Source: Amia ocellicauda
Taxonomy: Eukaryota; Chordata; Actinopteri; Amiiformes; Amiidae
Length of the DNA: 64,000 nucleotides
Reading direction: 5' to 3'
Assembly (NCBI RefSeq): GCF_036373705.1
Contig: NC_089851.1
Coordinates: 57,092,497 to 57,156,496 of the forward strand
Position 1 is the first letter of the stretch. Each line of letters opens with the position of its first letter. A model generated the notes under the pieces. It did not search any database. It had not been told where the DNA came from and was given only the letters and a program-made list of their open reading frames with translations. Both the position numbers and the translations under genes were made by a program. This document shows positions 1 to 64,000 of the stretch, piece after piece.

Positions 1-3000
1 TATCTATCTATGACTCTCGATATCTAACTCTCTTGCTTGCTATCGCTCCCCCAATGGTCAGTAGCATAGTAGCATAACAGCAGATCACGGACCACTGTCA
101 ATCAGATGCTTGCCTTGCCGTCCATCCATCCATCCATCTATCTATCTATCTATCTATGACTCTCGATATCTAACTCTCTTGCTTGCTATCGCTCCCCCAA
201 TGGTCAGTAGCATAGTAGCATAACAGCAGATCACGGACCACTGTCAATCAGATGCTTGCCTTGCCGTCCATCCATCCATCTATATATCTATCTATCTATC
301 TATCTATCTATGACTCTCGATATCTAACTCTCTTGCTTGCTATCGCTCCCCCAATGGTCAGTAGCATAGTAGCATAACAGCAGATCACGGACCACTGTCA
401 ATCAGATGCTTGCCTTGCCATCCATCCATCCATCCATCTATCTATCTATCTGTCTATGACTCTCGATATCTAACTCTCTTGCTTGCTATCGCTCCCACAA
501 TGGTCAGTAGCATAGTAGCATAACACCAGATCACGGACCACTGTCAATCAGATGCTTGCCTTGCCGTCCATCCATCCATCCATCTATCTATCTATCTATC
601 TATGACTCTCGATATCTAACTCACTTGCTTGCTATCGCTCCCCCAATGGTCAGTAGCATTGTAGCATAACAGCAGTTTACAGACCACTGTCAATCAGATG
701 CTTGCCTTGCCGTCCATCCATCCATCCATCTATCTATCTAACTATCTATGACTCTCGATATCTAACTCTCTTGCTTGCTATCGCTCCCCCAATGGTCAGT
801 AGCATAGTAGCATAACAGCAGATCACGGACCACTGTCAATCAGATGCTTGCCTTGCCGTCCATCCATCCATCCATCTATCTATCTATCTATCTATCTATG
901 ACTCTCGATATCTAACTCTCTTGCTTGCTATCGCTACCCCAATGGTCAGTAGCATAGTAGCATAACAGCAGATCACGGACCACTGTCAATCAGATGCTTG
1001 CCTTGCCGTCCATCCATCCATCCATCTATCTATCTATCTATCTATCTATGACTCTCGATATCTAACTCTCTTGCTTGCTATCGCTCCCCCAATGGTCAGT
1101 AGCATAGTAGCATAACAGCAGATCACGGACCACTGTCAATCAGATGCTTGCCTTGCCGTCCATCCATCCATCTATATATCTATCTATCTATCTATCTATC
1201 TATGACTCTCGATATCTAACTCTCTTGCTTGCTATCGCTCCCCCAATGGTCAGTAGCATAGTAGCATAACAGCAGATCACGGACCACTGTCAATCAGATG
1301 CTTGCCTTGCCATCCATCCATCCATCCATCTATCTATCTATGACTCTTGATATCTAACTCTCTTGCTTGCTATCGCTCCCCCAATGGTCAGTAGCATAGT
1401 ATCATAACAGCAGATCAAGGACCACTGTCAATCAGATGCTTGCCTTGCCGTCCATCCATCCATCTATCTATCTATCTATCTATGACTCTTGATATCTAAC
1501 TCTCTTGCTTGCTATCGCTCCCCCAATGGTCAGTAGCATTGTAGCATAACAGCAGATCACGGACCACTGTCAATCAGATGCTTGCCTTGCCGTCCATCCA
1601 TCCATCTATCTATCTATCTATCTATGACTCTTGATATCTAACTCTCTTGCTTGCTATCGCTCCCCCAATGGTCAGTAGCATTGTAGTATAACAGCAGATC
1701 ACGGACCGCTGTCAATCAGGTTCTTGCCTTGCCGTCCATCCATCCATCCATCTATCTATGACTCTCAATATCTAACTCTCTTGCTTGCTATCGCTCCCCC
1801 AATGGTCAGTAGCATAGTAGCATAACAGCAGATCACGGACCACTGTCAATCAGATGCTTGCCTTGCCGTCCATCCATCCATCCATCTATCTATCTATCTA
1901 TGACTCTTGACATCTAACTCTCTTGCTTGCTATCGCTCCCCCAATGGTCAGTAGCAAAGTAGCATAACAGCAGATCACGGACCACTGTCAATCAGATGCT
2001 TGCCTTGCCGTACATCCATCCACCCATCCATCTACCTATCTATGACTCTTGATATCTAACTCTCTTGCTTGCTATCGCTCCCCCAATGGTCAGTAGCATT
2101 GTAGCATAACAGCAGATCACGGACCACTGTCAATCCGATGCGTGCCTTGCCGTCCATCCATCCATCCATCTATCTATCTATCTATCTGTCTATGACTCTC
2201 GATATCTAACTCTCTTGCTTGCTATCGCTCCCCCAATGGTCAGTAGCATAGTAGCATAACAGCAGATCACAGACCACTGTCAATCAGATGCTTGCCTTGC
2301 CGTCCATCCATCCATCTATCTATCTATCTATCTATGACTCTCGATATCTAACTCTCTTGCTTGCTATCGCTCCCCCAATGGTCAGTAGCATAGTAGCATA
2401 ACAGCAGATCACGGACCACTGTCAATCAGATGCTTGCCTTGCCGTCCATCCATCCATCCATCTATCTATCTATCTATCTATGACTCTCGATATCTAACTC
2501 TCTTGCTTGCTATCGCTCCCCCAATGGTCAGTAGCATAGTAGCATAACAGCAGATCACGGACCACTGTCAATCAGATGCTTGCCTTGCCGTCCATCCATC
2601 CATCTATATATCTATCTATCTATCTATCTATCTATGACTCTCGATATCTAACTCTCTTGCTTGCTATCGCTCCCCCAATGGTCAGTAGCATAGTAGCATA
2701 ACAGCAGATCACGGACCACTGTCAATCAGATGCTTGCCTTGCCATCCATCCATCCATCCATCTATCTATCTATCTGTCTATGACTCTCGATATCTAACTC
2801 TCTTGCTTGCTATCGCTCCCCCAATGGTCAGTAGCATAGTAGCATAACACCAGATCACGGACCACTGTCAATCAGATGCTTGCCTTGCCGTCCATCCATC
2901 CATCCATCTATCTATCTATCTATCTATGACTCTCGATATCTAACTCACTTGCTTGCTATCGCTCCCCCAATGGTCAGTAGCATTGTAGCATAACAGCAGT

Positions 3001-4460
3001 TTACAGACCACTGTCAATCAGATGCTTGCCTTGCCGTCCATCCATCCATCCATCTATCTATCTAACTATCTATGACTCTCGATATCTAACTCTCTTGCTT
3101 GCTATCGCTCCCCCAATGGTCAGTAGCATAGTAGCATAACAGCAGATCACGGACCACTGTCAATCAGATGCTTGCCTTGCCGTCCATCCATCCATCCATC
3201 TATCTATCTATCTATCTATCTATGACTCTCGATATCTAACTCTCTTGCTTGCTATCGCTACCCCAATGGTCAGTAGCATAGTAGCATAACAGCAGATCAC
3301 GGACCACTGTCAATCAGATGCTTGCCTTGCCGTCCATCCATCCATCCATCTATCTATCTATCTATCTATCTATGACTCTCGATATCTAACTCTCTTGCTT
3401 GCTATCGCTCCCCCAATGGTCAGTAGCATAGTAGCATAACAGCAGATCACGGACCACTGTCAATCAGATGCTTGCCTTGCCGTCCATCCATCCATCTATA
3501 TATCTATCTATCTATCTATCTATCTATGACTCTCGATATCTAACTCTCTTGCTTGCTATCGCTCCCCCAATGGTCAGTAGCATAGTAGCATAACAGCAGA
3601 TCACGGACCACTGTCAATCAGATGCTTGCCTTGCCATCCATCCATCCATCCATCTATCTATCTATGACTCTTGATATCTAACTCTCTTGCTTGCTATCGC
3701 TCCCCCAATGGTCAGTAGCATAGTATCATAACAGCAGATCACGGACCACTGTCAATCAGATGCTTGCCTTGCCGTCCATCCATCCATCTATCTATCTATC
3801 TATCTATGACTCTTGATATCTAACTCTCTTGCTTGCTATCGCTCCCCCAATGGTCAGTAGCATTGTAGCATAACAGCAGATCACGGACCACTGTCAATCA
3901 GATGCTTGCCTTGCCGTCCATCCATCCATCTATCTATCTATCTATCTATGACTCTTGATATCTAACTCTCTTGCTTGCTATCGCTCCCCCAATGGTCAGT
4001 AGCATTGTAGTATAACAGCAGATCACGGACCGCTGTCAATCAGGTTCTTGCCTTGCCGTCCATCCATCCATCCATCTATCTATGACTCTCAATATCTAAC
4101 TCTCTTGCTTGCTATCGCTCCCCCAATGGTCAGTAGCATAGTAGCATAACAGCAGATCACGGACCACTGTCAATCAGATGCTTGCCTTGCCGTCCATCCA
4201 TCCATCCATCTATCTATCTATCTATGACTCTTGACATCTAACTCTCTTGCTTGCTATCGCTCCCCCAATGGTCAGTAGCAAAGTAGCATAACAGCAGATC
4301 ACGGACCACTGTCAATCAGATGCTTGCCTTGCCGTACATCCATCCACCCATCCATCTACCTATCTATGACTCTTGATATCTAACTCTCTTGCTTGCTATC
4401 GCTCCCCCAATGGTCAGTAGCATTGTAGCATAACAGCAGATCACGGACCACTGTCAATCA
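1..4460. repeat. Tandem 2.32-kb higher-order repeat of the satellite
   Basis: Three private markers recur exactly 2324 bp apart: AGCAGTTTAC at 671 and 2995, TCGCTACCCC at 931 and 3255, and GTACATCCATCCACCC at 2010 and 4334. The copies differ by few SNPs, for example CCCACAATGG near 495 against CCCCCAATGG near 2819. The match stops near 2135 and 4460. The left copy touches the window edge, so the true unit may start outside. Confidence 0.9.
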
Positions 4461-7264
4461 GATGCTTGCCTTGCCGTCCATCCATCCATCCATCTATCTA
4501 ACTATCTATGACTCTTGATATCTAACTCTCTTGCTAGATATCGCTCCCCCAATGGTCAGTAGCATAGTAGCATAACAGCAGATCACGGACCACTGTCAAT
4601 CAGATGCTTGCCTTGCCGTCCATCCATCCATCTATCTATCTATCTATCTATCTATGACTCTTGATATCTAACTCTCTTGCTTGCTATCGCTCCCCCAATG
4701 GTCAGTAGCATTGCAGCATAACAGCAGATCACGGACCAATGTCAATCAGATGCTTGCCTTGCCGTCCATCCATCCATCTATCTATCTATCTATCTATGAC
4801 TCTCGATATCTAACTCTCTTGCTTGCTATCGCTCCCCCAATGGTCAGTAGCATAGTAGCATAACAGCAGATCACGGACCACTGTCAATCAGATGCTTGCC
4901 TTGCCGTCCATCCATCCATCCATCTATCTATCAATCTATCAATGACTCTCGATATCTAACTCTCTTACTTGCTATCGCTCCCCCAATGGTCAGTAGCATA
5001 GTAGCATAACAGCAGATCACGGACCACTGTCAATCAGATGCTTGCCTTGCCGTCCATCCATCCATCCATCTATCTATCTATCTATCAATGACTCTCGATA
5101 TCTAACTCTCTTACTTGCTATCGCTCCCCCAATGGTCAGTAGCATAGTAGCATAACAGCAGATCACGGACCACTGTCAATCAGATGCTTGCCTTGCCGTC
5201 CATCCATCCATCTATCTATCTATCTATCTATGACTCTTGATATCTAACTCTCTTGCTTGCTATCGCTCCCCCAATGGTCAGTAGCATAGTAGCATAACAG
5301 CAGATCACGGACCACTGTCACTCAGATGCTTGCTTTGCCGTCCATCCATCCATCCATCTATCTATCTATCTATCAATGACTCTCGATATCTAACTCTCTT
5401 GCTTGCTATCGCTCCCCCAATGGTCAGTAGCATAGTAGCATAACAGCAGATCACGGACCACTGTCAATCAGATGCTTGCCTTACCGTCCATCCATCCATC
5501 TATCTATCTATCTATCTATGACTCTTGATATCTAACTCTCTTGCTTGCTATCGCTCCCCCAATGGTCAGTAGCATTGTAGCATAACAGCAGATCACGGAC
5601 CAATGTCAATCAGATGCTTGCCTTGCCGTCCATCCATCCATCTATCTATCTATCTATCTATGACTCTCGATATCTAACTCTCTTGCTTGCTATCGCTCCC
5701 CCAATGGTCAGTAGCATAGTAGCATAACAGCAGATCACGGACCACTGTCAATCAGATGCTTGCCTTGCCGTCCATCCATCCATCCATCTATCTATCAATC
5801 TATCAATGACTCTCGATATCTAACTCTCTTACTTGCTATCGCTCCCCCAATGGTCAGTAGCATAGTAGCATAACAGCAGATCACGGACCACTGTCAATCA
5901 GATGCTTGCCTTGCCGTCCATCCATCCATCTATCTATCTATCTATCTATGACTCTTGATATCTAACTCTCTTGCTTGCTATCGCTCCCCCAATGGTCAGT
6001 AGCATAGTAGCATAACAGCAGATCACGGACCACTGTCACTCAGATGCTTGCCTTGCCGTCCATCCATCCATCCATCTATCTATCTATCTATCAATGACTC
6101 TCGATATCTAACTCTCTTGCTTGCTATCGCTCCCCCAATGGTCAGTAGCATAGTAGCATAACAGCAGATCACGGACCACTGTCAATCAGATGCTTGCTTT
6201 GCCGTCCATCCATCCATCTATCTATCTATCTATCTATGACTCTTGATATCTAACTCTCTTGCTTGCTATCGCCCCCCCAATGGTCAGTAGCATAGTATCA
6301 TAACAGCAGATCACGGACCACTGTCAATCAGATGCTTGCCTTGCCGTCCATCCATCCATCTATCTATCTATCTATGACTCTCGATATCTAACTCTCTTGC
6401 TTGCTATCGCTCCCCCAATGGTCAGTAGCATAGTAGCATAACAGCAGATCACGGACCACTGTCAATCAGATGCTTGCCTTGCCGTCCATCCATCCATCTA
6501 TCTATCTATCAATCTATGACTCTCGATATCTAACTCTCTTGCTTGCTATCGCTCCCCCAATGGTCAGTAGCATTGTAGCATAACAGCAGATCACGGACCA
6601 CTGTCAATCAGATGCTTGCCTTGCCGTCCATCCATCTATCTATCTATCTATCTATGACTCTTGATATCTAACTCTCTTGCTTGCTATCGCTCCCCCAATG
6701 GTCAGTAGCATTGTAGCATAACAGCAGATCACGGACCACTGTCAATCAGATGCTTGCCTTGCCGTCCATCCATCCATCCATCTATCTATCTATGACTCTT
6801 GTTATCTAACTCTCTTGCTTGCTATCGCTCCCCCAATGGTCAGTAGCATTGTAGCATAACAGCAGATCACGGACCACTGTCAATCAGATGCTTGCCTTGC
6901 CGTCCATCCATCCATCTATCTATCTATCTATCAATGACTCTCGATATCTAACTCTCTTACTTGCTATCGCTCCCCCAATGGTCAGTAGCATAGTAGCATA
7001 ACAGCAGATCACGGACCACTGTCAATCAGATGCTTGCCTTGCCGTCCATCCATCCATCCATCTATCTATCTATGACTCTTGTTATCTAACTCTCTTGCTT
7101 GCTATCGCTCCCCCAATGGTCAGTAGCATAGTAGCATAACAGCAGATCACGGAACACTGTCAATCAGATGCTTGCCTTGCCGTCCATCCATCCATCTATC
7201 TATCTATCTATCTATGACTCTCGATATCTAACTCTCTTGCTTGCTATCGCTCCCCCAATGGTCA
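1..7264. repeat. Satellite array block 1, about 50 monomers
   Basis: Head-to-tail monomers, each a core of about 110 bp (starting GACTCTCGATATCTAACTC and ending in CTTGCCTTGCCG) followed by a (CCAT)n(CTAT)n tail whose copy number varies. Successive GACTCTC starts at 12, 158, 312 and 458 give spacings of 146-154 bp. Monomers differ by diagnostic SNPs such as GACTCTTGAT for GACTCTCGAT and GCATTGTAG for GCATAGTAG. Positions 1 to about 2135 recur at about 2325-4460 with a constant offset of 2324 bp. The block ends inside a monomer at AATGGTCA, where cassette 1 begins. No gene was seen in it. Confidence 0.97.
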
Positions 7265-7364
7265 CGTATGTTGCATTCAACGACAAAGAAAATCGTGTGC
7301 TGGAAATGATTTTTGGCAACTGTGAAGGAACTGCACGACTGCAGCAACCACAACACCTCTGTCT

Positions 7365-7438
7365 GTCTCTGTGGCGCAATCGGTCAGCGCGTTTGGCTGT
7401 TAACCAAAAGGATGGTGGTTCGAATCCACCCAGGGATG
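7365..7438 (+). tRNA. tRNA-Asn-GTT: tRNA-Asn(GTT), cassette 1
   Basis: This 74-nt gene folds as a full cloverleaf. The acceptor strands are GTCTCTG and CAGGGAT, the D arm is GCGC/GCGC, the anticodon stem TTTGG/CCAAA encloses loop CTGTTAA (anticodon GTT, reading AAC and AAU), and the T arm is GGTGG/CCACC. The internal Pol III promoter is intact: A box TGGCGCAATCGG and B box GGTTCGAATCC. There is no intron and no encoded CCA. Here the last acceptor pair is a G1-U72 wobble (GGGAT), shared only with cassette 19; other copies have C72. A T4 terminator at 7445-7448 lies 7 bp past the end. It faces tRNA-Thr(TGT) tail to tail across 164 bp. Confidence 0.97.
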
Positions 7439-7444
7439 GCCCAC

Positions 7445-7448
7445 TTTT
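7445..7448 (+). terminator. Pol III T4 terminator of tRNA-Asn (cassette 1; same place in all full cassettes)
   Basis: TTTT follows the tRNA-Asn 3' end after GCCCAC and is followed by a C-rich stretch. T4 is the minimal canonical Pol III terminator. The same tract is present at Asn end +7 to +10 in all 18 full cassettes. Confidence 0.85.
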
Positions 7449-7602
7449 CCCCCCGCCCCTTGTTATTGTTTCTACTTCTGGCGGACAGCTTGCCAGACTG
7501 TGGCTACAGTAACCTTAAGCTGCTTGCTGTGGATGGCCATCTTGCAAAAATGTATTGAGCGTTTAGAAACTTCCTTTCCATTGCCTAGGCCAACATAAAC
7601 CA

Positions 7603-7676
7603 AGGCACTGCTGGGAGTCGAACCCAGGGTTTCCTGTTTACAAGACAGGTGCTTTGACCAACTAAGCCACGGTGCC
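7603..7676 (-). tRNA. tRNA-Thr-TGT: tRNA-Thr(TGT), cassette 1
   Basis: Read on the minus strand this is a 74-nt tRNA. Acceptor strands are GGCACCG and CAGTGCC, the D arm is GCTT/AAGC (stem bases), the anticodon stem CCTGT/ACAGG encloses loop CTTGTAA (anticodon TGT, threonine ACA and by wobble ACG), and the T arm is CTGGG/CCCAG with loop TTCGACT. A box TGGCTTAGTTGG and B box GGTTCGACTCC match the Pol III consensus. Acceptor pair 6-67 is a C-A mismatch in every copy in the window. The gene differs from the neighbouring Thr(AGT) at 10 of 74 positions, including anticodon base 34, so the two are paralogues. There is no T4 immediately downstream; the first T-run on this strand is T5 at 7546-7550, 52 bp away. 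Confidence 0.95.
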
Positions 7677-7718
7677 AGGACTCTCCCATTCCCCAGTGCC
7701 TACACTCAGGCGTAAGGC

Positions 7719-7749
<31 letters not shown>

Positions 7750-7824
7750 CAAAACAAAACAAAACAAAACAAAACAAAACAAAACAAAACAAAACAAAAC
7801 AAAACAAAACAAAACAAAACAAAA
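7719..7824. repeat. (AAAAC)n microsatellite, cassette 1, about 21 units
   Basis: This is a 106-bp uninterrupted pentanucleotide run that begins with six A and ends AAAATCTGG. Read on the minus strand it is (GTTTT)n, a series of T4 tracts placed after tRNA-Thr(AGT) and before tRNA-Thr(TGT). Length varies from cassette to cassette, always by whole 5-bp units. Confidence 0.98.
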
Positions 7825-8110
7825 TCTGGATGCAGACTGCAACAAAGGAAGCACACAGAGGTGAAAACGTAAGGTTGACGGGAGCAACAAGCTCCCTGTT
7901 GCGACTGTCCAGGGGCGGCAATGGGAATTGGACGTTGGCCGTAGCGCGTGTCCTTTGGGTTCTGGTTCTTCTTTACAAACCGGCGTCTGTCCAGTTGGCT
8001 TTCCGGTTCATTACGTCCTCTGATGGCTTTACGATAAGCCTATCTTGCTAAAACTGATGGTCGACAAAGCGGAAGCACAAGCTTCGCAAGGAGCACAGAA
8101 AGCCCGCCTA
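7825..8110. other. Cassette spacer between (AAAAC)n and tRNA-Thr(AGT), no gene seen
   Basis: This 286-bp unique sequence is nearly the same in all 19 cassettes. It holds two short hairpins: GGGAGC/GCTCCC with loop AACAA (about 7879-7895) and GAAGC/GCTTC with loop ACAA (about 8071-8084). The second lies just downstream of tRNA-Thr(AGT) in its direction of transcription. AAAA at 8050-8053 gives that strand its first T4, 57 bp past the tRNA. A 73-codon open frame here is conserved only because the DNA is, and I do not call it a gene. Confidence 0.6.
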
Positions 8111-8184
8111 AGGCACCGCTGGGATTTGAACCCAGGACCTCCTGTTTACTAGACAGGCGCTTTAACCAACTAAGCCACGGCGCC
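8111..8184 (-). tRNA. tRNA-Thr-AGT: tRNA-Thr(AGT), cassette 1
   Basis: Read on the minus strand this 74-nt tRNA has acceptor strands GGCGCCG and CGGTGCC (G4-U69 wobble), anticodon stem CCTGT/ACAGG with loop CTAGTAA (anticodon AGT, A34 normally edited to inosine, threonine ACU/ACC/ACA), and T arm CTGGG/CCCAG with loop TTCAAAT. A box TGGCTTAGTTGG and B box GGTTCAAATCC are intact. From memory it is nearly the same as vertebrate nuclear tRNA-Thr-AGT. No T4 lies within 50 bp downstream; only an interrupted TTTCT is close. It is transcribed toward the (AAAAC)n array and the Thr(TGT) gene. The cassette ends about 22 bp beyond it, in CTG repeats, before the satellite resumes. Confidence 0.97.
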
Positions 8185-8206
8185 AAATCTGCCGCTGCTG
8201 CTGCTG

Positions 8207-9467
8207 ATAGTAGAATAACAGCAGATCACGGACCGCTGTCAATCAGGTTCTTGCCTTGCCGTCCATCCATCCATCCATCTATCTATGACTCTCAATATCT
8301 AACTCTCTTGCTTGCTATCGCTCCCCCAATGGTCAGTAAAATAGTAGCATAACAGCAGATCACGGACCACTGTCAATCAGGTGCTTGCCTTGCCATCCAT
8401 CCATCCATCTGTCTATCTATCTATCTATGACTCTTGACATCTAACTCTCTTGCTTGCTATCGCTCCCCCAATGGTCAGAAGCAAAGTAGCATAACAGCAG
8501 ATCACGGACCACTGTCAATCAGATGCTTGCCTTGCCGTCCATCCATCCATCCATCCATCTATCTATCTATGACTCTTGATATCTAACTCTCTTGCTTGCT
8601 ATCGCTCCCCCAATGGTCAGAAGCATAGTATCATAACAGCAGATCACGGACCACTGTCAATCAGATGCTTGCCTTGCCGTCCATCCATCCATCTATCTAT
8701 CTATCTATCTATGACTCTTGATATCTAACTCTCTTGCTTGCTATCGCTCCCCCAATGGTCAGTAGCATTGTAGCATAACAGCAGATCACGGACCACTGTC
8801 AATCAGATGCTTGCCTTGCCGTCCATCCATCCATCTATCTATCTATCTATCTATGACTCTGGATATCTAACTCTCTTGCTTGCTATCGCTCCCCCAATGT
8901 TCAGTAGCATTGTAGCATAACAGCAGATCACGGACCACTGTCAATCAGATGCTTGCCTTGCCGTCCATCCATACATCTATCTATCTATCTATCTATGACT
9001 CTTGATATCTAACTCTCTTGCTTGCTATCGCTCCCCCAATGGTCAGTAGCATTGTAGCATAACAGCAGATCACGGACCACTGTCAATCAGATGCTTGCCT
9101 TGCCGTCCATCCATCCATCTATCTATCTATCTATCAATGACTCTCGATATCTAACTCTCTTACTTGCTATCGCTCCCCCAATGGTCAGTAGCATAGTAGC
9201 ATAACAGCAGATCACGGACCACTGTCAATCAGATGCTTGCCTTGCCGTCCATCCATCCATCCATCTATCTATCTATGACTCTTTTTATCTAACTCTCTTG
9301 CTTGCTATCGCTCCCCCAATGGTCAGTAGCATAGTAGCATAACAGCAGATCACGGAACACTGTCAATCAGATGCTTGCCTTGCCGTCCATCCATCCATCT
9401 ATCTATCTATCTATCTATGACTCTCGATATCTAACTCTCTTGCTTGCTATCGCTCCCCCAATGGTCA
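8207..9467. repeat. Satellite block 2
   Basis: About 8.7 monomers. The first is a partial monomer that resumes at ATAGTAGAATAACAGCAG. Its length (1261 bp) equals that of block 3 and the two are almost the same; one visible difference is AGTAAAATAG near 8336 against AGTAGCATAG. The variant GACTCTTTTTATC near 9280 is shared with blocks 3, 12 and 14. No gene seen. Confidence 0.96.
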
Positions 9468-9555
9468 CGTATGTTGCATTCAACGACAGAGAAAATCGTG
9501 TGCTGGAAATGATTTTTGGCAACTGTGAAGGAACTGCACGACTGCAGCAACCACA

Positions 9556-9629
9556 ACACCTGTGGCGCAATCGGTCAGCGCGTTTGGCTGTTAACCAAAA
9601 GGATGGTGGTTCGAATCCACCCAGGGACG
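9556..9629 (+). pseudogene. tRNA-Asn(GTT) with broken acceptor stem, cassette 2
   Basis: The body from the D arm to the 3' end matches the intact gene, including anticodon GTT and both promoter boxes. A 12-bp deletion in the CTGT-rich leader joins CAACAC to CTGTGGCGC, so the 5' acceptor strand reads ACACCTG. Pairs 1-72, 2-71 and 3-70 are lost (A-C, C-A, A-G) and four pairs remain. It may still be transcribed, but correct RNase P and RNase Z processing and charging are doubtful. The T4 at 9636-9639 is kept. Confidence 0.8.
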
Positions 9630-9793
9630 GCCCACTTTTCCCCCCGCCCCTTGTTATTGTTTCTACTTCTGGCGGACAGCTTGCCAGACTGTGGCTACAG
9701 TAACCTTAAGCTGCTTGCTGTGGATGGCCATCTTGCAAAAATGTATTGAGCGTTTAGAAACTTCCTTTCCATTGCCTAGGCCAACATAAACCA

Positions 9794-9867
9794 AGGCACT
9801 GCTGGGAGTCGAACCCAGGGTTTCCTGTTTACAAGACAGGTGCTTTGACCAACTAAGCCACGGTGCC
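9794..9867 (-). tRNA. tRNA-Thr-TGT: tRNA-Thr(TGT), cassette 2
   Basis: Same sequence as the cassette 1 copy: loop CTTGTAA, intact boxes, C6-A67 mismatch. It lies 164 bp tail to tail from the broken tRNA-Asn. Confidence 0.95.
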
Positions 9868-9909
9868 AGGACTCTCCCATTCCCCAGTGCCTACACTCAG
9901 GCGTAAGGC

Positions 9910-9940
<31 letters not shown>

Positions 9941-10030
9941 CAAAACAAAACAAAACAAAACAAAACAAAACAAAACAAAACAAAACAAAACAAAACAAAA
10001 CAAAACAAAACAAAACAAAACAAAACAAAA
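9910..10030. repeat. (AAAAC)n, cassette 2, about 24 units
   Basis: 121 bp, uninterrupted. The host cassette spans 9468-10412. Confidence 0.98.
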
Positions 10031-10316
10031 TCTGGATGCAGACTGCAACAAAGGAAGCACACAGAGGTGAAAACGTAAGGTTGACGGGAGCAACAAGCTC
10101 CCTGTTGCGACTGTCCAGGGGCGGCAATGGGAATTGGACGTTGGCCGTAGCGCGTGTCCTTTGGGTTCTGGTTCTTCTTTACAAACCGGCGTCTGTCCAG
10201 TTGGCTTTCCGGTTCATTACGTCCTCTGATGGCTTTACGATAAGCCTATCTTGCTAAAACTGATGGTCGACAAAGCGGAAGCACAAGCTTCGCAAGGAGC
10301 ACAGAAAGCCCGCCTA

Positions 10317-10390
10317 AGGCACCGCTGGGATTTGAACCCAGGACCTCCTGTTTACTAGACAGGCGCTTTAACCAACTAAGCCACGGCGCC
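10317..10390 (-). tRNA. tRNA-Thr-AGT: tRNA-Thr(AGT), cassette 2
   Basis: Same as the cassette 1 copy, with loop CTAGTAA and complete stem pairing. Confidence 0.96.
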
Positions 10391-10412
10391 AAATCTGCCG
10401 CTGCTGCTGCTG

Positions 10413-11673
10413 ATAGTAGAATAACAGCAGATCACGGACCGCTGTCAATCAGGTTCTTGCCTTGCCGTCCATCCATCCATCCATCTATCTATGACTCTCA
10501 ATATCTAACTCTCTTGCTTGCTATCGCTCCCCCAATGGTCAGTAGCATAGTAGCATAACAGCAGATCACGGACCACTGTCAATCAGGTGCTTGCCTTGCC
10601 ATCCATCCATCCATCTGTCTATCTATCTATCTATGACTCTTGACATCTAACTCTCTTGCTTGCTATCGCTCCCCCAATGGTCAGAAGCAAAGTAGCATAA
10701 CAGCAGATCACGGACCACTGTCAATCAGATGCTTGCCTTGCCGTCCATCCATCCATCCATCCATCTATCTATCTATGACTCTTGATATCTAACTCTCTTG
10801 CTTGCTATCGCTCCCCCAATGGTCAGAAGCATAGTATCATAACAGCAGATCACGGACCACTGTCAATCAGATGCTTGCCTTGCCGTCCATCCATCCATCT
10901 ATCTATCTATCTATCTATGACTCTTGATATCTAACTCTCTTGCTTGCTATCGCTCCCCCAATGGTCAGTAGCATTGTAGCATAACAGCAGATCACGGACC
11001 ACTGTCAATCAGATGCTTGCCTTGCCGTCCATCCATCCATCTATCTATCTATCTATCTATGACTCTGGATATCTAACTCTCTTGCTTGCTATCGCTCCCC
11101 CAATGTTCAGTAGCATTGTAGCATAACAGCAGATCACGGACCACTGTCAATCAGATGCTTGCCTTGCCGTCCATCCATACATCTATCTATCTATCTATCT
11201 ATGACTCTTGATATCTAACTCTCTTGCTTGCTATCGCTCCCCCAATGGTCAGTAGCATTGTAGCATAACAGCAGATCACGGACCACTGTCAATCAGATGC
11301 TTGCCTTGCCGTCCATCCATCCATCTATCTATCTATCTATCAATGACTCTCGATATCTAACTCTCTTACTTGCTATCGCTCCCCCAATGGTCAGTAGCAT
11401 AGTAGCATAACAGCAGATCACGGACCACTGTCAATCAGATGCTTGCCTTGCCGTCCATCCATCCATCCATCTATCTATCTATGACTCTTTTTATCTAACT
11501 CTCTTGCTTGCTATCGCTCCCCCAATGGTCAGTAGCATAGTAGCATAACAGCAGATCACGGAACACTGTCAATCAGATGCTTGCCTTGCCGTCCATCCAT
11601 CCATCTATCTATCTATCTATCTATGACTCTCGATATCTAACTCTCTTGCTTGCTATCGCTCCCCCAATGGTCA
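10413..11673. repeat. Satellite block 3
   Basis: 1261 bp, about 8.7 monomers, almost the same as block 2. Cassette 2 plus this block is therefore a unit of about 2.2 kb repeated in tandem with cassette 1 plus block 2. Carries the CAATGTTCAG variant near 11102 as does block 2. No gene seen. Confidence 0.96.
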
Positions 11674-11761
11674 CGTATGTTGCATTCAACGACAGAGAAA
11701 ATCGTGTGCTGGAAATGATTTTTGGCAACTGTGAAGGAACTGCACGACTGCAGCAACCACA

Positions 11762-11835
11762 ACACCTGTGGCGCAATCGGTCAGCGCGTTTGGCTGTTAA
11801 CCAAAAGGATGGTGGTTCGAATCCACCCAGGGACG
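11762..11835 (+). pseudogene. tRNA-Asn(GTT) with broken acceptor stem, cassette 3
   Basis: It carries the same 12-bp leader deletion as cassette 2 (5' strand ACACCTG, three acceptor pairs lost) and the same GACAGAGAAAATC upstream variant. The two share the lesion by descent, so the damaged copy was itself amplified. Confidence 0.8.
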
Positions 11836-11999
11836 GCCCACTTTTCCCCCCGCCCCTTGTTATTGTTTCTACTTCTGGCGGACAGCTTGCCAGACTGTGG
11901 CTACAGTAACCTTAAGCTGCTTGCTGTGGATGGCCATCTTGCAAAAATGTATTGAGCGTTTAGAAACTTCCTTTCCATTGCCTAGGCCAACATAAACCA

Positions 12000-12073
12000 A
12001 GGCACTGCTGGGAGTCGAACCCAGGGTTTCCTGTTTACAAGACAGGTGCTTTGACCAACTAAGCCACGGTGCC
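12000..12073 (-). tRNA. tRNA-Thr-TGT: tRNA-Thr(TGT), cassette 3
   Basis: Same as the cassette 1 copy (loop CTTGTAA, C6-A67 mismatch). Confidence 0.95.
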
Positions 12074-12115
12074 AGGACTCTCCCATTCCCCAGTGCCTAC
12101 ACTCAGGCGTAAGGC

Positions 12116-12146
<31 letters not shown>

Positions 12147-12191
12147 CAAAACAAAACAAAACAAAACAAAACAAAACAAAACAAAACAAAA
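12116..12191. repeat. (AAAAC)n, cassette 3, about 15 units
   Basis: 76 bp, uninterrupted, 45 bp (nine units) shorter than in the otherwise near-identical cassette 2. The host cassette spans 11674-12573. Confidence 0.98.
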
Positions 12192-12477
12192 TCTGGATGC
12201 AGACTGCAACAAAGGAAGCACACAGAGGTGAAAACGTAAGGTTGACGGGAGCAACAAGCTCCCTGTTGCGACTGTCCAGGGGCGGCAATGGGAATTGGAC
12301 GTTGGCCGTAGCGCGTGTCCTTTGGGTTCTGGTTCTTCTTTACAAACCGGCGTCTGTCCAGTTGGCTTTCCGGTTCATTACGTCCTCTGATGGCTTTACG
12401 ATAAGCCTATCTTGCTAAAACTGATGGTCGACAAAGCGGAAGCACAAGCTTCGCAAGGAGCACAGAAAGCCCGCCTA

Positions 12478-12551
12478 AGGCACCGCTGGGATTTGAACCC
12501 AGGACCTCCTGTTTACTAGACAGGCGCTTTAACCAACTAAGCCACGGCGCC
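12478..12551 (-). tRNA. tRNA-Thr-AGT: tRNA-Thr(AGT), cassette 3
   Basis: Same as the cassette 1 copy. The right edge of the cassette reads GCTGTTGCTGCTG, a variant shared with cassette 15. Confidence 0.96.
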
Positions 12552-12573
12552 AAATCTGCCGCTGTTGCTGCTG

Positions 12574-13550
12574 ATAGTAGAATAACAGCAGATCACGGAC
12601 CGCTGTCAATCAGGTTCTTGCCTTGCCGTCCATCCATCCATCCATCTATCTATGACTCTCAATATCTAACTCTCTTGCTTGCTATCGCTCCCCCAATGGT
12701 CAGTAGCATAGTAGCATAACAGCAGATCACGGACCACTGTAAATCAGGTGCTTGCCTTGCCATCCATCCATCCATCTGTCTATCTATCTATCTATGACTC
12801 TTGATATCTAACTCTCTTGCTTGCTATCGCTCCCCCAATGGTCAGAAGCAAAGTAGCATAACAGCAGATCACGGACCACTGTCAATCAGATGCTTGCCTT
12901 GCCGTCCATCCATCCATCCATCTATCTATCTATGACTCTTGATATCTAACTCTCTTGCTTGCTATCGCTCCCCCAATGGTCAGAAGCATAGTATCATAAC
13001 AGCAGATCACGGACCACTGTCAATCAGATGCTTGCCTTGCCGTCCATCCATCCATCTATCTATCTATCTATCTATGACTCTTGATATCTAACTCTCTTGC
13101 TTGCTATCGCTCCCCCAATGGTCAGTAGCATTGTAGCATAACAGCAGATCACGGACCACTGTCAATCAGATGCTTGCCTTGCCGTCCATCCATCCATCTA
13201 TCTATCTATCTATCTATGACTCTTGATATCTAACTCTCTTGCTTGCTATCGCTCCCCCAATGGTCAGTAGCATTGTAGCATAACAGCAGATCACGGACCA
13301 CTGTCAATCAGATGCTTGCCTTGCCGTCCATCCATACATCTATCTATCTATCTATCTATGACTCTTGATATCTAACTCTCTTGCTTGCTATCGCTCCCCC
13401 AATGGTCAGTAGCATTGTAGCATAACAGCAGATCACGGACCACTGTCAATCAGATGCTTGCCTTGCCGTCCATCCATCCATCCATCTATCTATCTATCTA
13501 TGACTCTCGATATCTAACTCTCTTGCTTGCTATCGCTCCCCCAATGGTCA
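12574..13550. repeat. Satellite block 4
   Basis: 977 bp, about 6.7 monomers. It shares the CTGTAAATCAGG variant with block 16 (981 bp), its close duplicate some 37.1 kb away. No gene seen. Confidence 0.96.
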
Positions 13551-13650
13551 CGTATGTTGCATTCAACGACAAAGAAAATCGTGTGCTGGAAATGATTTTT
13601 GGCAACTGTGAAGGAACTGCATGACTGCAGCAACCACCACTCCTCTGTCT

Positions 13651-13724
13651 GTCTCTGTGGCGCAATCGGTCAGCGCGTTTGGCTGTTAACCAAAAGGATG
13701 GTGGTTCGAATCCACCCAGGGACG
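13651..13724 (+). tRNA. tRNA-Asn-GTT: tRNA-Asn(GTT), cassette 4
   Basis: Complete pairing with G1-C72. The leader has GCATGACTGCAG and CCACCACTCCTC variants shared with cassettes 15 and 16. T4 at 13731-13734. Confidence 0.96.
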
Positions 13725-13888
13725 GCCCACTTTTCCCCCCGCCCCTTGTTATTGTTTCTACTTCTGGCGGACAGCTTGCCAGACTGTGGCTACAGTAACC
13801 TTAAGCTGCTTGCTGTGGATGGCCATCTTGCAAAAATGTATTGAGCGTTTAGAAACTTCCTTTCCATTGCCTAGGCCAACATAAACCA

Positions 13889-13962
13889 AGGCACTGCTGG
13901 GAGTCGAACCCAGGGTTTCCTGTTTACAAGACAGGTGCTTTGACCAACTAAGCCACGGTGCC
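13889..13962 (-). tRNA. tRNA-Thr-TGT: tRNA-Thr(TGT), cassette 4
   Basis: Same as the cassette 1 copy (loop CTTGTAA, C6-A67 mismatch). Confidence 0.95.
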
Positions 13963-14004
13963 AGGACTCTCCCATTCCCCAGTGCCTACACTCAGGCGTA
14001 AGGC

Positions 14005-14035
<31 letters not shown>

Positions 14036-14115
14036 CAAAACAAAACAAAACAAAACAAAACAAAACAAAACAAAACAAAACAAAACAAAACAAAACAAAA
14101 CAAAACAAAACAAAA
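14005..14115. repeat. (AAAAC)n, cassette 4, about 22 units
   Basis: 111 bp, uninterrupted. The host cassette spans 13551-14497. Confidence 0.98.
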
Positions 14116-14401
14116 TCTGGATGCAGACTGCAACAAAGGAAGCACACAGAGGTGAAAACGTAAGGTTGACGGGAGCAACAAGCTCCCTGTTGCGACTGTC
14201 CAGGGGCGGCAATGGGAATTGGACGTTGGCCGTAGCGCGTGTCCTTTGGGTTCTGGTTCTTCTTTACAAACCGGCGTCTGTCCAGTTGGCTTTCCGGTTC
14301 ATTACGTCCTCTGATGGCTTTACGATAAGCCTATCTTGCTAAAACTGATGGTCGACAAAGCGGAAGCACAAGCTTCGCAAGGAGCACAGAAAGCCCGCCT
14401 A

Positions 14402-14475
14402 AGGCACCGCTGGGATTTGAACCCAGGACCTCCTGTTTACTAGACAGGCGCTTTAACCAACTAAGCCACGGCGCC
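14402..14475 (-). tRNA. tRNA-Thr-AGT: tRNA-Thr(AGT), cassette 4
   Basis: Same as the cassette 1 copy, complete pairing. Confidence 0.96.
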
Positions 14476-14497
14476 AAATCTGCCGCTGCTGCTGCTG

Positions 14498-16180
14498 ATA
14501 GTAGAATAACAGCAGATCACGGACCGCTGTCAATCAGGTTCTTGCCTTGCCGTCCATCCATCCATCCATCTATCTATGACTCTCAATATCTAACTCTCTT
14601 GCTTGCTATCGCTCCCCCAATGGTCAGTAGCATAGTAGCATAACAGCAGATCACGGACCACTGTCAATCAGGTGCTTGCCTTGCCATCCATCCATCCATC
14701 TGTCTATCTATCTATCTATGACTCTTGACATCTAACTCTCTTGCTTGCTATCGCTCCCCCAATGGTCAGAAGCAAAGTAGCATAACAGCAGATCACGGAC
14801 CACTGTCAATCAGATGCTTGCCTTGCCGTCCATCCATCCATCCATCCATCTATCTATCTATGACTCTTGATATCTAACTCTCTTGCTTGCTATCGCTCCC
14901 CCAATGGTCAGAAGCATAGTATCATAACAGCAGATCACGGACCACTGTCAATCAGATGCTTGCCTTGCCGTCCATCCATCCATCTATCTATCTATCTATC
15001 TATGACTCTTGATATCTAACTCTCTTGCTTGCTATCGCTCCCCCAATGGTCAGTAGCATTGTAGCATAACAGCAGATCACGGACCACTGTCAATCAGATG
15101 CTTGCCTTGCCGTCCATCCATCCATCTATCTATCTATCTATCTATGACTCTTGATATCTAACTCTCTTGCTTGCTATCGCTCCCCCAATGGTCAGTAGCA
15201 TTGTAGCATAACAGCAGATCACGGACCACTGTCAATCAGATGCTTGCCTTGCCGTCCATCCATCCATCCATCTATCTATCTATCAATGACTCTCGATATC
15301 TAACTCTCTTACTTGCTATCGCTCCCCCAATGGTCAGTAGCATAGTAGCATAACAGCAGATCACGGACCACTGTCAATCAGATGCTTGCCTTGCCGTCCA
15401 TCCATCCTTCCATCTATCTATCTATGACTCTTGTTATCTAACTCTCTTGCTTGCTATCGCTCCCCCAATGGTCAGTAGCATAGTAGCATAACAGCAGATC
15501 ACGGAACACTGTCAATCAGATGCTTGCCTTGCCGTCCATCCATCCATCTATCTATCTATCTATCTATGACTCTTGATATCTAACTCTCTTGCTTGCTATC
15601 GCTCCCCCAATGGTCAGTAGCATTGTAGCATAACAGCAGATCACGGACCACTGTCAATCAGATGCTTGCCTTGCCATCCATCCATACATCTATCTATCTA
15701 TCTATCTATGACTCTTGATATCTAACTATCTTGCTTGCTATCGCTCCCCCAATGGTCAGTAGCATTGTAGCATAACAGCAGATCACGGACCACTGTCAAT
15801 CAGATGCTTGCCTTGCCGTCCATCCATCCATCCATCTATCTATCTATCAATGACTCTCGATATCTAACTCTCTTACTTGCTATCGCTCCCCCAATGGTCA
15901 GTAGCATAGTAGCATAACAGCAGATCACGGACCACTGTCAATCAGATGCTTGCCTTGCCGTCCATCCATCCTTCCATCTATCTATCTATGACTCTTGTTA
16001 TCTAACTCTCTTGCTTGCTATCGCTCCCCCAATGGTCAGTAGCATAGTAGCATAACAGCAGATCACGGAACACTGTCAATCAGATGCTTGCCTTGCCGTC
16101 CATCCATCCATCTATCTATCTATCTATCTATGACTCTCGATATCTAACTCTCTTGCTTGCTATCGCTCCCCCAATGGTCA
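14498..16180. repeat. Satellite block 5
   Basis: 1683 bp, about 11.6 monomers. The CCATCCTTCC variant occurs twice (near 15406 and 15966), suggesting an internal multi-monomer duplication. The TAACTATCTTGC variant at 15723 sits 558 bp before tRNA-Asn, exactly as in block 17. No gene seen. Confidence 0.96.
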
Positions 16181-16280
16181 CGTATGTTGCATTCAACGAC
16201 AAAGAAAATCGTGTGCTGGAAATGATTTTTGGCAACTGTGAAGGAACTGCACGACTGCAGCAACCACAACACCTCTGTCT

Positions 16281-16354
16281 GTCGCTGTGGCGCAATCGGT
16301 CAGCGCGTTTGGCTGTTAACCAAAAGGATGGTGGTTCGAATCCACCCAGGGACG
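16281..16354 (+). tRNA. tRNA-Asn-GTT: tRNA-Asn(GTT), cassette 5, acceptor mismatch
   Basis: The 5' acceptor strand reads GTCGCTG, so the usual U4-G69 wobble becomes a G4-G69 clash. The other arms and both boxes are intact. Shared only with cassette 17. T4 at 16361-16364. It may be less stable, but is probably still recognisable as a tRNA. Confidence 0.92.
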
Positions 16355-16518
16355 GCCCACTTTTCCCCCCGCCCCTTGTTATTGTTTCTACTTCTGGCGG
16401 ACAGCTTGCCAGACTGTGGCTACAGTAACCTTAAGCTGCTTGCTGTGGATGGCCATCTTGCAAAAATGTATTGAGCGTTTAGAAACTTCCTTTCCATTGC
16501 CTAGGCCAACATAAACCA

Positions 16519-16592
16519 AGGCACTGCTGGGAGTCGAACCCAGGGTTTCCTGTTTACAAGACAGGTGCTTTGACCAACTAAGCCACGGTGCC
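16519..16592 (-). tRNA. tRNA-Thr-TGT: tRNA-Thr(TGT), cassette 5
   Basis: Gene sequence as in cassette 1. Its 5' flank reads ACTGTCCC in place of ACTCTCCC. Confidence 0.95.
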
Positions 16593-16634
16593 AGGACTGT
16601 CCCATTCCCCAGTGCCTACACTCAGGCGTAAGGC

Positions 16635-16665
16635 AAAAAACAAAACCAAACAAAACAAAACAAAA
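16635..16665. repeat. (AAAAC)n, cassette 5, about 6 units, interrupted
   Basis: Only 31 bp, with one AAAACC interruption, shared with cassette 18. The host cassette spans 16181-17047. The short interrupted form may be ancestral, or a contraction. Confidence 0.95.
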
Positions 16666-16951
16666 TCTGGATGCAGGCTGCAACAAAGGAAGCACACAGA
16701 GGTGAAAACGTAAGGTTGACGGGAGCAACAAGCTCCCTGTTGCGACTGTCCAGGGGCGGCAATGGGAATTGGACGTTGGCCGTAGCGCTTGTCCTTTGGG
16801 TTCTGGTTCTTCTTTACAAACCGGCGTCTGTCCAGTTGGCTTTCCGGTTCATTACATCCTCTGATGGCTTTACGATAAGCCTATCTTGCTAAAACTGATG
16901 GTCGACAAAGCGGAAGCACAAGCTTCGCAAGGAGCACAGAAAGCCCGCCTA

Positions 16952-17025
16952 AGGCACCGCTGGGATTTGAACCCAGGACCTCCTGTTTACTAGACAGGCA
17001 CTTTAACCAACTAAGGCACGGCGCC
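16952..17025 (-). tRNA. tRNA-Thr-AGT: tRNA-Thr(AGT), cassette 5, damaged D stem and A box
   Basis: Two changes meet in the same base pair. G10 is C, so the A box reads TGCCTTAGTTGG in place of TGGC, and C25 is U. Pair 10-25 is lost. C25-to-U alone is also in cassette 18, where it is a tolerable G-U wobble, so the G10 change came later. Anticodon and acceptor are intact. Possibly poorly transcribed. Confidence 0.88.
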
Positions 17026-17047
17026 AAATCTGCCACTGTTGCTGCTG

Positions 17048-20000
17048 ATAGTAGCATAACAGCAGATCACGGACCACTGTCAATCAGATGCTTGCTTTGC
17101 CGTCCATCCATCCATCTATCTATCTATCTATCTATGACTCTCGATATCTATCTCTCTTGCTTGCTATCGCTCCCCCAATGGTCAGTAGCATTGTAGCATA
17201 ACATCAGATCACGGACCACTGTCAATCCGATGCGTGCCTTGCCGTCCATCCATCCATCTATCTATCTATCTATCTATGACTCTCGATATCTAACTCTCTT
17301 GCTTGCTATCGCTCCCCCAATGGTCAGTAGCATAGTAGCATAACATCAGATCACGGACCACTGTCAATCAGATGCTTGCCTTGCCGTCCATCCATCCATC
17401 GAACTATCTATCTATCTGTCTATGACTCTCGATATCTAACTCTCTTGCTTGCTATCGCTCCCCCAATGGTCAGTAGCATAGTAGCATAACAGCAGATCAC
17501 AGACCACTGTCAATCAGATGCTTGCCTTGCCGTCCATCCATCCATCTATCTATCTATCTATCTATGACTCTCGATATCTAACTCTCTTGCTTGCTATCGC
17601 TCCCCCAATGGTCAGTAGCATAGTAGCATAACAGCAGATCACGGACCACTGTCAATCAGATGCTTGCCTTGCCGTCCATCCATCCATCTATATATCTATC
17701 TATCTATCTATCTATCTATGACTCTCGATATCTAACTCTCTTGCTTGCTATCGCTCCCCCAATTGTCAGTAGCATAGTAGCATAACAGCAGATCACGGAC
17801 CACTGTCAATCAGATGCTTGCCTTGCCATCCATCCATCCATCCATCTATCTATCTATCTGTCTATGACTCTCGATATCTAACTCTCTTGCTTGCTATCGC
17901 TCCCCCAATGGTCAGTAGCATAGTAGCATAACACCAGATCACGGACCACTGTCAATCAGATGCTTGCCTTGCCGTCCATCCATCCATCCATCTATCTATC
18001 TATCTATCTATGACTCTCGATATCTAACTCACTTGCTTGCTATCGCTCCCCCAATGGTCAGTAGCATAGTAGCATAACAGCAGATCACGGACCACTGTCA
18101 ATCAGATGCTTGCCTTGTCGTCCATCCATCCATCTATCTATCTATCTATCTATGACTCTCGATATCTAACTCTCTTGCTTGCTATCGCTCCCCCAATGGT
18201 CAGTAGCATAGTAGCATAACAGCAGATCACGGACCACTGTCAATCAGATGCTTGCCTTGCCGTCCATCCATCCATCCATCCATCTATCTATCAATCTATC
18301 TATCTATCTATCTATCTATGACTCTCGATATCTAACTCTCTTGCTTCCTTTCGCTCCCCCAATGGTCAGTAGCATAGTAGCATAACAGCAGATCACGGAC
18401 CACTGTCAATCAGATGCTTGCCTTGCCGTCCATCCATCCATCTATCTATCTATCTATCTATGACTCTCGATATCAATCTCTCTTGCTTGCTATCGCTCCC
18501 CCAATGGTCAGTAGCATTGTAGCATAACATCAGATCACGGACCACTGTCAATCCGATGCGTGCCTTGCCGTCCATCCATCCATCCATCTATCTATCTATC
18601 TATCTGTCTATGACTCTCGATATCTAACTCTCTTGCTTGCTATCGCTCCCCCAATGGTCAGTAGCATAGTAGCATAACAGCAGATCACAGACCACTGTCA
18701 ATCAGATGCTTGCCTTGCCGTCCATCCATCCATCTATCTATCTATCTATCTATGACTCTCGATATCTAACTCTCTTGCTTCCTTTCGCTCCCCCAATGGT
18801 CAGTAGCATAGTAGCATAACAGCAGATCACAGACCACTGTCAATCAGATGCTTGCCTTGCCGTCCATCCATCCATCTATCTATCTATCTATCTATGACTC
18901 TCGATATCTAACTCTCTTGCTTGCTATCGCTCCCCCAATGGTCAGTAGCATAGTAGCATAACAGCAGATCACGGACCACTGTCAATCAGATGCTTGCCTT
19001 GCCGTCCATCCATCCATCCATCTATCTATCTATCTATCTATGACTCTCGATATCTAACTCTCTTGCTTGCTATCGCTCCCCCAATGGTCAGTAGCATAGT
19101 AGCATAACAGCAGATCACGGACCACTGTCAATCAGATGCTTGCCTTGCCGTCCATCCATCCATCTATATATCTATCTATCTATCTATCTATCTATGACTC
19201 TCGATATCTAACTCTCTTGCTTGCTATCGCTCCCCCAATGGTCAGTAGCATAGTAGCATAACAGCAGATCACGGACCACTGTCAATCAGATGCTTGCCTT
19301 GCCATCCATCCATCCATCCATCTATCTATCTATCTGTCTATGACTCTCGATATCTAACTCTCTTGCTTGCTATCGCTCCCCCAATGGTCAGTAGCATAGT
19401 AGCATAACACCAGATCACGGACCACTGTCAATCAGATGCTTGCCTTGCCGTCCATCCATCCATCCATCTATCTATCTATCTATCTATGACTCTCGATATC
19501 TAACTCACTTGCTTGCTATCGCTCCCCCAATGGTCAGTAGCATTGTAGCATAACAGCAGTTTACAGACCACTGTCAATCAGATGCTTGCCTTGCCGTCCA
19601 TCCATCCATCCATCTATCTATCTAACTATCTATGACTCTCGATATCTAACTCTCTTGCTTGCTATCGCTCCCCCAATGGTCAGTAGCATAGTAGCATAAC
19701 AGCAGATCACGGACCACTGTCAATCAGATGCTTGCCTTGCCGTCCATCCATCCATCCATCTATCTATCTATCTATCTATCTATGACTCTCGATATCTAAC
19801 TCTCTTGCTTGCTATCGCTACCCCAATGGTCAGTAGCATAGTAGCATAACAGCAGATCACGGACCACTGTCAATCAGATGCTTGCCTTGCCGTCCATCCA
19901 TCCATCCATCTATCTATCTATCTATCTATCTATGACTCTCGATATCTAACTCTCTTGCTTGCTATCGCTCCCCCAATGGTCAGTAGCATAGTAGCATAAC

Positions 20001-23000
20001 AGCAGATCACGGACCACTGTCAATCAGATGCTTGCCTTGCCGTCCATCCATCCATCTATATATCTATCTATCTATCTATCTATCTATGACTCTCGATATC
20101 TAACTCTCTTGCTTGCTATCGCTCCCCCAATGGTCAGTAGCATAGTAGCATAACAGCAGATCACGGACCACTGTCAATCAGATGCTTGCCTTGCCATCCA
20201 TCCATCCATCCATCTATCTATCTATCTGTCTATGTCTCTCGATATCTAACTCTCTTGCTTGCTATCGCTCCCCCAATGGTCAGTAGCATAGTAGCATAAC
20301 ACCAGATCACGGACCACTGTCAATCAGATGCTTGCCTTGCCGTCCATCCATCCATCTATCTATCTATCTATCAATGACTCTCGATATCTAACTCTCTTAC
20401 TTGCTATCGCTCCCCCAATGGTCAGTAGCATAGTAGCATAACAGCAGATCACGGACCACTGTCAATCAGATGCTTGCCTTGCCGTCCATCCATCCATCCA
20501 TCTATCTATCTATGACTCTTGTTATCTAACTCTCTTGCTTGCTATCGCTCCCCCAATGGTCAGTAGCATAGTAGCATAACAGCAGATCATGGACCACTGT
20601 CAATCAGATGCTTGCCTTGCCGTCCATCCATCCATCTATCTATCTATCTATCAATGACTCTTGATATCTAACTCTCTTGCTTGCTATCGCTCCCCCAATG
20701 GTCAGTAGCATAGTAGCATAACAGCAGATCACGGACCACTGTCAATCAGATGCTTGCCTTGCCGTCCATCCATCCATCCATCTATCTATCTATCTATCAA
20801 TGACTCTCGATATCTAACTCTCTTACTTGCTATCGCTCCCCCAATGGTCAGTAGCATAGTAGCATAACAGCAGATCACGGACCACTGTCAATCAGATGCT
20901 TGCCTTGCCGTCCATCCATCCATCTATCTATCTATCTATCAATGACTCTTGATATCTAACTCTCTTGCTTGCTATCGCTCCCCCAATGGTCAGTAGCATA
21001 GTAGCATAACAGCAGATCACGGACCACTGTCAATCAGATGCTTGCCTTTCCGTCCATCCATCCATCCATCTATCTATCTATCTATCAATGACTCTCGATA
21101 TCTAACTCTCTTGCTTGCTATCGCTCCCCCAATGGTCAGTAGCATAGTAGCATAACAGCAGATCACGGACCACTGTCAATCAAATGCTTGCCTTGCCGTC
21201 CATCCATCCATCCATCTATCTATCTATCTATCAATGACTCTTGATATCTAACTCTCTTGCTTGCTATCGCTCCCCCAATGGTCAGTAGCATAGTAGCATA
21301 ACACCAGATCACGGACCACTGTCAATCAGATGCTTGCCTTGCCGTCCATCCATCCATCTATCTATCTATCTATCAATGACTCTCGATATCTAACTCTCTT
21401 ACTTGCTATCGCTCCCCCAATGGTCAGTAGCATAGTAGCATAACAGCAGATCACGGACCACTGTCAATCAGATGCTTGCCTTGCCGTCCATCCATCCATC
21501 CATCTATCTATCTATGACTCTTGTTATCTAACTCTCTTGCTTGCTATCGCTCCCCCAATGGTCAGTAGCATAGTAGCATAACAGCAGATCATGGACCACT
21601 GTCAATCAGATGCTTGCCTTGCCGTCCATCCATCCATCTATCTATCTATCTATCAATGACTCTTGATATCTAACTCTCTTGCTTGCTATCGCTCCCCCAA
21701 TGGTCAGTAGCATAGTAGCATAACAGCAGATCACGGACCGCTGTCAATCAGGTTCTTGCCTTGCCGTCCATCCATCCATCCATCTATCTATGACTCTCAA
21801 TATCTAACTCTCTTGCTTGCTATCGCTCCCCCAATGGTCAGTAGCATAGTAGCATAACAGCAGATCACGGACCACTGTCAATCAGATGCTTGCCTTGCCG
21901 TCCATCCATCCATCCATCTATCTATCTATCTATGACTCTTGACATCTAACTCTCTTGCTTGCTATCGCTCCCCCAATGGTCAGTAGCAAAGTAGCATAAC
22001 AGCAGATCACGGACCACTGTCAATCAGATGCTTGCCTTGCCGTACATCCATCCACCCATCCATCTACCTATCTATGACTCTTGATATCTAACTCTCTTGC
22101 TTGCTATCGCTCCCCCAATGGTCAGTAGCATAGTAGCATAACAGCAGATCACGGACCACTGTCAATCAGATGCTTGCCTTGCCGTCCATCCATCCATCCA
22201 TCTATCTATCTATCTATGACTCTTGATATCTAACTCTCTTGCTAGATATCGCTCCCCCAATGGTCAGTAGCATAGTAGCATAACAGCAGATCACGGACCA
22301 CTGTCAATCAGATGCTTGCCTTGCCGTCCATCCATCCATCTATCTATCTATCTATCTATGACTCTTGATATCTAACTCTCTTGCTTGCTATCGCTCCCCC
22401 AATGGTCAGTAGCATAGTAGCATAACAGCAGATCACGGACCACTGTCACTCAGATGCTTGCTTTGCCGTCCATCCATCCATCCATCTATCTATCTATCTA
22501 TCAATGACTCTCGATATCTAACTCTCTTGCTTGCTATCGCTCCCCCAATGGTCAGTAGCATAGTAGCATAACAGCAGATCACGGACCACTGTCAATCAGA
22601 TGCTTGCCTTGCCGTCCATCCATCCATCTATCTATCTATCTATCTATGACTCTTGATATCTAACTCTCTTGCTTGCTATCGCTCCCCCAATGGTCAGTAG
22701 CATTGTAGCATAACAGCAGATCACGGACCAATGTCAATCAGATGCTTGCCTTGCCGTCCATCCATCCATCTATCTATCTATCTATCTATGACTCTCGATA
22801 TCTAACTCTCTTGCTTGCTATCGCTCCCCCAATGGTCAGTAGCATAGTAGCATAACAGCAGATCACGGACCACTGTCAATCAGATGCTTGCCTTGCCGTC
22901 CATCCATCCATCCATCTATCTATCAATCTATCAATGACTCTCGATATCTAACTCTCTTACTTGCTATCGCTCCCCCAATGGTCAGTAGCATAGTAGCATA

Positions 23001-24542
23001 ACAGCAGATCACGGACCACTGTCAATCAGATGCTTGCCTTGCCGTCCATCCATCCATCCATCTATCTATCTATCTATCAATGACTCTCGATATCTAACTC
23101 TCTTACTTGCTATCGCTCCCCCAATGGTCAGTAGCATAGTAGCATAACAGCAGATCACGGACCACTGTCAATCAGATGCTTGCCTTGCCGTCCATCCATC
23201 CATCTATCTATCTATCTATCTATGACTCTTGATATCTAACTCTCTTGCTTGCTATCGCTCCCCCAATGGTCAGTAGCATAGTAGCATAACAGCAGATCAC
23301 GGACCACTGTCACTCAGATGCTTGCCTTGCCGTCCATCCATCCATCCATCTATCTATCTATCTATCAATGACTCTCGATATCTAACTCTCTTGCTTGCTA
23401 TCGCTCCCCCAATGGTCAGTAGCATAGTAGCATAACAGCAGATCACGGACCACTGTCAATCAGATGCTTGCTTTGCCGTCCATCCATCCATCTATCTATC
23501 TATCTATCTATGACTCTTGATATCTAACTCTCTTGCTTGCTATCGCCCCCCCAATGGTCAGTAGCATAGTATCATAACAGCAGATCACGGACCACTGTCA
23601 ATCAGATGCTTGCCTTGCCGTCCATCCATCCATCTATCTATCTATCTATCTATGACTCTCGATATCTAACTCTCTTGCTTGCTATCGCTCCCCCAATGGT
23701 CAGTAGCATAGTAGCATAACAGCAGATCACGGACCACTGTCAATCAGATGCTTGCCTTGCCGTCCATCCATCCATCTATCTATCTATCAATCTATGACTC
23801 TCGATATCTAACTCTCTTGCTTGCTATCGCTCCCCCAATGGTCAGTAGCATTGTAGCATAACAGCAGATCACGGACCACTGTCAATCAGATGCTTGCCTT
23901 GCCGTCCATCCATCTATCTATCTATCTATCTATGACTCTTGATATCTAACTCTCTTGCTTGCTATCGCTCCCCCAATGGTCAGTAGCATTGTAGCATAAC
24001 AGCAGATCACGGACCACTGTCAATCAGATGCTTGCCTTGCCGTCCATCCATCCATCCATCTATCTATCTATGACTCTTGTTATCTAACTCTCTTGCTTGC
24101 TATCGCTCCCCCAATGGTCAGTAGCATTGTAGCATAACAGCAGATCACGGACCACTGTCAATCAGATGCTTGCCTTGCCGTCCATCCATCCATCTATCTA
24201 TCTATCTATCAATGACTCTCGATATCTAACTCTCTTACTTGCTATCGCTCCCCCAATGGTCAGTAGCATAGTAGCATAACAGCAGATCACGGACCACTGT
24301 CAATCAGATGCTTGCCTTGCCGTCCATCCATCCATCCATCTATCTATCTATGACTCTTGTTATCTAACTCTCTTGCTTGCTATCGCTCCCCCAATGGTCA
24401 GTAGCATAGTAGCATAACAGCAGATCACGGAACACCGTCAATCAGATGCTTGCCTTGCCGTCCATCCATCCATCTATCTATCTATCTATCTATGACTCTC
24501 GATATCTAACTCTCTTGCTTGCTATCGCTCCCCCAATGGTCA
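17048..24542. repeat. Satellite block 6, about 51 monomers without cassette
   Basis: Mosaic of duplicated segments. From 17048 to about 21740 it matches 57120 to about 61812 (offset 40072-40076 bp; shared CCATCGAACTATC, GATATCAATCTCTC and TCAAATGCTTGCC variants). About 18850-20330 also matches the 2.32-kb repeat at the window start (offset 16560 bp). From about 21740 to the end it matches about 4020-7264. No gene seen. Confidence 0.96.
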
Positions 24543-24642
24543 CGTATGTTGCATTCAACGACAAAGAAAATCGTGTGCTGGAAATGATTTTTGGCAACTG
24601 TGAAGGAACTGCACGACTGCAGCAACCACAACACCTCTGTCT

Positions 24643-24716
24643 GTCTCTGTGGCGCAATCGGTCAGCGCGTTTGGCTGTTAACCAAAAGGATGGTGGTTCG
24701 AATCCACCCAGGGACG
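24643..24716 (+). tRNA. tRNA-Asn-GTT: tRNA-Asn(GTT), cassette 6
   Basis: Complete pairing, G1-C72. T4 at 24723-24726. Confidence 0.97.
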
Positions 24717-24880
24717 GCCCACTTTTCCCCCCGCCCCTTGTTATTGTTTCTACTTCTGGCGGACAGCTTGCCAGACTGTGGCTACAGTAACCTTAAGCTG
24801 CTTGCTGTGGATGGCCATCTTGCAAAAATGTATTGAGCGTTTAGAAACTTCCTTTCCATTGCCTAGGCCAACATAAACCA

Positions 24881-24954
24881 AGGCACTGCTGGGAGTCGAA
24901 CCCAGGGTTTCCTGTTTACAAGACAGGTGCTTTGACCAACTAAGCCACGGTGCC
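24881..24954 (-). tRNA. tRNA-Thr-TGT: tRNA-Thr(TGT), cassette 6
   Basis: Same as the cassette 1 copy (loop CTTGTAA, C6-A67 mismatch). Confidence 0.95.
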
Positions 24955-24996
24955 AGGACTCTCCCATTCCCCAGTGCCTACACTCAGGCGTAAGGC

Positions 24997-25027
<31 letters not shown>

Positions 25028-25127
25028 CAAAACAAAACAAAACAAAACAAAACAAAACAAAACAAAACAAAACAAAACAAAACAAAACAAAACAAAACAA
25101 AACAAAACAAAACAAAACAAAACAAAA
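24997..25127. repeat. (AAAAC)n, cassette 6, about 26 units
   Basis: 131 bp, uninterrupted; 25 bp longer than in its larger-scale duplicate, cassette 1. The host cassette spans 24543-25509. Confidence 0.98.
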
Positions 25128-25413
25128 TCTGGATGCAGACTGCAACAAAGGAAGCACACAGAGGTGAAAACGTAAGGTTGACGGGAGCAACAAGCTCCCT
25201 GTTGCGACTGTCCAGGGGCGGCAATGGGAATTGGACGTTGGCCGTAGCGCGTGTCCTTTGGGTTCTGGTTCTTCTTTACAAACCGGCGTCTGTCCAGTTG
25301 GCTTTCCGGTTCATTACGTCCTCTGATGGCTTTACGATAAGCCTATCTTGCTAAAACTGATGGTCGACAAAGCGGAAGCACAAGCTTCGCAAGGAGCACA
25401 GAAAGCCCGCCTA

Positions 25414-25487
25414 AGGCACCGCTGGGATTTGAACCCAGGACCTCCTGTTTACTAGACAGGCGCTTTAACCAACTAAGCCACGGCGCC
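25414..25487 (-). tRNA. tRNA-Thr-AGT: tRNA-Thr(AGT), cassette 6
   Basis: Complete pairing. The cassette edge reads GCTGCAGCTGCTG, shared with cassettes 8, 9, 10 and 14. Confidence 0.96.
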
Positions 25488-25509
25488 AAATCTGCCGCTG
25501 CAGCTGCTG

Positions 25510-26620
25510 ATAGTAGAATAACAGCAGATCACGGACCGCTGTCAATCAGGTTCTTGCCTTGCCGTCCATCCATCCATCCATCTATCTATGACTCTCAATA
25601 TCTAACTCTCTTGCTTGCTATCGCTCCCCGAATGGTCAGTAGCATAGTAGCATAACAGCAGATCACGGACCACTGTCAATCAGGTGCTTGCCTTGCCATC
25701 CATCCATCCATCTGTCTATCTATCTATCTATGACTCTTGATATCTAACTCTCTTGCTTGCTATCGCTCCCCCAATGGTCAGAAGCAAAGTAGCATAACAG
25801 CAGATCACGGACCACTGTCAATCAGATGCTTGCCTTGCCGTCCATCCATCCATCTATCTATCTATCAATCTATGACTCTCGATATCTAACTCTCTTGCTT
25901 GCTATCGCTCCCCCAATGGTCAGTAGCATTGTAGCATAACAGCAGATCACGGACCACTGTCAATCAGATGCTTGCCTTGCCGTCCATCCATCTATCTATC
26001 TATCTATCTATGACTCTTGATATCTAACTCTCTTGCTTGCTATCGCTCCCCCAATGGTCAGTAGCATTGTAGCATAACAGCAGATCACGGACCACTGTCA
26101 ATCAGATGCTTGCCTTGCCGTCCATCCATCCATCCATCTATCTATCTATGACTCTTGTTATCTAACTCTCTTGCTTGCTATCGCTCCCCCAATGGTCAGT
26201 AGCATTGTAGCATAACAGCAGATCACGGACCACTGTCAATCAGATGCTTGCCTTGCCGTCCATCCATCCATCTATCTATCTATCTATCAATGACTCTCGA
26301 TATCTAACTCTCTTACTTGCTATCGCTCCCCCAATGGTCAGTAGCATAGTAGCATAACAGCAGATCACGGACCACTGTCAATCAGATGCTTGCCTTGCCG
26401 TCCATCCATCCTTCCATCTATCTATCTATGACTCTTGTTATCTAACTCTCTTGCTTGCTATCGCTCCCCCAATGGTCAGTAGCATAGTAGCATAACAGCA
26501 GATCACGGAACACTGTCAATCAGATGCTTGCCTTGCCGTCCATCCATCCATCTATCTATCTATCTATCTATGACTCTCGATATCTAACTCTCTTGCTTGC
26601 TATCACTCCCCCAATGGTCA
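25510..26620. repeat. Satellite block 7
   Basis: 1111 bp, about 7.7 monomers, same length as block 11. Carries TATCAATCTATGAC near 25864. No gene seen. Confidence 0.96.
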
Positions 26621-26720
26621 CGTATGTTGCATTCAACGACAAAGAAAATCGTGTGCTGGAAATGATTTTTGGCAACTGTGAAGGAACTGCACGACTGCAG
26701 CAACCACAACACCTCTGTCT

Positions 26721-26794
26721 GTCTCTGTGGCGCAATCGGTCAGCGCGTTTGGCTGTTAACCAAAAGGATGGTGGTTCGAATCCACCCAGGGACG
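26721..26794 (+). tRNA. tRNA-Asn-GTT: tRNA-Asn(GTT), cassette 7
   Basis: Complete pairing, G1-C72. T4 at 26801-26804. The satellite just before the cassette reads CTATCACTCCC, shared with cassettes 8-10. Confidence 0.97.
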
Positions 26795-26958
26795 GCCCAC
26801 TTTTCCCCCCGCCCCTTGTTATTGTTTCTACTTCTGGCGGACAGCTTGCCAGACTGTGGCTACAGTAACCTTAAGCTGCTTGCTGTGGATGGCCATCTTG
26901 CAAAAATGTATTGAGCGTTTAGAAACTTCCTTTCCATTGCCTAGGCCAACATAAACCA

Positions 26959-27032
26959 AGGCACTGCTGGGAGTCGAACCCAGGGTTTCCTGTTTACAAG
27001 ACAGGTGCTTTGACCAACTAAGCCACGGTGCC
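26959..27032 (-). tRNA. tRNA-Thr-TGT: tRNA-Thr(TGT), cassette 7
   Basis: Same as the cassette 1 copy. Confidence 0.95.
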
Positions 27033-27074
27033 AGGACTCTCCCATTCCCCAGTGCCTACACTCAGGCGTAAGGC

Positions 27075-27105
<31 letters not shown>

Positions 27106-27185
27106 CAAAACAAAACAAAACAAAACAAAACAAAACAAAACAAAACAAAACAAAACAAAACAAAACAAAACAAAACAAAACAAAA
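27075..27185. repeat. (AAAAC)n, cassette 7, about 22 units
   Basis: 111 bp, uninterrupted. The host cassette spans 26621-27567. Confidence 0.98.
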
Positions 27186-27471
27186 TCTGGATGCAGACTG
27201 CAACAAAGGAAGCACACAGAGGTGAAAACGTAAGGTTGACGGGAGCAACAAGCTCCCTGTTGCGACTGTCCAGGGGCGGCAATGGGAATTGGACGTTGGC
27301 CGTAGCGCGTGTCCTTTGGGTTCTGGTTCTTCTTTACAAACCGGCGTCTGTCCAGTTGGCTTTCCGGTTCATTACGTCCTCTGATGGCTTTACGATAAGC
27401 CTATCTTGCTAAAACTGATGGTCTACAAAGCGGAAGCACAAGCTTCGCAAGGAGCACAGAAAGCCCGCCTA

Positions 27472-27545
27472 AGGCACCGCTGGGATTTGAACCCAGGACC
27501 TCCTGTTTACTAGACAGGCGCTTTAACCAACTAAGCCACGGCGCC
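27472..27545 (-). tRNA. tRNA-Thr-AGT: tRNA-Thr(AGT), cassette 7
   Basis: Complete pairing. The downstream flank reads GGTCTACAAAG, as in cassettes 11 and 16; others have GGTCGACAAAG. Confidence 0.96.
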
Positions 27546-27567
27546 AAATCTGCCGCTGCTGCTGCTG

Positions 27568-28694
27568 ATAGTAGAATAACAGCAGATCACGGACCGCTGT
27601 CAATCAGGTTCTTGCCTTGCCGTCCATCCATCCATCCATCCATCTATCTATCTATGACTCTCAATATCTAACTCTCTTGCTTGCTATCGCTCCCCCAATG
27701 GTCAGTAGCATAGTAGCATAACAGCAGATCACGGACCACTGTCAATCAGGTGCTTGCCTTGCCATCCATCCATCCATCTGTCTATCTATCTATCTATGAC
27801 TCTTGATATCTAACTCTCTTGCTTGCTATCGCTCCCCCAATGGTCAGAAGCATAGTATCATAACAGCAGATCACGGACCACTGTCAATCAGATGCTTGCC
27901 TTGCCGTCCATCCATCCATCTATCTATCTATCTATCTATGACTCTTGATATCTAACTCTCTTGCTTGCTATCGCTCCCCCAATGGTCAGTAGCTTTGTAG
28001 CATAACAGCAGATCACGGACCACTGTCAATCAGATGCTTGCCTTGCCGTCCATCCATCCATCTATCTATCTATCTATCTATGACTCTTGATATCTAACTC
28101 TCTTGCTTGCTATCGCTCCCCCAATGGTCAGTAGCATTGTAGCATAACAGCAGATCACGGACCACTGTCAATCAGATGCTTGCCTTGCCGTCCATCCATA
28201 CATCTATCTATCTATCTATCTATGACTCTTGATATCTAACTCTCTTGCTTGCTATCGCTCCCCCAATGGTCAGTAGCATTGTAGCATAACAGCAGATCAC
28301 GGACCACTGTCAATCAGATGCTTGCCTTGCCGTCCATCCATCCATCTATCTATCTATCTATCAATGACTCTCGATATCTAACTCTCTTACTTGCTATCGC
28401 TCCCCCAATGGTCAGTAGCATAGTAGCATAACAGCAGATCACGGACCACTGTCAATCAGATGCTTGCCTTGCCGTCCATCCATCCTTCCATCTATCTATC
28501 TATGACTCTTGTTATCTAACTCTCTTGCTTGCTATCGCTCCCCCAATGGTCAGTAGCATAGTAGCATAACAGCAGATCACGGAACACTGTCAATCAGATG
28601 CTTGCCTTGCCGTCCATCCATCCATCTATCTATCTATCTATCTATGACTCTCGATATCTAACTCTCTTGCTTGCTATCACTCCCCCAATGGTCA
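27568..28694. repeat. Satellite block 8
   Basis: 1127 bp, about 7.8 monomers. A private GCTTTGTAG variant lies near 27992. No gene seen. Confidence 0.96.
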
Positions 28695-28794
28695 CGTATG
28701 TTGCATTCAACGACAAAGAAAATCGTGTGCTGGAAATGATTTTTGGCAACTGTGAAGGAACTGCACGACTGCAGCAACCACAACACCTCTGTCT

Positions 28795-28868
28795 GTCTCT
28801 GTGGCGCAATCGGTCAGCGCGTTTGGCTGTTAACCAAAAGGATGGTGGTTCGAATCCACCCAGGGACG
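28795..28868 (+). tRNA. tRNA-Asn-GTT: tRNA-Asn(GTT), cassette 8
   Basis: Complete pairing, G1-C72. T4 at 28875-28878. Confidence 0.97.
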
Positions 28869-29032
28869 GCCCACTTTTCCCCCCGCCCCTTGTTATTGTT
28901 TCTACTTCTGGCGGACAGCTTGCCAGACTGTGGCTACAGTAACCTTAAGCTGCTTGCTGTGGATGGCCATCTTGCAAAAATGTATTGAGCGTTTAGAAAC
29001 TTCCTTTCCATTGCCTAGGCCAACATAAACCA

Positions 29033-29106
29033 AGGCACTGCTGGGAGTCGAACCCAGGGTTTCCTGTTTACAAGACAGGTGCTTTGACCAACTAAGCCAC
29101 GGTGCC
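29033..29106 (-). tRNA. tRNA-Thr-TGT: tRNA-Thr(TGT), cassette 8
   Basis: Same as the cassette 1 copy. Confidence 0.95.
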
Positions 29107-29148
29107 AGGACTCTCCCATTCCCCAGTGCCTACACTCAGGCGTAAGGC

Positions 29149-29179
<31 letters not shown>

Positions 29180-29239
29180 CAAAACAAAACAAAACAAAAC
29201 AAAACAAAACAAAACAAAACAAAACAAAACAAAACAAAA
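29149..29239. repeat. (AAAAC)n, cassette 8, about 18 units
   Basis: 91 bp, uninterrupted. The host cassette spans 28695-29621. Confidence 0.98.
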
Positions 29240-29525
29240 TCTGGATGCAGACTGCAACAAAGGAAGCACACAGAGGTGAAAACGTAAGGTTGACGGGAGC
29301 AACAAGCTCCCTGTTGCGACTGTCCAGGGGCGGCAATGGGAATTGGACGTTGGCCGTAGCGCGTGTCCTTTGGGTTCTGGTTCTTCTTTACAAACCGGCG
29401 TCTGTCCAGTTGGCTTTCCGGTTCATTACGTCCTCTGATGGCTTTACGATAAGCCTATCTTGCTAAAACTGATGGTCGACAAAGCGGAAGCACAAGCTTC
29501 GCAAGGAGCACAGAAAGCCCGCCTA

Positions 29526-29599
29526 AGGCACCGCTGGGATTTGAACCCAGGACCTCCTGTTTACTAGACAGGCGCTTTAACCAACTAAGCCACGGCGCC
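29526..29599 (-). tRNA. tRNA-Thr-AGT: tRNA-Thr(AGT), cassette 8
   Basis: Complete pairing, same as the cassette 1 copy. Confidence 0.96.
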
Positions 29600-29621
29600 A
29601 AATCTGCCGCTGCAGCTGCTG

Positions 29622-31016
29622 ATAGTAGAATAACAGCAGATCACGGACCGCTGTCAATCAGGTTCTTGCCTTGCCGTCCATCCATCCATCCATCTATCTA
29701 TGACTCTCAATATCTAACTCTCTTGCTTGCTATCGCTCCCCCAATGGTCAGTAGCATAGTAGCATAACAGCAGATCACGGACCACTGTCAATCAGGTGCT
29801 TGCCTTGCCATCCATCCATCCATCTGTCTATCTATCTATCTATGACTCTTGATATCTAACTCTCTTGCTTGCTATCGCTCCCCCAATGGTCAGAAGCAAA
29901 GTAGCATAACAGCAGATCACGGACCACTGTCAATCAGATGCTTGCCTTGCCGTCCATCCATCCATCTATCTATCTATCAATCTATGACTCTCGATATCTA
30001 ACTCTCTTGCTTGCTATCGCTCCCCCAATGGTCAGTAGCATTGTAGCATAACAGCAGATCACGGACCACTGTCAATCAGATGCTTGCCTTGCCGTCCATC
30101 CATCTATCTATCTATCTATCTATGACTCTTGATATCTAACTCTCTTGCTTGCTATCGCTCCCCCAATGGTCAGTAGCATTGTAGCATAACAGCAGATCAC
30201 GGACCACTGTCAATCAGATGCTTGCCTTGCCGTCCATCCATCCATCCATCTATCTATCTATGACTCTTGTTATCTAACTCTCTTACTTGCTATCGCTCCC
30301 CCAATGGTCAGTAGCATAGTAGCATAACAGCAGATCACGGACCACTGTCAATCAGATGCTTGCCTTGCCGTCCATCCATCCATCTATCTATCTATCTATC
30401 TATGACTCTTGATATCTAACTCTCTTGCTTGCTATCGCTCCCCCAATGGTCAGTAGCATTGTAGCATAACAGCAGATCACGGACCACTGTCAATCAGATG
30501 CTTGCCTTGCCGTCCATCCATACATCTATCTATCTATCTATCTATGACTCTTGATATCTAACTCTCTTGCTTGCTATCGCTCCCCCAATGGTCAGTAGCA
30601 TTGTAGCATAACAGCAGATCACGGACCACTGTCAATCAGATGCTTGCCTTGCCGTCCATCCATCCATCTATCTATCTATCTATCAATGACTCTCGATATC
30701 TAACTCTCTTACTTGCTATCGCTCCCCCAATGGTCAGTAGCATAGTAGCATAACAGCAGATCACGGACCACTGTCAATCAGATGCTTGCCTTGCCGTCCA
30801 TCCATCCTTCCATCTATCTATCTATGACTCTTGTTATCTAACTCTCTTGCTTGCTATCGCTCCCCCAATGGTCAGTAGCATAGTAGCATAACAGCAGATC
30901 ACGGAACACTGTCAATCAGATGCTTGCCTTGCCGTCCATCCATCCATCTATCTATCTATCTATCTATGACTCTCGATATCTAACTCTCTTGCTTGCTATC
31001 ACTCCCCCAATGGTCA
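29622..31016. repeat. Satellite block 9
   Basis: 1395 bp, about 9.6 monomers, the same length as block 10 and nearly the same sequence. No gene seen. Confidence 0.96.
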
Positions 31017-31116
31017 CGTATGTTGCATTCAACGACAAAGAAAATCGTGTGCTGGAAATGATTTTTGGCAACTGTGAAGGAACTGCACGACTGCAGCAAC
31101 CACAACACCTCTGTCT

Positions 31117-31190
31117 GTCTCTGTGGCGCAATCGGTCAGCGCGTTTGGCTGTTAACCAAAAGGATGGTGGTTCGAATCCACCCAGGGACG
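31117..31190 (+). tRNA. tRNA-Asn-GTT: tRNA-Asn(GTT), cassette 9
   Basis: Complete pairing, G1-C72. T4 at 31197-31200. Confidence 0.97.
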
Positions 31191-31354
31191 GCCCACTTTT
31201 CCCCCCGCCCCTTGTTATTGTTTCTACTTCTGGCGGACAGCTTGCCAGACTGTGGCTACAGTAACCTTAAGCTGCTTGCTGTGGATGGCCATCTTGCAAA
31301 AATGTATTGAGCGTTTAGAAACTTCCTTTCCATTGCCTAGGCCAACATAAACCA

Positions 31355-31428
31355 AGGCACTGCTGGGAGTCGAACCCAGGGTTTCCTGTTTACAAGACAG
31401 GTGCTTTGACCAACTAAGCCACGGTGCC
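31355..31428 (-). tRNA. tRNA-Thr-TGT: tRNA-Thr(TGT), cassette 9
   Basis: Same as the cassette 1 copy. Confidence 0.95.
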
Positions 31429-31470
31429 AGGACTCTCCCATTCCCCAGTGCCTACACTCAGGCGTAAGGC

Positions 31471-31501
<31 letters not shown>

Positions 31502-31586
31502 CAAAACAAAACAAAACAAAACAAAACAAAACAAAACAAAACAAAACAAAACAAAACAAAACAAAACAAAACAAAACAAAACAAAA
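31471..31586. repeat. (AAAAC)n, cassette 9, about 23 units
   Basis: 116 bp, uninterrupted; its 25-bp excess over cassette 8 accounts for the whole difference between the 2322- and 2347-bp higher-order units here. The host cassette spans 31017-31968. Confidence 0.98.
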
Positions 31587-31872
31587 TCTGGATGCAGACT
31601 GCAACAAAGGAAGCACACAGAGGTGAAAACGTAAGGTTGACGGGAGCAACAAGCTCCCTGTTGCGACTGTCCAGGGGCGGCAATGGGAATTGGACGTTGG
31701 CCGTAGCGCGTGTCCTTTGGGTTCTGGTTCTTCTTTACAAACCGGCGTCTGTCCAGTTGGCTTTCCGGTTCATTACGTCCTCTGATGGCTTTACGATAAG
31801 CCTATCTTGCTAAAACTGATGGTCGACAAAGCGGAAGCACAAGCTTCGCAAGGAGCACAGAAAGCCCGCCTA

Positions 31873-31946
31873 AGGCACCGCTGGGATTTGAACCCAGGAC
31901 CTCCTGTTTACTAGACAGGCGCTTTAACCAACTAAGCCACGGCGCC
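31873..31946 (-). tRNA. tRNA-Thr-AGT: tRNA-Thr(AGT), cassette 9
   Basis: Complete pairing, same as the cassette 1 copy. Confidence 0.96.
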
Positions 31947-31968
31947 AAATCTGCCGCTGCAGCTGCTG

Positions 31969-33363
31969 ATAGTAGAATAACAGCAGATCACGGACCGCTG
32001 TCAATCAGGTTCTTGCCTTGCCGTCCATCCATCCATCCATCTATCTATGACTCTCAATATCTAACTCTCTTGCTTGCTATCGCTCCCCCAATGGTCAGTA
32101 GCATAGTAGCATAACAGCAGATCACGGACCACTGTCAATCAGGTGCTTGCCTTGCCATCCATCCATCCATCTGTCTATCTATCTATCTATGACTCTTGAT
32201 ATCTAACTCTCTTGCTTGCTATCGCTCCCCCAATGGTCAGAAGCAAAGTAGCATAACAGCAGATCACGGACCACTGTCAATCAGATGCTTGCCTTGCCGT
32301 CCATCCATCCATCTATCTATCTATCAATCTATGACTCTCGATATCTAACTCTCTTGCTTGCTATCGCTCCCCCAATGGTCAGTAGCATTGTAGCATAACA
32401 GCAGATCACGGACCACTGTCAATCAGATGCTTGCCTTGCCGTCCATCCATCTATCTATCTATCTATCTATGACTCTTGATATCTAACTCTCTTGCTTGCT
32501 ATCGCTCCCCCAATGGTCAGTAGCATTGTAGCATAACAGCAGATCACGGACCACTGTCAATCAGATGCTTGCCTTGCCGTCCATCCATCCATCCATCTAT
32601 CTATCTATGACTCTTGTTATCTAACTCTCTTACTTGCTATCGCTCCCCCAATGGTCAGTAGCATAGTAGCATAACAGCAGATCACGGACCACTGTCAATC
32701 AGATGCTTGCCTTGCCGTCCATCCATCCATCTATCTATCTATCTATCTATGACTCTTGATATCTAACTCTCTTGCTTGCTATCGCTCCCCCAATGGTCAG
32801 TAGCATTGTAGCATAACAGCAGATCACGGACCACTGTCAATCAGATGCTTGCCTTGCCGTCCATCCATACATCTATCTATCTATCTATCTATGACTCTTG
32901 ATATCTAACTCTCTTGCGTGCTATCGCTCCCCCAATGGTCAGTAGCATTGTAGCATAACAGCAGATCACGGACCACTGTCAATCAGATGCTTGCCTTGCC
33001 GTCCATCCATCCATCTATCTATCTATCTATCAATGACTCTCGATATCTAACTCTCTTACTTGCTATCGCTCCCCCAATGGTCAGTAGCATAGTAGCATAA
33101 CAGCAGATCACGGACCACTGTCAATCAGATGCTTGCCTTGCCGTCCATCCATCCTTCCATCTATCTATCTATGACTCTTGTTATCTAACTCTCTTGCTTG
33201 CTATCGCTCCCCCAATGGTCAGTAGCATAGTAGCATAACAGCAGATCACGGAACACTGTCAATCAGATGCTTGCCTTGCCGTCCATCCATCCATCTATCT
33301 ATCTATCTATCTATGACTCTCGATATCTAACTCTCTTGCTTGCTATCACTCCCCCAATGGTCA
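31969..33363. repeat. Satellite block 10
   Basis: 1395 bp. It differs from block 9 by rare SNPs such as CTTGCGTGCTATC near 32914. No gene seen. Confidence 0.96.
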
Positions 33364-33463
33364 CGTATGTTGCATTCAACGACAAAGAAAATCGTGTGCT
33401 GGAAATGATTTTTGGCAACTGTGAAGGAACTGCACGACTGCAGCAACCACAACACCTCTGTCT

Positions 33464-33537
33464 GTCTCTGTGGCGCAATCGGTCAGCGCGTTTGGCTGTT
33501 AACCAAAAGGATGGTGGTTCGAATCCACCCAGGAACG
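33464..33537 (+). tRNA. tRNA-Asn-GTT: tRNA-Asn(GTT), cassette 10, acceptor mismatch
   Basis: The 3' acceptor strand reads CAGGAAC, which turns pair 3-70 into a C-A mismatch. This is private to cassette 10, while the surrounding unit is otherwise nearly the same as cassettes 8 and 9, so it is a recent mutation. T4 at 33544-33547. Confidence 0.92.
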
Positions 33538-33701
33538 GCCCACTTTTCCCCCCGCCCCTTGTTATTGTTTCTACTTCTGGCGGACAGCTTGCCAGACTGT
33601 GGCTACAGTAACCTTAAGCTGCTTGCTGTGGATGGCCATCTTGCAAAAATGTATTGAGCGTTTAGAAACTTCCTTTCCATTGCCTAGGCCAACATAAACC
33701 A

Positions 33702-33775
33702 AGGCACTGCTGGGAGTCGAACCCAGGGTTTCCTGTTTACAAGACAGGTGCTTTGACCAACTAAGCCACGGTGCC
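33702..33775 (-). tRNA. tRNA-Thr-TGT: tRNA-Thr(TGT), cassette 10
   Basis: Same as the cassette 1 copy. Confidence 0.95.
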
Positions 33776-33817
33776 AGGACTCTCCCATTCCCCAGTGCCT
33801 ACACTCAGGCGTAAGGC

Positions 33818-33848
<31 letters not shown>

Positions 33849-33913
33849 CAAAACAAAACAAAACAAAACAAAACAAAACAAAACAAAACAAAACAAAACA
33901 AAACAAAACAAAA
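33818..33913. repeat. (AAAAC)n, cassette 10, about 19 units
   Basis: 96 bp, uninterrupted. The host cassette spans 33364-34295. Confidence 0.98.
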
Positions 33914-34199
33914 TCTGGATGCAGACTGCAACAAAGGAAGCACACAGAGGTGAAAACGTAAGGTTGACGGGAGCAACAAGCTCCCTGTTGCGACTGTCCA
34001 GGGGCGGCAATGGGAATTGGACGTTGGCCGTAGCGCGTGTCCTTTGGGTTCTGGTTCTTCTTTACAAACCGGCGTCTGTCCAGTTGGCTTTCCGGTTCAT
34101 TACGTCCTCTGATGGCTTTACGATAAGCCTATCTTGCTAAAACTGATGGTCGACAAAGCGGAAGCACAAGCTTCGCAAGGAGCACAGAAAGCCCGCCTA

Positions 34200-34273
34200 A
34201 GGCACCGCTGGGATTTGAACCCAGGACCTCCTGTTTACTAGACAGGCGCTTTAACCAACTAAGCCACGGCGCC
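34200..34273 (-). tRNA. tRNA-Thr-AGT: tRNA-Thr(AGT), cassette 10
   Basis: Complete pairing, same as the cassette 1 copy. Confidence 0.96.
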
Positions 34274-34295
34274 AAATCTGCCGCTGCAGCTGCTG

Positions 34296-35406
34296 ATAGT
34301 AGAATAACAGCAGATCACGGACCGCTGTCAATCAGGTTCTTGCCTTGCCGTCCATCCATCCATCCATCTATCTATGACTCTCAATATCTAACTCTCTTGC
34401 TTGCTATCGCTCCCCCAATGGTCAGTAGCATAGTAGCATAACAGCAGATCACGGACCACTGTCAATCAGGTGCTTGCCTTGCCATCCATCCATCCATCTG
34501 TCTATCTATCTATCTATGACTCTTGATATCTAACTCTCTTGCTTGCTATCGCTCCCCCAATGGTCAGAAGCAAAGTAGCATAACAGCAGATCACGGACCA
34601 CTGTCAATCAGATGCTTGCCTTGCCGTCCATCCATCCATCTATCTATCTATCAATCTATGACTCTCGATATCTAACTCTCTTGCTTGCTATCGCTCCCCC
34701 AATGGTCAGTAGCATTGTAGCATAACAGCAGATCACGGACCACTGTCAATCAGATGCTTGCCTTGCCGTCCATCCATCTATCTATCTATCTATCTATGAC
34801 TCTTGATATCTAACTCTCTTGCTTGCTATCGCTCCCCCAATGGTCAGTAGCATTGTAGCATAACAGCAGATCACGGACCACTGTCAATCAGATGCTTGCC
34901 TTGCCGTCCATCCATCCATCCATCTATCTATCTATGACTCTTGTTATCTAACTCTCTTGCTTGCTATCGCTCCCCCAATGGTCAGTAGCATTGTAGCATA
35001 ACAGCAGATCACGGACCACTGTCAATCAGATGCTTGCCTTGCCGTCCATCCATCCATCTATCTATCTATCTATCAATGACTCTCGATATCTAACTCTCTT
35101 ACTTGCTATCGCTCCCCCAATGGTCAGTAGCATAGTAGCATAACAGCAGATCACGGACCACTGTCAATCAGATGCTTGCCTTGCCGTCCATCCATCCATC
35201 CATCTATCTATCTATGACTCTTGTTATCTAACTCTCTTGCTTGCTATCGCTCCCCCAATGGTCAGTAGCATAGTAGCATAACAGCAGATCACGGAACACC
35301 GTCAATCAGATGCTTGCCTTGCCGTCCATCCATCCATCTATCTATCTATCTATCTATGACTCTCGATATCTAACTCTCTTGCTTGCTATCGCTCCCCCAA
35401 TGGTCA
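34296..35406. repeat. Satellite block 11
   Basis: 1111 bp, about 7.7 monomers. The GAACACCGTCAATC variant just before cassette 11 is shared with the end of block 6 before cassette 6. No gene seen. Confidence 0.96.
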
Positions 35407-35506
35407 CGTATGTTGCATTCAACGACAAAGAAAATCGTGTGCTGGAAATGATTTTTGGCAACTGTGAAGGAACTGCACGACTGCAGCAACCACAACACCT
35501 CTGTCT

Positions 35507-35580
35507 GTCTCTGTGGCGCAATCGGTCAGCGCGTTTGGCTGTTAACCAAAAGGATGGTGGTTCGAATCCACCCAGGGACG
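35507..35580 (+). tRNA. tRNA-Asn-GTT: tRNA-Asn(GTT), cassette 11
   Basis: Complete pairing, G1-C72. T4 at 35587-35590. Confidence 0.97.
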
Positions 35581-35744
35581 GCCCACTTTTCCCCCCGCCC
35601 CTTGTTATTGTTTCTACTTCTGGCGGACAGCTTGCCAGACTGTGGCTACAGTAACCTTAAGCTGCTTGCTGTGGATGGCCATCTTGCAAAAATGTATTGA
35701 GCGTTTAGAAACTTCCTTTCCATTGCCTAGGCCAACATAAACCA

Positions 35745-35818
35745 AGGCACTGCTGGGAGTCGAACCCAGGGTTTCCTGTTTACAAGACAGGTGCTTTGAC
35801 CAACTAAGCCACGGTGCC
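35745..35818 (-). tRNA. tRNA-Thr-TGT: tRNA-Thr(TGT), cassette 11
   Basis: Same as the cassette 1 copy. Confidence 0.95.
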
Positions 35819-35860
35819 AGGACTCTCCCATTCCCCAGTGCCTACACTCAGGCGTAAGGC

Positions 35861-35891
<31 letters not shown>

Positions 35892-35986
35892 CAAAACAAA
35901 ACAAAACAAAACAAAACAAAACAAAACAAAACAAAACAAAACAAAACAAAACAAAACAAAACAAAACAAAACAAAACAAAACAAAA
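35861..35986. repeat. (AAAAC)n, cassette 11, about 25 units
   Basis: 126 bp, uninterrupted. The host cassette spans 35407-36368. Confidence 0.98.
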
Positions 35987-36272
35987 TCTGGATGCAGACT
36001 GCAACAAAGGAAGCACACAGAGGTGAAAACGTAAGGTTGACGGGAGCAACAAGCTCCCTGTTGCGACTGTCCAGGGGCGGCAATGGGAATTGGACGTTGG
36101 CCGTAGCGCGTGTCCTTTGGGTTCTGGTTCTTCTTTACAAACCGGCGTCTGTCCAGTTGGCTTTCCGGTTCATTACGTCCTCTGATGGCTTTACGATAAG
36201 CCTATTTGGCTAAAACTGATGGTCTACAAAGCGGAAGCACAAGCTTCGCAAGGAGCACAGAAAGCCCGCCTA

Positions 36273-36346
36273 AGGCACCGCTGGGATTTGAACCCAGGAC
36301 CTCCTGTTTACTAAACAGGCGCTTTAACCAACTAAGCCACGGCGCC
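36273..36346 (-). tRNA. tRNA-Thr-AGT: tRNA-Thr(AGT), cassette 11, loop variant
   Basis: Position 32 of the anticodon loop is T (loop TTAGTAA); the anticodon AGT is unchanged and all stems pair. The spacer also carries private GCCTATTTGGC. Confidence 0.95.
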
Positions 36347-36368
36347 AAATCTGCCGCTGCTGCTGCTG

Positions 36369-37486
36369 ATAGTAGAATAACAGCAGATCACGGACCGCTG
36401 TCAATCAGGTTCTTGCCTTGCCGTCCATCCATCCATCCATCTATCTATGACTCTCAATATCTAACTCTCTTGCTTGCTATCGCTCCCCCAATGGTCAGTA
36501 GCATAGTAGCATAACAGCAGATCACGGACCACTGTCAATCAGATGCTTGCCTTGCCGTCCATCCATCCATCCATCCATCTATCTATCTATGACTCTTGAT
36601 ATCTAACTCTCTTGCTTGCTATCGCTCCCCCAATGGTCAGAAGCATAGTATCATAACAGCAGATCACGGACCACTGTCAATCAGATGCTTGCCTTGCCGT
36701 CCATCCATCCATCTATCTATCTATCTATCTATGACTCTTGATATCTAACTCTCTTGCTTGCTATCGCTCCCCCAATGGTCAGTAGCATTGTAGCATAACA
36801 GCAGATCACGGACCACTGTCAATCAGATGCTTGCCTTGCCGTCCATCCATCCATCTATCTATCTATCTATCTATGACTCTTGATATCTAACTCTCTTGCT
36901 TGCTATCGCTCCCCCAATGGTCAGTAGCATTGTAGCATAACAGCAGATCACGGACCACTGTCAATCAGATGCTTGCCTTGCCGTCCATCCATACATCTAT
37001 CTATCTATCTATCTATGACTCTTGATATCTAACTCTCTTGCTTGCTATCGCTCCCCCAATGGTCAGTAGCATTGTAGCATAACAGCAGATCACGGACCAC
37101 TGTCAATCAGATGCTTGCCTTGCCGTCCATCCATCCATCTATCTATCTATCTATCAATGACTCTCGATATCTAACTCTCTTACTTGCTATCGCTCCCCCA
37201 ATGGTCAGTAGCATAGTAGCATAACAGCAGATCACGGACCACTGTCAATCAGATGCTTGCCTTGCCGTCCATCCATCCATCCATCTATCTATCTATGACT
37301 CTTTTTATCTAACTCTCTTGCTTGCTATCGCTCCCCCAATGGTCAGTAGCATAGTAGCATAACAGCAGATCACGGAACACTGTCAATCAGATGCTTGCCT
37401 TGCCGTCCATCCATCCATCTATCTATCTATCTATCTATGACTCTCGATATCTAACTCTCTTGCTTGCTATCGCTCCCCAATGGTCA
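36369..37486. repeat. Satellite block 12
   Basis: 1118 bp, about 7.7 monomers. Shares GACTCTTTTTATC near 37298 with blocks 2, 3 and 14, and lacks one C in the last monomer (CGCTCCCCAATGG). No gene seen. Confidence 0.96.
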
Positions 37487-37586
37487 CGTATGTTGCATTC
37501 AACGACAAAGAAAATCGTGTGCTGGAAATGATTTTTGGCAACTGTGAAGGAACTGCACGACTGCAGCAACCACAACACCTCTGTCT

Positions 37587-37660
37587 GTCTCTGTGGTGCA
37601 ATCGGTCAGCGCGTTTGGCTGTTAACCAAAAGGATGGTGGTTCGAATCCACCCAGGGACG
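37587..37660 (+). tRNA. tRNA-Asn-GTT: tRNA-Asn(GTT), cassette 12, D-stem wobble
   Basis: C11 is T, giving a U11-G24 wobble and A box TGGTGCAATCGG. All other pairs are intact. T4 at 37667-37670. Confidence 0.95.
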
Positions 37661-37824
37661 GCCCACTTTTCCCGCCGCCCCTTGTTATTGTTTCTACTTC
37701 TGGCGGACAGCTTGCCAGACTGTGGCTACAGTAACCTTAAGCTGCTTGCTGTGGATGGCCATCTTGCAAAAATGTATTGAGCGTTTAGAAACTTCCTTTC
37801 CATTGCCTAGGCCAACATAAACCA

Positions 37825-37898
37825 AGGCACTGCTGGGAGTCGAACCCAGGGTTTCCTGTTTACAAGACAGGTGCTTTGACCAACTAAGCCACGGTGCC
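37825..37898 (-). tRNA. tRNA-Thr-TGT: tRNA-Thr(TGT), cassette 12
   Basis: Same as the cassette 1 copy. Confidence 0.95.
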
Positions 37899-37940
37899 AG
37901 GACTCTCCCATTCCCCAGTGCCTACACTCAGGCGTAAGGC

Positions 37941-37971
<31 letters not shown>

Positions 37972-38061
37972 CAAAACAAAACAAAACAAAACAAAACAAA
38001 ACAAAACAAAACAAAACAAAACAAAACAAAACAAAACAAAACAAAACAAAACAAAACAAAA
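37941..38061. repeat. (AAAAC)n, cassette 12, about 24 units
   Basis: 121 bp, uninterrupted. The host cassette spans 37487-38443. Confidence 0.98.
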
Positions 38062-38347
38062 TCTGGATGCAGACTGCAACAAAGGAAGCACACAGAGGTG
38101 AAAACGTAAGGTTGACGGGAGCAACAAGCTCCCTGTTGCGACTGTCCAGGGGCGGCAATGGGAATTGGACGTTGGCCGTAGCGCGTGTCCTTTGGGTTCT
38201 GGTTCTTCTTTACAAACCGGCGTCTGTCCAGTTGGCTTTCCGGTTCATTACGTCCTCTGATGGCTTTACGATAAGCCTATCTTGCTAAAACTGATGGTCG
38301 ACAAAGCGGAAGCACAAGCTTCGCAAGGAGCACAGAAAGCCCGCCTA

Positions 38348-38421
38348 AGGCACCGCTGGGATTTGAACCCAGGACCTCCTGTTTACTAGACAGGCGCTTT
38401 AACCAACTAAGCCACGGCGCC
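38348..38421 (-). tRNA. tRNA-Thr-AGT: tRNA-Thr(AGT), cassette 12
   Basis: Complete pairing, same as the cassette 1 copy. Confidence 0.96.
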
Positions 38422-38443
38422 AAATCTGCCGCTGCTGCTGCTG

Positions 38444-40623
38444 ATAGTAGAATAACAGCAGATCACGGACCGCTGTCAATCAGGTTCTTGCCTTGCCGTC
38501 CATCCATCCATCCATCTATCTATGACTCTCAATATCTAACTCTCTTGCTTGCTATCGCTCCCCCAATGGTCAGTAGCATAGTAGCATAACAGCAGATCAC
38601 GGACCACTGTCAATCAGGTGCTTGCCTTGCCATCCATCCATCCATCTGTCTATCTATCTATCTATGACTCTTGACATCTAACTCTCTTGCTTGCTATCGC
38701 TCCCCCAATGGTCAGAAGCAAAGTAGCATAACAGCAGATCACGGACCACTGTCAATCAGATGCTTGCCTTGCCGTCCATCCATCCATCCATCCATCTATC
38801 TATCTATGACTCTTGATATCTAACTCTCTTGCTTGCTATCGCTCCCCCAATGGTCAGAAGCATAGTATCATAACAGCAGATCACGGACCACTGTCAATCA
38901 GATGCTTGCCTTGCCGTCCATCCATCCATCTATCTATCTATCTATCTATGACTCTTGATATCTAACTCTCTTGCTTGCTATCGCTCCCCCAATGGTCAGT
39001 AGCATTGTAGCATAACAGCAGATCACGGACCACTGTCAATCAGATGCTTGCCTTGCCGTCCATCCATCCATCTATCTATCTATCTATCTATGACTCTTGA
39101 TATCTAACTCTCTTGCTTGCTATCGCTCCCCCAATGGTCAGTAGCATTGTAGCATAACAGCAGATCACGGACCACTGTCAATCAGATGCTTGCCTTGCCG
39201 TCCATCCATCCATCTATCTATCTATCTATCTATGACTCTTGATATCTAACTCTCTTGCTTGCTATCGCTCCCCCAATGGTCAGTAGCATTGTAGCATAAC
39301 AGCAGATCACGGACCACTGTCAATCAGATGCTTGCCTTGCCGTCCATCCATCCATCTATCTATCTATCTATCTATGACTCTTGATATCTAACTCTCTTGC
39401 TTGCTATCGCTCCCCCAATGGTCAGTAGCATTGTAGCATAACAGCAGATCACGGACCACTGTCAATCAGATGCTTGCCTTGCCGTCCATCCATCCATCTG
39501 TCTATCTATCTATCAATGACTCTCGATATCTAACTCTCTTGCTTGCTATCGCTCCCCCAATGGTCAGTAGCATAGTAGCATAACAGCAGATCACGGACCA
39601 CTGTCAATCAGGTGCTTGCCTTGCCGTCCATCCATCCATCTGTCTATCTATCTATCTATGACTCTTGACATCTAACTCTCTTGCTTGCTATCGCTCCCCC
39701 AATGGTCAGAAGCAAAGTAGCATAACAGCAGATCACGGACCACTGTCAATCAGATGCTTGCCTTGCCGTCCATCCATCCATCTATCTATCTATCTATCTA
39801 TGACTCTTGATATCTAACTCTCTTGCTTGCTATCGCTCCCCCAATGGTCAGTAGCATTGTAGCATAACAGCAGATCACGGACCACTGTCAATCAGATGCT
39901 TGCCTTGCCGTCCATCCATACATCTATCTATCTATCTATCTATGACTCTTGATATCTAACTCTCTTGCTTGCTATCGCTCCCCCAATGGTCAGTAGCATT
40001 GTAGTATAACAGCAGATCACGGACCACTGTCAATCAGATGCTTGCCTTGCCGTCCATCCATCCATCTATCTATCTATCTATCAATGACTCTCGATATCTA
40101 ACTCTCTTACTTGCTATCGCTCCCCCAATGGTCAGTAGCATAGTAGCATAACAGCAGATCACGGACCACTGTCAATCAGATGCTTGCCTTGCCGTCCATC
40201 CATCCATCCATCTATCTATCTATGACTCTTGTTATCTAACTCTCTTGCTTGCTATCGCTCCCCCAATGGTCAGTAGCAAAGTAGCATAACAGCAGATCAC
40301 GGACCACTGTCAATCAGATGCTTGCCTTGCCGTCCATCCATCCATCCATCTATCTATCTATGACTCTTGACATCTAACTCTCTTGCTTGCAATCGCTCCC
40401 CCAATGGTCAGAAGCAAAGTAGCATAACAGCAGATCACGGACCACTGTCAATCAGATGCTTGCCTAGCCGTCCATCCATCCATCCATCCATCTATCTATC
40501 TATGACTCTTGATATCTAACTCTCTTGCTTGCTATCGCTCCCCCAATGGTCAGTAGCATAGTATCATAACAGCAGATCACGGACCACTGTCAATCAGATG
40601 CTTGCCTTGCCGTCCATCCATCC

Positions 40624-40665
<42 letters not shown>

Positions 40666-40785
40666 GACTCTCGATATCTTACTCGCTTGCTATCGCTCCC
40701 CCAATGGTCAGTAGCATAGTAGCATAACAGCAGATCACGCACCACTGTCAATCAGGTGCTTGCCTTGCCGTCCATCCATCCATCC

Positions 40786-40827
<42 letters not shown>

Positions 40828-41093
40828 GACTCTCGATATCTAACTCTCTTGCTTCCTTTCGCTCCCCCAATGGTCAGTAGCATAGTAGCATAACAGCAGA
40901 TCGCGGACCACTGTCAATCAGATGCTTGCCTTGCCGTCCATCCATCCATCTATCTATCTATCTATCTATGACTCTCGATATCTAAATCTCTTGCTTGCTA
41001 TCGCTCCCCCAATGGTCAGTAGCATAGTAGCATAACAGCAGATCACGGACCACTGTCAATCAGATGCTTGCCTTGCCGTCCATCCATCCATCC

Positions 41094-41135
<42 letters not shown>

Positions 41136-41547
41136 GACTCTCGATATCTAACTCTCTTGCTTCCTATCGCTCCCCCAATGGTCAGTAGCATTGTAGTATA
41201 ACAGCAGATCACGGACCACTGTCAATCAGATGCTTGCCTTGCCGTCCATCCATCCATCCATCTATATATCTATCTATGACTCTCGATATCTAACTCTCTT
41301 GCTTGCTATCGCTCCCCCAATGGTCAGTAGCATAGTAGCATAACATCAGATCACGGACCACTGTCAATCAGATGCTTGCCTTGCCGTCCGTCCATTCATC
41401 CATCTATCAATCTATCGATCTATGACTCTCGATATCTAACTCTCTTGCTTGCTATCGCTCCCCCAATGGTCAGTAGCATAGTAGCATAACATCACATCAC
41501 GGACCACTGTCAATCAGATGCTTGCCTTGCCGTCCATCCATCCATCC

Positions 41548-41589
<42 letters not shown>

Positions 41590-41859
41590 GACTCTCGATA
41601 TTTAACTCGCTTGCTATCGCTCCCCCAATGGTCAGTAGCATAGTAGCATAACAGCAGGTCACGGACCACTGTCAATCAGATGCTTGCCTTGCCATCCATC
41701 CATCCATCCATCTATCTATCTATCTATCTATCTATGACTCTCGATATCTAACTCTCTTGCTTGCTATCGCTCCCCCAATGGTCAGTAGCATAGTAGCATA
41801 ACAGCAGATCACGGACCACTGTCAATCAGATGCTTGCCTTGACGTCCATCCATCCATCC

Positions 41860-41905
<46 letters not shown>

Positions 41906-42025
41906 GACTCTCGATATCTAACTCGCTTGTTATCGCTCCCGCAATGGTCAGTAGCATAGTAGCATAACATCAGATCACGGACCACTGTCAATCAGATGCT
42001 TGCCTTGCCGTCCATCCATCCATCC

Positions 42026-42091
<66 letters not shown>

Positions 42092-42653
42092 GACTCTCGA
42101 TATTTAACTCGCTTGCTATCGCTCCCCCAATGGTCAGTAGCATAGTAGCATAACAGCAGGTCACGGACCACTGTCAATCAGATGCTTGCCTTGCCGTCCA
42201 TCCATCCATCTATCTATCTATCTATATTTCTATTACTCTCGATATCTAACTCACTTGCTTGCTATCGCTCCCCCAATGGTCAGTAGCATAGTAGCATGAC
42301 AGCAGATCACGGACCACTGTCAATCAGATGCTTGCCTTGCCGTCCATCCATCCATCCATCTATCTATCTATCTATCTATGACTCTCGATATCGAACTCTC
42401 TTGCTTGCTATCGCTCCCCCAATGGTCAGTAGCATAGTAGCATAACAGCAGATCACGGACCACTGTCAATCAGATGCTTGCATTGCCGTCCATCCATCCA
42501 TCCATCTATCTATCTATCTATCTGTCTATGACTCTCGATATCTAACTCTCTTGCATGCTATCGCTCCCCCAATGGTCAGTAGCATAGTAGCATAACAGCA
42601 GATCACGGACCACTGTCAATCAGATGCTTGCCTTGACATCCATCCATCCATCC

Positions 42654-42691
<38 letters not shown>

Positions 42692-43443
42692 GACTCTCGA
42701 TATCTAACTCGCTTGCTATCGCTCCCCCAATGGTCAGTAGCATAGTAGCATAACAGCAGATCACGGACCACTGTCAATCAGATGCTTGCCTTGCCGTCCA
42801 TCCATCCATCTATCTATCTATCTATCTATCCATCCATCTAAATATCTATCTGTCTATGACTCTCGATATCTAACTCTCTTGCTTGCTATCGCTCCCCCAA
42901 TGGTCAGTAGCATAGTAGCATAACAGCAGATCACGGACCACTGTCAATCAGATGCTTGCCTTGCCGTCCATCCATCCATCCATCTATCTATCTATCTATC
43001 TATGAGTCTCGATATCTAACTCTCTTGCTTGCTATCGCTCCCCCAATGGTCAGTAGCATAGTAGCATAACAGCAGATCACGGACCACTATCAATCAGATG
43101 CTTGCCTTGCCGTCCATCCATCCATCTATCTATCTATCTATCTATGACTCTCGATATCTAACTCTCTTGCTTGCTATCGCTCCCCCAATGGTCAGTAGCA
43201 TAGTAGCATAACATCAGATCTCGGACCACTGTCAATCAGATGCTTGCCTTGCCGTCCATTCATCCATCTATCTATCTATCTATCTAGCTAGCTATCTATC
43301 TATCTATCTATCAATGACTCTCGATATCTAACTCTCTTGCTTGCTATCGCTCCCCCAATGGTCAGTAGCATAGTAGCATAACATCAGATCACGGACCACT
43401 GTCAATCAGATGCTTGCCTTGCCGTCCATCTATCCATCCATCC

Positions 43444-43497
<54 letters not shown>

Positions 43498-43917
43498 GAC
43501 TCTCGATATTTAACTCGCTTGCTATCGCTCCCCTAATGGTCAGTAGCATAGTAGCATAACAGCAGGTCACGGACCACTGTCAATCAGATGCTTGCCTTGC
43601 CGTCCATCCATCCATCTATCTATCTATCTATCTATGACTCTCGATATCTAACTCTCTTGCTTGCTATCGCTCCCCCAATGGTCAGTAGCATAGTAGCATA
43701 ACAGCAGATCACGGACCACTGTCAATCAGATGCTTGCCTTGCCGTCCATCCATCCATCTATATATCTATCTATCTATCTATCTATCTATGACTCTCGATA
43801 TCTAACTCTCTTGCTTGCTATCGCTCCCCCAATGGTCAGTAGCATAGTAGCATAACAGCAGATCACGGACCACTGTCAATCAGATGCTTGCCTTGCCGTC
43901 CATCCATCCATCCATCC

Positions 43918-43951
<34 letters not shown>

Positions 43952-45025
43952 GACTCTCGATATCTAACTCTCTTGCTTCCTTTCGCTCCCCCAATGGTCA
44001 GTAGCATAGTAGCATAACAGCAGATCACGGACCACTGTCAATCAGATGCTTGCCTTGCCGTCCATCCATCCATCTATCTATCTATCTATCTATGACTCTC
44101 GATATCTATCTCTCTTGCTTGCTATCGCTCCCCCAATGGTCAGTAGCATTGTAGCATAACATCAGATCACGGACCACTGTCAATCCGATGCGTGCCTTGC
44201 CGTCCATCCATCCATCCATCTATCTATCTATCTATCTGTCTATGACTCTCGATATCTAACTCTCTTGCTTGCTATCGCTCCCCCAATGGTCAGTAGCATA
44301 GTAGCATAACAGCAGATCACAGACCACTGTCAATCAGATGCTTGCCTTGCCGTCCATCCATCCATCTATCTATCTATCTATCTATGACTCTCGATATCTA
44401 ACTCTCTTGCTTGCTATCGCTCCCCCAATGGTCAGTAGCATAGTAGCATAACAGCAGATCACGGACCACTGTCAATCAGATGCTTGCCTTGCCGTCCATC
44501 CATCCATCCATCTATCTATCTATCTATCTATGACTCTCGATATCTAACTCTCTTGCTTGCTATCGCTCCCCCAATGGTCAGTAGCATAGTAGCATAACAG
44601 CAGATCACGGACCACTGTCAATCAGATGCTTGCCTTGCCGTCCATCCATCCATCTATATATCTATCTATCTATCTATCTATCTATGACTCTCGATATCTA
44701 ACTCTCTTGCTTGCTATCGCTCCCCCAATGGTCAGTAGCATAGTAGCATAACAGCAGATCACGGACCACTGTCAATCAGATGCTTGCCTTGCCATCCATC
44801 CATCCATCCATCTATCTATCTATCTGTCTATGACTCTCGATATCTAACTCTCTTGCTTGCTATCGCTCCCCCAATGGTCAGTAGCATAGTAGCATAACAC
44901 CAGATCACGGACCACTGTCAATCAGATGCTTGCCTTGCCGTCCATCCATCCATCCATCTATCTATCTATCTATCTATGACTCTCGATATCTAACTCACTT
45001 GCTTGCTATCGCTCCCCCAATGGGG
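38444..45025. repeat. Satellite block 13, about 45 monomers, includes a diverged stretch
   Basis: About 38444-40620 matches block 18 (shared TTGCAATCGCTCCC variant near 40388 and 55911). About 40620-44100 is more diverged: long CTAT tails, a 4-bp shorter core (TAACTCGCTTGCTATCGC), and private changes such as CTAGCTAGCTATC near 43284. About 44100-45020 returns to the type seen near 18500-19550. The block ends at CAATGG, fused directly to the truncated cassette 13. No gene seen. Confidence 0.96.
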
Positions 45026-45096
45026 ACAAAACAAAACAAAACAAAACAAAACAAAACAAAACAAAACAAAACAAAACAAAACAAAACAAAACAAAA
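45026..45096. repeat. (AAAAC)n, truncated cassette 13, about 14 units
   Basis: 71 bp. It follows satellite CCCCCAATGGGG directly at about 45022-45027, so the tRNA-Asn and tRNA-Thr(TGT) part of the cassette is missing. The host remnant spans 45026-45478. Confidence 0.97.
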
Positions 45097-45382
45097 TCTG
45101 GATGCAGACTGCAACAAAGGAAGCACACAGAGGTGAAAACGTAAGGTTGACGGGAGCAACAAGCTCCCTGTTGCGACTGTCCAGGGGCGGCAATGGGAAT
45201 TGGACGTTGGCCGTAGCGCGTGTCCTTTGGGTTCTGGTTCTTCTTTACAAACCGGCGTCTGTCCAGTTGGCTTTCCGGTTCATTACGTCCTCTGATGGCT
45301 TTACGATAAGCCTATCTTGCTAAAACTGATGGTCGACAAAGCGGAAGCACAAGCTTCGCAAGGAGCACAGAAAGCCCGCCTA

Positions 45383-45456
45383 AGGCACCGCTGGGATTTG
45401 AACCCAGGACCTCCTGTTTACTAGACAGGCGCTTTAACCAACTAAGCCACGGCGCC
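45383..45456 (-). tRNA. tRNA-Thr-AGT: tRNA-Thr(AGT), only tRNA of truncated cassette 13
   Basis: Sequence as in cassette 1, complete pairing. Its usual downstream partner Thr(TGT) and tRNA-Asn are deleted; in its transcription direction the (GTTTT)n run is followed by satellite. Confidence 0.96.
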
Positions 45457-45478
45457 AAATCTGCCGCTGCTGCTGCTG

Positions 45479-46597
45479 ATAGTAGAATAACAGCAGATCA
45501 CGGACCGCTGTCAATCAGGTTCTTGCCTTGCCGTCCATCCATCCATCCATCTATCTATGACTCTCAATATCTAACTCTCTTGCTTGCTATCGCTCCCCCA
45601 ATGGTCAGTAGCATAGTAGCATAACAGCAGATCACGGACCACTGTCAATCAGATGCTTGCCTTGCCGTCCATCCATCCATCTATCTATCTATCTATCTAT
45701 GACTCTTGATATCTAACTCTCTTGCTTGCTATCGCTCCCCCAATGGTCAGAAGCATAGTATCATAACAGCAGATCACGGACCACTGTCAATCAGATGCTT
45801 GCCTTGCCGTCCATCCATCCATCTATCTATCTATCTATCTATGACTCTTGATATCTAACTCTCTTGCTTGCTATCGCTCCCCCAATGGTCAGTAGCATTG
45901 TAGCATAACAGCAGATCACGGACCACTGTCAATCAGATGCTTGCCTTGCCGTCCATCCATCCATCTATCTATCTATCTATCTATGACTCTTGATATCTAA
46001 CTCTCTTGCTTGCTATCGCTCCCCCAATGTTCAGTAGCATTGTAGCATAACAGCAGATCACGGACCACTGTCAATCAGATGCTTGCCTTGCCGTCCATCC
46101 ATACATCTATCTATCTATCTATCTATGACTCTTGATATCTAACTCTCTTGCTTGCTATCGCTCCCCCAATGGTCAGTAGCATTGTAGCATAACAGCAGAT
46201 CACGGACCACTGTCAATCAGATGCTTGCCTTGCCGTCCATCCATCCATCTATCTATCTATCTATCAATGACTCTCGATATCTAACTCTCTTACTTGCTAT
46301 CGCTCCCCCAATGGTCAGTAGCATAGTAGCATAACAGCAGATCACGGACCACTGTCAATCAGATGCTTGCCTTGCCGTCCATCCATCCATCCATCTATCT
46401 ATCTATGACTCTTTTTATCTAACTCTCTTGCTTGCTATCGCTCCCCCAATGGTCAGTAGCATAGTAGCATAACAGCAGATCACGGAACACTGTCAATCAG
46501 ATGCTTGCCTTGCCGTCCATCCATCCATCTATCTATCTATCTATCTATGACTCTCGATATCTAACTCTCTTGCTTGCTATCGCTCCCCCAATGGTCA
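45479..46597. repeat. Satellite block 14
   Basis: 1119 bp, about 7.7 monomers, close to block 12 in length and order of variants. Carries CAATGTTCAG near 46026. No gene seen. Confidence 0.96.
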
Positions 46598-46697
46598 CGT
46601 ATGTTGCATTCAACGACAGAGAAAATCGTGTGCTGGAAATGATTTTTGGCAACTGTGAAGGAACTGCACGACTGCAGCAACCACAACACCTCTGTCT

Positions 46698-46771
46698 GTC
46701 TCTGTGGCGCAATCGGTCAGCGCGTTTGGCTGTTAACCAAAAGGATGGTGGTTCGAATCCACCCAGGGACG
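46698..46771 (+). tRNA. tRNA-Asn-GTT: tRNA-Asn(GTT), cassette 14
   Basis: Complete pairing. The upstream GACAGAGAAAATC variant is shared with cassettes 2 and 3, but this copy keeps the intact leader and acceptor stem, so it resembles their parent before the 12-bp deletion. T4 at 46778-46781. Confidence 0.97.
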
Positions 46772-46935
46772 GCCCACTTTTCCCCCCGCCCCTTGTTATT
46801 GTTTCTACTTCTGGCGGACAGCTTGCCAGACTGTGGCTACAGTAACCTTAAGCTGCTTGCTGTGGATGGCCATCTTGCAAAAATGTATTGAGCGTTTAGA
46901 AACTTCCTTTCCATTGCCTAGGCCAACATAAACCA

Positions 46936-47009
46936 AGGCACTGCTGGGAGTCGAACCCAGGGTTTCCTGTTTACAAGACAGGTGCTTTGACCAACTAAGC
47001 CACGGTGCC
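46936..47009 (-). tRNA. tRNA-Thr-TGT: tRNA-Thr(TGT), cassette 14
   Basis: Same as the cassette 1 copy. Confidence 0.95.
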
Positions 47010-47051
47010 AGGACTCTCCCATTCCCCAGTGCCTACACTCAGGCGTAAGGC

Positions 47052-47082
<31 letters not shown>

Positions 47083-47192
47083 CAAAACAAAACAAAACAA
47101 AACAAAACAAAACAAAACAAAACAAAACAAAACAAAACAAAACAAAACAAAACAAAACAAAACAAAACAAAACAAAACAAAACAAAACAAAA
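47052..47192. repeat. (AAAAC)n, cassette 14, about 28 units (longest)
   Basis: 141 bp, uninterrupted. The host cassette spans 46598-47574. Confidence 0.98.
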
Positions 47193-47478
47193 TCTGGATG
47201 CAGACTGCAACAAAGGAAGCACACAGAGGTGAAAACGTAAGGTTGACGGGAGCAACAAGCTCCCTGTTGCGACTGTCCAGGGGCGGCAATGGGAATTGGA
47301 CGTTGGCCGTAGCGCGTGTCCTTTGGGTTCTGGTTCTTCTTTACAAACCGGCGTCTGTCCAGTTGGCTTTCCGGTTCATTACGTCCTCTGATGGCTTTAC
47401 GATAAGCCTATCTTGCTAAAACTGATGGTCGACAAAGCGGAAGCACAAGCTTCGCAAGGAGCACAGAAAGCCCGCCTA

Positions 47479-47552
47479 AGGAACCGCTGGGATTTGAACC
47501 CAGGACCTCCTGTTTACTAGACAGGCGCTTTAACCAACTAAGCCACGGCACC
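47479..47552 (-). tRNA. tRNA-Thr-AGT: tRNA-Thr(AGT), cassette 14, acceptor mismatch
   Basis: Two private changes hit one pair: C3 is U (GGTGCCG) and G70 is U (CGGTTCC), leaving a U3-U70 mismatch. Anticodon, D arm, T arm and boxes are intact. Probably a weakened copy. Confidence 0.9.
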
Positions 47553-47574
47553 AAATCTGCCGCTGCAGCTGCTG

Positions 47575-48835
47575 ATAGTAGAATAACAGCAGATCACGGA
47601 CCGCTGTCAATCAGGTTCTTGCCTTGCCGTCCATCCATCCATCCATCTATCTATGACTCTCAATATCTAACTCTCTTGCTTGCTATCGCTCCCCCAATGG
47701 TCAGTAGCATAGTAGCATAACAGCAGATCACGGACCACTGTCAATCAGGTGCTTGCCTTGCCATCCATCCATCCATCTGTCTATCTATCTATCTATGACT
47801 CTTGATATCTAACTCTCTTGCTTGCTATCGCTCCCCCAATGGTCAGAAGCAAAGTAGCATAACAGCAGATCACGGACCACTGTCAATCAGATGCTTGCCT
47901 TGCCGTCCATCCATCCATCCATCCATCTATCTATCTATGACTCTTGATATCTAACTCTCTTGCTTGCTATCGCTCCCCCAATGGTCAGAAGCATAGTATC
48001 ATAACAGCAGATCACGGACCACTGTCAATCAGATGCTTGCCTTGCCGTCCATCCATCCATCTATCCATCTATCTATCTATGACTCTTGATATCTAACTCT
48101 CTTGCTTGCTATCGCTCCCCCAATGGTCAGAAGCATAGTATCATAACAGCAGATCACGGACCACTGTCAATCAGATGCTTGCCTTGCCGTCCATCCATCC
48201 ATCTATCTATCTATCTATCTATGACTCTTGATATCTAACTCTCTTGCTTGCTATCGCTCCCCCAATGGTCAGTAGCATTGTAGCATAACAGCAGATCACG
48301 GACCACTGTCAATCAGATGCTTGCCTTGCCGTCCATCCATCCATCTATCTATCTATCTATCTATGACTCTTGATATCTAACTCTCTTGCTTGCTATCGCT
48401 CCCCCAATGGTCAGTAGCATTGTAGCATAACAGCAGATCACGGACCACTGTCAATCAGATGCTTGCCTTGCCATCCATCCATCCATCTATCTATCTATCT
48501 ATCAATGACTCTCGATATCTAACTCTCTTACTTGCTATCGCTCCCCCAATGGTCAGTAGCATAGTAGCATAACAGCAGATCACGGACCACTGTCAATCAG
48601 ATGCTTGCCTTGCCGTCCATCCATCCATCCATCTATCTATCTATGACTCTTGTTATCTAACTCTCTTGCTTGCTATCGCTCCCCCAATGGTCAGTAGCAT
48701 AGTAGCATAACAGCAGATCACGGAACACTGTCAATCAGATGCTTGCCTTGCCGTCCATCCATCCATCTATCTATCTATCTATCTATGACTCTCGATATCT
48801 AACTCTCTTGCTTGCTATCGCTCCCCCAATGGTCA
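47575..48835. repeat. Satellite block 15
   Basis: 1261 bp, about 8.7 monomers. A CCATCTATCCATC tail permutation near 48056 is private. No gene seen. Confidence 0.96.
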
Positions 48836-48935
48836 CGTATGTTGCATTCAACGACAAAGAAAATCGTGTGCTGGAAATGATTTTTGGCAACTGTGAAGGA
48901 ACTGCATGACTGCAGCAACCACCACTCCTCTGTCT

Positions 48936-49009
48936 GTCTCTGTGGCGCAATCGGTCAGCGCGTTTGGCTGTTAACCAAAAGGATGGTGGTTCGAATCCAC
49001 CCAGGGACG
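48936..49009 (+). tRNA. tRNA-Asn-GTT: tRNA-Asn(GTT), cassette 15
   Basis: Complete pairing; leader variants as in cassettes 4 and 16. T4 at 49016-49019. Confidence 0.96.
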
Positions 49010-49173
49010 GCCCACTTTTCCCCCCGCCCCTTGTTATTGTTTCTACTTCTGGCGGACAGCTTGCCAGACTGTGGCTACAGTAACCTTAAGCTGCTTGCTG
49101 TGGATGGCCATCTTGCAAAAATGTATTGAGCGTTTAGAAACTTCCTTTCCATTGCCTAGGCCAACATAAACCA

Positions 49174-49247
49174 AGGCACTGCTGGGAGTCGAACCCAGGG
49201 TTTCCTGTTTACAAGACAGGTGCTTTGACCAACTAAGCCACGGTGCC
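49174..49247 (-). tRNA. tRNA-Thr-TGT: tRNA-Thr(TGT), cassette 15
   Basis: Same as the cassette 1 copy. Confidence 0.95.
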
Positions 49248-49289
49248 AGGACTCTCCCATTCCCCAGTGCCTACACTCAGGCGTAAGGC

Positions 49290-49320
<31 letters not shown>

Positions 49321-49325
49321 CAAAA
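49290..49325. repeat. (AAAAC)n, cassette 15, about 7 units
   Basis: 36 bp, uninterrupted, much shorter than in neighbouring cassettes. The host cassette spans 48836-49707. Confidence 0.97.
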
Positions 49326-49611
49326 TCTGGATGCAGACTGCAACAAAGGAAGCACACAGAGGTGAAAACGTAAGGTTGACGGGAGCAACAAGCTCCCTGT
49401 TGCGACTGTCCAGGGGCGGCAATGGGAATTGGACGTTGGCCGTAGCGCGTGTCCTTTGGGTTCTGGTTCTTCTTTACAAACCGGCGTCTGTCCAGTTGGC
49501 TTTCCGGTTCATTACGTCCTCTGATGGCTTTACGATAAGCCTATCTTGCTAAAACTGATGGTCGACAAAGCGGAAGCACAAGCTTCGCAAGGAGCACAGA
49601 AAGCCCGCCTA

Positions 49612-49685
49612 AGGCACCGCTGGGATTTGAACCCAGGACCTCCTGTTTACTAGACAGGCGCTTTAACCAACTAAGCCACGGCGCC
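49612..49685 (-). tRNA. tRNA-Thr-AGT: tRNA-Thr(AGT), cassette 15
   Basis: Complete pairing. The cassette edge GCTGTTGCTGCTG is shared with cassette 3. Confidence 0.96.
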
Positions 49686-49707
49686 AAATCTGCCGCTGTT
49701 GCTGCTG

Positions 49708-50688
49708 ATAGTAGAATAACAGCAGATCACGGACCGCTGTCAATCAGGTTCTTGCCTTGCCGTCCATCCATCCATCCATCTATCTATGACTCTCAATATC
49801 TAACTCTCTTGCTTGCTATCGCTCCCCCAATGGTCAGTAGCATAGTAGCATAACAGCAGATCACGGACCACTGTAAATCAGGTGCTTGCCTTGCCATCCA
49901 TCCATCCATCTGTCTATCTATCTATCTATGACTCTTGATATCTAACTCTCTTGCTTGCTATCGCTCCCCCAATGGTCAGAAGCAAAGTAGCATAACAGCA
50001 GATCACGGACCACTGTCAATCAGATGCTTGCCTTGCCGTCCATCCATCCATCCATCCATCTATCTATCTATGACTCTTGATATCTAACTCTCTTGCTTGC
50101 TATCGCTCCCCCAATGGTCAGAAGCATAGTATCATAACAGCAGATCACGGACCACTGTCAATCAGATGCTTGCCTTGCCGTCCATCCATCCATCTATCTA
50201 TCTATCTATCTATGACTCTTGATATCTAACTCTCTTGCTTGCTATCGCTCCCCCAATGGTCAGTAGCATTGTAGCATAACAGCAGATCACGGACCACTGT
50301 CAATCAGATGCTTGCCTTGCCGTCCATCCATCCATCTATCTATCTATCTATCTATGACTCTTGATATCTAACTCTCTTGCTTGCTATCGCTCCCCCAATG
50401 GTCAGTAGCATTGTAGCATAACAGCAGATCACGGACCACTGTCAATCAGATGCTTGCCTTGCCGTCCATCCATACATCTATCTATCTATCTATCTATGAC
50501 TCTTGATATCTAACTCTCTTGCTTGCTATCGCTCCCCCAATGGTCAGTAGCATTGTAGCATAACAGCAGATCACGGACCACTGTCAATCAGATGCTTGCC
50601 TTGCCGTCCATCCATCCATCCATCTATCTATCTATCTATGACTCTCGATATCTAACTCTCTTGCTTGCTATCGCTCCCCCAATGGTCA
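49708..50688. repeat. Satellite block 16
   Basis: 981 bp, about 6.7 monomers; near duplicate of block 4 with one extra CCAT unit. No gene seen. Confidence 0.96.
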
Positions 50689-50788
50689 CGTATGTTGCAT
50701 TCAACGACAAAGAAAATCGTGTGCTGGAAATGATTTTTGGCAACTGTGAAGGAACTGCATGACTGCAGCAACCACCACTCCTCTGTCT

Positions 50789-50862
50789 GTCTCTGTGGCG
50801 CAATCGGTCAGCGCGTTTGGCTGTTAACCAAAAGGATGGTGGTTCGAATCCACCCAGGGACG
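50789..50862 (+). tRNA. tRNA-Asn-GTT: tRNA-Asn(GTT), cassette 16
   Basis: Complete pairing; leader variants as in cassettes 4 and 15. T4 at 50869-50872. Confidence 0.96.
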
Positions 50863-51026
50863 GCCCACTTTTCCCCCCGCCCCTTGTTATTGTTTCTACT
50901 TCTGGCGGACAGCTTGCCAGACTGTGGCTACAGTAACCTTAAGCTGCTTGCTGTGGATGGCCATCTTGCAAAAATGTATTGAGCGTTTAGAAACTTCCTT
51001 TCCATTGCCTAGGCCAACATAAACCA

Positions 51027-51100
51027 AGGCACTGCTGGGAGTCGAACCCAGGGTTTCCTGTTTACAAGACAGGTGCTTTGACCAACTAAGCCACGGTGCC
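51027..51100 (-). tRNA. tRNA-Thr-TGT: tRNA-Thr(TGT), cassette 16
   Basis: Same as the cassette 1 copy. Confidence 0.95.
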
Positions 51101-51142
51101 AGGACTCTCCCATTCCCCAGTGCCTACACTCAGGCGTAAGGC

Positions 51143-51173
<31 letters not shown>

Positions 51174-51243
51174 CAAAACAAAACAAAACAAAACAAAACA
51201 AAACAAAACAAAACAAAACAAAACAAAACAAAACAAAACAAAA
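51143..51243. repeat. (AAAAC)n, cassette 16, about 20 units
   Basis: 101 bp, uninterrupted. The host cassette spans 50689-51625. Confidence 0.98.
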
Positions 51244-51529
51244 TCTGGATGCAGACTGCAACAAAGGAAGCACACAGAGGTGAAAACGTAAGGTTGACGG
51301 GAGCAACAAGCTCCCTGTTGCGACTGTCCAGGGGCGGCAATGGGAATTGGACGTTGGCCGTAGCGCGTGTCCTTTGGGTTCTGGTTCTTCTTTACAAACC
51401 GGCGTCTGTCCAGTTGGCTTTCCGGTTCATTACGTCCTCTGATGGCTTTACGATAAGCCTATCTTGCTAAAACTGATGGTCTACAAAGCGGAAGCACAAG
51501 CTTCGCAAGGAGCACAGAAAGCCCGCCTA

Positions 51530-51603
51530 AGGCACCGCTGGGATTTGAACCCAGGACCTCCTGTTTACTAGACAGGCGCTTTAACCAACTAAGCCACAGC
51601 GCC
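51530..51603 (-). tRNA. tRNA-Thr-AGT: tRNA-Thr(AGT), cassette 16, acceptor wobble
   Basis: C6 is U (GGCGCTG), giving a U6-G67 wobble. Otherwise intact. The downstream flank has GGTCTACAAAG. Confidence 0.95.
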
Positions 51604-51625
51604 AAATCTGCCACTGCTGCTGCTG

Positions 51626-53028
51626 ATAGTAGAATAACAGCAGATCACGGACCGCTGTCAATCAGGTTCTTGCCTTGCCGTCCATCCATCCATCCATCTA
51701 TCTATGACTCTCAATATCTAACTCTCTTGCTTGCTATCGCTCCCCCAATGGTCAGTAGCATAGTAGCATAACAGCAGATCACGGACCACTGTCAATCAGG
51801 TGCTTGCCTTGCCATCCATCCATCCATCTGTCTATCTATCTATCTATGACTCTTGACATCTAACTCTCTTGCTTGCTATCGCTCCCCCAATGGTCAGAAG
51901 CAAAGTAGCATAACAGCAGATCACGGACCACTGTCAATCAGATGCTTGCCTTGCCGTCCATCCATCCATCCATCCATCTATCTATCTATGACTCTTGATA
52001 TCTAACTCTCTTGCTTGCTATCGCTCCCCCAATGGTCAGAAGCATAGTATCATAACAGCAGATCACGGACCACTGTCAATCAGATGCTTGCCTTGCCGTC
52101 CATCCATCCATCTATCTATCTATCTATCTATGACTCTTGATATCTAACTCTCTTGCTTGCTATCGCTCCCCCAATGGTCAGTAGCATTGTAGCATAACAG
52201 CAGATCACGGACCACTGTCAATCAGATGCTTGCCTTGCCGTCCATCCATCCATCTATCTATCTATCTATCTATGACTCTTGATATCTAACTCTCTTGCTT
52301 GCTATCGCTCCCCCAATGGTCAGTAGCATTGTAGCATAACAGCAGATCACGGACCACTGTCAATCAGATGCTTGCCTTGCCGTCCATCCATCCATCTATC
52401 TATCTATCTATCTATGACTCTTGATATCTAACTCTCTTGCTTGCTATCGCTCCCCCAATGGTCAGTAGCATTGTAGCATAACAGCAGATCACGGACCACT
52501 GTCAATCAGATGCTTGCCTTGCCATCCATCCATACATCTATCTATCTATCTATCTATGACTCTTGATATCTAACTATCTTGCTTGCTATCGCTCCCCCAA
52601 TGGTCAGTAGCATTGTAGCATAACAGCAGATCACGGACCACTGTCAATCAGATGCTTGCCTTGCCGTCCATCCATCCATCCATCTATCTATCTATCAATG
52701 ACTCTCGATATCTAACTCTCTTACTTGCTATCGCTCCCCCAATGGTCAGTAGCATAGTAGCATAACAGCAGATCACGGACCACTGTCAATCAGATGCTTG
52801 CCTTGCCGTCCATCCATCCTTCCATCTATCTATCTATGACTCTTGTTATCTAACTCTCTTGCTTGCTATCGCTCCCCCAATGGTCAGTAGCATAGTAGCA
52901 TAACAGCAGATCACGGAACACTGTCAATCAGATGCTTGCCTTGCCGTCCATCCATCCATCTATCTATCTATCTATCTATGACTCTCGATATCTAACTCTC
53001 TTGCTTGCTATCGCTCCCCCAATGGTCA
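51626..53028. repeat. Satellite block 17
   Basis: 1403 bp, about 9.7 monomers. Shares TAACTATCTTGC (52571) and CCATCCTTCC with the right part of block 5. No gene seen. Confidence 0.96.
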
Positions 53029-53128
53029 CGTATGTTGCATTCAACGACAAAGAAAATCGTGTGCTGGAAATGATTTTTGGCAACTGTGAAGGAACTGCAC
53101 GACTGCAGCAACCACAACACCTCTGTCT

Positions 53129-53202
53129 GTCGCTGTGGCGCAATCGGTCAGCGCGTTTGGCTGTTAACCAAAAGGATGGTGGTTCGAATCCACCCAGGGA
53201 CG
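53129..53202 (+). tRNA. tRNA-Asn-GTT: tRNA-Asn(GTT), cassette 17, acceptor mismatch
   Basis: 5' strand GTCGCTG gives a G4-G69 mismatch, as in cassette 5. The rest is intact. T4 at 53209-53212. Confidence 0.92.
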
Positions 53203-53366
53203 GCCCACTTTTCCCCCCGCCCCTTGTTATTGTTTCTACTTCTGGCGGACAGCTTGCCAGACTGTGGCTACAGTAACCTTAAGCTGCTTGCTGTGGATGG
53301 CCATCTTGCAAAAATGTATTGAGCGTTTAGAAACTTCCTTTCCATTGCCTAGGCCAACATAAACCA

Positions 53367-53440
53367 AGGCACTGCTGGGAGTCGAACCCAGGGTTTCCTG
53401 TTTACAAGACAGGTGCTTTGACCAACTAAGCCACGGTGCC
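53367..53440 (-). tRNA. tRNA-Thr-TGT: tRNA-Thr(TGT), cassette 17
   Basis: Same as the cassette 1 copy. Confidence 0.95.
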
Positions 53441-53482
53441 AGGACTCTCCCATTCCCCAGTGCCTACACTCAGGCGTAAGGC

Positions 53483-53513
<31 letters not shown>

Positions 53514-53583
53514 CAAAACAAAACAAAACAAAACAAAACAAAACAAAACAAAACAAAACAAAACAAAACAAAACAAAACAAAA
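53483..53583. repeat. (AAAAC)n, cassette 17, about 20 units
   Basis: 101 bp, uninterrupted, unlike cassette 5, which otherwise shares this cassette's left part. The host cassette spans 53029-53965. Confidence 0.98.
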
Positions 53584-53869
53584 TCTGGATGCAGACTGCA
53601 ACAAAGGAAGCACACAGAGGTGAAAACGTAAGGTTGACGGGAGCAACAAGCTCCCTGTTGCGACTGTCCAGGGGCGGCAATGGGAATTGGACGTTGGCCG
53701 TAGCGCGTGTCCTTTGGGTTCTGGTTCTTCTTTACAAACCGGCGTCTGTCCAGTTGGCTTTCCGGTTCATTACGTCCTCTGATGGCTTTACGATAAGCCT
53801 ATCTTGCTAAAACTGATGGTCGACAAAGCGGAAGCACAAGCTTCGCAAGGAGCACAGAAAGCCCGCCTA

Positions 53870-53943
53870 AGGCACCGCTGGGATTTGAACCCAGGACCTC
53901 CTGTTTACTAGACAGGCGCTTTAACCAACTAAGCCACGGCGCC
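53870..53943 (-). tRNA. tRNA-Thr-AGT: tRNA-Thr(AGT), cassette 17
   Basis: Complete pairing, same as the cassette 1 copy. Confidence 0.96.
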
Positions 53944-53965
53944 AAATCTGCCGCTGCTGCTGCTG

Positions 53966-56145
53966 ATAGTAGAATAACAGCAGATCACGGACCGCTGTCA
54001 ATCAGGTTCTTGCCTTGCCGTCCATCCATCCATCCATCTATCTATGACTCTCAATATCTAACTCTCTTGCTTGCTATCGCTCCCCCAATGGTCAGTAGCA
54101 TAGTAGCATAACAGCAGATCACGGACCACTGTCAATCAGGTGCTTGCCTTGCCATCCATCCATCCATCTGTCTATCTATCTATCTATGACTCTTGACATC
54201 TAACTCTCTTGCTTGCTATCGCTCCCCCAATGGTCAGAAGCAAAGTAGCATAACAGCAGATCACGGACCACTGTCAATCAGATGCTTGCCTTGCCGTCCA
54301 TCCATCCATCCATCCATCTATCTATCTATGACTCTTGATATCTAACTCTCTTGCTTGCTATCGCTCCCCCAATGGTCAGAAGCATAGTATCATAACAGCA
54401 GATCACGGACCACTGTCAATCAGATGCTTGCCTTGCCGTCCATCCATCCATCCATCTATCTATCTATCTATGACTCTTGATATCTAACTCTCTTGCTTGC
54501 TATCGCTCCCCCAATGGTCAGTAGCATTGTAGCATAACAGCAGATCACGGACCACTGTCAATCAGATGCTTGCCTTGCCGTCCATCCATCCATCTATCTA
54601 TCTATCTATCTATGACTCTTGATATCTAACTCTCTTGCTTGCTATCGCTCCCCCAATGGTCAGTAGCATTGTAGCATAACAGCAGATCACGGACCACTGT
54701 CAATCAGATGCTTGCCTTGCCGTCCATCCATCCATCTATCTATCTATCTATCTATGACTCTTGATATCTAACTCTCTTGCTTGCTATCGCTCCCCCAATG
54801 GTCAGTAGCATTGTAGCATAACAGCAGATCACGGACCACTGTCAATCAGATGCTTGCCTTGCCGTCCATCCATCCATCTATCTATCTATCTATCTATGAC
54901 TCTTGATATCTAACTCTCTTGCTTGCTATCGCTCCCCCAATGGTCAGTAGCATTGTAGCATAACAGCAGATCACGGACCACTGTCAATCAGATGCTTGCC
55001 TTGCCGTCCATCCATCCATCTATCTATCTATCTATCAATGACTCTCGATATCTAACTCTCTTGCTTGCTATCGCTCCCCCAATGGTCAGTAGCATAGTAG
55101 CATAACAGCAGATCACGGACCACTGTCAATCAGGTGCTTGCCTTGCCGTCCATCCATCCATCTGTCTATCTATCTATCTATGACTCTTGACATCTAACTC
55201 TCTTGCTTGCTATCGCTCCCCCAATGGTCAGAAGCAAAGTAGCATAACAGCAGATCACGGACCACTGTCAATCAGATGCTTGCCTTGCCGTCCATCCATC
55301 CATCTATCTATCTATCTATCTATGACTCTTGATATCTAACTCTCTTGCTTGCTATCGCTCCCCCAATGGTCAGTAGCATTGTAGCATAACAGCAGATCAC
55401 GGACCACTGTCAATCAGATGCTTGCCTTGCCGTCCATCCATACATCTATCTATCTATCTATCTATGACTCTTGATATCTAACTCTCTTGCTTGCTATCGC
55501 TCCCCCAATGGTCAGTAGCATTGTAGCATAACAGCAGATCACGGACCACTGTCAATCAGATGCTTGCCTTGCCGTCCATCCATCCATCTATCTATCTATC
55601 TATCAATGACTCTCGATATCTAACTCTCTTACTTGCTATCGCTCCCCCAATGGTCAGTAGCATAGTATCATAACAGCAGATCACGGACCACTGTCAATCA
55701 GATGCTTGCCTTGCCGTCCATCCATCCATCCATCTATCTATCTATGACTCTTGTTATCTAACTCTCTTGCTTGCTATCGCTCCCCCAATGGTCAGTAGCA
55801 AAGTAGCATAACAGCAGATCACGGACCACTGTCAATCAGATGCTTGCCTTGCCGTCCATCCATCCATCCATCTATCTATCTATGACTCTTGACATCTAAC
55901 TCTCTTGCTTGCAATCGCTCCCCCAATGGTCAGAAGCAAAGTAGCATAACAGCAGATCACGGACCACTGTCAATCAGATGCTTGCCTTGCCGTCCATCCA
56001 TCCATCCATCTATCTATCTATGACTCTTGATATCTAACTCTCTTGCTTGCTATCGCTCCCCCAATGGTCAGTAGCATAGTATCATAACAGCAGATCACGG
56101 ACCACTGTCAATCAGATGCTTGCCTTGCCGTCCATCCATCCATCC

Positions 56146-56203
<58 letters not shown>

Positions 56204-56252
56204 GACTCTCGATATCTAACTCTCTTGCTTGCTATCGCTCCCCCAATGGTCA
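53966..56252. repeat. Satellite block 18
   Basis: 2287 bp, about 15.7 monomers, matching the first 2.2 kb of block 13. The last tail (about 56145-56203) is a long CTAT run directly before cassette 18. No gene seen. Confidence 0.96.
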
Positions 56253-56352
56253 CGTATGTTGCATTCAACGACAAAGAAAATCGTGTGCTGGAAATGATTT
56301 TTGGCAACTGTGAAGGAACTGCACGACTGCAGCAACCACAACACCTCTGTCT

Positions 56353-56426
56353 GTCTCTGTGGCGCAATCGGTCAGCGCGTTTGGCTGTTAACCAAAAGGA
56401 TGGTGGTTCGAATCCACCCAGGGACG
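56353..56426 (+). tRNA. tRNA-Asn-GTT: tRNA-Asn(GTT), cassette 18
   Basis: Complete pairing, G1-C72, unlike the mismatched copy in its 40-kb duplicate, cassette 5. T4 at 56433-56436. Confidence 0.97.
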
Positions 56427-56590
56427 GCCCACTTTTCCCCCCGCCCCTTGTTATTGTTTCTACTTCTGGCGGACAGCTTGCCAGACTGTGGCTACAGTAA
56501 CCTTAAGCTGCTTGCTGTGGATGGCCATCTTGCAAAAATGTATTGAGCGTTTAGAAACTTCCTTTCCATTGCCTAGGCCAACATAAACCA

Positions 56591-56664
56591 AGGCACTGCT
56601 GGGAGTCGAACCCAGGGTTTCCTGTTTACAAGACAGGCGCTTTGACCAACTAAGCCACGGTGCC
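56591..56664 (-). tRNA. tRNA-Thr-TGT: tRNA-Thr(TGT), cassette 18, A26G variant
   Basis: Position 26 is G, as in Thr(AGT), where other Thr(TGT) copies have A. The C6-A67 mismatch remains. This is either an ancestral base or conversion from the sister gene. Confidence 0.95.
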
Positions 56665-56706
56665 AGGACTCTCCCATTCCCCAGTGCCTACACTCAGGCG
56701 TAAGGC

Positions 56707-56737
56707 AAAAAACAAAACCAAACAAAACAAAACAAAA
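56707..56737. repeat. (AAAAC)n, cassette 18, about 6 units, interrupted
   Basis: 31 bp with the same AAAACC interruption as cassette 5. The host cassette spans 56253-57119. Confidence 0.95.
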
Positions 56738-57023
56738 TCTGGATGCAGGCTGCAACAAAGGAAGCACACAGAGGTGAAAACGTAAGGTTGACGGGAGCAA
56801 CAAGCTCCCTGTTGCGACTGTCCAGGGGCGGCAATGGGAATTGGACGTTGGCCGTAGCGCTTGTCCTTTGGGTTCTGGTTCTTCTTTACAAACCGGCGTC
56901 TGTCCAGTTGGCTTTCCGGTTCATTACATCCTCTGATGGCTTTACGATAAGCCTATCTTGCTAAAACTGATGGTCGACAAAGCGGAAGCACAAGCTTCGC
57001 AAGGAGCACAGAAAGCCCGCCTA

Positions 57024-57097
57024 AGGCACCGCTGGGATTTGAACCCAGGACCTCCTGTTTACTAGACAGGCACTTTAACCAACTAAGCCACGGCGCC
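57024..57097 (-). tRNA. tRNA-Thr-AGT: tRNA-Thr(AGT), cassette 18, D-stem wobble
   Basis: C25 is U, giving a G10-U25 wobble. The A box is intact, unlike its duplicate in cassette 5. Confidence 0.95.
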
Positions 57098-57119
57098 AAA
57101 TCTGCCACTGTTGCTGCTG

Positions 57120-57764
57120 ATAGTAGCATAACAGCAGATCACGGACCACTGTCAATCAGATGCTTGCTTTGCCGTCCATCCATCCATCTATCTATCTATC
57201 TATCTATGACTCTCGATATCTATCTCTCTTGCTTGCTATCGCTCCCCCAATGGTCAGTAGCATTGTAGCATAACATCAGATCACGGACCACTGTCAATCC
57301 GATGCGTGCCTTGCCGTCCATCCATCCATCTATCTATCTATCTATCTATGACTCTCGATATCTAACTCTCTTGCTTGCTATCGCTCCCCCAATGGTCAGT
57401 AGCATAGTAGCATAACATCAGATCACGGACCACTGTCAATCAGATGCTTGCCTTGCCGTCCATCCATCCATCGAACTATCTATCTATCTGTCTATGACTC
57501 TCGATATCTAACTCTCTTGCTTGCTATCGCTCCCCCAATGGTCAGTAGCATAGTAGCATAACAGCAGATCACAGACCACTGTCAATCAGATGCTTGCCTT
57601 GCCGTCCATCCATCCATCTATCTATCTATCTATCTATGACTCTCGATATCTAACTCTCTTGCTTGCTATCGCTCCCCCAATGGTCAGTAGCATAGTAGCA
57701 TAACAGCAGATCACGGACCACTGTCAATCAGATGCTTGCCTTGCCGTCCATCCATCCATCTATA

Positions 57765-57795
<31 letters not shown>

Positions 57796-60700
57796 GACTC
57801 TCGATATCTAACTCTCTTGCTTGCTATCGCTCCCCCAATTGTCAGTAGCATAGTAGCATAACAGCAGATCACGGACCACTGTCAATCAGATGCTTGCCTT
57901 GCCATCCATCCATCCATCCATCTATCTATCTATCTGTCTATGACTCTCGATATCTAACTCTCTTGCTTGCTATCGCTCCCCCAATGGTCAGTAGCATAGT
58001 AGCATAACACCAGATCACGGACCACTGTCAATCAGATGCTTGCCTTGCCGTCCATCCATCCATCCATCTATCTATCTATCTATCTATGACTCTCGATATC
58101 TAACTCACTTGCTTGCTATCGCTCCCCCAATGGTCAGTAGCATAGTAGCATAACAGCAGATCACGGACCACTGTCAATCAGATGCTTGCCTTGTCGTCCA
58201 TCCATCCATCTATCTATCTATCTATCTATGACTCTCGATATCTAACTCTCTTGCTTGCTATCGCTCCCCCAATGGTCAGTAGCATAGTAGCATAACAGCA
58301 GATCACGGACCACTGTCAATCAGATGCTTGCCTTGCCGTCCATCCATCCATCCATCCATCTATCTATCAATCTATCTATCTATCTATCTATCTATGACTC
58401 TCGATATCTAACTCTCTTGCTTCCTTTCGCTCCCCCAATGGTCAGTAGCATAGTAGCATAACAGCAGATCACGGACCACTGTCAATCAGATGCTTGCCTT
58501 GCCGTCCATCCATCCATCTATCTATCTATCTATCTATGACTCTCGATATCAATCTCTCTTGCTTGCTATCGCTCCCCCAATGGTCAGTAGCATTGTAGCA
58601 TAACATCAGATCACGGACCACTGTCAATCCGATGCGTGCCTTGCCGTCCATCCATCCATCCATCTATCTATCTATCTATCTGTCTATGACTCTCGATATC
58701 TAACTCTCTTGCTTGCTATCGCTCCCCCAATGGTCAGTAGCATAGTAGCATAACAGCAGATCACAGACCACTGTCAATCAGATGCTTGCCTTGCCGTCCA
58801 TCCATCCATCTATCTATCTATCTATCTATGACTCTCGATATCTAACTCTCTTGCTTCCTTTCGCTCCCCCAATGGTCAGTAGCATAGTAGCATAACAGCA
58901 GATCACAGACCACTGTCAATCAGATGCTTGCCTTGCCGTCCATCCATCCATCTATCTATCTATCTATCTATGACTCTCGATATCTAACTCTCTTGCTTGC
59001 TATCGCTCCCCCAATGGTCAGTAGCATAGTAGCATAACAGCAGATCACGGACCACTGTCAATCAGATGCTTGCCTTGCCGTCCATCCATCCATCCATCTA
59101 TCTATCTATCTATCTATGACTCTCGATATCTAACTCTCTTGCTTGCTATCGCTCCCCCAATGGTCAGTAGCATAGTAGCATAACAGCAGATCACGGACCA
59201 CTGTCAATCAGATGCTTGCCTTGCCGTCCATCCATCCATCTATATATCTATCTATCTATCTATCTATCTATGACTCTCGATATCTAACTCTCTTGCTTGC
59301 TATCGCTCCCCCAATGGTCAGTAGCATAGTAGCATAACAGCAGATCACGGACCACTGTCAATCAGATGCTTGCCTTGCCATCCATCCATCCATCCATCTA
59401 TCTATCTATCTGTCTATGACTCTCGATATCTAACTCTCTTGCTTGCTATCGCTCCCCCAATGGTCAGTAGCATAGTAGCATAACACCAGATCACGGACCA
59501 CTGTCAATCAGATGCTTGCCTTGCCGTCCATCCATCCATCCATCTATCTATCTATCTATCTATGACTCTCGATATCTAACTCACTTGCTTGCTATCGCTC
59601 CCCCAATGGTCAGTAGCATTGTAGCATAACAGCAGTTTACAGACCACTGTCAATCAGATGCTTGCCTTGCCATCCATCCATCCATCCATCTATCTATCTA
59701 ACTATCTATGACTCTCGATATCTAACTCTCTTGCTTGCTATCGCTCCCCCAATGGTCAGTAGCATAGTAGCATAACAGCAGATCACGGACCACTGTCAAT
59801 CAGATGCTTGCCTTGCCGTCCATCCATCCATCCATCTATCTATCTATCTATCTATCTATGACTCTCGATATCTAACTCTCTTGCTTGCTATCGCTACCCC
59901 AATGGTCAGTAGCATAGTAGCATAACAGCAGATCACGGACCACTGTCAATCAGATGCTTGCCTTGCCGTCCATCCATCCATCCATCTATCTATCTATCTA
60001 TCTATCTATGACTCTCGATATCTAACTCTCTTGCTTGCTATCGCTCCCCCAATGGTCAGTAGCATAGTAGCATAACAGCAGATCACGGACCACTGTCAAT
60101 CAGATGCTTGCCTTGCCGTCCATCCATCCATCTATATATCTATCTATCTATCTATCTATCTATGACTCTCGATATCTAACTCTCTTGCTTGCTATCGCTC
60201 CCCCAATGGTCAGTAGCATAGTAGCATAACAGCAGATCACGGACCACTGTCAATCAGATGCTTGCCTTGCCATCCATCCATCCATCCATCTATCTATCTA
60301 TCTGTCTATGTCTCTCGATATCTAACTCTCTTGCTTGCTATCGCTCCCCCAATGGTCAGTAGCATAGTAGCATAACACCAGATCACGGACCACTGTCAAT
60401 CAGATGCTTGCCTTGCCGTCCATCCATCCATCTATCTATCTATCTATCAATGACTCTCGATATCTAACTCTCTTACTTGCTATCGCTCCCCCAATGGTCA
60501 GTAGCATAGTAGCATAACAGCAGATCACGGACCACTGTCAATCAGATGCTTGCCTTGCCGTCCATCCATCCATCCATCTATCTATCTATGACTCTTGTTA
60601 TCTAACTCTCTTGCTTGCTATCGCTCCCCCAATGGTCAGTAGCATAGTAGCATAACAGCAGATCATGGACCACTGTCAATCAGATGCTTGCCTTGCCGTC

Positions 60701-62642
60701 CATCCATCCATCTATCTATCTATCTATCAATGACTCTTGATATCTAACTCTCTTGCTTGCTATCGCTCCCCCAATGGTCAGTAGCATAGTAGCATAACAG
60801 CAGATCACGGACCACTGTCAATCAGATGCTTGCCTTGCCGTCCATCCATCCATCCATCTATCTATCTATCTATCAATGACTCTCGATATCTAACTCTCTT
60901 ACTTGCTATCGCTCCCCCAATGGTCAGTAGCATAGTAGCATAACAGCAGATCACGGACCACTGTCAATCAGATGCTTGCCTTGCCGTCCATCCATCCATC
61001 TATCTATCTATCTATCAATGACTCTTGATATCTAACTCTCTTGCTTGCTATCGCTCCCCCAATGGTCAGTAGCATAGTAGCATAACAGCAGATCACGGAC
61101 CACTGTCAATCAGATGCTTGCCTTTCCGTCCATCCATCCATCCATCTATCTATCTATCTATCAATGACTCTCGATATCTAACTCTCTTGCTTGCTATCGC
61201 TCCCCCAATGGTCAGTAGCATAGTAGCATAACAGCAGATCACGGACCACTGTCAATCAAATGCTTGCCTTGCCGTCCATCCATCCATCCATCTATCTATC
61301 TATCTATCAATGACTCTTGATATCTAACTCTCTTGCTTGCTATCGCTCCCCCAATGGTCAGTAGCATAGTAGCATAACACCAGATCACGGACCACTGTCA
61401 ATCAGATGCTTGCCTTGCCGTCCATCCATCCATCTATCTATCTATCTATCAATGACTCTCGATATCTAACTCTCTTACTTGCTATCGCTCCCCCAATGGT
61501 CAGTAGCATAGTAGCATAACAGCAGATCACGGACCACTGTCAATCAGATGCTTGCCTTGCCGTCCATCCATCCATCCATCTATCTATCTATGACTCTTGT
61601 TATCTAACTCTCTTGCTTGCTATCGCTCCCCCAATGGTCAGTAGCATAGTAGCATAACAGCAGATCATGGACCACTGTCAATCAGATGCTTGCCTTGCCG
61701 TCCATCCATCCATCTATCTATCTATCTATCAATGACTCTTGATATCTAACTCTCTTGCTTGCTATCGCTCCCCCAATGGTCAGTAGCATAGTAGCATAAC
61801 AGCAGATCACGGACCACTGTCAATCAGATGCTTGCCTTGCCGTCCATCCATCCATCCATCTATCTATCTATCTATCAATGACTCTCGATATCTAACTCTC
61901 TTACTTGCTATCGCTCCCCCAATGGTCAGTAGCATAGTAGCATAACAGCAGATCACGGACCACTGTCAATCAGATGCTTGCCTTGCCGTCCATCCATCCA
62001 TCTATCTATCTATCTATCAATGACTCTTGATATCTAACTCTCTTGCTTGCTATCGCTCCCCCAATGGTCAGTAGCATAGTAGCATAACAGCAGATCACGG
62101 ACCACTGTCAATCAGATGCTTGCCTTTCCGTCCATCCATCCATCCATCTATCTATCTATCTATCAATGACTCTCGATATCTAACTCTCTTGCTTGCTATC
62201 GCTCCCCCAATGGTCAGTAGCATAGTAGCATAACAGCAGATCACGGACCACTGTCAATCAAATGCTTGCCTTGCCGTCCATCCATCCATCCATCTATCTA
62301 TCTATCTATCAATGACTCTTGATATCTAACTCTCTTGCTTGCTATCACTCCACCAATGGTCAGTAGCATTGTAGCATAACAGCAGATCACGGACCACTGT
62401 CAATCAGATGCTTGCCTTGCCGTCCATCCATCCATCTATCTATCTATCTATGACTCTTGATATCTAACTCTCTTACTTGCTTTCGCTCACCCAATGGTCA
62501 GTAGCATAGTAGCATAACAGCAGATCACGGACCACTGTCAATCAGATGCTTGCCTTGTCGTCCATCCATCCATCTATCTATCTATCTATCTATGACTCTC
62601 GATATCTAACTCTCTTGCTTGCTATCGCTCCCCCAATGGTCA
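57120..62642. repeat. Satellite block 19, about 38 monomers without cassette
   Basis: Its first 4.7 kb duplicates block 6. Within 60420-62300 a set of monomers (with GATCATGG, TTTCCGTCC and TCAAATGC variants) appears in tandem, for example GCCTTTCCGTCC near 61131 and again near 62122. The last monomers have private changes (CACTCCACCAATGG, GCTTTCGCTCACCC). No gene seen. Confidence 0.96.
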
Positions 62643-62742
62643 CGTATGTTGCATTCAACGACAAAGAAAATCGTGTGCTGGAAATGATTTTTGGCAACTG
62701 TGAAGGAACTGCACGACTGCAGCAACCACAACACCTCTGTCT

Positions 62743-62816
62743 GTCTCTGTGGCGCAATCGGTCAGCGCGTTTGGCTGTTAACCAAAAGGATGGTGGTTCG
62801 AATCCACCCAGGGATG
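62743..62816 (+). tRNA. tRNA-Asn-GTT: tRNA-Asn(GTT), cassette 19
   Basis: G1-U72 wobble as in cassette 1; otherwise complete. T4 at 62823-62826. Confidence 0.96.
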
Positions 62817-62980
62817 GCCCACTTTTCCCCCCGCCCCTTGTTATTGTTTCTACTTCTGGCGGACAGCTTGCCAGACTGTGGCTACAGTAACCTTAAGCTG
62901 CTTGCTGTGGACGGCCATCTTGCAAAAATGTATTGAGCGTTTAGAAACTTCCTTTCCATTGCCTAGGCCAACATAAACCA

Positions 62981-63054
62981 AGGCACTGCTGGGAGTTGAA
63001 CCCAGAGTTTCCTGTTTACAAGACAGGTGCTTTGACCAACTAAGCCACGGTGCC
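62981..63054 (-). tRNA. tRNA-Thr-TGT: tRNA-Thr(TGT), cassette 19, T-arm variant
   Basis: B box reads GGTTCAACTCC (G57 to A, still a purine) and the last variable-loop base is T in place of C. Stems are unaffected. The most diverged Thr(TGT) copy. Confidence 0.94.
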
Positions 63055-63096
63055 AGGACTCTCCTATTCCCCAGTGCCTACACTCAGGCGTAAGGC

Positions 63097-63127
<31 letters not shown>

Positions 63128-63207
63128 CAAAACAAAACAAAACAAAACAAAACAAAACAAAACAAAACAAAACAAAACAAAACAAAACAAAACAAAACAA
63201 AACAAAA
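63097..63207. repeat. (AAAAC)n, cassette 19, about 22 units
   Basis: 111 bp, uninterrupted. The host cassette spans 62643-63586; its spacer lacks 3 bp (CAGGGGCAATGG) present in the other 18. Confidence 0.98.
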
Positions 63208-63490
63208 TCTGGATGCAGACTGCAACAAAGGAAGCACACAGAGGTGAAAACGTAAGGTTGACGGGAGCAACAAGCTCCCTGTTGCGACTGTCCAGGGGCA
63301 ATGGGAATTGGACGTTGGCCGTAGCGCGTGTCCTTTGGGTTCTGGTTCTTCTTTACAAACCGGCGTCTGTCCAGTTGGCTTTCCGGTTCATTACGTCCTC
63401 TGATGGCTTTACGATAAGCCTATCTTGCTAAAACTGATGGTCGACAAAGCGGAAGCACAAGCTTCGCAAGGAGCACAGAAAGCCCGCCTA

Positions 63491-63564
63491 AGGCACCGCT
63501 GGGATTTGAACCCAGGACTTCCTGTTTACTAGACAGGCGCTTTAACCAACTAAGCCACGGTGCC
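63491..63564 (-). tRNA. tRNA-Thr-AGT: tRNA-Thr(AGT), cassette 19
   Basis: G4 is A, converting the usual G4-U69 wobble to a Watson-Crick A-U pair, and one variable-loop base is changed (AAGTC). Fully paired. Confidence 0.95.
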
Positions 63565-63586
63565 AAATCTGCCGCTGCTGCTGCTG

Positions 63587-64000
63587 ATAGTAGAATAACA
63601 GCAGATCACGGACCGCTGTCAATCAGGTTCTTGCCTTGCCGTCCATCCATCCATCCATCTATCTATGACTCTCAATATCTAACTCTCTTGCTTGCTATCG
63701 CTCCCCCAATGGTCAGTAGCATAGTAGCATAACAGCAGATCACGGACCACTGTCAATCAGGTGCTTGCCTTGCCGTCCATCCATCCATCTGTCTATCTAT
63801 CTATCTATGACTCTTGACATCTAACTCTCTTGCTTGCTATCGCTCCCCCAATGGTCAGAAGCAAAGTAGCATAACAGCAGATCACGGACCACTGTCAATC
63901 AGATGCTTGCCTTGCCGTCCATCCATCCATCCATCCATCTATCTATCTATGACTCTTGATATCTAACTCTCTTGCTTGCTATCGCTCCCCCAATGGTCAG
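63587..64000. repeat. Satellite block 20, cut by the window end
   Basis: About three monomers, following the same order of variants as the starts of blocks 2, 3 and 5. The array clearly continues past the window. Confidence 0.96.

Follow-up and report, generated by a model that had tools for sequence, protein, structure and literature searches.

The window, the whole 64,000-nt stretch of DNA that was analysed, is one satellite throughout, interrupted by 19 tRNA cassettes. A scan allowing up to 4 mismatches detected 326 satellite cores on the plus strand and none on the minus strand, and TRF reported a single array at 1–62642. Plain monomers measured 142 bp in 158 of 306 cases, 146 bp in 49 and 138 bp in 41. 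The "145-bp satellite" of the first-pass annotation is therefore a satellite indeed, whereas its length is a mixture with a mode of 142 bp; it does occur at 7265–63586, where it had been placed, but those limits do not hold, since it fills the whole window. The window contains no N bases. With 326 monomers here and 19,140 genome-wide matches to the core, the head-to-tail, near-identical short repeats have the properties of satellite DNA. The mean divergence from the consensus was 1.3% among 1,172 sampled monomers, a sample restricted to near matches (maximum difference 12.8%). The features are given below, the cassettes without strand and with approximate end coordinates.

1..64000, plus strand: satellite array of 326 monomers, each a core of ~110 bp with a (CATC)n(TATC)n tail, extending past both window ends
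7265..8205: cassette 1; Asn-GTT 7364-7441 (+), Thr-TGT 7603-7676 (-), (AAAAC)n 7721-7824, Thr-AGT 8111-8184 (-)
9468..10411: cassette 2; Asn gene without the start of the acceptor strand
11674..12572: cassette 3; Asn gene without the start of the acceptor strand
13551..14496: cassette 4
16181..17046: cassette 5; short (AAAAC)n
24543..25508: cassette 6
26621..27566: cassette 7; reference for the alignment
28695..29620: cassette 8
31017..31967: cassette 9
33364..34294: cassette 10
35407..36367: cassette 11
37487..38442: cassette 12
45026..45477: partial cassette; only (AAAAC)n and Thr-AGT
46598..47573: cassette 13
48836..49706: cassette 14; short (AAAAC)n
50689..51624: cassette 15
53029..53964: cassette 16
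56253..57118: cassette 17; short (AAAAC)n
62643..63585: cassette 18
16110..22554, plus strand: duplicated segment, copy 1 (cassette 5 and monomers); 99.0% identical to 56182-62642 over 6,469 aligned positions
56182..62642, plus strand: duplicated segment, copy 2, partner of 16110..22554

ARAGORN identified 55 tRNA genes between 7364 and 63564, namely 18 Asn-GTT (+), 18 Thr-TGT (-) and 19 Thr-AGT (-), in the fixed order Asn-GTT(+), Thr-TGT(-), (AAAAC)n, Thr-AGT(-). All 55 passed the Rfam model RF00005 with 59.4–73.1 bits (threshold 29), confirming the 19 cassettes, 55 loci and constant order and orientation noted earlier. The count of 18 "complete" cassettes stood as far as three genes were found in 18 of the 19 (the other, at ~45026-45477, consists of the (AAAAC)n tract and Thr-AGT), but the Asn genes of cassettes 2 and 3, at 9556 and 11762, lack the start of the acceptor strand (59.4 bits, model positions 4–67). 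Simple motifs resembling box A and box B co-occurred in 48 of 56 scans for Asn, 53 of 56 for Thr-TGT and 53 of 56 for Thr-AGT; in one cassette, which has no Thr-AGT gene, that scan had matched another Thr gene. A downstream T4 tract lay 8 nt from the Asn gene in 55 of 56 cases, and none lay nearer than 53 nt to the Thr genes, so that transcript ends are uncertain. A tRNA-derived SINE has a single tRNA-like head and spreads by retrotransposition; the three genes on two strands, the tandem arrangement and the single monomer position rule out such an origin for the cassette.

The association of cassette and satellite extends beyond the window. Pattern counts in the genome gave 19,140 monomers, 635 satellite–cassette junctions and 625 cassette interiors, and the reversed-pattern controls gave no match; for the 32-nt junction pattern, 635 matches against none exclude chance. 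The similar numbers of junctions and interiors indicated that cassette and satellite occur together, in agreement with the proposal of a hybrid higher-order unit amplified as a whole. In the source genome the cassette is thus not found mostly apart from the satellite, although the satellite itself is mostly cassette-free, with ~30 monomers per cassette junction. The cassette (~0.95 kb, three tRNA genes) occupies one position in the 142-bp monomer, and each higher-order unit joins one cassette to a varying number of monomers (6–11 in the denser parts of the window). Among the matches listed, all sites lay on contig C2 beyond 51 Mb, with unit blocks in both orientations from ~51.3 to 60.9 Mb. 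The locus is accordingly a tandem tRNA gene array (55 of 55 window genes Rfam-positive, 635 junctions genome-wide), and, among the same matches, such arrays are concentrated on one chromosome-arm segment; further tRNA arrays were found on C27, C5 and C188. The chromosome looks to be that of a bony fish; the mitochondrial contig (C308) stays open under the vertebrate code, with a COI of teleost appearance.

Copies differ between regions of C2. At C2:53.5 Mb, 9 of the 10 extracted cassettes were indistinguishable in the alignment columns from which the tree was built, the (AAAAC)n tract being excluded, and two truncated cassette subtypes recur at C2:57.50 Mb and C2:60.77-60.93 Mb. Anticodon-switched copies comprised two Asn bodies with CTT (L020) and one Thr-TGT body with TCT (L018). 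The array-type Asn core, with 448 exact matches, differs from the canonical Asn core, which had 19, on C20 and C26; in the anticodon stem of the array Asn, a T-A pair takes the place of the C-G of other copies.

Conservation was evaluated in 56 cassettes, which came from few regions, were mostly picked by similarity to one window cassette and so form a biased sample of ~630, with both cassette ends imposed by the extraction patterns. The tRNA-to-spacer ratio of inferred changes was 1.42 for all 56, 1.48 for 55 and 1.69 for the 32 of the main array; the permutation test for tRNA genes being more conserved than spacers gave p = 0.94–0.98, and over-conservation of single copies was thus not found in the sampled cassettes. 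Moreover, pair-breaking alleles numbered 11 of 36 against 12.3 ± 2.7 expected, and no depletion of structure-breaking variants was seen in this sample. The commonest Asn sequence was nevertheless shared by 38 of 55 Asn copies. CpG transitions accounted for 13 alleles at 26 CpG positions in the tRNA genes and 13 at 54 in the spacers, a strong excess over non-CpG positions in both (Fisher p = 1.8e-8 and 1.5e-6, respectively). Homogenisation makes it harder to test for selection acting copy by copy, and the structural soundness of most genes could also reflect selection on the whole array. A simple dosage function, suggested in the first-pass annotation, is shown by nothing in the sequence and is not favoured, because variation at tRNA sites equals or exceeds that of the spacers, structure-breaking variants are undepleted and canonical Asn genes are present on C20 and C26. 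The suggestion of heterochromatin was supported only indirectly, by the excess of CpG transitions.

Taken together, we consider it likely, with a probability of roughly 0.68, that the locus is a young, recombining and probably CpG-methylated tRNA-bearing satellite in which single genes drift and whose founders were working isodecoders. The array would have grown by tandem duplication and deletion, as suggested by the locally similar or identical cassettes, the varying monomer number, the kilobase-scale duplications and the two truncated subtypes. The CpG decay points to a CpG-methylated heterochromatin state of the arrays in the germ line. Most copies may be individually dispensable, with homogenisation preserving many of them intact. 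The founders are likely to have been functional tRNA isodecoders, given the intact structure and the paired T-A in the Asn anticodon stem. Any expression might be restricted to oocytes and early embryos, by analogy with the repeat-encoded tRNAs of zebrafish, a suggestion we offer with low confidence.

A related alternative is that the array is a maternal tRNA bank, providing oocytes and early embryos with Asn and Thr tRNAs and silenced in somatic cells in the manner of oocyte-type 5S genes, with selection acting on total output rather than on single copies. The array-type Asn is distinct from the canonical type (448 against 19 exact core matches), tRNA structure is kept in 55 of 55 window genes, and in zebrafish the early isodecoders are encoded in repeats, with Thr-AGT/TGT/CGT among the switching clusters (in the part of PMC11417395 drawn on here); maternal tRNAs on chr4R have also been proposed (PMC11075544, in its pertinent section). 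However, the tRNA genes are not conserved above the spacers and copies with switched anticodons exist. Furthermore, of the 5S genes that were scored (47 of 47,274 loose candidates), none lay on C2; they were on C8 and small contigs, the best-scoring ones on C8, and a joint block of the zebrafish type was not seen among them. Such a bank is conceivable, but we think it unlikely.

A further alternative concerns the direction of events: the 142-bp monomer may have arisen by internal deletion from a larger repeat unit with tRNA genes, in which case no cassette would have inserted into a pre-existing host satellite. A cassette at C2:51.068-51.069 Mb, 95.5% identical to a window copy in ungapped columns, has only a partial monomer on each side. 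In addition, the unit's left arm is fused to the intron of a DUF6729 gene at exactly five sites genome-wide, and four of these form a tandem series with a spacing of 1,399 bp. Cassettes were seen behind two of the five fusions; the second of these cassettes is 91.6% identical to the window in ungapped columns of a 451-position alignment (80% when gaps, largely in (AAAAC)n, are counted). The left arm as a native exon of this gene was rejected, as the C6 DUF6729 copy continues into its own exon 2; the intron is common to the C6 and C2 copies (1 difference in 105 positions), and C2 has the tRNA unit in place of exon 2. The low mean divergence of sampled monomers (1.3%) and the two truncated subtypes, in which cassette-to-satellite deletions yield recurring units, also fit this origin. 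Nevertheless, homogenisation gives monomers a youthful look regardless of age, and the sample consisted of near matches (largest difference 12.8%); lone copies could derive from a satellite by copying out, and identical junctions are predicted by both directions. The ungapped identity of the second cassette, well above the 80% counted with gaps, also lowers the odds somewhat. We regard the deletion origin as possible but unlikely. It is similarly doubtful that a gene-free remnant outgrew its tRNA parent by ~30 to 1 with the parent still carried in it as a higher-order unit, which might in addition serve oocytes as a reserve of Asn and Thr tRNA genes.

Some tRNA genes act as insulators, and dense binding of Pol III factors could mark domain borders; the joint box A- and box B-like motifs would allow this. 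Among the matches listed, however, cassettes are scattered through long blocks and not placed at borders, and CpG decay and missing constraint speak against constant site occupancy, so the boundary function raised earlier has no support in the sequence and is highly improbable. Although such arrays are difficult to assemble, a mis-assembly that inflated copy number or order is scarcely credible, as the window has no N, copies vary in (AAAAC)n length and monomer number, and separate regions have their own variants.

Tandem tDNA repeats with a multi-gene unit are present in Xenopus laevis, and the spacers of Entamoeba tRNA arrays contain short tandem repeats. In both, the tRNA unit alone constitutes the repeat, unlike the C2 array with its ~30 monomers per cassette junction. 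Tandem tRNA clusters in fish are already known. In the relevant sections of PMC2888827, which also mention the Entamoeba arrays, 87% of stickleback and 65% of zebrafish tDNAs lie in clusters, and a figure legend shows a cluster of Thr-AGT/TGT with Arg-TCT. Tandem clustering is shared with our array; Danio pairs are nearly all parallel, whereas Asn and Thr on C2 are opposed, and those sections mention no satellite carrier of the kind present on C2. The comparison with zebrafish chromosome 4 made in the first-pass annotation is apt in kind: like Region-2 of Chr4R, C2 has very many tRNA genes on one arm segment in repetitive DNA. Zebrafish isodecoders present in the egg and early embryo come from repetitive DNA and later-rising ones are scattered (PMC11417395, same part), and the satellite MOSAT-2 is largely confined to that segment of Chr4R, where heterochromatin has been reported (relevant parts of PMC11075544, PMC11417395 and PMC11574265) and for C2 is only predicted. 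In contrast to Chr4R, C2 has the tRNA cassette built into the satellite monomer and 0 of 47 scored 5S genes. The Arabidopsis SYY tRNA-Ser/Tyr/Tyr cluster also has a tandem three-gene unit, intact and pseudogene copies and separate dispersed genes, and shows constitutive heterochromatin, high DNA methylation and root-cap expression; it comprises tens of genes, with no satellite mentioned in the sections used (PMC12308677), whereas the C2 array is satellite-borne. The literature searched contained no example of a satellite unit with a tRNA cassette fixed in it.

Transfer RNA gene arrays and satellites, usually treated apart, are here joined in one amplifying unit. Its several hundred similar, sequence-tagged copies offer a test bed for the question whether tRNA genes in repeats are silent passengers or provide tRNAs at particular stages, and its hybrid forms (full cassette, two truncated subtypes and gene-free monomer) would allow the origin of a satellite family to be tested in related species. 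Caution is also warranted, since drifting satellite copies, some of them anticodon-switched, can swell raw tRNA counts in long-read fish genomes.

Two other sets of tRNA genes were compared with the cassette as candidate parents. The canonical Asn/Thr pair on C26 was rejected, its intergenic spacer matching no better than shuffles (102 of 500 reached its score), and the match of the C20 copy was limited to the tRNA genes. The stretch upstream of the C26 pair did beat shuffles (0 of 500 reached its score), a similarity that may stem from a common CATC microsatellite. As a separate observation, the genes of the C26 pair are ordered and oriented as in the cassette, and a CATC/TATC tract lies close by. 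Finally, another tandem family, which carries a Pro-like tRNA and amounts to 2,164 units, lies in the same region as the cassettes. ARAGORN labelled it "Leu-GAG", a label not retained because inspection by eye shows a Pro-AGG body in which the T preceding the anticodon is replaced by G; in L031, 3 of 5 units scored under the Rfam threshold.

The count of 55 tRNA loci in 18 full cassettes and one partial cassette, made in the first-pass annotation, was borne out in the window, where all 55 tRNA genes passed the Rfam tRNA threshold (59.4–73.1 bits). The satellite was continuous around the cassettes, with 326 monomers in a single orientation. The cassette starts after the monomer sequence ...CCCCAATGGTCA and ends before ...ATAACAGCAGATCACGG. 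The parts of the reference copy are as follows.

Parts of the reference cassette (window cassette 7, approximately 26621..27566)
First part: ~100 bp, then Asn-GTT, + strand
Second part: 164 bp, then Thr-TGT, - strand
Third part: (AAAAC)n, then ~285 bp, then Thr-AGT, - strand
Last part: short GCTGCTG tract after Thr-AGT

Across the window cassettes, the (AAAAC)n copy number ranged from 5.8 to 27.8, and adjacent cassettes were separated by 6 to 51 plain-monomer intervals (6–11 in the denser stretches). There were 111 distinct sequences among 306 monomers, identical ordered series of monomer types were found repeatedly between cassettes, and segments 16110–22554 and 56182–62642 matched at 99.0%. 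The sequence bears the marks of tandem duplication, deletion and inversion, and the arrays are most likely a young, recombining satellite carrying tRNA genes. Such arrays would be homogenised and methylated, and single tRNA copies would not be needed individually.

The extent of the arrays was evaluated in the assembly (988 Mb, 385 contigs), in which contig C2 measures 63.57 Mb and the window occupies C2:57092497–57156496. Whole-assembly pattern counts gave 19,140 matches for the satellite core (≤2 mismatches), 635 for the satellite–cassette junction and 625 for the cassette interior, with 0 for each reversed control. Among the matches listed (first 100 per pattern), all lay on C2, the interior from 51.07 Mb on and the core and junction from 51.33 Mb on. 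A similarity search, with 40 of 773 candidates scored, returned 67 matches, all at C2 53.5–58.6 Mb. Twenty 800-bp samples at chosen points of C2 51.0–59.5 Mb showed the satellite in 6, a second tRNA family, scored where ARAGORN finds its Pro-like gene, in 5, and neither in 9. Eight other C2 samples, two of them (56.85 and 58.50 Mb) set on already known matches, placed the satellite at 53.40, 55.50, 56.85, 57.50 and 58.50 Mb, the second family at 54.00 Mb and neither family at 60.00 Mb; the sample at 54.63 Mb reads N. Block orientation on C2 was mixed, some blocks being + and others -.

The second family is a tandem unit of ~550–590 bp with a Pro-AGG-like tRNA gene, as in L031, a stretch extracted at C2 54.00 Mb (positions 1–3000), and its spacer pattern matched 2,164 times genome-wide. 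Since 2 of 5 tRNA copies in L031 passed the Rfam threshold, a scan is needed before any of these units is counted as a gene; one variant, in which G precedes the anticodon and which ARAGORN labels Leu-GAG, fell below the threshold in 3 of 5 L031 units. A loose first look for tRNA genes gave 56,076 candidates genome-wide, and the 63 scored matches included further tandem arrays at C27 4.25–4.55 Mb, at C5 51.7–52.4 Mb and on C188.

Tandem tRNA clusters are already known in fish (PMC2888827), and Arabidopsis has a three-gene tRNA unit that is heterochromatic and methylated (PMC12308677). A satellite higher-order unit with a fixed tRNA cassette did not turn up among the results listed from an open-access library, which lacks most subscription-journal papers, and it is this combination that appears to be new. 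Simple transfer of the zebrafish picture, with its idea of oocyte use, is weakened because 0 of 47 scored 5S genes (of 47,274 loose candidates) lay on C2 and because tRNA levels in zebrafish embryos do not follow the number of tRNA genes, as stated in PMC11574265. The scored 5S rRNA genes occurred in quantity at C8 7.38–9.81 Mb and on small contigs, several of them ~2.36 kb apart.

Selection on the cassettes was assessed from 58 cassette starts in stitched regions, which yielded 56 extracted cassettes; the 55-cassette tests omit one truncated cassette. Fitch changes per site, on a tree built from the same data, were 0.243 in tRNA and 0.171 in spacer for 56 cassettes, 0.212 and 0.143 for 55, and 0.149 and 0.088 for 32 main-array cassettes, so that tRNA was conserved above spacer in none of the three runs. 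Pair-breaking alleles were not depleted (11 of 36 variant tRNA alleles vs. 12.3 ± 2.7 expected under the same mutation classes). CpG transitions were in excess both in tRNA (13 alleles at 26 CpG positions vs. 10 at 196 non-CpG; Fisher 1.8e-8) and in spacer (13 at 54 vs. 22 at 561; Fisher 1.5e-6), suggesting that cassette DNA may be CpG-methylated. As no difference in non-CpG rate could be detected between tRNA and spacer (p 0.32), the slightly greater tRNA variation is mainly CpG decay. Anticodon switches comprised an Asn body with CTT (2 copies in L020, 51.9 bits each) and a Thr-TGT body with TCT (1 copy in L018, 69.2 bits), both stretches extracted from the assembly.

Several positions distinguish the array Asn from canonical vertebrate Asn. 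Among them is a pair in the anticodon stem: the most frequent copies have T-A there and others C-G, with T-G as intermediate. The array-type core, in a pattern allowing both stem types and C at the first anticodon position, had 448 exact matches. The canonical core had 19 (5 on C20, 14 on C26) and, with ≤1 mismatch, 158, most of the 100 matches listed lying in the shortened cassette subtype at C2 60.8 Mb. From these core matches and the stem-pair type, we infer that the founder gene was probably a working isodecoder. At C26 3.98–4.12 Mb (L062), canonical Asn occurs with Thr-CGT in cassette-like order and orientation, with a CATC/TATC tract nearby.

Two shortened cassettes recur. At C2 57.50 Mb, Asn and Thr-CGT occur without Thr-AGT, with a complete copy and two incomplete ones within 3 kb. 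At C2 60.77–60.93 Mb, Asn, Thr-TGT and ~2 monomers are repeated at 1.02–1.07 kb (extracted stretch L060) or 1.31 kb (L061); the Thr genes scored 52.2 bits in 3/3 complete L060 copies and Asn 60.5–72 bits (4 copies). Therefore, deletions between cassette and satellite yield new tandemly recurring units.

At the proximal edge (C2:51.057–51.069 Mb), the left arm of the cassette–satellite unit is joined to an intron from a DUF6729 gene fragment. This fusion occurs at exactly 5 places in the genome, 4 of them spaced 1,399 bp; a cassette was observed behind 2 of the 5, the two inside the extracted stretch, and at the fifth fusion the cassette is flanked by just one split monomer. On C6, a DUF6729 copy shares this intron, with 1 difference in 105 positions, and continues into its own exon 2. 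The junctions are matched equally by two orders of origin, namely insertion of the cassette into a pre-existing satellite monomer and deletion of a tRNA unit that left a monomer behind. The latter order gains from the gene-fused cassettes, which carry half-monomer arms only and match the window copy at 95.5% and 91.6% identity (ungapped columns), and from sampled monomers averaging 1.3% from their consensus. However, homogenisation makes old monomers look young, sampling of the monomers was restricted to near matches, and lone gene-fused copies may be escapes; we consider this order rather unlikely.

Among the matches listed, a second DUF6729-like fragment recurs at 11 places on C2 52.78–60.70 Mb with 44% identity to the query, and at a twelfth with 45%; it may belong to a large block that has been duplicated. 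The left flank of L058 (C2:51.07 Mb) holds a stretch at ~7950–8990 resembling, by eye, a B-type DNA polymerase, and a packaging-ATPase-like piece with weak Pfam matches, which we take to be, perhaps, a Maverick/Polinton-like element. C308 (17.1 kb), with a COI that looks like that of a teleost, is the mitochondrial contig, this COI being open under the vertebrate code.
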